Positions 1 to 64,000 of a stretch of DNA of 64,000 bases are shown here, piece by piece (position 1 is the stretch's first letter; every line of letters begins with the position of its first letter). The position numbers and the translations under genes are program-made. The notes under the pieces were generated by a model, which had not been told where the DNA came from, ran no database searches, and saw nothing but the letters and a program-made list of their open reading frames with translations. Location: positions 15,266,849-15,330,848 of the forward strand of contig OZ014412.1 of assembly GCA_963965975.1 (NCBI GenBank). The letters are read 5' to 3'. The stretch is from Xestospongia bergquistia (lineage: Eukaryota; Porifera; Demospongiae; Haplosclerida; Petrosiidae).

Positions 1-425
1 GTTCTCAGTTCACTGATATTTTGATTGTTCAGTTCTCCAATGGATTGATTGTTCCAGTTCACTGATATTTGGATTCTTCTCAGTTCACTGATGGATTGAT
101 TGTTCTCAGTTCACTGATATTTTGATTGTTCAGTTCTCCAATGGATTGATTGTTCCAGTTCACTGATATTTGGATTCTTCTCAGTTCACTGATGGATTGA
201 TTGTTCTCAGTTCACTGATATTTTGATTGTTCAGTTCTCCAATGGATTGATTGTTCCAGTTCACTGATATTTGGATTCTTCTCAGTTCACTGATGGATTG
301 ATTGTTCTCAGTTCACTGATATTTTGATTGTTCAGTTCTCCAATGGATTGATTGTTCCAGTTCACTGATATTTTGATTCTTCTCTGTTCACTGATGGATT
401 GATTGTTCTCACAGTTCTCTGATGG
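1..425. repeat. 101-bp minisatellite, about four copies
   Basis: Direct tandem repeat with a 101-bp period. The same phrase (gttctcagttcactgatatt) restarts at 1, 102, 203 and 304. Each unit is built from shorter related words (cagttcactgat, tggattgattgtt), so the unit itself looks like an expanded ~25-30-bp ancestor. The last copy decays at about 365-425. The left end is cut by the window edge, so the array may be longer. Open frames crossing it are by-products of the repeat. Confidence 0.95.
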
Positions 426-581
426 TCTCTTGATGAAAAAGATGAGTTGCTCTCCTGTCCATTCTCTCCTCTCTACTTCCTTCAAGCCTTCTTTCCTCTT
501 CTTTTTTATTTTTATTTTTATTTTTTTGGGGCTATTCAGCCTATACATCATACACACACTCATACAATCCCTAAAAATTAT

Positions 582-653
582 CTCCCTCCTGCCGCTCGGC
601 GGCCTAAAAAAATTTTTTTTTAATATCTCAGGCCGCCGAGTGGCGGGGGGGAG
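582..653. repeat. GC-rich inverted repeat (hairpin)
   Basis: Two arms of about 24 bases, 582-605 and 630-653, are reverse complements with about three mismatches. They share the core ctcggcggcct. They flank a 24-base A/T-only loop (a run of A, then T). The arms are strikingly GC-rich in very AT-rich DNA. It may be the remnant of a foldback transposon or a stable RNA/DNA hairpin; no gene is visible around it. Confidence 0.75.
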
Positions 654-2036
654 CTCTGATCTTCTAGGGTGCGTGTGTGTGTGCTGTGTGTGTGTGTATG
701 TTGGTGGTCCTTTTTCACTTCCTCTGTCTCTCTTCACTCTCTATCCACTCATTGTCACCATCAGCTCATAACTACTCTCTTTTTCTTTCCTTGCAGGAGC
801 AGCACTGGTGAAAAAGGTGAGCTGTCTTTCCATCCAATCCATCCACTTTTCATCCATTCTTTAGTATCCAGTTGTTATTCTTCTCTTTCTCCCTCTATGT
901 TCTCAACTGGTGGACTGACTGGACTCTTGGGAACTCTCCATCTTCTTTTTCCTACAATTGTTGAATTGGAGACCTTCACTGGACTTCTTGGTGGATTGGA
1001 GACCTTCACTGGACTTCTTGGGGACTCTTCAACTACAAAGATAGTTTTATCTTTTTTTGTTTTTATTTTATTTTTTATATATATATTTTTTAAATTATTT
1101 AATTTTTATTTTAAAAAAAAAATTCATTCGTATTTTTTCTGTAAATTTTTTATAGTTTTATTTTTTTCTTAAGAAATAGTTTCATTCTTTTAAATAGTTT
1201 TGTCTTTAATAGTTTGTTCTAAAAAAACAGTTTTCACTAAAAAATAAGTCAATCTCAACTTTAGTTTCAAAGGTTTTTTAAAATATATTTTTCTTTTATA
1301 GTTTGTTGTTCTCTTTTAGTTTTGTCTTTAATAGCTTGTTCTAAAAAAACAGTTTTCACTAAAATAAGTCAATCTTAACTTTATAGTTTGTTGTTCTCTT
1401 TTATATTTTTTTTCTTATTTTTTCTTAAGGAGGTTTTTTTAAAATATATTTTTCTTTTATAGTTTTTTGTTCTCTTTTATATATTTTTTCTTAATTTTCT
1501 CTTTTATGGTTTATATATTGTTTCTCATTTATAGCTTGTTAGTTATTTCTTTTATAGCTTTTTTTTAGTTTGTTATTTTTCTTTTATCTTTTACAGTTTT
1601 ATATTAATTTTTTTTTTTTTAATTTTTTAAGTCAATCTTAACTTTAGTTTCAAAGATATTAAAGTTAATTATTATACAATTCAATTAGAATTCAATTTCT
1701 TTTGAAATTGTAACTTTTTCAAACTGTAATACATCTTTAATTGAAACTGTAATACTTTTTCATTTTAATAATACCTTATCTTTAATATTACTTCTTTAAT
1801 AAGCAACTACAATCAGTTTATTTACCATTGTTGTTGTATTATTATAATTATACTGATTGTTATTACAACATAACATTATGCATCATTTATTCCTTTAGTT
1901 TTTACAAGAAACTATTCTTTAATTTCAATCATATCTTTTTTATAAAAACTATATCATTTAATTTTAAAATGAAGGCTGCTCTGGTTTGAGTATAACAGTT
2001 CAGTCTCTCGGGGTTCCAACTGGAGTGAGACCAACA
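654..2036. other. Non-coding T-rich stretch with short direct repeats
   Basis: No credible gene seen. About 960-1025 carries a twofold repeat (ttggagaccttcactggact). 1200-1640 is almost pure T/A with a repeated block (taatagtttgttctaaaaaa and following bases at about 1208 and 1327). A GT-rich patch lies at 670-700. Small open frames here come from the low complexity. Confidence 0.6.
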
Positions 2037-2108
2037 GAGGGAGAGAGAGAGAGAGAGAGAGAGCAACAGAGAGAGAGAGCAACAGAGAGAGAGAGAGAGA
2101 GAGAGAGC

Positions 2109-2183
<75 letters not shown>
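2037..2183. repeat. (GA)n microsatellite with CAACA interruptions
   Basis: About 147 bases of GA dinucleotides, interrupted three times by CAACA (near 2063, 2081 and 2108) and pure from about 2112 onward. Every long frame in this interval is an Arg/Glu or Leu/Ser run created by the repeat and is not a gene. Confidence 0.97.
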
Positions 2184-2188
<5 letters not shown>

Positions 2189-3084
2189 ACATATAACAAA
2201 CATATTTACTTGTAAATCAGGTTGAGTTGTAGTCCAATGTCCTTGTAATGCTAATAAATTAATCATTTCTTTTTTGTTGGTAGATTGTGTATAGTAGTGG
2301 GTGTGGTTCCATATTCATATCATTTTAAAGATTGTTCCACTTGCTTTTTAACAGACATTGAAGTAATATTAAAATCAGTGATAGAGTAACCAGGTGATAC
2401 TGCACATGAAATATCAATAATATCATGTGACATTGACCCACCTACCTCCTTGATCAACGACACAGGACACCAAGATGTCTCGATGTTGGGTCAGCATGAC
2501 AATAGTGCACAATTAGTAATTTTTCAGTCTTTGATCGTACACACCACACCCACTGAAAATAGAAACACTATTATAACTTATTGTAAGACAGTAAAAAAGG
2601 AACTGAAAAAAATATTACAAACTTGTCCTGACTTCTTCTCATAGCACATTTCTCCTTCTCATTGCTAGTTTGCCAGCCTTTTTCCTAATGCTTCTCTTCC
2701 TGTTAGCAGGACAATCTGAGGCATAAGTTCAATTTTCTATGTATTTTATTGCTTCATTAGTCAGGTTCCCATCTTCTCTTTGCTGTGACATTGTCTTTTT
2801 AAGACTTGTAAAGTTCCCCAGGTGGCTAAAGCTCTCCATTTAAGTAGACACAGCCTATCAGCCAGTTTGTATGTGTCGAGTTCAATTTCTCTTCACCAAA
2901 TTAGTCTGACACCCTTGGGTCCAGATGGAATTAATTTTGTAGCCTTTTCGTTTGCAAATTTTGCACCAGGATCAAATTTTTCGTGACAGTAATTATTGTA
3001 TTGTTTCACGCGAAGGCGTGACCAGACTATATCTGAAACCACACCTCTCAATTTGTCTTTGCCACGCCTCATTTGTTTGAAGAA
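2184..3084. other. Upstream region of VPS39
   Basis: About 900 bases between the (GA)n tract and the VPS39 start codon. I see no conserved frame. It should hold the VPS39 promoter; no clear TATA box is visible near the ATG. A small palindromic patch (cacgcgaaggcgtg) lies near 3007-3020. Confidence 0.4.
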
Positions 3085-12879
<9,795 letters not shown>

Positions 12880-12880
<1 letters not shown>

Positions 12881-12885
12881 ATAAA
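12880..12885 (+). terminator. VPS39 poly(A) signal overlapping the stop codon
   Basis: AATAAA begins at the last base of the TAA stop (taaataaa). If used, the 3' UTR would be only about 15-30 bases. No later canonical AATAAA is obvious in the next ~100 bases. Use is inferred. Confidence 0.6.
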
Positions 12886-13260
12886 CTAATTATTGTTACC
12901 TTTTTATTTTTAATTTGTATTGTAAAAATTTAATTTATACTAATTATTGTTTTATGTGTGAATGTTATAAAAGAAATTGACTAAGTTATAAGTTATAAGA
13001 TTTTTGGAACACTCAAAAGGAAGTCCGCAATAGATCTACAGCAGTCCAATAGTGCTAATAAATGGTGATAAGACCCCAAAAGAACTCATTAAAGAGGCTG
13101 TTGAATGGAAGAAAGTATATTTCACATACTATATCAGGGAAGCTGTAATTGTCACGTGACAGGAAGTGACGATCGCTATTATTAGAAGTTATTAACGGAC
13201 AAATAACCAAATACTTTTGACTGATACAACTGCAGTACAACAACATGAATGAACTATAAT
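12886..13260. other. Intergenic DNA; right part repeats near the third MACPF pair
   Basis: No gene. 13139-13260 (gctgtaattgtcacgtgaca and following bases) is recognisably related to 42100-42360. The related sequence resumes after the transposon remnants, at about 14190-14480 versus 42370-42740. This identifies it as old flanking sequence of the repeated MACPF unit, now split by the hAT-derived insertion. Confidence 0.65.
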
Positions 13261-13357
13261 AATAATGTCATGCTAAGAAAAATCTCCCAAAATTAACAAA
13301 GTCACCATGATTAATACAATATGTGATATGATAAACCAAACATCATTTGGAAAAGTC

Positions 13358-13625
13358 ATGTTTACAGATGTTCATAAGCTTCTTTGTACATATTTGACAG
13401 TTCCAATGACATCCACTACAGTAGAATATATCTTCTCTACACTCAGGAGACTAAAATTTATTCGCCAGTTACAATGACACAAAAGCGTCTGAACAACGTC
13501 ATAATACTACATACACACAAAGATAGAACTTATGCACTTAACTTAGTTGATATCACTAAAAAATTAATTTTATTTAATGAACGAAGAATACATTTCGTTG
13601 GGCATTATTTAAATATTTTTCATTA
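13358..13625 (+). pseudogene. hAT transposase C-terminal (dimerisation) domain, frameshifted relic
   Basis: Two adjoining frames together resemble the hATC dimerisation region of hAT transposases, which mediates transposase oligomerisation. The first (from 13361) contains LTVPMTSTTVEYIFSTLRRL, matching the family's 'xPVTTAxxERSFSxLRRxK' motif. After a break near 13465 a second frame continues with TMTQKRLNNVIILHTHKD and NERRIHF, matching 'TMxQxRLNxLxLLHxHKD'. The usual Arg of the ER-S-F motif is Tyr here. No upstream zinc finger or DDE-type catalytic core is present, so only the tail of an element remains. It is inactive. Confidence 0.75.
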
Positions 13626-13650
13626 ATTTATATTACATCCCCCAACTCAT

Positions 13651-14144
13651 AGGGGTAGGAAAGTGGGGGGGCAGGGGGGCTGAAGCCCCCCCCCCCCCAA
13701 CTTCAAATCAGGCGCATCTAAGCCCCCCTCTGATTTGCTCTCAAGACTATGTACACAATAACCTCTTGACTGAAGTGGTTATTGTGTTAATTTGTGTACA
13801 TTAACAATCAATCACCACATTATTGTGTGGTCATGTTACCTTCTGTAAATTAATTCCTATAACAAAAGTTATTAATAGAACAGAATTCACTTTTTTAACC
13901 TTATGCCGACTAAAACATTACCTACAAAGTACTATGACCCAAGAATGACTAAACCATGTCATTGCTGATACATACACATAAGGACCTTACTGATAACATA
14001 AACTTATTAGAAATAGCTAAAGAGTTTGTTTCCTTTAGCGACAGACAAATTAATTTTTTTGGTCATTTTTGATGTTAATAATATAACACAACTAAATACG
14101 TGGTACAAGGTCAGCCCCCCAACTTAAACTTCATTCCTACCCCT
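13651..14144. mobile_element. G/C-tipped inverted-repeat element, possibly the hAT terminus
   Basis: The left arm 13651-13681 (aggggtagga ... ggggggct) is imperfectly the reverse complement of the right arm 14113-14144 (agcccccc ... tacccct). Between them are a C13-14 run at about 13686 and ~430 bp of AT-rich DNA with no frame. Such G/C-tipped termini suit a non-autonomous transposon or the remaining end of the neighbouring hAT copy. The exact ends are uncertain. Confidence 0.5.
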
Positions 14145-14834
14145 CTGCCCCAACTTATATATTTTTTCTACCCAATGAATATGAATGTTAACATAAAGTA
14201 TTAACAATAACTAATCCACAAACTTAGATAAAGTAATGCACTTACAATAACTACCATATATAACAGCTAAAATCATCATTTGAACACAATACTATTACAG
14301 TGATTCATACTACTACTGTAATACTATTTGCATAACAGTTAATACAATTAAATATAATCTCTATATAGATATATAGATATATGATTTCTGTTTTCACCAG
14401 ACTATATTACATATGTGGTAAATTATTAAATACCTGAGCCCTGGTTAGATGTTTACGACTGATATGCATGGTATATCTCAAAATGAAATAAACTAAGTAC
14501 TTGACAATATTAGCTTAAGGTAGTTAATAAAAATGAATAAGACGTTCTTTTTCTTGCTATTTGTGGAAAAAAGAGCACTAATATAAATATTAATATTATA
14601 GTAATATGCATGTATACAAGTGACAGAGTAGGAATACCAACAAGCGTTACCTGAATGTGTCAAATTCCTTTTTTCCATATTAGGACTAAGTAAATTTGCA
14701 GATTGTTGATTATTGTACTTAACAGACTACTGTTATGACAACAGATGACATCCATACGCCAGGTAAAGGAAGTTCCCAGAACTAGGGAGCATTAGTTGTA
14801 AACAGATGCTAGTATTGCTGTCAAGGGATCAAGC

Positions 14835-15987
14835 ATGGCTAAGCTAACTACAATTCAGTAAGTTCTACAATAATGTATGCACACCTATTGTTTACTGACT
14901 TGTTTTTGTAGACTTTACTGTGACTTTCTAGCTCTCTGTATTGCTATTTTTCAACCAACTGGTGTGTTTTCATTGACAGAAGCAGATTTGTATCCATTTG
15001 GAGTTGGCAATGGGGATACACGGCTTGTTGGTTCAACAGCTTTTGTCCCTTTTTCTTTCAATGTTTCAAATTTCAGAGGTTTTTCGTTTGTTTCTGATGG
15101 TTATAATGTGAGCACAATACATTTAAAGTATATAATTATTTTTATATTATAAATACAGATTTTTGACAATGGCCGACTGTCTTTAGCATCTGGAACGGTC
15201 ACTGCAAGTGTATTGGTTTCACCTCTAGCAAATAACGATCCCTTTACTGTTCGTGGTGATATTTTTCACAGACTTACTAATGATTCAGACCTCCTCAACA
15301 GAGCTAGAGATGACATTAGAAGGTCTTCAGTTGCTCAGATTTTTTTTAATCCTACATATCTTATCATTGCTACTTGGGTCAACCACACTAGACTAAATAC
15401 TCTCGACCCTGTTGCTGTGAGTAGTTCTGTAATTATTAAACACTACTGTAAAAGTAATTTTCATTTAGGGTAACACGTTCCAGGTTATCTTCGTAACAGA
15501 TCGATTGACAACATATGCCATTATTTTATTTGTTGAAGTGAATGATATTCCGTCAATTTTTAACACTGCTGTAGCATTTGTTACTGAAAGTACAACAACT
15601 ACTATTGCCGAACTTCCTTATGCGAATAATCTTCAACAAGCTCCAAATTTGAGTCTGGGTACCTCAATTCCTGGTACCTATATTGTCAAATTGAGTGATA
15701 CCAGTAAGTACAAAGGCCATATATTATTAATCGATCAAAGCATAACAATTTACAAATAAGAATTCTTTTACACATATTGATGCTACTAAAGTACATTCTT
15801 AAGCACCTCAGAAGTGTATTGGATAATGTATGGAATGGTAAACAATTAATTATGCACTCTTTTTCGCATAGTTTGTCCCACTAGAGACTCACCCGTATGC
15901 CAGCTAACCCTTGCAGCAATAGCTTGTGAGAAGCTTATGTTAAGCAACTATTCTCCTCTACCAACAATCTGTGACTCTTTTCCATGA
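14835..15987 (+). CDS. Secreted NIDO-domain protein, 5 exons (copy 1)
   Basis: Exons 14835-14857, 14912-15107, 15159-15416, 15469-15703 and 15872-15987 join in phase through GT-AG sites to give 275 aa. The first ~35 residues form a hydrophobic signal peptide split across exons 1 and 2. They are followed by the opening of a NIDO domain (extracellular domain of nidogen, SNED and alpha-tectorin proteins): LYPFGVGNGDTRL, then IFDNGRLSLAS, a conserved NRARDDIRR stretch, and NPTYLIIATWVN followed by NTFQVIFVTD...YAIILF. The tail encoded by exon 5 has four Cys and no EGF or transmembrane segment. It would be a small secreted adhesion-type protein made almost entirely of one NIDO domain; its function is unknown. 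The start was chosen because it alone supplies a signal peptide. It lies about 1.85 kb from the 3' end of MACPF A1, tail to tail. Confidence 0.82.
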
Positions 15988-17833
15988 GTGGCTCAGTTAG
16001 ATAAACATTAACATATTAACTTTTATTTTCAGAATTATTTTTTCAAGCAATTTTTAGTGAACAAGTCAGATATATGTTTTTGCCTATTATATAATAAACT
16101 GATTCATTTTTTACAAATTATAAACTTATTAACAGTTCAATCATTCTAACTAACAGAAAACAGCTCTGCCAACACTAGAATATACAAACTGAGCTAAAGT
16201 TGACAGTGATTGATATCACTTTAATTTTTATATCATTTGACCTTTAAATGTTACACTATGTAAGTTATTGAGTATTAATAGATTATGAAGTGGGGCTTTC
16301 AATTTCAATGTAAGAATTATTCTGTTAGCTGAATAAACTATTTTGTAGCTTAGATCGAGGGATTTTTAAGGACACCAGAAGTCATGATTTTTCAGTATAT
16401 AATGTTGGTATGTTATTAACATATTTTTATTTTAATAGGTAAGACCACAAAGGCTTAGGGGATAGTAACAAGCATCCTTGCTACATATACTAAATATAGT
16501 GACACGTAATTTATGTTACTATATTTAGGATAAGGCATGTCTACAGTATTAACAAGTTAAAGAAATAGTCCTAGAAAAAGCCAATTTATGTCACACCTCA
16601 TTATGTCAGGACACATTATAAAGTGTAATGATAACAGATAACTTTATGTGTACTAACAGTACTATGAAAAAGTATAGTGTATTGTAGTTTGGGGTAGGGA
16701 GCAGATGAAAGATTGCTATACTCTACTGCTCAAGCAAAGGATATTATCTGTCAATGAATTAAGGTGGGTCTTTTACTAGTTACCAACTGTATATAAGACA
16801 ATATATATATATATACCTATATCTATAGGGCACAGCTATAAGTCCGCATTCTCTCCTACATCTATAAAGACAATAGGTATATTGTCTGGTCTTCAGTTTC
16901 ATATGAAACAAGTGTTTTTATTTCTTTTGTCACAACAACAAACAATATCATTAACTCTGTCTTCTGATGTCTCTGTATTCTACACAATAGCTCAGTTAAA
17001 CTATGTTATAAAGAATGTAATGATGACTTTAATTAAATTCTTGCAACTGAAGCAGAAAATTTCACCAATATACTTGTCATTCTTGTGAAGCCAATACACT
17101 CAGTGCATGTCAGCAATTATAGCTAAATGTAAGGCACACCCACACACACAGAGTATAGATCAGCTATTTTGAACCCTTACTTCCAAGAAGGACTGGTTGT
17201 CATGACTATTATCTTTATATTGGGTACATAAAATATGCTAAAAGTGAGAATATTTAGTATATGTTATAAATACTAAATCCTTATACTATAGCATTGCCTT
17301 TTATGTCTGTCAATTACTATAGTACACGTATAATATATAACACATTTAAAATGTCAATTTTTGAATCTATTTAAAATATTTTTACAATATTTTAGTTGTC
17401 AAACAGTTGAAACAATAAAAACAATATCACATTCGCTGATATGACAATTCCATTTAATGTTAAGTCAGTAATTAACTAGTGCCATTACTGTCAATTAAAT
17501 GATTTATTAACAGGAAGTTACTCAATGTTTGGTGAATAGACTTGTCAGAAACCACCCTGTATATTAGTGATTAAGGTAACAGTAATGCCAGTAAGAGAAA
17601 AAGACATTGGTTTATTATTTATCTCTAAATTTTCCAAAGTGTTAATGACTACTATACATATACAATAAATATTCTCATTGGTCAATTGATTGTTTGCTTG
17701 TAAAAAGGAAGTTTGAAATAATTCATTCTTTTAAACAAAAGTGTTTTTAAAGAACAAAATTATCTTTTGTGCATGGAAACCTTATTATTATATAGTTATA
17801 ACCTTATGTGCAGCCAACTGTAAATAATAATAC
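15988..17833. other. Intergenic region between NIDO and MACPF-A1 3' ends
   Basis: No supported gene. It contains a small palindrome (ctaaatatagt ... actatatttag, about 16489-16528), a short (AT)n at about 16801-16815 and a (CA)n at about 17137. From about 17110 to the A1 stop codon it is related to 42815-43820, and parts to 50100-50320 and 63540-64000, so this is conserved 3' flank of the A genes. Confidence 0.6.
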
Positions 17834-20310
17834 CTAATAAAAGCTCAAGCATTCATATGTTAGACACTTAAAAAATTCATCAACAAGAGTATCATCAGTT
17901 ATGCTAAGATTTCTGAAAAAGCTTCCATACTCTAATGATCCTGAGTTGCCTAGTTCAGGAAAACCATCCCCAATCAGAAAAATGTTAGTGTCAGAAGTTT
18001 CCACTCTTGTACACCCTGTTAAACATTGATCAGCAACACACATGTGTGTATCAGCCTGAACAATTTTACCATTGAAGTTGTCACTAAGAGTTGAATAGCC
18101 ATCCGGACATTGATATCGAAATATATTCTCTCCCAAATTGATACTTCCTATTGGACTGGTAATAACATTTGAAGGTGCTTTACGAGAATCAACCAAAATA
18201 GTGTTACCAGTGATTGTGTGATTAACTGCTCCTATATATGTTCCTAAAACACGAAGATTAGGATCTGTTTGATAATGAGTCCAGTACCAGTAATTTAATA
18301 AATCTGATTCAGTGTGTTTTGTGTATTGATTGGAATTAATTGCGCGGATAGCATCAATTTTGTCAGGACCAAAATCTTTTAGACAAAGACTTCTATCAAG
18401 AGCATGAATCATACAATAATCAGATATGACATTACGTAAATTTTCATTCTTCTTATCGATGTTAGCGATATTGGGAAAGTATTGTGAAGTAAAATACTTA
18501 TACACTTCAATCATACTGTATGATAATGGAAGAGGATCGTTTTTTACTGTTTGTGCCCACTCAAAAGTAGTTCCATTTTCATCCACAGGTGGGTCTCCTC
18601 CAACTTGATACAGTTTATAGCTACGGCGTTGATCATTGAATGCTTTAGCAGCTTTTTCCTGATCTTCAGTTGCCAATGATGAACTGATATCAATTACTCC
18701 AGAGTATCCTGCAGAAGCTTTGACATTGACACCAGAAGAACAAAGATTAGAGTAGTTTGTTGTTGAAAATTCTGAACGTACTCCAAATCGACCGCCCATT
18801 TTCACTGCTGAGGCAATGTGTGTTCCATATTGTTCAATAAAAGTCAAATAATCTTGTTTTGTTGACGAGTTTATAACCTCGGAAAGAGAATTAACAGCAA
18901 TGTGAAAATCATGTGTGAATGGACTATAATCTATTGAGGCGTCATAAGCTTCACATTGTGACTGAGAACTGATGAATACTGTCTGACGACTTTGTGTAGA
19001 TTGATGAATTTCCTGATAATCAGAACTAGCAGAGAAACTTGCTCCCCAGCCTTTGAAACTTGCATCAACATGTATTTTAAGAGAGTCCATATATGAAGCT
19101 GTATCTTTGTTGATTCTGCTAGAAAATGAAAAGGAACAGGACTGAGCGTCATTGACAGTAGTATAATCTGGAATTGAGTATCGACCATCAGCAGTAGTAA
19201 GACCTTGGTTATAAGTGAATTGAAAAATCCCTCGACCTAAGAACCCAGGGTCCAAACCATCTGTGTTTTGAGGATTTCCCTTTAAAATATCATAGGATGA
19301 TCCCAAGTAACCAATGTTAGGATATTTTGGTGGTGAATCAGCTAGAGGTTCAAATATTACTAAAGAAAAAGTTGTATAATAATTAAAAATATTATATATA
19401 ATTTTGTCATGAATGATAGCAATGTAGTTATATATACATATGAGCATAAGACGTGTATAAATTCTGACAATGAATAAAGTATATAGTCTATTTTAAAATA
19501 AATGTACCGTACTCGCAACAATTTTGCTTCCGTTTAATGTGTAGTTTAATATTCTTCAAAACGTTGCAATAAAATTACAGAAATTATTTTAGCGACAAGA
19601 ATTATCACATAGCGCGGGTACTTTGAATTCGCCGTAACGCGACAGCCGATAGCATGGCCGAGTATTATGCGCTCATATTCTCAGTCCTTCGTAATAATAA
19701 CTGCAACAACAGAAACAATGTTAGGGCGATTTTCACTAATACATTCACTGTCTTAGAATTTGTTGTGCGTTCTTACCTTTTAAATATGAAGTTATTCAAT
19801 ACTTTAACTTATATTAATATCAAAATTATAAGTCTGCATGAATTGATCTAGTTAGCTTTTTTTTTAACTAGCAAAATAACATTTTTAGTAAAGTTGTCTG
19901 TCATTGGGATGATCTGTCTTACTCTAACCAAATGCTGTAACTTTAAGACACTTTGCATGCACACACACACACACTTAAAAAATATAAAAATCACATCGCT
20001 TCAAAGATTATATATATATCATTTGGAAAAGATGTCACAATAAAGATGAGTAAGCAGATATATAGAGGCAGTCATTGTAAATCTCCCTATTGCACAAGAA
20101 TTTACGTATCATATTTTAAAAAATGTTTAAAATTTTAAATAATGAGTAAAGCTTCCTTCCTTGTTAAACTGGAGTTCTATTGCCATGGTAATGTTGTAAC
20201 TTACAGCACTCTTCTGTATCACATTGAGATAGTGATGACTGATCTGGAAAGAGCTGGCAGTTAACCAGTACTGGTAGAAAACATAGTACTAGAACTAGAC
20301 TGAAATCCAT
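17834..20310 (-). CDS. Secreted MACPF (perforin-like) protein A1
   Basis: Two exons on the minus strand: 20310-20205 (signal peptide, 35 codons plus one base; donor T/gtaagt) and 19359-17834. They join in phase 1 to give 543 aa. Residues 1-18 form a signal peptide (VLVLCFLPVLVNC). The MACPF domain spans about residues 50-345, with the family signature Y-x6-YGTH at about 206-216 and the bend glycines MGGRFG at about 223-228. The C-terminal ~145 residues are Cys-rich (CPDGYSTLSD, MCVADQCLTGC, KCLTYECL). MACPF proteins oligomerise into membrane pores; target and partner are unknown. A longer frame reading into the intron to 19447 lacks the signal peptide and was not used. The 845-bp intron is unusually long for the locus. 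The gene is divergently paired with B1. Poly(A) site not seen. Confidence 0.88.
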
Positions 20311-20531
20311 TTTAAATTTTACTGCGTATAAATCAGCATAAGTTATGACTTTAATTTCCGCAAGGTTTACCACTACGAGACTAAAGATTAGGCCAAACGA
20401 TTGTGAATATTTATACACTTCTTAACGGCTAAAATTATTTGGCTAAAGTACCAGAAGCTCCTCCTTTTCCTGTAAGCTGATCTTATATACAGAAGAAACG
20501 CTCGTTTACCAATTCGCAATTTGCAAGCGAC
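20311..20531. promoter_or_regulatory. Shared divergent promoter of MACPF A1/B1
   Basis: 221 bp separate the two start codons. Toward B1, TTATATA at 20483-20489 lies about 45 bp before the ATG. Toward A1, TATAAATA on the minus strand (20415-20408) lies about 95 bp before its ATG. Between them, at 20456-20475, is the motif AGCTCCTCCTTTTCCTGTAA, kept with one C/T change in pairs 3 and 4. The motif contains TTTCCTG, whose complement CAGGAAA has an ETS-type GGAA core; factor identity is inference. Confidence 0.75.
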
Positions 20532-22222
20532 ATGTTATTACTCTCGTGCGGATTATTGTCACTACTGGCTATAGGTAGTACATTCGGTGGTAAGTTGTTC
20601 TTGTTTTAAGTGCTATGAAAAATTAACCTAGAAATATATTTAAAGTAATAACTGTTCATTTTATTATACATACAGACCTACCACCTCGTTTTCCTAATAT
20701 TGGCTATGTTGGAAGTACTTACAACATCTTTAAAGGAAATCCACACAGCACCACTGGATTAGACCCTGGATTCACTCTGCGCAACCTGAACCAATTTTAT
20801 TACCTGAATAACCTCACAACAGCTGACGGTCGTTATTCTATACCAGATAACACACAAGCTACCAGTTCTACCTCATGTACCTTTGATTTTTCTTCAGAAA
20901 CAACTGACAGTATCTCCTCATATTATAATTCTTTAAAGGTGGATGTCAGTGCTGACTTCAGTGGCTGGGGTGCTAGTTTCAGCGCTAGTTCTGATTACAA
21001 AGAAGTTCATGAAAACTCTGTTTCTCACTTGTATAGATATGTATCGTCACATGCCAGTTGTGAAGCATATGTTGCTTCTGTTCAAATAAACACTATGCCT
21101 TTAAATCCTGCATTTAAAAAAGCAGTGCATGATCTGCCTTCAGAATCTACTGCCTTAGAAGACTATAAAGACTTTATACAACATTGGGGAACACATACTG
21201 TCACCACTTTGACTATGGGGGGTCGTTATGGAGTTCAGTCATCAATATCAAATGACGACTACACTTCTATGGCATCAAGTGGATTAGATATCAAAGCAGC
21301 AGCTGGGTACTCTGGAATTGTCAGTTTAAACTCTGATGCAGCAACTAGCAGTCAGAAAGAACAAGCTGAACAATTTGAAAGCTATCGTACAGACTATCAG
21401 ATTTATCAGATTGGTGGTAAACCCCCACTTAATGAAACAACTTCATCCTTTGAGTGGGCACAGACTGTCAAAGATAATCCTCTACCTCTACTATATACTT
21501 TATTTCCGCTAACAGACTATTTAACATCACAATATTTTCCTAATGACAAAAATATATCAAAGAAGCAGTCTAACCTGCATGAAGCAACTACAGAATATTG
21601 TAAATCACTGGATCTACCTGATATCACCTACTGTATAAATGATGGTCCAATGTCTGACCCAAAAATCGAAGTCACCTTTGCAAAAAAATTTGAAAACGTA
21701 TCATGTGACATATATTTTCCTACTAATCATTTTGTCCCAATTCTAGATAACCCATATCACAGAATTCTAGGAACTTTGAAAAGCAAAATGCTAGCAAATC
21801 CTGCTCCAGTAGTAATTGTCAATGGCAATAATCCTCCTGATAAGCTGATACGAAATGCAAATGACTGGGAGCTTGTCTTTTTTATTAAGTCTTCATCGGG
21901 TGTTCTAACTGTTGGTGGATTTAGACCAATATGCGATGATGGTTTTTTAAGTGTTTCTGACGTTTTATGCTGTGGTGACATGACTGAATGTAATCTTCCA
22001 CCCACCCTGCCCTGCATTGCTGTTCAATGCTTGACAGATTGTGGGTATATTAAATTGTATGGATTCATTGTTTTGGGAGTTCCTTTTTCTGTTATAAATT
22101 TTGGAAATGCAGTCCTGGGAAATGACTACCTTAGCAACGGTACTAACTTCATGAGGATTGCTGGGAAGAATACTGCTCATGAATATAAATGTTTAAATTT
22201 TAATTGTTTACAATTTATATAA
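20532..22222 (+). CDS. Secreted MACPF (perforin-like) protein B1
   Basis: Exon 1 at 20532-20589 encodes a 19-residue hydrophobic leader (MLLLSCGLLSLLAIGS...). Exon 2 is 20676-22222. The 86-bp GT-AG intron splits a codon after its first base. The product is 534 aa. MACPF domain: YSIPDNT near residue 75, DFSGWGASFSASSDY, then signature Y-x6-WGTH (Trp in place of the usual Tyr/Phe; WGTH about 190-193) and MGGRYG. After the domain comes a Cys-rich tail with RPICDDGFLSVSD, CCGD and VQCLTDCGY, ending KCLNFNCL. The same architecture as A1, but clearly a separate paralogue class. Poly(A) signal AATAAA at 22275. Divergent from A1, which suggests co-expression. The start is fixed by the signal peptide and is matched in all B copies. 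Confidence 0.9.
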
Positions 22223-22274
22223 TTGACTTGTACTGGTTAATGAATACATTTTTTTGGAAAATGTTTTTCTTGAA

Positions 22275-22280
22275 AATAAA
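22275..22280 (+). terminator. Poly(A) signal of MACPF B1
   Basis: AATAAA 53 bases after the B1 stop codon. The equivalent is at 33934-33939 in copy 2, and a matching AATAAA lies at 54780-54785 after B4. Confidence 0.7.
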
Positions 22281-22749
22281 AAAGAATTTGGATTGTACAA
22301 GATGTCATATCATAATGGTTGAAAAATTGTAAAATTCGAACTGAATAGAATCTTAGGCAGGCAAATACAATTAATATTAATTTCAATGTTAAATGTCTAC
22401 TGTTATATATTGAACATAGTTCCCTAATAACGGATAACTTTCTACTGTTCTTGTGAGTTATTGAAAATATTAATTATATTTATATTTATTTAATTAGTTT
22501 CCGTCAACATTTTTGTTAAAATTAAAGGATTATCTTTAAAAAAGCTGCAAAAAGTTACGTAGGAGAGTTTGTTGTATATAATTAACATACAATTTAATAT
22601 TGTACAAGTAACGATATTCACTAGCTGTTACGATCACTTAAATAATATCAGTGATATATATAATTATACATGGAAGTTAATTTATTGCTTTCTCTACATA
22701 GTTATAAAATTTATTTCTTTTTCTTTTTACACTGTACTTTTATCAATAA

Positions 22750-25340
22750 TAGGAGTTCATCTCTTACTTTGTTTAGTATAATATGGAAGTCCATACCCTA
22801 CTTATGTTCACAGACTATATAACAGTAAAGGGAGTTGTTCTGTACCTCTGTGTAGTATAATATGGAAGTCTATTACCTACTTGTGTTTACAATGTAGTTA
22901 ACAGTAATGGGAGTTTGTCTGTTGCTTTGTTTAGTGTAATATGGAAGTCCATTACCTACTCTTGATACAAAGTAGTTAACAGTAATGAGAGTTCATCTGT
23001 TGCTTTGTTTAGTATAATATGGAAGTCCTTTACCTACTTGTGTTTACAATGTAGTTAACAGTAATGGGAGTTTGTCTGTTGCTTTGTTTAGTGTAATATG
23101 GAAGTCCATTACCTACTCTTGATACAAAGTAGTTAACAGTAATGAGAGTTCATCTGTTGCTTTGTTTAGTATAATATGGAAGTCCTTTACCTACTTGTGT
23201 TTACAATGTAGTTAACAGTAATGGGAGTTTGTCTGTTGCTTTGTTTAGTGTAATATGGAAGTCCATTACCTACTCTTGATACAAAGTAGTTAACAGTAAT
23301 GAGAGTTCATCTGTTGCTTTGTTTAGTATAATATGGAAGTCCTTTACCTACTTGTGTTTACAATGTAGTTAACAGTAATGGGAGTTTGTCTGTTGCTTTG
23401 TTTAGTGTAATATGGAAGTCCATTACCTACTCTTGATACAAAGTAGTTAACAGTAATGAGAGTTCATCTGTTGCTTTGTTTAGTATAATATTGAAGTCCT
23501 TTACCTACTCTTGTTTACAATGTAGTTAACAGTAATGGGAGTTTATCTGTTGCTTTGTTTAGTGTAATATGGAAGTCCATTACCTACTCTTGATACAAAG
23601 TAGTTAACAGTAATGAGAGTTCATCTGTTGCTTTGTTTAGTATAATAAGGAAGTTAATTACCTAATCTTGTTCAGACACTATATAGTTAGCAATAATGGG
23701 AGTTAATCTGTTGCTTTGTTTAGTATAATAAGGAAGTCATATTGTTCAAGAGTAGTTATCAACAATGGGATATGGTATGCAAGTTTCTTTGTTTTCGTTA
23801 TCTATTGCCTTCTCATGTTCTCAGTGTGGTTTACTGTTACAGAATTTAATCTATCACTGCATTTATTTATCATGGAAGTTGAAAGATTGTCATTTACATA
23901 TAGTAATTATCACAGAAATAGGAGTGAATATAATTATTTGATTAAAGAAGTCAATGTATAATTTTTCAAGTTTTAAAACAAATTGGACATTGTACATGGA
24001 TTCATAACACACATAGACCATGTTATCTATATAAAAAGCAACATAACTTACACCATAAGCAACAATTATTTTAGCAACAACATGTGTGCTGTTGTAGCAA
24101 CTAATGCCATGGTAATGATAACCATTTCAATTGCAATAACAATAATGCTTTCATAGTAACAGTTACTACAGTATAGCAATGTTTCACCATAGTAACAAAC
24201 ACTGTAGTAACAATAACCATAGTAATATTTATAATAGTAATAAATTTTATACCATTTCATGTCATCTTAGAGTATTTAGACCTTTCAAATGAATCTTTTA
24301 CAGCCTCTTTGATTAGACTATAGTTATCAGCAAATAAGAGAGATTCTGTCAATAGGAAATCTATTGCTCACTCATGTTTGCATCGTAGTTAACAGTAATG
24401 GGAGTGAATCTGTTGATAGGAAAACTATTTCCCTCTCTTGTTTGTGCTGTAGTTCTCAGTAATGGGAGTGAATTATACAATACGCTACATATATGTAGTG
24501 TATTGTATAACTTATTATATAATAAGTAATGTTATATCTAATGTACATCTAAGGAAATCTATTGTTATTCCACTTACTCCATAGTTATCAGTAATGGAAG
24601 TGAATTATACAATACACTACATAATAAGTAATGTTAAAACTAATGTACATCTAAGGAAATGTATTGTTATTCCACTTACTACATAGTTATCAGTAATGGG
24701 TGTTGATCAGTTGTTTTGTGTAGTATAGCATGGACATCATGCTATACTGCATACATACTCTTGTTCAAAGTTGATATTAGTAATGGGAGTAGATATGTTG
24801 TTTTGTGTAGATGTTACAGAAGTCCACTGCCTACTCTTGTTCATAGTTGTTATCAGTAATGGTAGTATATTTGTTGTTTTGTGTTGTATTGTATGGAAGT
24901 CCATTGTTTACTCTTGTTTGAATTCACAGAGCTTTTATCAATAATGGGAGTAGATCAGTTGCTTTGTTTAGTTATATAATATATTGCCTTCTCCTGTTCG
25001 AGTTTAGTTAATATTGTTAGGAATTAATCTGTTCCTTTCTATAATATATAAGGAAATCTTTTGTATTTTTCCACTTACTCTGTAGATATCAGTAATGGGA
25101 GTTGGTCTGTTGCATTGTTTAGTTATGTAATATATTACCTTCTTCTGTTCACAGTGTAGTTAGCATTGTTAAAGGTTAATGTACTGCTTTCTCTAGTAAG
25201 GAAATCTATTAATTTTTTCACCTATGTAGTTAATAGTAATGGTAGTTGATCTATTGCTTTATTGAGTATGGAAATCCATTAATTTTAGTATGGAAATCTA
25301 TTAATAGTTATATTCATGGGAGTTGATCTTGGTTAACTTA
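22750..25340. repeat. Minisatellite with 157-bp higher-order unit (copy 1)
   Basis: A core of about 78-79-bp monomers alternates between two types (cttgtgtttacaatgtagtt versus cttgatacaaagtagttaac). This gives a 157-bp higher-order period: gggagtttgtctgttgcttt recurs at 22909, 23066, 23223 and 23380. From about 23740 to 25340 the array is degenerate, with the recurring words cagtaatgggagt and ggaagtc/ggaaatct still visible. A block rich in short 'atagtaaca' words lies at 24060-24240 and a palindrome at about 24470-24507. No gene: the ORFs here are repeat artefacts. Confidence 0.9.
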
Positions 25341-25612
25341 CTTTTAAAAATGTCATTTACAAACACGTGTATGTTTAAGATTTAGTTATTCAACAGTAGC
25401 AAAAGGCTTATTAAAAAGGACTGTACAAAAAATATTAATGGTATTTATTATGGATTGTGTTTGACACGTTCTTTATTATTCAATGTTTTCTTTACTTTCA
25501 GAATTGTATGCATTGTTGGATCATGCAACAGAAACTATAAGATCACATACTTAAGCTTACGTGAATATACAAAGCACAAGTACAGCATGGTACAAGAATT
25601 AGGTGTATTGAC

Positions 25613-26386
25613 TATAATGTTGTTTGATATACCAACAATCAGATTCTTTAGGATAACTCAATTCACAAGGTTAGACATTAACAACACGAGGTCACACTTA
25701 ATCACGTGACCAAATAATAATAACAATAATAATAAACATTACAACATCTCCCTTTCTCTCAAAATAAAATAATAACTCAAATAACATAATGAAATATGTC
25801 ACAAATACCAATGTAAATAACTCACACAAATTGTTATCAATAATCGTAAATGTTCTGTCCATATCGTTGAACACGTTTCCTGTTCCTCACAGGATACCTT
25901 GATTCATTTCCGTCTCTATCTTGTTCATTTCTGTCTTGCTCATCACTTTCTTGTTTATCTCTGTCATCTTCTATATCATAATCACTATCTTCATCATCTG
26001 TTACATTTCCACTGACTTTAACTTTCTTTAACATTGATATGTTTCTCGTAAGATACTTTCCATTTCGAGTTACTGTTATCATCGATCCTTTCACTCTCAC
26101 TACTTTGAATGGAACTGGATCAAACGTTGTTGAAAATTTATTGATTTTCCTCTGTTTCATTAGTACCACATCGTCTACTTTCAACTCCAACACTTTGGCT
26201 CTTCTTCTTCTATCTGCATCTTCTTTCATTTGTACTTTCTTTTCTTTATCTCTCTTTCTAACTGGATGATCTTGTTGCTTTACCAATTCTGGAAGTTTTG
26301 TGTTTATGACTCTATTAAACAACAATTTAGATGGAGGTTCGTTTGTCGTCAAGTGAGGTGTAGCTCTATAATTTAGTAAAAATACA
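25613..26386 (-). pseudogene. Truncated Ty3/gypsy element: 3' LTR plus Gag-Pol C-terminus
   Basis: Copy-1 remnant of the gypsy element that is whole at 37268-41613. It holds the 131-bp LTR (25613-25743), the polypurine tract and the gag-pol frame 25837-26386. This encodes only about the last 180 residues: the end of integrase and an acidic Arg/Asp/Glu-rich tail. It stops abruptly at 26386 at the duplication breakpoint, beyond which the frame reads into unrelated DNA. It was cut by the duplication and cannot transpose. Confidence 0.93.
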
Positions 26387-26393
26387 ACAGACA
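26387..26393. other. Duplication junction filler (7 bp)
   Basis: Between the end of copy 1 (26386) and the start of copy 2 (26394) lie seven bases, acagaca, that belong to neither expected flank. The junction reads aatacaacagacaatgaca. The filler resembles the adjacent gacaacagatgaca, as if copied from it, which suits end-joining or template-switch repair. Confidence 0.75.
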
Positions 26394-26493
26394 ATGACAA
26401 CAGATGACATCCATACGCCAGGTAAAGGAAGTTCCCAGAACTAGGGAGCATTAGTTGTAAACAGATGCTAGTATTGCTGTCAAGGGATCAAGC

Positions 26494-27646
26494 ATGGCTA
26501 AGCTAACTACAATTCAGTAAGTTCTACAATAATGTATGCACACCTATTGTTTACTGACTTGTTTTTGTAGACTTTACTGTGACTTTCTAGCTCTCTGTAT
26601 TGCTATTTTTCAACCAACTGGTGTGTTTTCATTGACAGAAGCAGATTTGTATCCATTTGGAGTTGGCAATGGGGATACACGGCTTGTTGGTTCAACAGCT
26701 TTTGTCCCTTTTTCTTTCAATGTTTCAAATTTCAGAGGTTTTTCATTTGTTTCTGATGGTTATAATGTGAGCACAATACATTTAAAGTATATAATTATTT
26801 TTATATTATAAATACAGATTTTTGACAATGGCCGACTGTCTTTAGCATCTGGAACGGTCACTGCAAGTGTATTGGTTTCACCTCTAGCAAATAACGATCC
26901 CTTTACTGTTCGTGGTGATATTTTTCACAGACTTACTAATGATTCAGACCTCCTCAACAGAGCTAGAGATGACATTAGAAGGTCTTCAGTTGCTCAGATT
27001 TTTTTTAATCCTACATATCTTATCATTGCTACTTGGGTCAACCACACTAGACTAAATACTCTCGACCCTGTTGCTGTGAGTAGTTCTGTAATTATTAAAC
27101 ACTACTGTAAAAGTAATTTTCATTTAGGGTAACACGTTCCAGGTTATCTTCGTAACAGATCGATTGACAACATATGCCATTATTTTATTTGTTGAAGTGA
27201 ATGATATTCCGTCAATTTTTAACACTGCTGTAGCATTTGTTACTGAAAGTACAACAACTACTATTGCCGAACTTCCTTATGCGAATAATCTTCAACAAGC
27301 TCCAAATTTGAGTCTGGGTACCTCAATTCCTGGTACCTATATTGTCAAATTGAGTGATACCAGTAAGTACAAAGGCCATATATTATTAATCAATCAAAGC
27401 ATAACAATTTACAAATAAGAATTCTTTTACACATATTGATGCTACTAAAGTACATTCTTAAGCACCTCAGAAGTGTATTGGATAATGTATGGAATGGTAA
27501 ACAATTAATTATGCACTCTTTTTCGCATAGTTTGTCCCACTAGAGACTCACCCGTATGCCAGCTAACCCTTGCAGCAATAGCTTGTGAGAAGCTTATGTT
27601 AAGCAACTATTCTCCTCTACCAACAATCTGTGACTCTTTTCCATGA
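26494..27646 (+). CDS. Secreted NIDO-domain protein, 5 exons (copy 2)
   Basis: Duplicate of the gene at 14835-15987. Exons 26494-26516, 26571-26766, 26818-27075, 27128-27362 and 27531-27646 give the same 275-aa product. One synonymous substitution (26745) was noticed in exon 2. The upstream DNA differs completely from copy 1 beyond about 100 bp before the ATG, because the duplication junction lies there (26394). Copy 2 has the truncated gypsy gag-pol tail directly upstream, so its promoter beyond 100 bp is new. Expression may therefore differ between the copies even though the protein does not. Confidence 0.82.
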
Positions 27647-29492
27647 GTGGCTCAGTTAGATAAACATTAACATATTAACTTTTATTTTCAGAATTATTTT
27701 TTCAAGCAATTTTTAGTGAACAAGTCAGATATATGTTTTTGCCTATTATATAATAAACTGATTCATTTTTTACAAATTATAAACTTATTAACAGTTCAAT
27801 CATTCTAACTAACAGAAAACAGCTCTGCCAACACTAGAATATACAAACTGAGCTAAAGTTGACAGTGATTGATATCACTTTAATTTTTATATCATTTGAC
27901 CTTTAAATGTTACACTATGTAAGTTATTGAGTATTAATAGATTATGAAGTGGGGCTTTCAATTTCAATGTAAGAATTATTCTGTTAGCTGAATAAACTAT
28001 TTTGTAGCTTAGATCGAGGGATTTTTAAGGACACCAGAAGTCATGATTTTTCAGTATATAATGTTGGTATGTTATTAACATATTTTTATTTTAATAGGTA
28101 AGACCACAAAGGCTTAGGGGATAGTAACAAGCATCCTTGCTACATATACTAAATATAGTGACACGTAATTTATGTTACTATATTTAGGATAAGGCATGTC
28201 TACAGTATTAACAAGTTAAAGAAATAGTCCTAGAAAAAGCCAATTTATGTCACACCTCATTATGTCAGGACACATTATAAAGTGTAATGATAACAGATAA
28301 CTTTATGTGTACTAACAGTACTATGAAAAAGTATAGTGTATTGTAGTTTGGGGTAGGGAGCAGATGAAAGATTGCTATACTCTACTGCTCAAGCAAAGGA
28401 TATTATCTGTCAATGAATTAAGGTGGGTCTTTTACTAGTTACCAACTGTATATAAGACAATATATATATATATACCTATATCTATAGGGCACAGCTATAA
28501 GTCCGCATTCTCTCCTACATCTATAAAGACAATAGGTATATTGTCTGGTCTTCAGTTTCATATGAAACAAGTGTTTTTATTTCTTTTGTCACAACAACAA
28601 ACAATATCATTAACTCTGTCTTCTGATGTCTCTGTATTCTACACAATAGCTCAGTTAAACTATGTTATAAAGAATGTAATGATGACTTTAATTAAATTCT
28701 TGCAACTGAAGCAGAAAATTTCACCAATATACTTGTCATTCTTGTGAAGCCAATACACTCAGTGCATGTCAGCAATTATAGCTAAATGTAAGGCACACCC
28801 ACACACACAGAGTATAGATCAGCTATTTTGAACCCTTACTTCCAAGAAGGACTGGTTGTCATGACTATTATCTTTATATTGGGTACATAAAATATGCTAA
28901 AAGTGAGAATATTTAGTATATGTTATAAATACTAAATCCTTATACTATAGCATTGCCTTTTATGTCTGTCAATTACTATAGTACACGTATAATATATAAC
29001 ACATTTAAAATGTCAATTTTTGAATCTATTTAAAATATTTTTACAATATTTTAGTTGTCAAACAGTTGAAACAATAAAAACAATATCACATTCGCTGATA
29101 TGACAATTCCATTTAATGTTAAGTCAGTAATTAACTAGTGCCATTACTGTCAATTAAATGATTTATTAACAGGAAGTTACTCAATGTTTGGTGAATAGAC
29201 TTGTCAGAAACCACCCTGTATATTAGTGATTAAGGTAACAGTAATGCCAGTAAGAGAAAAAGACATTGGTTTATTATTTATCTCTAAATTTTCCAAAGTG
29301 TTAATGACTACTATACATATACAATAAATATTCTCATTGGTCAATTGATTGTTTGCTTGTAAAAAGGAAGTTTGAAATAATTCATTCTTTTAAACAAAAG
29401 TGTTTTTAAAGAACAAAATTATCTTTTGTGCATGGAAACCTTATTATTATATAGTTATAACCTTATGTGCAGCCAACTGTAAATAATAATAC

Positions 29493-31969
29493 CTAATAAA
29501 AGCTCAAGCATTCATATGTTAGACACTTAAAAAATTCATCAACAAGAGTATCATCAGTTATGCTAAGATTTCTGAAAAAGCTTCCATACTCTAATGATCC
29601 TGAGTTGCCTAGTTCAGGAAAACCATCCCCAATCAGAAAAATGTTAGTGTCAGAAGTTTCCACTCTTGTACACCCTGTTAAACATTGATCAGCAACACAC
29701 ATGTGTGTATCAGCCTGAACAATTTTACCATTGAAGTTGTCACTAAGAGTTGAATAGCCATCCGGACATTGATATCGAAATATATTCTCTCCCAAATTGA
29801 TACTTCCTATTGGACTGGTAATAACATTTGAAGGTGCTTTACGAGAATCAACCAAAATAGTGTTACCAGTGATTGTGTGATTAACTGCTCCTATATATGT
29901 TCCTAAAACACGAAGATTAGGATCTGTTTGATAATGAGTCCAGTACCAGTAATTTAATAAATCTGATTCAGTGTGTTTTGTGTATTGATTGGAATTAATT
30001 GCGCGGATAGCATCAATTTTGTCAGGACCAAAATCTTTTAGACAAAGACTTCTATCAAGAGCATGAATCATACAATAATCAGATATGACATTACGTAAAT
30101 TTTCATTCTTCTTATCGATGTTAGCGATATTGGGAAAGTATTGTGAAGTAAAATACTTATACACTTCAATCATACTGTATGATAATGGAAGAGGATCGTT
30201 TTTTACTGTTTGTGCCCACTCAAAAGTAGTTCCATTTTCATCCACAGGTGGGTCTCCTCCAACTTGATACAGTTTATAGCTACGGCGTTGATCATTGAAT
30301 GCTTTAGCAGCTTTTTCCTGATCTTCAGTTGCCAATGATGAACTGATATCAATTACTCCAGAGTATCCTGCAGAAGCTTTGACATTGACACCAGAAGAAC
30401 AAAGATTAGAGTAGTTTGTTGTTGAAAATTCTGAACGTACTCCAAATCGACCGCCCATTTTCACTGCTGAGGCAATGTGTGTTCCATATTGTTCAATAAA
30501 AGTCAAATAATCTTGTTTTGTTGACGAGTTTATAACCTCGGAAAGAGAATTAACAGCAATGTGAAAATCATGTGTGAATGGACTATAATCTATTGAGGCG
30601 TCATAAGCTTCACATTGTGACTGAGAACTGATGAATACTGTCTGACGACTTTGTGTAGATTGATGAATTTCCTGATAATCAGAACTAGCAGAGAAACTTG
30701 CTCCCCAGCCTTTGAAACTTGCATCAACATGTATTTTAAGAGAGTCCATATATGAAGCTGTATCTTTGTTGATTCTGCTAGAAAATGAAAAGGAACAGGA
30801 CTGAGCGTCATTGACAGTAGTATAATCTGGAATTGAGTATCGACCATCAGCAGTAGTAAGACCTTGGTTATAAGTGAATTGAAAAATCCCTCGACCTAAG
30901 AACCCAGGGTCCAAACCATCTGTGTTTTGAGGATTTCCCTTTAAAATATCATAGGATGATCCCAAGTAACCAATGTTAGGATATTTTGGTGGTGAATCAG
31001 CTAGAGGTTCAAATATTACTAAAGAAAAAGTTGTATAATAATTAAAAATATTATATATAATTTTGTCATGAATGATAGCAATGTAGTTATATATACATAT
31101 GAGCATAAGACGTGTATAAATTCTGACAATGAATAAAGTATATAGTCTATTTTAAAATAAATGTACCGTACTCGCAACAATTTTGCTTCCGTTTAATGTG
31201 TAGTTTAATATTCTTCAAAACGTTGCAATAAAATTACAGAAATTATTTTAGCGACAAGAATTATCACATAGCGCGGGTACTTTGAATTCGCCGTAACGCG
31301 ACAGCCGATAGCATGGCCGAGTATTATGCGCTCATATTCTCAGTCCTTCGTAATAATAACTGCAACAACAGAAACAATGTTAGGGCGATTTTCACTAATA
31401 CATTCACTGTCTTAGAATTTGTTGTGCGTTCTTACCTTTTAAATATGAAGTTATTCAATACTTTAACTTATATTAATATCAAAATTATAAGTCTGCATGA
31501 ATTGATCTAGTTAGCTTTTTTTTTAACTAGCAAAATAACATTTTTAGTAAAGTTGTCTGTCATTGGGATGATCTGTCTTACTCTAACCAAATGCTGTAAC
31601 TTTAAGACACTTTGCATGCACACACACACACACTTAAAAAATATAAAAATCACATCGCTTCAAAGATTATATATATATCATTTGGAAAAGATGTCACAAT
31701 AAAGATGAGTAAGCAGATATATAGAGGCAGTCATTGTAAATCTCCCTATTGCACAAGAATTTACGTATCATATTTTAAAAAATGTTTAAAATTTTAAATA
31801 ATGAGTAAAGCTTCCTTCCTTGTTAAACTGGAGTTCTATTGCCATGGTAATGTTGTAACTTACAGCACTCTTCTGTATCACATTGAGATAGTGATGACTG
31901 ATCTGGAAAGAGCTGGCAGTTAACCAGTACTGGTAGAAAACATAGTACTAGAACTAGACTGAAATCCAT
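29493..31969 (-). CDS. Secreted MACPF protein A2 (duplicate of A1)
   Basis: Exons 31969-31864 and 31018-29493, minus strand, 543 aa, with a translation identical to A1: signal peptide, MACPF domain with YGTH and MGGRFG, Cys-rich C-terminal module. It is divergently paired with B2 across 31970-32190. The identical sequence means it arose by the recent 11.66-kb tandem duplication (or an assembly duplication), not by the older unit amplification that gave A3 and A4. Confidence 0.88.
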
Positions 31970-32190
31970 TTTAAATTTTACTGCGTATAAATCAGCATAA
32001 GTTATGACTTTAATTTCCGCAAGGTTTACCACTACGAGACTAAAGATTAGGCCAAACGATTGTGAATATTTATACACTTCTTAACGGCTAAAATTATTTG
32101 GCTAAAGTACCAGAAGCTCCTCCTTTTCCTGTAAGCTGATCTTATATACAGAAGAAACGCTCGTTTACCAATTCGCAATTTGCAAGCGAC
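31970..32190. promoter_or_regulatory. Shared divergent promoter of MACPF A2/B2
   Basis: Copy of 20311-20531: minus-facing TATAAATA at 32074-32067, the 20-bp pyrimidine motif at 32115-32134 and plus-facing TTATATA at 32142-32148. No difference from copy 1 was noticed. Confidence 0.75.
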
Positions 32191-33881
32191 ATGTTATTAC
32201 TCTCGTGCGGATTATTGTCACTACTGGCTATAGGTAGTACATTCGGTGGTAAGTTGTTCTTGTTTTAAGTGCTATGAAAAATTAACCTAGAAATATATTT
32301 AAAGTAATAACTGTTCATTTTATTATACATACAGACCTACCACCTCGTTTTCCTAATATTGGCTATGTTGGAAGTACTTACAACATCTTTAAAGGAAATC
32401 CACACAGCACCACTGGATTAGACCCTGGATTCACTCTGCGCAACCTGAACCAATTTTATTACCTGAATAACCTCACAACAGCTGACGGTCGTTATTCTAT
32501 ACCAGATAACACACAAGCTACCAGTTCTACCTCATGTACCTTTGATTTTTCTTCAGAAACAACTGACAGTATCTCCTCATATTATAATTCTTTAAAGGTG
32601 GATGTCAGTGCTGACTTCAGTGGCTGGGGTGCTAGTTTCAGCGCTAGTTCTGATTACAAAGAAGTTCATGAAAACTCTGTTTCTCACTTGTATAGATATG
32701 TATCGTCACATGCCAGTTGTGAAGCATATGTTGCTTCTGTTCAAATAAACACTATGCCTTTAAATCCTGCATTTAAAAAAGCAGTGCATGATCTGCCTTC
32801 AGAATCTACTGCCTTAGAAGACTATAAAGACTTTATACAACATTGGGGAACACATACTGTCACCACTTTGACTATGGGGGGTCGTTATGGAGTTCAGTCA
32901 TCAATATCAAATGACGACTACACTTCTATGGCATCAAGTGGATTAGATATCAAAGCAGCAGCTGGGTACTCTGGAATTGTCAGTTTAAACTCTGATGCAG
33001 CAACTAGCAGTCAGAAAGAACAAGCTGAACAATTTGAAAGCTATCGTACAGACTATCAGATTTATCAGATTGGTGGTAAACCCCCACTTAATGAAACAAC
33101 TTCATCCTTTGAGTGGGCACAGACTGTCAAAGATAATCCTCTACCTCTACTATATACTTTATTTCCGCTAACAGACTATTTAACATCACAATATTTTCCT
33201 AATGACAAAAATATATCAAAGAAGCAGTCTAACCTGCATGAAGCAACTACAGAATATTGTAAATCACTGGATCTACCTGATATCACCTACTGTATAAATG
33301 ATGGTCCAATGTCTGACCCAAAAATCGAAGTCACCTTTGCAAAAAAATTTGAAAACGTATCATGTGACATATATTTTCCTACTAATCATTTTGTCCCAAT
33401 TCTAGATAACCCATATCACAGAATTCTAGGAACTTTGAAAAGCAAAATGCTAGCAAATCCTGCTCCAGTAGTAATTGTCAATGGCAATAATCCTCCTGAT
33501 AAGCTGATACGAAATGCAAATGACTGGGAGCTTGTCTTTTTTATTAAGTCTTCATCGGGTGTTCTAACTGTTGGTGGATTTAGACCAATATGCGATGATG
33601 GTTTTTTAAGTGTTTCTGACGTTTTATGCTGTGGTGACATGACTGAATGTAATCTTCCACCCACCCTGCCCTGCATTGCTGTTCAATGCTTGACAGATTG
33701 TGGGTATATTAAATTGTATGGATTCATTGTTTTGGGAGTTCCTTTTTCTGTTATAAATTTTGGAAATGCAGTCCTGGGAAATGACTACCTTAGCAACGGT
33801 ACTAACTTCATGAGGATTGCTGGGAAGAATACTGCTCATGAATATAAATGTTTAAATTTTAATTGTTTACAATTTATATAA
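32191..33881 (+). CDS. Secreted MACPF protein B2 (duplicate of B1)
   Basis: Exons 32191-32248 and 32335-33881, 534 aa, with the same translation as B1: leader peptide, MACPF signature with WGTH and MGGRYG, and a tail with paired Cys motifs. Poly(A) signal at 33934-33939. Together with A2 it forms the second of two recently duplicated head-to-head pairs. Confidence 0.9.
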
Positions 33882-34404
33882 TTGACTTGTACTGGTTAAT
33901 GAATACATTTTTTTGGAAAATGTTTTTCTTGAAAATAAAAAAGAATTTGGATTGTACAAGATGTCATATCATAATGGTTGAAAAATTGTAAAATTCGAAC
34001 TGAATAGAATCTTAGGCAGGCAAATACAATTAATATTAATTTCAATGTTAAATGTCTACTGTTATATATTGAACATAGTTCCCTAATAACGGATAACTTT
34101 CTACTGTTCTTGTGAGTTATTGAAAATATTAATTATATTTATATTTATTTAATTAGTTTCCGTCAACATTTTTGTTAAAATTAAAGGATTATCTTTAAAA
34201 AAGCTGCAAAAAGTTACGTAGGAGAGTTTGTTGTATATAATTAACATACAATTTAATATTGTACAAGTAACGATATTCACTAGCTGTTACGATCACTTAA
34301 ATAATATCAGTGATATATATAATTATACATGGAAGTTAATTTATTGCTTTCTCTACATAGTTATAAAATTTATTTCTTTTTCTTTTTACACTGTACTTTT
34401 ATCA

Positions 34405-36990
34405 ATAATAGGAGTTCATCTCTTACTTTGTTTAGTATAATATGGAAGTCCATACCCTACTTATGTTCACAGACTATATAACAGTAAAGGGAGTTGTTCT
34501 GTACCTCTGTGTAGTATAATATGGAAGTCTATTACCTACTTGTGTTTACAATGTAGTTAACAGTAATGGGAGTTTGTCTGTTGCTTTGTTTAGTGTAATA
34601 TGGAAGTCCATTACCTACTCTTGATACAAAGTAGTTAACAGTAATGAGAGTTCATCTGTTGCTTTGTTTAGTATAATATGGAAGTCCTTTACCTACTTGT
34701 GTTTACAATGTAGTTAACAGTAATGGGAGTTTGTCTGTTGCTTTGTTTAGTGTAATATGGAAGTCCATTACCTACTCTTGATACAAAGTAGTTAACAGTA
34801 ATGAGAGTTCATCTGTTGCTTTGTTTAGTATAATATGGAAGTCCTTTACCTACTTGTGTTTACAATGTAGTTAACAGTAATGGGAGTTTGTCTGTTGCTT
34901 TGTTTAGTGTAATATGGAAGTCCATTACCTACTCTTGATACAAAGTAGTTAACAGTAATGAGAGTTCATCTGTTGCTTTGTTTAGTATAATATGGAAGTC
35001 CTTTACCTACTTGTGTTTACAATGTAGTTAACAGTAATGGGAGTTTGTCTGTTGCTTTGTTTAGTGTAATATGGAAGTCCATTACCTACTCTTGATACAA
35101 AGTAGTTAACAGTAATGAGAGTTCATCTGTTGCTTTGTTTAGTATAATATTGAAGTCCTTTACCTACTCTTGTTTACAATGTAGTTAACAGTAATGGGAG
35201 TTTATCTGTTGCTTTGTTTAGTGTAATATGGAAGTCCATTACCTACTCTTGATACAAAGTAGTTAACAGTAATGAGAGTTCATCTGTTGCTTTGTTTAGT
35301 ATAATATGGAAGTCCTTTACCTACTCTTGTTTACAATGTAGTTAACAGTAATGGGAGTTTATCTGTTGCTTTGTTTAGTGTAATATGGAAGTCATATTGT
35401 TCAAGAGTAGTTATCAACAATGGGATATGGTATGCAAGTTTCTTTGTTTTCGTTATCTATTGCCTTCTCATGTTCTCAGTGTGGTTTACTGTTACAGAAT
35501 TTAATCTATCACTGCATTTATTTATCATGGAAGTTGAAAGATTGTCATTTACATATAGTAATTATCACAGAAATAGGAGTGAATATAATTATTTGATTAA
35601 AGAAGTCAATGTATAATTTTTCAAGTTTTAAAACAAATTGGACATTGTACATGGATTCATAACACACATAGACCATGTTATCTATATAAAAAGCAACATA
35701 ACTTACACCATAAGCAACAATTATTTTAGCAACAACATGTGTGCTGTTGTAGCAACTAATGCCATGGTAATGATAACCATTTCAATTGCAATAACAATAA
35801 TGCTTTCATAGTAACAGTTACTACAGTATAGCAATGTTTCACCATAGTAACAAACACTGTAGTAACAATAACCATAGTAATATTTATAATAGTAATAAAT
35901 TTTATACCATTTCATGTCATCTTAGAGTATTTAGACCTTTCAAATGAATCTTTTACAGCCTCTTTGATTAGACTATAGTTATCAGCAAATAAGAGAGATT
36001 CTGTCAATAGGAAATCTATTGCTCACTCATGTTTGCATCGTAGTTAACAGTAATGGGAGTGAATCTGTTGATAGGAAAACTATTTCCCTCTCTTGTTTGT
36101 GCTGTAGTTCTCAGTAATGGGAGTGAATTATACAATACGCTACATATATGTAGTGTATTGTATAACTTATTATATAATAAGTAATGTTATATCTAATGTA
36201 CATCTAAGGAAATCTATTGTTATTCCACTTACTCCATAGTTATCAGTAATGGAAGTGAATTATACAATACACTACATAATAAGTAATGTTAAAACTAATG
36301 TACATCTAAGGAAATGTATTGTTATTCCACTTACTACATAGTTATCAGTAATGGGTGTTGATCAGTTGTTTTGTGTAGTATAGCATGGACATCATGCTAT
36401 ACTGCATACATACTCTTGTTCAAAGTTGATATTAGTAATGGGAGTAGATATGTTGTTTTGTGTAGATGTTACAGAAGTCCACTGCCTACTCTTGTTCATA
36501 GTTGTTATCAGTAATGGTAGTATATTTGTTGTTTTGTGTTGTATTGTATGGAAGTCCATTGTTTACTCTTGTTTGAATTCACAGAGCTTTTATCAATAAT
36601 GGGAGTAGATCAGTTGCTTTGTTTAGTTATATAATATATTGCCTTCTCCTGTTCGAGTTTAGTTAATATTGTTAGGAATTAATCTGTTCCTTTCTATAAT
36701 ATATAAGGAAATCTTTTGTATTTTTCCACTTACTCTGTAGATATCAGTAATGGGAGTTGGTCTGTTGCATTGTTTAGTTATGTAATATATTACCTTCTTC
36801 TGTTCACAGTGTAGTTAGCATTGTTAAAGGTTAATGTACTGCTTTCTCTAGTAAGGAAATCTATTAATTTTTTCACCTATGTAGTTAATAGTAATGGTAG
36901 TTGATCTATTGCTTTATTGAGTATGGAAATCCATTAATTTTAGTATGGAAATCTATTAATAGTTATATTCATGGGAGTTGATCTTGGTTA
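34405..36990. repeat. Minisatellite with 157-bp higher-order unit (copy 2)
   Basis: Duplicate of 22750-25340. The last higher-order unit (about 35290-35395) carries core-type monomer sequence where copy 1 has divergent monomers (copy 1 aataaggaagttaattacct, copy 2 aatatggaagtcctttacct) and is 4 bp shorter. The rest matches. This points to local repeat conversion or unequal exchange after the duplication. Confidence 0.9.
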
Positions 36991-37267
36991 ACTTACTTTT
37001 AAAAATGTCATTTACAAACACGTGTATGTTTAAGATTTAGTTATTCAACAGTAGCAAAAGGCTTATTAAAAAGGACTGTACAAAAAATATTAATGGTATT
37101 TATTATGGATTGTGTTTGACACGTTCTTTATTATTCAATGTTTTCTTTACTTTCAGAATTGTATGCATTGTTGGATCATGCAACAGAAACTATAAGATCA
37201 CATACTTAAGCTTACGTGAATATACAAAGCACAAGTACAGCATGGTACAAGAATTAGGTGTATTGAC

Positions 37268-37398
37268 TATAATGTTGTTTGATATACCAACAATCAGATT
37301 CTTTAGGATAACTCAATTCACAAGGTTAGACATTAACAACACGAGGTCACACTTAATCACGTGACCAAATAATAATAACAATAATAATAAACATTACA
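37268..37398 (-). repeat. 3' LTR of the gypsy element
   Basis: 131 bp, identical by eye to the 5' LTR at 41483-41613 and to the copy-1 LTR at 25613-25743. Very short for a gypsy LTR. It carries ataataataa runs and a cacgtg E-box-like site. Confidence 0.93.
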
Positions 37399-37491
37399 AC
37401 ATCTCCCTTTCTCTCAAAATAAAATAATAACTCAAATAACATAATGAAATATGTCACAAATACCAATGTAAATAACTCACACAAATTGTTA

Positions 37492-40400
37492 TCAATAATC
37501 GTAAATGTTCTGTCCATATCGTTGAACACGTTTCCTGTTCCTCACAGGATACCTTGATTCATTTCCGTCTCTATCTTGTTCATTTCTGTCTTGCTCATCA
37601 CTTTCTTGTTTATCTCTGTCATCTTCTATATCATAATCACTATCTTCATCATCTGTTACATTTCCACTGACTTTAACTTTCTTTAACATTGATATGTTTC
37701 TCGTAAGATACTTTCCATTTCGAGTTACTGTTATCATCGATCCTTTCACTCTCACTACTTTGAATGGAACTGGATCAAACGTTGTTGAAAATTTATTGAT
37801 TTTCCTCTGTTTCATTAGTACCACATCGTCTACTTTCAACTCCAACACTTTGGCTCTTCTTCTTCTATCTGCATCTTCTTTCATTTGTACTTTCTTTTCT
37901 TTATCTCTCTTTCTAACTGGATGATCTTGTTGCTTTACCAATTCTGGAAGTTTTGTGTTTATGACTCTATTAAACAACAATTTAGATGGAGGTTCGTTTG
38001 TCGTCAAGTGAGGTGTAGCTCTATAATTTAGTAAAAATACATTGACTTCTTTCTTCCAGTCCTTCTTCATTACATGAGCACTTTTTATCGCTTTTGACAA
38101 TGGCTTCATGAAATTTTCTGCTTCGGAATTTGCTTGCGGCCACAATGGTGTCACTCTTCTGTGATTGATTCCATATTCTTGCATGAACACTTTAAAATCT
38201 TGACTGTTAAAAGGAGGTCCATTGTCGCTTTTCAAAATTCTAGGAATACCATGAGTACAAAATATTTTTTCTAACTTCACGATTGTACTTTTAGCAGAGG
38301 TTGTCTGGACAATTTCGACTACAGGAAATCGTGAATACGCATCTATGGCAACTAATAGGTATTCACCAGTGGGGAAAGGTCCGCAAAAATCTACATGTAC
38401 AGTATGCCATGGCTCTGGTGGCAACTCTGACATCTGTAATGGACTTGGACATAAACTTGATGTGTTTGCTTGACATGGTGTACAATAGTCTATCACTTGT
38501 TTTACTTCTTTGTCAATTCCTGGGAACCATACTTTTTCTCTGATCAATTGCTTTGTCTTAACTAGTCCCTGATGTCCTTCATGAGCCAACTCCATTGCAC
38601 GTTTTCTTAGTGCACTTGGTATCACAATTCGAGTTCCTCTGAGAATGATATTCGAATCACTGTGTATCGTCAATTCATCACGAACTTTGTGAAATAGCTT
38701 GAGTTCCTTTACATTGACTTCACCAGAAAAATCCCATTTTCCTGATCTAACACTTTGTACCAACCTTTGTAATGTTTTATCCTCTTTTGTTGCTTTCTGT
38801 ATGTCTGCTAGTGACATTGCCTTTGGAACTGCATTAATACTGATGAATTTGACATATTCTTCCGCAACTTTAACTTCGTCTTCAGTAACATTCTGGCTCG
38901 GATGTCGCGATAAGTAATCAGATGGATTTTTCTCTCCCTTTATGTGTCTAACTGAAAAATCATATTCTTGTAATAACATGTTCCACCTCTCAATTCTTGC
39001 CGATGCTTTCGACTTTTTATTCTCAAAAATGAATTGAAGTGGCTTGCAATCTGTGACTAATGTGAAATGACCACCAAACAAGTATATGTGTAGTCGCTTG
39101 ATTGCCCAAACTATAGCAAGAGCTTCCTTTTCTGTCTGTGAATACTTCTGTTCTGTGGCTGATAACGATCTGCTCACATAAGCAACTATCCTTCGGTCAT
39201 CTGTACCTGGTGTCTTTTGTGACAATATGGCTGACAATCCCCATGGTGAGGCATCTGTAGTGAGCTCCGTTTGCTTCGTTCCATCAAAATAAGCCATCAC
39301 TGTGTCACTAGTCAACATTTGCTTAACTTGCTCAAATGATTCTCTTTCTTTTTCTGTCCATTTAAAGTTGACATTTTTCTTTGTTAACTCCCGTAGTGGC
39401 TTTGTAATGTCACTGAAATTTGGAATAAACTTGGCACAGTAGGTTGCCATGCCGATAAAACTTCGTACTTCTGTGGTTGATGATGGCGGTTTTGCTTCTT
39501 GTATTGTCTTGACCTTTCGAGGATCTGGAGAAATGCCCTTTCTTGAGAAGACAAATCCGAAAAATTCAAGTGACTTTTTGTTAAATTCACATTTTTCTTT
39601 GTTTACTGTTAATCCTACGCTCAAGAGTCTTCTGAATACTGCTTCCAGTGCTTCATCGTGTTTCTCTTGAGTTTCGCCAAACACAATGATATCATCACTA
39701 ATATTGATTACACCTTGAATGTCTCTGACTTGTTCATTAATAGCATTCTGGAAAATCTCACTGGCTGAATTAGTTCCAAAATTCAGTCGTTTATACCTTC
39801 GTAATCCTTTGTGTGTTGCAAAAGTAGTGATATATCTACTTTCGGAAGCTAAAGACAACTGGTGATATCCTGATCTCAAATCTAACTTGGAAAATACAGT
39901 TGCACCATTAAGAGAGTGTATCAAATCATCTACTGTGGGACTGGGGTGCCGTTCTCTAAGTATAGCTCTATTTGCCATCCGCATATCAATGCAGAGACGA
40001 ACTTCACCATTCCTTTTGGGAATAATTACTAATGGAGAAATCCATGGAGTGGGACCATCTACCTTTTCAATGATGTCTTGTTTCTCTAATCTTTCCAGCT
40101 CTATCTCAACTTGCTTCCTCATGTGAAATGGAATTCGTCGTGCCGGTTGTGCTACTGGAGTTACCGACTCATCTATGTGCAACATTACTTCGTAGTCCTT
40201 TAATTTACCAACTCCTTCAAATACTTCAGCATACTGTTCTGTCAACTGTTTGATGTTCATAGCACAAACGTTAACCTTAATTAGTCCAAGTTCTCGGGCT
40301 GTAATATAACTCATGAGAGAGCCATTTGTACCTTGAAGTACGTGGATTGTCGCTTTGATACTGCTATCTTTTGTTTGTACTTGTGCATCAAATTGACCTA

Positions 40401-41439
40401 ATACTTTTAAACACGACTGGGATCCATATGCACAAATTCGAGTGGATGAGTTTCGAAGGGTCACCTGTTTCCTCTTGTTGATTGTCATCAATGCTGATTC
40501 ATCAATAATGTTGATTGATGCTCCAGTGTCAATTGTGACTTTAATTGGTACTCTATTTATTTTGACCATCATCTCAGGGACTTTGCCAGTATTATCACCA
40601 AGAGTATAAACGTATTCTTCCTCACTGCTACTTGGCGTTGACTTTTCACTAATTTTACGAACATGAGATGGTTGTAGTTTGTTTCGAGTTCTATTATTTC
40701 GTCGACACATTTTTGCGAAGTGATTGAATTTTAAACATTTGTGACACTGTTTACCTCTAGCAGGACACATTCCTTTGTTGTGTGTTTTCCCACATCGAGT
40801 ACATTCATAAAGTGATAATTTAGGTTTCGTTGACTGGGTTACTTTTGTTTTCGACTTAAACTGTTGATGTTTAATCAGTCTTGCACTTTCGTAATTACTT
40901 GATTGTTCCATGCCACTGGCTAATCTCTCACTTTCTTCTAGTGCTCTGGCTTTTGCTAGTAGTTTCTCAAGTGTGAGGTCATCTTCTCGTAACGCATATC
41001 GTCTTAGGTGTTTTGATTTGCAATTTTGAATAATCATTGACCTGAGTTCCCTGTCAATATCAGCAAATTCACAGTGGACAGCTAATTTTCTTAGCCTGGT
41101 TACAAATTGATCGATCGTTTCACCATCATGTTGTGTGATTTGTCGGAACTGGAAAACTTCATAATCAATATTTTTCTTAGGTGTGAAATAGTCATCTAGC
41201 TTCTTCATGGCGGACGCATAATCATTTCCTGCTTCTGGAATCGCTTCAAATATTTCTTGAGTTTCAGCTCCTGCCTGGTATAATAACAGAGCGCGTTTCT
41301 GTTGATCATCTGTGACTCCCACAGCCACTAGATATGTCTCGAAGCGTCGTTTCCATATTTTCCAACGTTGACTCAACGATGTCGGGTCCGAAATAGGATC
41401 AAACGGTGGAAGCGATGCCAAATCAAGCTTAGTAGCCAT
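37492..41439 (-). CDS. Gag-Pol polyprotein of Ty3/gypsy element
   Basis: Single 1315-residue frame with no frameshift between gag and pol. Gag-like helical region about 20-180. Two zinc knuckles: C213-C216-H220-C225 and C232-C235-H240-C245. Aspartic protease DTGA at 304-307. Reverse transcriptase about 440-630 with LDLRSGYHQ (D520) and the catalytic box ISDD (580-583) in place of the usual YxDD. RNase H about 715-845 with D729, E772 and D797. Integrase zinc finger H953-H956-C986-C989. Integrase core with D1017, D1072 and E1108, where the last two are spaced D-x35-E. Basic then acidic tail. Order PR-RT-RH-IN is that of Ty3/gypsy. All catalytic residues are present, so it may be active. Together with a truncated twin at 25837-26386 it dates the local duplication. 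Confidence 0.96.
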   Translation of the reverse strand: MATKLDLASLPPFDPISDPTSLSQRWKIWKRRFETYLVAVGVTDDQQKRALLLYQAGAETQEIFEAIPEAGNDYASAMKKLDDYFTPKKNIDYEVFQFRQITQHDGETIDQFVTRLRKLAVHCEFADIDRELRSMIIQNCKSKHLRRYALREDDLTLEKLLAKARALEESERLASGMEQSSNYESARLIKHQQFKSKTKVTQSTKPKLSLYECTRCGKTHNKGMCPARGKQCHKCLKFNHFAKMCRRNNRTRNKLQPSHVRKISEKSTPSSSEEEYVYTLGDNTGKVPEMMVKINRVPIKVTIDTGASINIIDESALMTINKRKQVTLRNSSTRICAYGSQSCLKVLGQFDAQVQTKDSSIKATIHVLQGTNGSLMSYITARELGLIKVNVCAMNIKQLTEQYAEVFEGVGKLKDYEVMLHIDESVTPVAQPARRIPFHMRKQVEIELERLEKQDIIEKVDGPTPWISPLVIIPKRNGEVRLCIDMRMANRAILRERHPSPTVDDLIHSLNGATVFSKLDLRSGYHQLSLASESRYITTFATHKGLRRYKRLNFGTNSASEIFQNAINEQVRDIQGVINISDDIIVFGETQEKHDEALEAVFRRLLSVGLTVNKEKCEFNKKSLEFFGFVFSRKGISPDPRKVKTIQEAKPPSSTTEVRSFIGMATYCAKFIPNFSDITKPLRELTKKNVNFKWTEKERESFEQVKQMLTSDTVMAYFDGTKQTELTTDASPWGLSAILSQKTPGTDDRRIVAYVSRSLSATEQKYSQTEKEALAIVWAIKRLHIYLFGGHFTLVTDCKPLQFIFENKKSKASARIERWNMLLQEYDFSVRHIKGEKNPSDYLSRHPSQNVTEDEVKVAEEYVKFISINAVPKAMSLADIQKATKEDKTLQRLVQSVRSGKWDFSGEVNVKELKLFHKVRDELTIHSDSNIILRGTRIVIPSALRKRAMELAHEGHQGLVKTKQLIREKVWFPGIDKEVKQVIDYCTPCQANTSSLCPSPLQMSELPPEPWHTVHVDFCGPFPTGEYLLVAIDAYSRFPVVEIVQTTSAKSTIVKLEKIFCTHGIPRILKSDNGPPFNSQDFKVFMQEYGINHRRVTPLWPQANSEAENFMKPLSKAIKSAHVMKKDWKKEVNVFLLNYRATPHLTTNEPPSKLLFNRVINTKLPELVKQQDHPVRKRDKEKKVQMKEDADRRRRAKVLELKVDDVVLMKQRKINKFSTTFDPVPFKVVRVKGSMITVTRNGKYLTRNISMLKKVKVSGNVTDDEDSDYDIEDDRDKQESDEQDRNEQDRDGNESRYPVRNRKRVQRYGQNIYDY

Positions 41440-41482
41440 TTGGACTTAAAATGACCATAAAATATATCCTCTCGTCGCCAAT

Positions 41483-41613
41483 TATAATGTTGTTTGATAT
41501 ACCAACAATCAGATTCTTTAGGATAACTCAATTCACAAGGTTAGACATTAACAACACGAGGTCACACTTAATCACGTGACCAAATAATAATAACAATAAT
41601 AATAAACATTACA
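41483..41613 (-). repeat. 5' LTR of the gypsy element
   Basis: 131 bp, the upstream LTR in the direction of gag-pol. It is followed on the minus strand by the tRNA primer-binding site. The target-site duplication TTGAC adjoins at 41614. Confidence 0.93.
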
Positions 41614-41662
41614 TTGACATAGTTTCTAATAGTTGAAATGGCTTAGGCAGAGAGGTAATAGG

Positions 41663-41976
41663 TATGATAAGACATTTCAGACTTTATGTTTGTCTGGACA
41701 ATCAATACTAAAAATCAATAAACAAAACCAAGGATATATATACAATACAACAACCAATCAAAATATATCTAATGAGTCCATAGCAATAGCCAATGAAATA
41801 GCTGGAATAGAGTCCTCAACAGATAAATAATTGGTTGAAGTGAGCAAGGTTGTTTCGATCGACTCATTAGATATATTTTGATTGGTTGTTGTATTGTATA
41901 TATATCCTTGGTTTTGTTTATTGATTTTTAGTATCAGTTGTCCAGACGAACATAGAGTCTGAAATGTCCTATCATA
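41663..41976. mobile_element. Foldback element, 116-bp inverted arms
   Basis: Arms 41663-41778 and 41861-41976 are reverse complements with only about six mismatches, separated by 82 bp. Arm interior shares tatatatacaatacaacaac. No coding capacity; the short frame at 41633-41830 lies across one arm. It is typical of a foldback/MITE transposon and lies 50 bp from the gypsy insertion. The target-site duplication was not resolved. Confidence 0.88.
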
Positions 41977-42592
41977 GTTTTTAATAGCTACAGAATCTAA
42001 ATTCGTAAATACAATAGTGCTTGTATTATTAGTAAATTATTACTTTCTAACCCTTGGACCCTGACATTTAAGTGCAGCGTTAACACCATACAAGTAGAGG
42101 AGCTGTAATTGTCATGTGACAGGAAGTGACAATCTGATATTATTGGTAGTAGTTGTTAACGGTTTTTAAAATTTTGTATGTAACATATTATATTTTACTT
42201 AAATCCTATACAAACCTATTTAAAGAACATCTATACTTTAACTTTTTTATCGCTTTTAGAGATTAATAAAATTCATAGCTATAATTATAATATTACTCAA
42301 ACAACCAAATGCATTTGACTGACACAAGCTGGAACACAACAGCATGAATGAAGTAATGTAACTAGTATAAACTTAACATAAAGTATTGACAATAACTAAG
42401 TCACAAAACTTAGTAAAGTAATGTACATACAATAGCTGCCATATAACAGCTAAAAATATCATGTATAATAAAGTAATGTAGACTATACTATCAACAGTCA
42501 TTCATACAACTATTGTAATATTGTTCGTCTAACAGTTAATATAATTATATGTAATCACTATATATATATATACATACACACACATATATACA

Positions 42593-42633
<41 letters not shown>

Positions 42634-43820
42634 TTTCTGTATGTTTTCACATGTCTATATTACTGTACATGCGTACATGGTAAATTATTAAATACTTGAG
42701 CATTGGTTAGATATTTACGTCTGATTTGCATGATATATCTCAAATAAACGCAACAAAATTTAGAGGCAAACATGGCTATGGTTCCTACTTGATATAACAA
42801 TTAAACTTGAGGCACACCCACAGACAGACTAGATCAGCTAACTTAAACCTTACTCCCATTCAGGAAGAAATAGGTATCATAATTGTTACATTTACATTGG
42901 GTACTTAAACAGTATTAAAGAATTGAGGAAATTTAGTATATTTTTTATGATACAAAATTCTTACTACAAGTTAATTAAGTAGTCATTGTAGTTAATGCAA
43001 ATGTACATTGTACTCAGAAACCAAAAATAAAATAAAAAATAATAATTGATCTCATACCCTTTACTTCTTATAGAATTACTTTCCACCTTTAGTTAGTGTA
43101 ATGTTACTTTCAATAAAATACATTTATTGTCTTTTAGTTAATAATGTTAACCAAGCTATAGTCATAATTGCAAAGTAAGTACTAAATTAAAAGCTGAAAC
43201 ACGAGTTTCATAATTATAAAACCTAGTAAGTTGACTGTACACACTATAATTATTTATTTAATGTAATTAAATAGTGCTCTTCCATATTGTGTGAAGAATA
43301 AGATTTTTAATTTTCAAGTTTCGAGGGATATACAACTATGAAGAGGACAAATACCACACTATAAAGACTCTTTGCTGTTAAGTTATTTGTCTATTGTCTT
43401 ATATGACCATGTGCTCACTAATTTTAAGAATGGTTCCATCTAAATGTAACTATGCAATTATTATAAATAGTAACACACAACTGTGTCTTACTACGTTATG
43501 GTTTAGGATATAGTTAATAATGGAATGATATAATTCCCATATTGATTACGTTGTATTAAATAAAGCTTAGTCACAATAGCTAATGGAGTATCAGTTTGTT
43601 AAACTTTTCATTAGAAGTATTAAAGAGTCAACAAATATAGAGATATCCCACATCTTCATTGTTTGGTTGTTTGCTAGTAATGACTTCTTTGAAATAGTCC
43701 TTTCTTTAAACAGAAGTGTATTTAAAGAACAAAATAAATTAATCTATATTACATAATTTGGCATAACTTCATATTCTGTAAAATGCAATCCTATGTGCAA
43801 CCAACTAGCAATTATAGAAG
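41977..43820. other. Intergenic flank left of MACPF pair 3
   Basis: No gene seen. 42100-42740 is paralogous to DNA left of the NIDO gene (13139-13260 and 14190-14480). 42815-43820 is paralogous to DNA right of the NIDO gene (about 17130-17830). The ~2.4-kb NIDO-bearing segment is absent at 42740-42815. An (AT)n/(CA)n microsatellite lies at about 42559-42631. Confidence 0.65.
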
Positions 43821-46244
43821 CTAAAAAAAGCTCAAGCATTCATATGTTAGGCACTTAAACAGTTCATCAACAGGAGTTTTATCCTTTATTTCAAGGTCTC
43901 TAAAAAAGCTTCCTGTCTCCATTGATCCTGAGTTTCCAAGTTCAGTGAATCCATTCCCAATCAAGAAATATGTTAAACCTTTAGTTTTGATCTCAATTCT
44001 TGTACAGCTTGTTATGCAATGATCAGCTACACAAACATGTGTGCCAGCCTGATGAAGTTGTCCATAACCATGGAAGCCATCACTAAGAGTTGAGTAGCCA
44101 TTTGGACATTGATACCGAAATGTAAAAAATCCCAAAATTACTCCTGTTGGACCAGTAATGAGTTTTGAAGGTGCCTTACGAGAATCAACCAAAATAGTAT
44201 TACCAGTGATGGTGTGATTATATGCTCCTATATATGTTCCTAAATCACGAAGATTAGGATCTGTTTGATAATGACTCCAGCACCACACAGTAAGAAATGA
44301 CATAGAGATGTATTGATTAGAAGTAATTACATGTATAACTTCACTTTTATTAGGACCAAAATCTTTTTGACAAAGGCTTGTATCAAGAGCATATTTCATA
44401 CAATAGTCCAATGTGACATTACGTAAATTTTCTTTCTTCTTATTAATGTTAGTGATGTTAGGAAAATATTGTGAAGTAAAATACTTGTACAATTCAGTCA
44501 ACCTGTATGATAATGGAAGGGGATTCTTTTTTACAGTTTGTGCCCACTCAAAAGCAGTTCCATTTTCATTCACAGGTGGATCTCCCCCAACTTGATACAT
44601 TTGATAGCTATTGCGTAGATCATTGAACTTTTCTGCAGCCTTTTTCTGAGAATCAGTTGCCAATGATGAACTGATATCAACTAATCCAGAATATCCTGCA
44701 GAAGCTTTGACATTGAGGCCAGAAGAATAAAGGCTAGAGTAGTTTGTTGTAGAAAATTCCGAACGTACTCCAAATCGACCACCCATTTTCAATGCTGTTA
44801 CAATGTGAGTTCCGTATTGTTGGATAAAACTCAAATAATATTGTTTTGTTGATGAGTTTAAAACCTCTGGAAGATAAAGCACAGCCTTAAAGAAACTATC
44901 TGAAAATGTAGCATCATTTATTGAAGCACCATAAGCTTCGCATTGTGCCTGAGAACTGATGAATACTGTCTGATGACTTTTTGTCACTTCATGAACTTGC
45001 TGATAATCAGCACTAGCAGAGAAACTTGCTGCCCAACCCCTGAAACTTGTATCAACATGTATTTTAAGAGAATCCATATATGAAGCTGTATCTTTATCTA
45101 TTCTGCTAGAAAATGAAAAGGAACAGGACTGAGCATCATTGACAGTGGTATAATCTGGAATTGAGTAACGACCATCAGCAGTAGTCAGACCTTGGTTATA
45201 AGTGAATTGAAAAATTCCTTGACCTAAAAATCCATAGTCCAAACCAGCTGTGTTTTGAGGATTTCCTCTTAAAATATCATAACATGATCCCAAGTAACCA
45301 ATGTTAGGATATTTTGGCGGTGAGTCAGCTAAAGGTTCAAATATTACTAAAGGAAAAAATATGCGTAATAACTAAAGTTATTATAATTATATCATTCAGT
45401 ATAATTATAGTTAAAACAGTATATTAGATAGCTTTAGTAGAAGACACATATATTGTGACAATGCACTAGTCTATCATCAAGTACATGTTTGAGGTTTAGA
45501 TCAATATTGTTGTCTAATAATAAAAAATGTAATTTCATGAGTTTGTATATTATAGTAATGACAGACAAAAATTAGTTTATTATAATTTTTAATCAGTTAT
45601 TTTTGTTGCCATGTGCTAAGTATGTGTGGCTTGATTTCCTTATCTCTCATCTGGAACATTTATGGCCATATATTGTCTTTTTCACTAGGTAAACAGTGAA
45701 AATGATACATGAATGACCATCTTTGGTCAAGGTTATTCTTACACACGCAGTAATATTTTCTAGGCAAATGATTATCTGCTCGACAATTTTTCTTACAATT
45801 CCAAATGAGTGGCAGTTTCAATGTAAAAAGCTGACGGAAATTCAAACACATCCGCTACAATTGATAAGTCCGGAAGTAACTTTTTTAATTATAAGTTATA
45901 CGTGATATACAGAAAAAGTGGTCCCCTCTCCCTAACCAACTATGGCTTCTTACCGGAAGAATAAACCTAATAAACTAATAAAATTTATTAATTATACACA
46001 TAAATGTCTAAACGCTTGAAACTAAGTCGACTATGGTACAAAGGATTGTGCATCTTCCTTTAAAGATAAAATTTTAAATTTTAAAAATGTTACCAAATTA
46101 AGTTTTCTATGGTTTAAAATATTAATGTAGCGACTTACAGCACTCTTCTGTATCACATTGAGATAGTGATGATTGATCTGTAAAGAGCTGACAGTTAACC
46201 AGTACTGATAGAAGACAAATCATTAGAATTTGACTGAATTCCAT
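43821..46244 (-). CDS. Secreted MACPF protein A3
   Basis: Exons 46244-46139 (35 codons plus one base) and 45346-43821, in phase 1, 543 aa; intron 792 bp. Leader MEFSQILMICLLSVLVNC, then the invariant DQSSLSQCDTEEC before the splice. The MACPF domain has the signature YGTH and MGGRFG. Differences from A1 include GWAASFSA (for GWGASFSA) in the conserved strand after DTSFR and a Cys in GSCYDIL. The C-terminal Cys-rich module is intact (QCPNGYSTLSD, VADHCITSC, KCLTYECL). It is open throughout although its divergent partner B3 is frameshifted. Function as for A1: probable pore-forming secreted effector. The stop codon lies in the same conserved 3' context (tattagctt-like) as the other A genes. Confidence 0.88.
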
Positions 46245-46469
46245 TCTGAGTTTTACTAAGTCGTATGAGTCAACACCTAGTCGCTAAAATTCTTAATAAA
46301 ATTTATAATTTTGCAATAACATTTAACGCAGGCGAGACTAACGAATAGTCTTTGCAATTGAGAATATATATACACTGCAGTGCCAAATATTTATACACTG
46401 CAGTGCCAAGCTCCTCCCTTTCCTGTAAAATATACATATAGTGCTAGTTTAGCAGTTATTCGCTAAAAG
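46245..46469. promoter_or_regulatory. Shared divergent promoter of MACPF A3/B3
   Basis: 225 bp between starts. Minus-facing TATAAATA at 46395-46388, motif AGCTCCTCCCTTTCCTGTAA at 46409-46428, then the A/T-rich tatacatata at about 46431-46440 toward B3. A direct repeat, tacactgcagtgccaa, occurs at about 46371 and 46394 and is absent from the other promoters. Confidence 0.72.
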
Positions 46470-48136
46470 ATGTGTTTATTCTTGTGCGGATTGTTCTCAC
46501 TGCTGGCAATAGGTAGTGCATTCGATAGTAAGTTCTTCCAGTCAGTACAATTAAATAATTAACTTATTGCCAGAGGAATAATTATTCCATGTTGTGTTAT
46601 TACATACAGATCTCCCACCTCGTTTTCCTAATATTGGCTATGTTGGAAGTACTTATGACATCTTTAAAGGAAATCCTCACAGCACTACAGGTTTAGACCC
46701 TGGATTTACTCTTCAGAATCTCTGCAGGTTTTCTTATAAAAATAATGTCACTACTGCTGATGGTCGTTACTCAATACCAGATAACACACAAGCTACCAGT
46801 TCTTCTGCGTGTAACTTTGATTTTTCATCAAAAACAACAGACAGTGTTTCTTCATATTATAATTCTTTAAAGATGGATGTCAAGGCAGACTTCAGTGGAT
46901 GGGGTGCTAGTTTCAGCGCTAGTTCTGACTACAAAGAAGTTCATGAAAACACGGTTTCTCACAAATATAGATACGTGTCGTCACATGCCACTTGTGAAGC
47001 ATATGTTGCTTCTGTTCAAATTAATACTGTTTCTTTGAATCCTGCATTTAAAAAAGCAGTGCAGAATTTGCCTTCAAAAACAACTACTTTAATAGACTAT
47101 ATGGACTTTACACAACATTGGGGAACACATGTTGTCACCACTTTGACTATGGGGGGTCGTTATGGAGTTCAGTCATCAGTAACAAATGATGACTATACCA
47201 CTATGGCATCGACTGGATTAGATATCAAAGCAGCAGCTAAGTATTCTGGTATTGTCAGTTTAAATGCTAATGCCGCAACTAGCAGTCAAAAAGAACAAGC
47301 TGAACAATTTGAAAGCCATCGTACAGACTATCAGATTTATCTGGTAAACCCCCACTTAATGAAACAACTTCATCCTTTGAGTGGGCACAGACTGTCAAAG
47401 ATAACCCTCTACCTCTACTATATACTTTATTACCACTCACCTACTATTTAACATCACAATATTTTCCTAATGACAAAGATATACTGATAAAGCAGTCTAA
47501 CATGCTTGAAGTCACTGCAAAATATTGTCAGTCACTAGATTTACCTGATATTACCTTCTGTAAAAATGATGGTCCCACATCTACTCCAAAAATCGAAGTC
47601 ACCTTTGCAAAAAGCTTTAAATTTCTACCATGCAGTCCATCTGATTGTTCAATTTATACTCCAATATTACATAACCCTGATCACAGAATTCTTGCAACAG
47701 TAGAAAAAAAAAAAGATAAAGATTCTGCAATTGTGATAGTAAATGGCAAAAATGCTCCTAACGAACTGATACAAAATGCAAAAGGGTGGGATAAAGTATA
47801 TTCGAGTTCTGATGGTCCTGCTTCTGCCTTTAGACCAAAATGTGATGATGGTTTCTTAAGTGTATCTGACATTTTTGTTGTGGTGATAACACTGATTGTC
47901 TTAGTGATCTTCCATTAACTCTTCCCTGTATTGGTCTGCAATGTTTGACAGAGTGTGGATATTATGAATTCGATGATAATTTATCCATTAATACTTCTGT
48001 AATAGCGTTTGGAAATGGAGTCCTTGGAAATAACTTTCATTATTATGGTTATAACTTTATTAGGTTTATGCCAAATGACACACTTTCACCTGATGAACAC
48101 AAATGCTTGAATTTTAATTGTTTAACATTTATATAA
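46470..48136 (+). pseudogene. MACPF protein B3, frameshifted twice
   Basis: Exon 1 (46470-46527, leader MCLFLCGLFSLLAIGS) and the start of exon 2 (46610 onward) match the B genes, including WGTH and MGGRYG. Near 47340 seven bases present in B1 and B4 are missing, and the frame closes at 47451, removing everything after the MACPF core. Homology continues in another frame (to 47918). It then shifts again near 47872, where a T run is one base shorter than the paralogues require, and ends at 48136. Both breaks would have to be sequence errors for the gene to be intact. The first, a 7-base loss, is unlikely to be an error. A truncated secreted product ending just after the MACPF core (about residue 265 plus a foreign tail) remains possible. 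Confidence 0.85.
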
Positions 48137-50319
48137 TTAATGAGATACTAATTAATGAATAAATTCTTTTGACAAAAATTAGGTAATTGAAAATTTTATT
48201 AGAACTCATACATTTATAGTTTAGGCTGATATATATATATATATATTTATATTCATTTTAAACATGTATGCAATTATAGCATCACATAAGTCCCTGAATT
48301 AAACTGACCATCAATAGATATGAGACTGACTTTAAAGAAACAGTCAAAAGCAAAGACAAGTGGTGATATTGAAATCTTATCACTATCCTTCACAATCCTA
48401 TCAATTTTGAAAACCTAACCAAAAAGATACCATCTTAGAAAACTAGCATAGTGAGTGCTCTGATGACAATACTACTGTACATTGCTATTAATATCATACC
48501 ACAAACACATTATAACTTAACGTACATTATAGTATAATGGTATACAGTGTGTTAATTGTGATGTAACAACTCTTGCAGAGATTTAGCAGTACAATTAAAA
48601 GCAGATCCAATTCCTGTTGCTTAAGTAAACTTTGTATTGTTTTACTAATATATGGAAGGTTTAAAAACAATTCCTTAAAAGGAAGGAAGCCCAAAACTAT
48701 AAGGGTAATTTTATAGTCACACCACAGCATCTATATTGAGAAAAGAAGCCCCAAGTGTTGTGATGATTACACCTGACATAGCTTTAGGGTATTCTCAAGC
48801 CAGGTGTTGAAGAGTGTTAGCTTTTTACCAGCTAGGCTATTACCAGCTCACACACTCCTGCTATTGCCCAGTTTTATGTCTAGATACCCTCTCACGTAAT
48901 GCAAGAAAGACTATTGTGTGACTTAGCACAAATTAATAGCATTTAAACATCTTTTCACCTAACTTGTTCAATCAGCATAATCAAAATCTATGACATCATC
49001 CACTGCAAAATTATCACCAAAATTAACATTGAAAGTAGAGATATGACAAGGCAATTGATATTATCGGAATAGTAGTAGACAATTCTAGATCTGGTAGCAT
49101 ATCTAATGGCAGTATAGTAGCAAGACATAGAGCAATACTGAGTTTCATATCTAAAATTCACTTACTTCCAATAAATGAACACATAGATGCTATGACAACT
49201 TAACAGGTGTACATTTTGGTAAAGACACCTGGCTGTGGTATAACATGATATATTTAATTATAAATAATTGTGGGAAAACAGTTTAGTATCATCCTAGCTA
49301 CTATGGGAAGATTGTAGGTAGACACGAAAAAGGAATTTTTATAACTACTATATACATTAACACAATACCGTAAAAAAACAAAGAAATACATGAATATGCA
49401 GGATACCTCATGCAGTAATTGGCTAGATTTAATGACAAAGTAGCTTCGATCTCTAGTCTGTTCATAATAATATTAAACTTTTGGCATTTGCGCCATAATT
49501 ACTGTAACATAGCTTTTGACTTAGTCACTGATCGTATTCACCTACACACTGCTCTAGATGTCTAATAAACATTTATTTAATTTTTACAATATGTTGTAAA
49601 GCAATTATAGAATTATAATTATGTATATGTATACTAAGGTAAAATTTTGTAACTCTATTCAGATTAGCTGCCTTGCACTAAGGTTCTTTGCAAGAAAGTT
49701 AATGTAATAATACATGTTAGCATGTGCATTCTATTCTGTATATCCTAAGTGTTTCTTCCTTAATATAATCCCTTTGTATTATTGTTTAACAATATCTCAT
49801 GAGCCAAGAAGACAGTAAGGAGTCTCCTTTATTTAAATTAATTAGTCTTAAATAACAGTCATAAACTGGTTGACTTAAGATGCCCATGAAAAAGCCATTA
49901 AAATGTACAGGCAGACATGGCTATGGCTTCTACTTGATATAGCAATTACATATCAACTACTACTTTTTATGTCATTTTAATAAATATGAATGAAAGGATA
50001 AATAAAAGATAGGTTGATATATTATGACATGAAAAAAGAATTTTTATAACTAGTATTATCATTAGCAAATTTTAGGATATAATATCATTACTACATATAC
50101 ATTTAATATATAGTCAACATCAAAGATAGGGATGTCATTATTACCATATCTTTATTTCTTAGACAGTTGACTGTTTGCTTGTAAAAGGAAGTTTGAAATA
50201 ATTCATTCTTTAAACAAAAGTGTTTTGGAAGAACAAAATTTTTACCTAACTTGTTATTGTATGGAAACCACTATAATTAACTTTATGTGCAGTTGTAAAT
50301 TAACTGTAAATTATAACAG
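48137..50319. other. Intergenic region between pairs 3 and 4
   Basis: No gene supported. A TA microsatellite lies at 48231-48247. A possible SINE fragment sits at about 48770-48900. From about 49910 to 50319 the sequence resembles the 3' flank of the other A genes (attgatatagcaatt-type words, gtttgcttgtaaaaggaagt at 50168). Confidence 0.55.
48770..48900 (-). repeat. Possible tRNA-derived SINE fragment
   Basis: Read on the minus strand, TAGCCTAGCTGGTAAAAAG resembles a tRNA A box (tAGCtcAGttGGTaaAG). About 30 bases later GGCTTGAGAATACC resembles a B box (GGTTCGAnTCC). No cloverleaf can be drawn convincingly, so it is not a functional tRNA gene. Weak call. Confidence 0.3.
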
Positions 50320-52807
50320 CTAATAAAAGCTCAAGCATTCATATGTTAAACACTTAAAAAGTTCATCAACAGGAGTATCATCAGGTAAAGTAAAATCTCT
50401 AAAAAAGCTTCCTGTCTCCAACGATCCTGAATTGCCAAGTTCAGGGAAACCATTCCCAATCAAGTAAATTCCGTCTTCCGTGGCTTTAACTCTTGTACAA
50501 TTTGTTAAGCAATGATCAGCAATACACATATGAGTATTGGCTTGATGAAAATCTAGAATTTTAAAGCCATCAGAAAGAGTTGAGTAGCCAATTGGACATT
50601 GATACCGATAATTTAAGAAATTTGGCGGATGGATCACTCCTGTAGGTCTTGTAATGAGTTTTGAAGGTGCATTACGAGAATCAACCAAAACAGTATTTCC
50701 AGTAATACTATCACCATCTCTTCCATAATAAGTTCCTAAAACACGAAGGTTAGGATCTTGTTGATAATGACTCCAGTACGAAGTTGAAGCCCATTCAAAG
50801 AGTATGTTTACATATTGATTAGAAGTAACTACACGGATGACATCACTTTTGTTAGGACCAAAATCTTTTTGACAAAGACTTTTATCAGAAGCATGTGCCA
50901 TACAATAGTCCAATGTGACGTTACGTAGATTTTCTTTCTTCTTATCAATGTTAGTGATATTAGGGAAGTTTTGTAAAGTAAAAAACTTATACATTTCAGT
51001 CAAACTATATGATAATGGAAGAGGATCGTTTTTTAATGTTTGCGCCCACTCAAAAGTAGTTCCATTTTCATCAACAGGTGGATGTCCTCCAACTTGAAAC
51101 ATTTTATAGCTGTGACGTTTGTCATTGAATGATTGAGCAGCTTTTTTATGATCATCAGTTGCCAATGATGCACTAACATCAACTTGTCCAGAGTATCCTG
51201 CAGAAGCTTTGACATTGACACCAGAAGAACAAAGATTAGAATAATCTGTTGTTGAAAATTCTGAACGTACTCCAAATCGACCACCCATTTTCAATGCTGT
51301 CACAATGTGAGTTCCATATTTTTGAATAAAAGTTAAATAATCATGTTTTGTTGACGAGTTTATAACCTCGGAAAGGGAATTAACAGCCTTGACAAAAAAA
51401 TCTGTTAATGGAGCATCATCTACTGAGGCACCATAAACTTCACATTGTGCCTGAGAACTGATGAATACTGTCTGACGACTTTGTGTAGATTGATGAACTT
51501 GTTGATAATCAGCACTAGCAGAGAAACTTGCTGCCTTGCCCTTGAAATCTGCATCAACATGTATTTTAAGAGAATCCATATATGAAGCTGTGTCTTTGTC
51601 TATTCTGCTAGAAAATGAAAAGGAACAGGACTGAATATCATTGACAGTGGTATAATCTGGAATTGAGTATCGACCATCAGCAGTAGTCAGACCTTGGTTA
51701 TAAGTGAATTGAAAAATTCCTTGACCTAAAAATCCAGGGTCCAAACCAGCTGTGTTTTGAGGATTTCCTCTTAAAATATCATAACATGATCCCAAATAAC
51801 CAATGTTAGGATATTTTGGTGGTGAGTCAGCTAAAGGTTCAAATATTACTAAAGGAAAAAAGTTGCATAATAATTAAAAATATTATATATAATTTGTCAT
51901 GAATTAGTAATGTAGCTATAATAGTTTACCACATATGAACACAAGACGTGTATAAATTGTGATAATGCATGAACTAGTCTTTTATCAAATAAATGTATTA
52001 TACTTACAATAATGTTGCTGATGTTTAATGTGTAGTTTACTGCAGTAATATTCTTCAAAACGTTACAATAAAATTATAGAAATTTTTTTAGGTACTGCGT
52101 TTTTCAACGTGTACACTATCTAACGACAATAATTACCACATATCACAAGAAAGTGTCTTCGAGCAAACGATGGCCAACTATTATGTACTCGTGTTTGGCA
52201 AAAATTCAGTCCTTTATAGCAATAACTGCAATCACCGAAATAGTCTTAGACGATTTTCACTAATACATTCATTATGTTAAAATTTGTTGCCCCTTCTTAC
52301 CTTTTAATTATAAAGTTATTCAGATATCTGTATATTATAATTATAAATCCGCATGAATTGGCTTAATTTTTTGTAACTAGCAAAATAACTGTTTTAGTAA
52401 AGTTATCATTGAGGTGATCATGATCTTTTGACTCCTAGCAAATGTTTTTACTATTAAGACACCTTTCATACACACACACATATGTATATAGGTGCAGTTA
52501 CTTATAAATATAAAACCATTTCATATCCCTTAATTGAAGATTATCGCTAAAGTGCCATTTGGAAAAGATGACGCGCTATAAAGATGAGGGCGAAGATATA
52601 TAATAGGCATGTATTATAAATCTGCCTTATTGTACAAGTCTTTACGTATCATATTTAATAAAATACTTGTTAAACTGGAGCTCGATTGCGTAGTAACTTA
52701 CAGCACTCTTCTGTATCACATTGAGATAGTGATGACTGATCTAGAAAGAGCTCGCAGTTAACCAGTACTGATAGAAGACATAGCGCTATAACTTGACTGA
52801 AATCCAT
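50320..52807 (-). CDS. Secreted MACPF protein A4
   Basis: Exons 52807-52702 and 51848-50320, joined in phase 1, 544 aa; intron 853 bp. Leader MDFSQVIALCLLSVLVNC followed by the same DQSSLSQCDTEEC block. MACPF signature YGTH with MGGRFG; the usual GWGASFSAS is GKAASFSAS here. C-terminal Cys-rich module with QCPIGYSTLSD, CIADHCLTNC and KCLTYECL. Open throughout. The intron keeps a patch (about 52130-52280) clearly related to A1's intron (19650-19760), although any frame there is broken differently, so that patch is non-coding. Divergent partner of B4. Confidence 0.88.
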
Positions 52808-53033
52808 TCTAAATTTATTGTGTAGAAATCAGCATAAGTTATGACTTTAATTTCTGCAAAGTTTACTGCTCGGAGACTGAAGATTAGTCCAAATGATTGT
52901 GAATATTTATACACTTCCTAACGCCAGTACCGTCTAAAATTATTATGCTAAAGTCCAGAAGCTCCTCCCTTTCCTGTAAGCTGATCTTATATAATAGAAA
53001 CGCTCATTTACCATTTCGTAATTTGCAAGCAAG
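52808..53033. promoter_or_regulatory. Shared divergent promoter of MACPF A4/B4
   Basis: 226 bp. Minus-facing TATAAATA at 52911-52904, motif AGCTCCTCCCTTTCCTGTAA at 52960-52979, plus-facing TTATATA at 52987-52993, about 45 bp before the B4 ATG. Order and spacing match pair 1. Confidence 0.75.
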
Positions 53034-54717
53034 ATGTTTTTACTCTCGTGCGGATTGTTGGCACTGCTGGCTATAGGTAGTACATTCAGTGGTGGTAAGT
53101 TGTTCTTGTTTTAAGTGCTATGAAAATTTAACTTATATTGCAAGGAATAACTGTTCATTTATGTTACATACAGATCTACCACCTCGTTTTCCTAATATTG
53201 GGTATGTTGGAAGCACTTACAACATCTTTAAAGGAAATCCTCGCAGCACCTCAGGATTGGACCCTGGATTCACCCTGCGCAACATGAACCGATTTTTATA
53301 TCGAAATAACCTCACAACAACTGATGGTCGTTATTCTATACCAGATAACACACATGCTACCAGTTCTCCCTCATGTAGCTTTGATTTTTCATCAGCAGCA
53401 ACTGACAGTATCTCCTCATATTATAATACTTTAAAGGTAGACGTCAAAGCTGACTTCAGTGGCTGGGGTGCTAGTTTTAGTGCCAGTGCTGATTACAAAG
53501 AAGTTCATGAAAACTCTGTTTCTCACAAATATAGATACGTAGCGTCTCATGCCAATTGTCAAGTATATGATGCTTCTATTCCTAAAATAAATGCTGCATC
53601 TTTAAATCCTGCATTTAAAAAAGCAGTGCACAAACTGCCTTCAGAATCTACTACTTTAGAAGACTATATGGACTTTATACAACATTGGGGAACACATGTT
53701 GTCTTTAAATTGACTATGGGGGGTCGTTATGGAGTTCAGTCATCAATAACAAATAGTGACTACACCACTATGGCATCGACTGGATTAGATATCAAAGCAG
53801 CAGCTGAGTATTCTGGTATTGTCAGTTTAAATGCTAATGCCGCAACTAGCAGTCAAAAAGAACAAGCTGAACAATTTGAAAGCTATCGTACAGACTATCA
53901 GATTTATCAGATTGGGGGTAAACCCCCACTTAATGAAACACTTTCAACTTTTGAATGGGCACGGACTGTCAAAGATAATCCTCTACCTCTACGATATACT
54001 TTATTACCGCTCACAGACTATTTAACATCACAATATTTTCCTAATGACAAAGATATATCAAAGAAGCAGTCTAAGCTGCATGATGCAGCTATAGAATATT
54101 GTAAGTCACTGGATCTACCTAATATCACCTACTGCACAAATGATGGCCCAACATCTGACCCAAAAATTAAAGTCACCTTCGTAAAAAAATTTAAAAACCT
54201 TGAATGTACTCCTTATGGTCCATATCATTTTCCAATTTTAGATAACCCATATAACAGAATTCTAGGAACTACAACAGCCATGTATGATGTTACAAAGAAT
54301 TCTCCATTAGTAATTGTTAATGGCAATAATCCTCCTGATGATCTGATATTAAATGCAAAAGACTGGAAAAAAGTGCTTAACTCTAATTTATGGGGCGGTT
54401 CTATATATAGACCAATATGTGATGATGGTTTTTTAAGTGTTTCTGATTTTTTTTGCTGCGGTGACAACATTAACTGTCTTAAGGAGAATCTTCCACTCAC
54501 CCTGCCCTGTGTTGCTGTTCAATGCTTGACAGAGTGTGGATACATTAGGTTTCCTGTAAACGAGTATGACATGGATAACGTTTATATAGCTCTCATATCT
54601 TTTGGAAATCCAGTCCTAGGAAATGGCTCCCTCGACAATTATAAGTTTATAAGATTTATACAAAACAAAACACTTTCTCCTAATGAACATAAATGTTTGA
54701 ATTTCAATTGTTTATAA
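53034..54717 (+). CDS. Secreted MACPF protein B4
   Basis: Exon 1 at 53034-53094 (leader MFLLSCGLLALLAIGS, one codon longer than in B1) and exon 2 at 53174-54717, phase 1, 534 aa. MACPF signature Y-x6-WGTH and MGGRYG. Conserved DFSGWGASFSAS. Tail with RPICDDGFLSVSD, CCGDN and VQCLTECGY. The frame ends at NCL, a few residues earlier than B1 (an early TAA in an otherwise conserved end). The 79-bp intron happens to be open, so an unspliced reading from 53089 exists, but it lacks the leader. Poly(A) signal AATAAA at 54780-54785. Intact partner of A4. Confidence 0.9.
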
Positions 54718-55126
54718 TTTATATAATTGAGTTGTACTGGTTAATGAATATATTCTTTAGAAAAATGCTTTTTCTTAAAAATAAAGTATAATTTGCATTA
54801 TACAAAATGCCATAATGGTTGACAAATTTTAAAATTCAAACTGAATAAAATCTTAGGCAGGCAAATATTATGAGAACAATTATGATCTTAAATGTTTACC
54901 ATTATATATTGAACATATGTCCACTTATTATGGATAACTGTCTATCATAATGGTTTGTATGTGCTGTCCTGAGAATATTAATTCTAGTTATATTTATTTA
55001 CTTTGTCACTGTCAAAAAACTGTAACAACTTGAACAATTGATTTAAATAATAATACTAAATATACAGGAAAAGATACAGGAACAAACTGTCAAATTACAA
55101 ATTATTTCAACTAAACTAAGTGGTAT
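54718..55126. other. 3' flank of B4
   Basis: Apart from the poly(A) signal at 54780, no feature. Up to about 55010 it is related to the 3' flank of B1 (22223-22510), so the repeated unit extends past the gene. Confidence 0.6.
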
Positions 55127-58100
55127 TAATACTGGTTAGTTCAGTTGAAACAGTATTCATTGCTTCCTTTGTTTAACTAGTTTTGGCTTTGTGGTAACTT
55201 AGTACATATTTATTAATTAACCTAAGAGATGACTATTATTTCAATTAATGGCTTCTAATGAACTCACTGTATAATAATATGATTTCTTGGTATCGTGTAT
55301 ACAATATGTCTTTATACATATTGAATTTCCTCTGTGATAACTCAGTGTTGGTTTACATCATGTTGATTTACCTATGGTAACAAAGGCCTTGATTAAAATG
55401 ACACAATGCATAATTGTGTACGGTTATTGATTCATGAATTCAGTCATCCATTAAACCTTTATTAGTACTTTTGTAAATTGAACAATTGTACTGTATTATT
55501 ATTTGTTGTATATACTTATGAATATTATTATAATGTGTAGACTTCCTGTCCCATAAGTGATCTACTTTATAAAATGTGTATGTTGTGTTATTGTAAGGAT
55601 CTATTGAGTATTTTGAGTTTTGTGCTATATTGTATGCGGATGTGTTAATTGTCAAGTAAAGTTATTAACTTAACTGAGTCAATACACCACAAACAATGCA
55701 AGCATATTTCTGGACTTAAGTTATCCATTCATTGACTTTTAAAGTTATATTATATATGTAGTATGGACTATGTGAAGAAGCACTATATAGCTGTATTAAA
55801 GTATTGACTAGCAAATGATATAGTACATTGTATTAATTAAACTAAGAGATGATTGCTACTTCAATTAGTGGCTTCTAAGGAACTACAATGTTGTAATACA
55901 TTAATTCATTATTTTAACCACCAATTTGTAGCCTACATTAGTGGATTACTATGGAATCTAGAATTCATGTAAATTACTCACTGTATAATAATACCATTTG
56001 TTGGTATGTTGTACAATATGTCTTTATACATATTGAATTTCCTCTGTGGTAACTCAGTATTGTCTTACATCATGTTGATTAAGCTAAAGAAAATGACACA
56101 ATGCTTTATTGTGTACAGTCATTGATTCATGAGTTCATTCATCCATTATTAAAACCTTATTAGTACTTTCGTAAATTGAACAATGCAAGCATATTCCTTG
56201 ACTTAAGTTATTCGTGAATTATCTTCTAAATTTATGATATATATGTAGTATGGTTCCTTAACTCTCTCAAGTTATTATAAGTACAACTGCATTTACATTA
56301 GTAGGGGATCACGGGTTGGCATAAATTCCAGAAGCACTACATAGCTACATTAAAGTATTGACTAGCAAATGATATAGTAGTACTTTGAAGACTTATGCAG
56401 GAACCACATAGTCAATGTATAAAGCCAACTAGGATCTAAAACTAACCTTTGTAGTTTATTGCCCAATAATTGAATCAATGAACAATTACTATTTTAAAGA
56501 AACTAAAGAAACTAGCTACCACAAAGGAATAAATGAAGATATGAGCAGATACTATTAATCTAAACTAACTGGTATACTGGTTAGTTCAGTTGATAAAGTA
56601 TTTGTCTCTTTTTTGTTTGACTAGTTTTGGTTTTGTGGTAACTTAGTACATTGTATTAATTAACCTAAGAGTTGATTGCTATTTCAATTAGTTGCTTCTA
56701 ATGAACTACAACGTTGTAATACGTTAATTTGTTATTTTAACCACCAATTTGTAGCCTACATTAGTGGATTACTATGGAATCTAGAATTCATGTGAATTAC
56801 TCACTGTATAATAATATCATTTGTTGGTATGTTGTACAATATGTCTTTATACATATTGAATTTCCTCTGTGGTAACTCAGTATTGGCTTAAAACATGTTG
56901 ATTTAGCTAAAGGCCTTGATTAAAATGACACAATGCTTTATTGTGTATGGTCATTGATTCATGAATTCATTCATCCATTATTAAAACCTTTATTAGTACT
57001 TTCGTAAATTGAACAATGCAAGCATATTTCTTGACTTAAGTTATTTGTGAATTTTCTTCTAAATTTATGATATATATATATATATATATATGTAGTATGG
57101 TTCCTTAACTCTCTCAAGTTATTATAAGTATAACTGCATTTACATTAGTAGGGCATCATGGGTTGGCATAATTCCAGAAGCACTACATAGCTACATTAAA
57201 GTATTGACTAGCAAATGATATAGTAGTACTGTGAAGACTTATACAGGAGCCACCTAGTCAATGTATAAAGCCAACTAGGATCTAAATCTAACCTTTGTAG
57301 TTTATTGCCCAATAATTGAATCAACGAACAATTACTATTTTAAAGAAACTAAAGAAACTAGCTACCACAAAGGAATAAATGAAGATATGAGCAGATACTA
57401 TTAATCTAAACTAACTGGTATACTGGTTAGTTCAGTTGATAAAGTATTTGTCTCTTTTTTGTTTGACTAGTTTTGGTTTTGTGGTAACTTAGTACATTGT
57501 ATTAATTAACCTAAGAGTTGATTGCTATTTCAATTAGTTGCTTCTAATGAACTACAACGTTGTAATACGTTAATTTGTTATTTTAACCACCAATTTGTAG
57601 CCTACATTAGTGGATTACTATGGAATCTAGAATTCATGTGAATTACTCACTGTATAATAATATCATTTGTTGGTATGTTGTACAATATGTCTTTATACAT
57701 ATTGAATTTCCTCTGTGGTAACTCAGTATTGGCTTAAAACATGTTGATTTAGCTAAAGGCCTTGATTAAAATGACACAATGCTTTATTGTGTATGGTCAT
57801 TGATTCATGAATTCATTCATCCATTATTAAAACCTTTATTAGTACTTTCGTAAATTGAACAATGCAAGCATATTTCTTGACTTAAGTTATTTGTGAATTT
57901 TCTTCTAAATTTATGATATATATATATATATATATATGTAGTATGGTTCCTTAACTCTCTCAAGTTATTATAAGTATAACTGCATTTACATTAGTAGGGC
58001 ATCATGGGTTGGCATAATTCCAGAAGCACTACATAGCTACATTAAAGTATTGACTAGCAAATGATATAGTAGTACTGTGAAGACTTATACAGGAGCCACC

Positions 58101-59690
58101 TAGTCAATGTATAAAGCCAACTAGGATCTAAATCTAACCTTTGTAGTTTATTGCCCAATAATTGAATCAACGAACAATTACTATTTTAAAGAAACTAAAG
58201 AAACTAGCTACCACAAAGGAATAAATGAAGATATGAGCAGATACTATTAATCTAAACTAACTGGTATACTGGTTAGTTCAGTTGATAAAGTATTTGTCTC
58301 TTTTTTGTTTGACTAGTTTTGGTTTTGTGGTAACTTAGTACATTGTATTAATTAACCTAAGAGTTGATTGCTATTTCAATTAGTTGCTTCTAATGAACTA
58401 CAACGTTGTAATACGTTAATTTGTTATTTTAACCACCAATTTGTAGCCTACATTAGTGGATTACTATGGAATCTAGAATTCATGTGAATTACTCACTGTA
58501 TAATAATATCATTTGTTGGTATGTTGTACAATATGTCTTTATACATATTGAATTTCCTCTGTGGTAACTCAGTATTGGCTTAAAACATGTTGATTTAGCT
58601 AAAGGCCTTGATTAAAATGACACAATGCTTTATTGTGTATGGTCATTGATTCATGAATTCATTCATCCATTATTAAAACCTTTATTAGTACTTTCGTAAA
58701 TTGAACAATGCAAGCATATTTCTTGACTTAAGTTATTTGTGAATTTTCTTCTAAATTTATGATATATATATATATATATGTAGTATGGTTCCTTAACTCT
58801 CTCAAGTTATTATAAGTATAACTGCATTTACATTAGTAGGGCATCATGGGTTGGCATAATTCCAGAAGCACTACATAGCTACATTAAAGTATTGACTAGC
58901 AAATGATATAGTAGTACTTTGAAGACTTATGCAGGAACCACATAGTCAATGTATAAAGCCAACTAGGATCCAAAACTAATCTTTGTAGTTTATTGCCCAA
59001 TAATTGAATCAACGAACAATTGCTATTTTAAAGAAACTAAAGAAACTAGCTACCACAAAGGAATAAATGAAGATATGAGCAGATACTATTAATCTAAACT
59101 AACTGGTATACTGGTTAGTTCAGTTGATAAAGTATTTGTCTCTTTTTTGTTTGACTAGTTTTGGTTTTGTGGTAACTTAGTACATTGTATTAATTAATTA
59201 ACCTAAGAGTTGATTGCTATTTCAATTAATAGCTTCTAATGAACTACAATGTTGTAATACGTTAATTTGTTATTTTAACCACCAATTTGTAGCCTACATT
59301 AGTGGATTACTATGGAATCTAGAATTCATGTGAATTACTCATTGTATAATAATATGATTTGTTGGTATGTTGTACAATATGTCTTTATACATATTGAATT
59401 TCCTCTGTGGTAACTCAGTATTGGCTTACATCATGTTGACAACAAAGGCTTTGACTAAAATGACACAATGCTTTATTGTGTACAGTCATTGATTCATGAA
59501 TTCATTCATCCATTATTAAAACCTTTATTACTACTTTCGTAAATTAAACAATGCAAGCATATTCCTTGACTTAAGTTATCCATGAATTGACTTCTAAATT
59601 TATGATATATATGTAGTATGGAGTATGATATTCCTTAAGTCTTCCAAGTTATTATAAGTACAAGTATATTGACATTAGTAGGGCATAATA
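55127..59690. repeat. ~846-bp satellite, about five to six copies
   Basis: Tandem direct repeat. The phrase ggtatactggttagttcagt begins at 56571, 57417, 58263 and 59105 (periods 846, 846, 842). Degenerate or partial copies flank it (about 55127-55825, with internal deletions, 55826-56565, and 59100-59690). Central copies look nearly identical apart from (AT)n length. Each unit contains direct and inverted short motifs but no open frame of note and no transposase or RT similarity. This is the pattern expected of unequal exchange homogenising the array centre. Confidence 0.92.
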
Positions 59691-60418
59691 TTTATAATGA
59701 GGTTAACATGACTCACTAAATGTAATGTCAGCATTCCAAATAACAGATAATGAGATATCTTACAATCACGATAGGATTTAATGTCTCATGTTGTGTTCTA
59801 TGTCATAAAGTTAAATCAGGAACAGAGGATGTTAACAACAAATATTAATATTGTATATAGTAGCTATATGGTAGCATGGATAACAACGATGGATAATACA
59901 ATAGTATACTGCACTAAGCAATTTTGATTATAGCGCTTAATTGGCAGGGCCTAAAACATATACTCAGGCATGGTCGAACCTTGTGAAAGCAGAGGGTCTG
60001 GATCAATGCATGTGTGAAATTTGTATCTAAATTAGAACGGGGCTTCAGCAGCTTAGGGTAAAGCTAGGAAAGGCCTACAAAATTTCTAGCTTAAGAAATT
60101 TCTTGAATAATGATGAAATATCATAGATATTGTTCTAGAGATAAAATGACAGGCATACATTTATCTGCTCTACTTTTAAAGAATGTTGTACTCATCTGCT
60201 TACTGTTTCAGCCATGTAAAAAAGGTTAAAATTTTTACTAAGACATGACCCCTTAGTGTTGCAGAATTTATGCATTGCACCACAAATTCAGTATTAATAC
60301 GTAGTGATCCTGACTCTCCATTTTCACAAGAGTTAGACCACACCTGACCAAACAATAGTGATCGTGATTACTCCAACCATTTTCTACATACACATTCATA
60401 GTACCAAACTTAGGGTGC
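59691..60418. other. Intergenic, nothing recognised
   Basis: About 730 bases without a convincing frame, RNA gene or repeat. A slightly GC-richer patch at about 59940-60080 (gcagggcctaaaacat, gaaaggcctac) may be an old transposon fragment, but I could not assign it. Confidence 0.4.
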
Positions 60419-60699
60419 GTTGTAATCTGGCCGAGATAGGTTCAACATATAATAATAAATATAAAGGAATAGAGATTCAACTTGTACAAAACTCAAACAG
60501 AACTAACTCAAAACGTGCTCACACAATACATACATGTGCTCATCTGAAATATTCTGGAACACATAAATATTCTTACATTATTACCATATTCATAATTATC
60601 ACATTTCCCCCCTCTTAAGTTTGAAGTAGGGATCAAAACGATCAACAGGTCATGGTACACGAGTAGAATGATGAACAGTGCAGGTGGTGGTATATCGAC

Positions 60700-61126
60700 T
60701 TAAACTGCAGGAGGATCTGGATTTTGAGTTAACACATCTGACATAAGCAAATCTTCAACTGGTTCCTGTGAAACATTGTCAGAATAGTTACGTCTAAGGT
60801 GATCTACATAACGTCTTAGAACAATGCCAGTGTTTTTGTACGTCATATGAAAGTGGACCAGTGACTTTTGTAACCTTAACAGGTATCCATTCTGTTCCAT
60901 GGAAGTTTTTTGTAAAAAGTTTATCACCAATGTCAAGCTTACGAGGAGCTTTATTCCTAATTAACTTGTCTTGTTTCTCTGACACTTTGCATGAAGTGTC
61001 TGGGTGTAGTAAATCGAATGAAGTACAGAGTTGTCTCCCCATTAATAGTTCAGATGGTAAAACTCCTGTAGTAGTCTGAGGTGTTACACGGTATTTCAAC
61101 AAAAATCGAGCTAACTTAAGTTCCAT
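60700..61126 (-). pseudogene. Integrase C-terminal fragment of the gypsy relic
   Basis: The minus-strand frame 61126-60794 contains LLKYRVTPQTTTGVLPSELL, the hallmark after the integrase DDE core of gypsy elements, then a KLDIGDKLFTKNF region typical of the integrase C-terminal domain. After a frame change, 60936-60700 continues with RYVDHLRRNY. No DDE residues remain. Confidence 0.82.
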
Positions 61127-61189
61127 GGGTCCTTATGAATATGAACAGTAGAGAAATAGTAGTGGGTTTGAGCTTAACCTCATCCTGAA

Positions 61190-61270
61190 AAGTGACTTGA
61201 AGGTCTCCTCGCTGATGATAAAACACTGCTGAACCTGTATCCAGCTCCATGTTGAGCTTGCGACCATTGG
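61190..61270 (-). pseudogene. Protease fragment of the gypsy relic
   Basis: The minus strand encodes MELDTGSAV, the active-site motif of a retroelement aspartic protease. It is followed by a short open stretch and then the deletion junction. Reverse transcriptase, RNase H and the catalytic integrase core that should follow are missing. Confidence 0.65.
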
Positions 61271-61332
61271 CTATAACTGTGGTGCAACTCTAGACCGTAT
61301 AGAATAAACTTGAAACCCCTGGTGTAAGTCAT

Positions 61333-62120
61333 CTAAAGAAGATTGGGGGACCTGCCCTTTGAACGAGCTTGAGTGAGGTGTGGTATCACAGAGGGCTTGC
61401 TGTGACAAACCTTGGAGATATGACCAGTTTTACCACAAGAGTGACACTTCTCTTTGATAAACCGACACTTGTTTGCTAAGTGAGGCCCTCCACACCTGTA
61501 ATAAGAAACAACAGAATGATTTTGATTGAGGCTTACTTGAATGATTACCAACACGATGAACCTCATGGGTCCCATGTGATGCAATTTGTGAATTCATCAA
61601 TTGAGTGAGCATTCAACTTTGCTCCTTCTAAACTGATAACAATCTCTACTGCTCGATCAAATAAGAGGTTGTCTGTTTCCGTGAGTAACCTGCTCCGTAT
61701 GTACTCTTGAGTAAGGCCGCAGACAAATCTGTGACGAAGGTTCTCATTGAGAGCATCGGCCTTGAAATTACAACGGGCTGAAAGTCTCCAAAGGTCGGCA
61801 ATGAAGTCGGCTAGGCTTTCTGAGTCTCCCTGATGACGGCATCCAAACTTGTATCTTTCAGCAACAATTGATGATTTAGGGTGAAAGTGGTTAGTCAATC
61901 TGTCGACCAGCGTGTCGAAGTTTTCAATCTCAGGATTAGTGAATATGTTCGCGAGTATCTCATACGTTTCATAGCCCAGCGCAGAGAGAAAAACAGCCTT
62001 CTTACGATCTTCTGTTATATTGTTTGCTTTGAAGTAGAGCTGCGCACGTTGTACGTACTTTGGGAAGTTATGCTACTTCAGGTCAAATACTTCGAGCTTG
62101 CCCTCTGTAGTCTGTGTCAT
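61333..62120 (-). pseudogene. Degenerate gag of the gypsy relic
   Basis: The minus-strand reading begins near 62120, meets an in-frame stop near 62073, then runs open as a gag/capsid-like segment (61898-61563: RHQGDSESLADFIADLWRLS). After a frame change it gives a nucleocapsid with a degenerate first knuckle ([12 protein letters not shown], first Cys replaced by Tyr) and an intact second ([14 protein letters not shown]) at about 61490-61380. Gag would package the element RNA. Breaks make it non-functional. Confidence 0.8.
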
Positions 62121-62325
62121 CTAGTTAGTGAGTTCATTTCAGCTCTCATCACCAAATATGTTGTAACCTGGCTGAGATAGGTTCAACATATAATAATAAA
62201 TATAAAGGAATAAAGAGAGAGATTCAACTTGTACAAAACTCAAACAGAACTACATACTCACACAATACATACATAAGCACAATACTGAAACATTTCATAC
62301 AACTATACAATAACCTCAACAACTT

Positions 62326-63539
62326 TCAATACCTAAGAGAGAAACAATACTTAAATCATCGCATGAATATGTTTCTGAACACAGAATAACAACTTCTATA
62401 TCACCAAAGATATATATATATATATAGGAACAAACCCTCAATCACCAAGTTAAAATGTATTTATTATCCCATCTAGGACTGGACAACAATAGATGTTGAT
62501 GAACCTCATGTCTATTCTTCAACTGTATTCAAACCACACACAATTTTTTCCACATCCAACAGGCCCTCCTATAATTTAATCTTCCACAGATCAGTTATGC
62601 TAGACTGTGGGACATTCTCTATTTTATTATGTGATAGATGAATTAACACTGATCCTATAATAGAAAATAGAGGAATACTAATGGTACTGAAAAAATGTTG
62701 GCCATGGGACAGAATGAGAGAAGTTTGAATCAGAGGAGAAAATGACACAAGAAAACTACAGGAGAGAAAAGGATAATGAAGATCAAACAGAAAAAATATT
62801 AGAGGATAAAATTAGCCTTCTTAAAGAAAATGTTCATTATGATTCTATTAGTAATATGTCTCCACCCAAACTCTAGCATTTCAAAACAGTACTTGAAGAA
62901 AATGTCTTAGCATGCAGGATGGATGGTATTATCAAGGTAGTGGTTGAATAATGTCGAGCAATCAAATAAGTAAATTGATAAATAAAAGATAAGTTGATAC
63001 ATTTAACATAACAAAATAGTTTTTATAACTAGTATAATGATTAACAAACATGAAGATATGCACTGGATTGTACAAGATGCTAATAGTGACTGTGAAATAT
63101 GTCCTCGTGATGACATCATTACAATCCAGTGACACCCCACAATAATTAAAGAAACTTCCACTTTCTAATTAATATGGTCCTTATGAATTGGTGATTCAGT
63201 CATTTAACTACATTCTTCAAATTCACAAAGCTATGCACCAGGTAATTAGTGACAAGACCTTGTAAATACTAGGTATTTGATGTACATTAAGTCATGTGAC
63301 TGGAATATTGGCAGACAATATGATGATAGAATTTTACGACAAAGTTCACGTATGATAGACACATTTATAATATTACTTTCGTTACAATAATTATAAACAC
63401 TCATTATTGGGACTTCTCCCGCATTATGATATTGGCAATTTAGTGTAGTTTGTCTCATAAACAATCTGGGGTTGGTAAAGCAGTTATTGTACAAAGAGAA
63501 GGCACTGGATTATTTCATCCTAGTCAGTATAACTTTATC
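62326..63539. other. Intergenic, no gene supported
   Basis: No conserved frame. An (AT)n run lies at about 62409-62426. 62640-62870 is purine-rich and looks like a possible decayed coding stretch, but it has stops in all frames. 62970-63050 resembles 49990-50070 left of pair 4 (aaataaaagataagttgata; ttttataactagtat), the first sign of the next MACPF unit's flank. Confidence 0.5.
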
Positions 63540-64000
63540 ATTGTCTATATGTCTGTAAATAAATATAGTACATGTACTTTGTAACACATTAAAAATGTCA
63601 AATTTAAATCTATTCAATTATTTTTAGAATATTTTAGGAGTTGTTATGAAACAGTTAAAGTAATCACAACAATATCTCATTCATTAGATTGACAATTCCA
63701 CTCACTTCAAGTTAATAATATAATTATCACCATTAATATTAATTAAATCATTTAATTACAGGAAGTTTCTCAAATGTTTGGTGAATTCACTTCTCAGAAA
63801 CCACTATACACATTGGTAATTATGTCAGCACATTACCAGAGTTGGGTGTCTGTGGTACCAGTAATTAAGAGAAAGAGACTTTTTTTATTATTTGACTCTA
63901 ATTATTTCCAAAGGGTTAATGATTATTAGATAAACATCAGAGATAGAGATGCCATATCTTTGTTTCTTGGACAATTGATTGCTTGGTTATAATTGTGAAC
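63540..64000 (-). other. 3' flank of a further MACPF-A gene, cut by the window edge
   Basis: This stretch aligns by eye with 17330-17710, the region 120-500 bp downstream of the A1 stop codon: acacatta-aaatgtcaa, tcaattaaat, acaggaagt, ctcaatgtttggtgaat, cagaaaccac, and caattgattg near the end. By that spacing the stop codon of an A-type gene on the minus strand should lie roughly 100-150 bp beyond 64000. The gene itself is not in view. Confidence 0.7.

What the first reader, a model, noticed from the sequence alone, without database searches (positions are those of the whole stretch)
17834..54717. Fourfold array of head-to-head MACPF gene pairs: candidate two-component pore-forming system
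Seen: four units, each with one A-class gene (minus) and one B-class gene (plus), transcribed divergently. All eight have a leader-peptide exon joined in phase 1 to one large exon. A and B are related over the whole length but form two classes (YGTH/MGGRFG versus WGTH/MGGRYG, different leaders, different tails). Known: MACPF proteins oligomerise, and some, such as complement C8 alpha and beta, work as heteromers. Inference: strict A+B pairing kept through duplication suggests that the products act together, for example as hetero-oligomers against microbes or other cells. I know of no description of this paired arrangement, but could not search.
Basis: partly seen in the sequence, partly recalled or inferred. 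Interest (0 to 1): 0.9.

Follow-up and report, generated by a model that had tools for sequence, protein, structure and literature searches.

The report
Paired perforin-like gene array in sponge
A probable sponge carries a long chromosomal row of back-to-back gene pairs, each pair encoding two different but related perforin-like (pore-forming) proteins from one short shared promoter, and the two kinds have been inherited together for a long time, which suggests a two-part attack protein that can now be tested.

Summary
The four head-to-head MACPF units are real, with corrections. All eight genes have a signal-peptide-like exon spliced in phase 1 to one large MACPF exon, but B3 is frame-broken and units 1 and 2 are an 11.65-kb, 99.8%-identical tandem copy. 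The window is the middle of a 174-kb array: 8 pairs with both large exons open, 4 with one partner broken, and fragments. The YGTH/WGTH and MGGRFG/MGGRYG signatures do not define the classes outside the window; two tail cysteines do (31 of 31 B, 0 of 33 A).

A and B are old separate classes (support 100/99, 100/100), each shared by several unnamed lineages. A and B distances match across seven pairs (r = 0.95; 4 of 5040 permutations), so pairs duplicated as units. Start codons lie 148-236 bp apart in the 10 units measured; eight promoters share one element. In unnamed assemblies, all 7 short contigs with two hits carry one A and one B. Both proteins are modelled as MACPF plus a beta-rich tail.

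Best reading: a co-expressed, secreted, probably hetero-oligomeric pore former with fast-changing tails. Co-assembly is inferred; B has decayed beside an open A gene four times. I found no description of it in the papers searched.

The parts
20205..20310 (-). A1 leader exon (signal-peptide-like, plus short extension with cysteines); donor GTAAGT, phase 1
17834..19359 (-). A1 large exon: MACPF domain plus tail
20311..20531 (.). Unit 1 region between the start codons (221 bp), shared promoter; AAGCTCCTCC element at 20455
20532..20589 (+). B1 leader exon (signal-peptide-like), phase 1
20676..22222 (+). B1 large exon: MACPF domain plus tail
14735..26386 (.). First copy of the 11.65-kb tandem duplication that carries unit 1
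   Evidence: 99.84% identical to 26394-38041
26394..38041 (.). Second copy of the duplication, carries unit 2; its end lies inside a retroelement
31864..31969 (-). A2 leader exon
29493..31018 (-). A2 large exon, protein identical to A1
31970..32190 (.). Unit 2 region between the start codons (221 bp); element at 32114
32191..32248 (+). B2 leader exon
32335..33881 (+). B2 large exon, protein identical to B1
46139..46244 (-). A3 leader exon
43821..45346 (-). A3 large exon
46245..46469 (.). Unit 3 region between the start codons (225 bp); element at 46408
46470..46527 (+). B3 leader exon
46610..48133 (+). B3 large exon, broken: matches lie in three frames
52702..52807 (-). A4 leader exon
50320..51848 (-). 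A4 large exon; AlphaFold2 model mean pLDDT 90.6
52808..53033 (.). Unit 4 region between the start codons (226 bp); element at 52959
53034..53094 (+). B4 leader exon
53174..54717 (+). B4 large exon; AlphaFold2 model mean pLDDT 91.7

Best explanation
This is a tandem array of an old two-gene cassette. Each cassette holds one A and one B perforin-like protein with a signal-peptide-like leader, read outward from a region of 148-236 bp between the start codons, which must hold both promoters. Shown by sequence: two MACPF classes older than the array, duplication of A and B together, a conserved element in eight of the shared regions, and hairpin regions kept in both classes. Inferred: A and B are made in the same cells in similar amounts and secreted. 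They then meet on a target membrane (bacterium, parasite or foreign cell) and build one ring from both subunits, either alternating or as A-B dimers. The MACPF hairpins unfold into a joint beta-barrel, while the beta-rich tails select the membrane. Duplication of whole cassettes followed by rapid change of the tails would give a repertoire of matched pairs with different targets.
Against: No complex was modelled and no expression was seen. One partner is broken in 4 of 12 units (A in U-1; B in U3, U7, U8), and a locus on C1 keeps an open A beside a decayed B, so A may work alone or pair in trans. In other assemblies 9 of the 16 contigs of 4-20 kb carry one class only (7 A, 2 B), one longer contig carries 3 A + 1 B, and A proteins outnumber B 46 to 38 overall. 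Contig sharing was inferred from equal contig lengths, and strand and distance were not seen there. Class-specific conserved positions are few (5 at the 75% level, 8 at 60%) and scattered, not gathered on the MACPF edge strands. Conserved cysteines of the large exon are even in number (10 in A, 14 in B), so a disulphide between A and B is not suggested (the A leader extension has further cysteines, not counted).
Confidence: 0.55

Rival explanations
1. Co-regulated but independent: A and B each form their own homo-oligomeric pores with different targets or membranes, and the shared promoter only delivers a cocktail.
For: Perforin-2/MPEG1, one of the closest folds, is a homopolymer (PMC7937864 abstract passage); perforin-1 is too, as far as I recall. 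The C1 locus keeps an open A beside a decayed B, and this A has close relatives elsewhere (P0086, P0099, P0100) whose contigs of 9212, 3951 and 4540 bases show no B. Neither class has lost its hairpin regions.
Against: A and B stand at 1:1 on most multi-hit contigs, and pair distances match; a cocktail would tolerate independent copy number.
Confidence: 0.25
2. By-product: one old divergent pair was duplicated as a block, because A and B are too close to separate, without any functional link between the proteins.
For: The unit 1 to unit 2 copy shows block duplication, and one-sided decay occurs in 4 of 12 units.
Against: Purifying selection on both members, a promoter element shared between units with synonymous distances near or above 1, and eight pairs with both large exons open.
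Confidence: 0.12
3. Not a killer: A and B are structural or storage proteins, or a pore former with its regulator, as with chorion A/B proteins or non-lytic MACPF proteins.
For: Some MACPF-fold proteins have other roles; astrotactin-2 is in the match lists. The gene architecture closely resembles chorion genes, including a tiny first exon.
Against: Hairpin regions and the GTH/MGG signature are kept in both classes, and the tails change faster than the MACPF half, as in recognition proteins.
Confidence: 0.08

Closest known systems
Stonustoxin alpha/beta (stonefish; MACPF/CDC heterodimer)
   Different: Carries FAT, THX and PRY-SPRY domains, none found here by Pfam. No head-to-head promoter arrangement is mentioned in the passages seen.
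Complement C6-C9 (C8 alpha/beta)
   Different: No accessory modules seen here, only MACPF in Pfam; a two-member cassette repeated many times instead of a fixed set of components.
MPEG1 / perforin-2
   Different: MPEG1 has a transmembrane helix (PMC7593815 passages). Here 60 of 63 tails have no 19-residue stretch above 1.6 mean hydropathy. This genome has other loci on C12 and C13 that look MPEG1-like by eye.
Bacterial MACPF plus beta-prism proteins (GNIP1Aa 6fbm, Mpf2Ba1 8b6u, Photorhabdus 2qp2)
   Different: Only 10-16% identity. The triple D-hydrophobic-N metal motif of the Mpf2Ba1 prism (PMC10344926 passages) is in 0 of 63 tails. Bacterial proteins.
Pleurotolysin A/B and other aegerolysin + MACPF pairs (recalled; PlyB is in the match lists)
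   Same: Two-component pore former that includes a MACPF protein.
   Different: There the partner is a small aegerolysin; here both partners are MACPF proteins.
Silkmoth chorion A/B genes
   Same: Array of divergently transcribed A/B paralogue pairs with a common promoter, a tiny first exon, class-specific intron lengths in some groups, pseudogenes and duplication (PMC4639761, abstract and passages).
   Different: Unrelated eggshell proteins. It is a model for the gene architecture, not a relative.
RPS4/RRS1 paired immune receptors of plants
   Same: Shared promoter and heteromeric immune complex (PMC5435354 passages).
   Different: Unrelated NLR receptors, not MACPF proteins.

Membership tests
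MACPF (PF01823) | Pfam model above curated cut-off | tested here: met
   106.7-129.1 bits against 21.5 for four window proteins; 53 of 53 members of alignment A2 match
MACPF (PF01823) | [YWF]GTH...GG signature and central bent sheet with two helical hairpin clusters | tested here: met
MACPF (PF01823) | Forms oligomeric membrane pores | not testable with these tools
   needs purified protein
MPEG1/perforin-2 | Type I transmembrane helix after the C-terminal domain | tested here: not met
   3 of 63 tails exceed 1.6 mean hydropathy over 19 residues (max 1.93, median 1.08)
MPEG1/perforin-2 | MABP (beta-prism) C-terminal domain | tested here: inconclusive
   matches to beta-prism MACPF proteins reach into the tail, but MPEG1 alignments end at the MACPF part, no tail family was found in Pfam, and the tail was not folded or searched alone
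Bacterial MACPF + beta-prism (GNIP1Aa/Mpf2Ba1) | beta-prism with repeated DLN metal motif | tested here: not met
Complement terminal components | Accessory TSP1/LDLa/EGF modules | tested here: not met
   apart from MACPF the best Pfam match in 53 proteins has E = 0.016, to an unrelated family
Stonustoxin-like | FAT, thioredoxin and PRY-SPRY domains | tested here: not met
   no such Pfam match
Heteromeric MACPF pair | Two MACPF paralogues in one complex | not testable with these tools
   the structure tool takes one chain of the window's own letters; needs co-purification or multimer prediction
Head-to-head gene pair | Divergent genes with start sites under 1 kb apart | tested here: met
   ATG-ATG 148-236 bp in the 10 units measured; transcription start sites themselves not known

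The most novel reading that the evidence does not exclude
An early-animal immune effector system made of obligate two-subunit perforins: a chromosomal library of matched A/B cassettes, expanded by block duplication and diversified in the targeting tails. Each cassette makes a mixed-subunit pore with its own specificity, for microbes or for non-self cells.
Probability: 0.3. Interest if true: 0.86.

Novelty: new variant of a known kind. Interest (0 to 1): 0.64.

Why it matters
The heteromeric MACPF systems named here (complement, stonustoxin) are from vertebrates. An old A/B MACPF pair that is kept and multiplied as a unit in a probable sponge would place two-part perforins, with cassette-wise diversification, near the base of animals. 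It would also make a direct test possible: how one protein fold splits into two interlocking subunits, and whether sponges distinguish microbes or other sponges with diversified pore formers. Even if A and B act separately, the locus is a clear case of a probable effector array built like the silkmoth chorion locus.

Tried and rejected
Tried and rejected. Chance or simple tandem duplication of one gene: rejected because A and B are separate old clades. An A-B disulphide link: not suggested, because conserved cysteine counts are even. One class being a hairpin-less dummy: rejected by eye. Complementary charge of A and B: not seen (mean pI 5.3 and 5.1). Class-specific residues on the edge strands: too few to argue from. 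A Pfam family for the tail: none. One of 21 dN/dS rows (B-4 against B-2) was dropped because the domain split point was not found. The 116-row tree left out B3, the fragment Bp, five database proteins under 400 residues and P0107 and P0108. The contig tally used the 84 proteins classed A or B and left out the 11 tree rows outside both classes. The tail count covers 63 of 64 aligned proteins, one lacking the signature used to cut the tail.

Papers. Searches gave no description of paired or arrayed MACPF genes in sponges among the rows shown; the listings were capped (15-25 rows of 23-827 papers). I saw listings and the passages named, not whole papers, and most subscription journals are not held.
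Full report
What is in the window. The window is G000:C2:15266849-15330848 of a 146.46-Mb genome in 21 contigs. Stop-to-stop frames of 516-552 residues lie at 17834-19492(-), 20627-22222(+), 29493-31151(-), 32286-33881(+), 43821-45371(-), 50320-51873(-) and 53077-54717(+). The B partner of unit 3 is split into overlapping frames, and its matches fall in three frames. Four of these proteins were scanned with Pfam and all four are MACPF (E 2.4e-30 to 3.4e-37).

Gene models. Every A and every B in the window has a short first exon with a hydrophobic start (A: 106 bases; B: 58-61 bases), a GTAAGT donor and phase 1. The B acceptor follows TACAG and gives introns of 79-86 bp; B1 and B2 have a second in-frame AG 30 bases upstream. 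The A acceptor is best placed at CTTTAG (introns 792-853 bp) because the residues after it are shared between A genes; a second in-frame AG 18 bases further on is not excluded. No signal-peptide program was available, so secretion rests on the hydropathy of the leaders and on some database gene models that show a leader directly before the MACPF part.

The array is larger than the window. 26 of the 47 MACPF matches listed for the genome lie in C2:15223980-15397832. I fetched 15215000-15404999 and mapped the copies. Twelve units have A on minus and B on plus. Eight have both large exons open (U-4, U-3, U-2, U1, U2, U4, U5, U9), and four have one partner broken (A in U-1; B in U3, U7, U8). U7's A leader exon also looks cut short. 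Two further broken A copies and several A and B fragments lie between them, one decayed B fragment on the opposite strand. Units 1 and 2 are an 11.65-kb tandem copy with 99.84% identity and identical predicted proteins, ending inside a retroelement. That is either a very recent duplication or an assembly duplicate.

A and B are old classes. A 58-row maximum-likelihood tree, on rows I chose, puts 26 A rows and 24 B rows each on one side of a branch (100/99 and 100/100). Both clades contain the same other lineages, and two further groups (P0043/47/54/109 and P0080/85/87/110) lie outside (wider tree). A cleaner mark is in the tail: ten cysteines are shared, and B adds four, of which two are in 31 of 31 B and 0 of 33 A.

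Pairs duplicated as pairs. For the seven own pairs with both genes open (U2 left out as identical to U1), A distances and B distances correlate at r = 0.948, reached by 4 of 5040 relabellings. The 84 proteins classed A or B (46 A, 38 B) fall on contigs as follows. All 15 contigs under 4 kb carry one hit. Of 16 contigs of 4-20 kb, 7 carry two hits, all 7 being one A and one B, and 9 carry one hit (7 A, 2 B). Longer ones carry 9+9, 3+3, 1+1, 1+1 and 3 A + 1 B, and four carry one hit. The 1608662-base contig (5+5) holds this animal's own proteins. Strand and distance could not be seen there.

Shared promoter. Start codons of A and B lie 148-236 bp apart in the 10 units where both leaders were usable; U-1 and U7 were not measured. 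AAGCTCC[TG]CC[CT] occurs eight times in 190 kb, once in each of eight unit promoters (U1-U5, U7-U9; U1 and U2 are copies), always on the same strand upstream of B. The expectation is 0.06 by composition, and 10 Markov sequences gave one hit in all; the pattern was picked after seeing the alignment, so these figures flatter it. The four left-most units lack it, and three of them show a variant. Common descent explains part of this, but synonymous distances between units 1 and 9 are near or above 1, so the element is probably under constraint.

How it probably works. A and B are made together from one short region and secreted. They bind a target membrane through their beta-rich tails and assemble into one ring whose MACPF hairpins form the pore. 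The paired genes and shared region are shown; co-transcription is likely; co-assembly is inference. For it: long maintenance of the pair, co-duplication, constraint on both members. Against it: B has decayed beside an open A in three units of the array, and at C1:3233847 an open A gene faces a B relic in the same divergent layout, matching only the first 140 or so residues of B and with stops. So A can persist alone, or pair in trans with a B from another unit.

Closest known systems. Stonustoxin is a heterodimer of two MACPF/CDC paralogues (PMC10566576 passages). Complement uses several MACPF paralogues (general knowledge). The silkmoth chorion locus has a very similar gene architecture, down to a tiny first exon, for unrelated proteins (PMC4639761 passages). 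RPS4/RRS1 are immune partners with a shared promoter (PMC5435354 passages). A perforin-like molecule raised by bacterial lipopolysaccharide is known from the sponge Suberites and is treated as Mpeg1 in the review seen (PMC7937864 passages). I found no report of paired or arrayed sponge MACPF genes among the rows shown by searches.

Which animal. A cathepsin-family exon at C9:1517831 has serine in place of the catalytic cysteine, in a CHSSYAFS context, as in silicatein (the silicatein rule is recalled); neighbouring exons keep the cysteine. This points to a demosponge. Species was not determined, and I do not claim the other assemblies are sponges. The only relatives with an organism name in the widest protein search were distant: two Tetrahymena proteins and one Montipora protein.

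Noticed in passing
37492-41445 (-) and 25837-26487 (-): Gag-pol frame of a Ty3/gypsy-like retroelement (1317 residues, named by eye), and a copy of its last part; the unit 1-2 duplication ends inside it.
   Followed up: partly
60700-62072 (-): Pieces of a second retroelement (gag with zinc knuckle, integrase-like tail), by eye from frames.
   Followed up: no
22740-23738 and 34399-35393: 157-bp tandem repeat, 6.3 copies, downstream of B1 and B2.
   Followed up: no
55821-59689: Tandem repeat with a period of about 0.83-0.85 kb downstream of B4, copies 89-96% identical.
   Followed up: no
L023 and L044 (G000:C1:3230000-3238200): A second locus on another chromosome: open A-class large exon on minus with a decayed B relic on plus in the same divergent layout.
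   Followed up: yes
G000:C12 and C13, e.g. L024 3830-5965 (-): Long open MACPF frames of 712-793 codons; the L024 frame looks MPEG1-like by eye. Further MACPF matches lie on C1, C3, C6, C8 and C11.
   Followed up: partly
Array units U1, U3, U4, U5, U7: In 9 of 10 comparisons of the central A genes the synonymous distance is lower in the MACPF half than in the tail (one tie), which hints at gene conversion confined to the MACPF half.
   Followed up: partly
G000:C9:1502757-1523415: Cluster of cathepsin L-like and silicatein-like exons, one with serine at the active-site position.
   Followed up: partly
database proteins on the contig of 867554 bases: Another lineage with 9 A and 9 B proteins on what appears to be one contig, each class split into two subclades.
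   Followed up: partly
database proteins P0043, P0047, P0054, P0109 and P0080, P0085, P0087, P0110: Two further groups outside A and B; no other protein shares their contig lengths in the lists.
   Followed up: no
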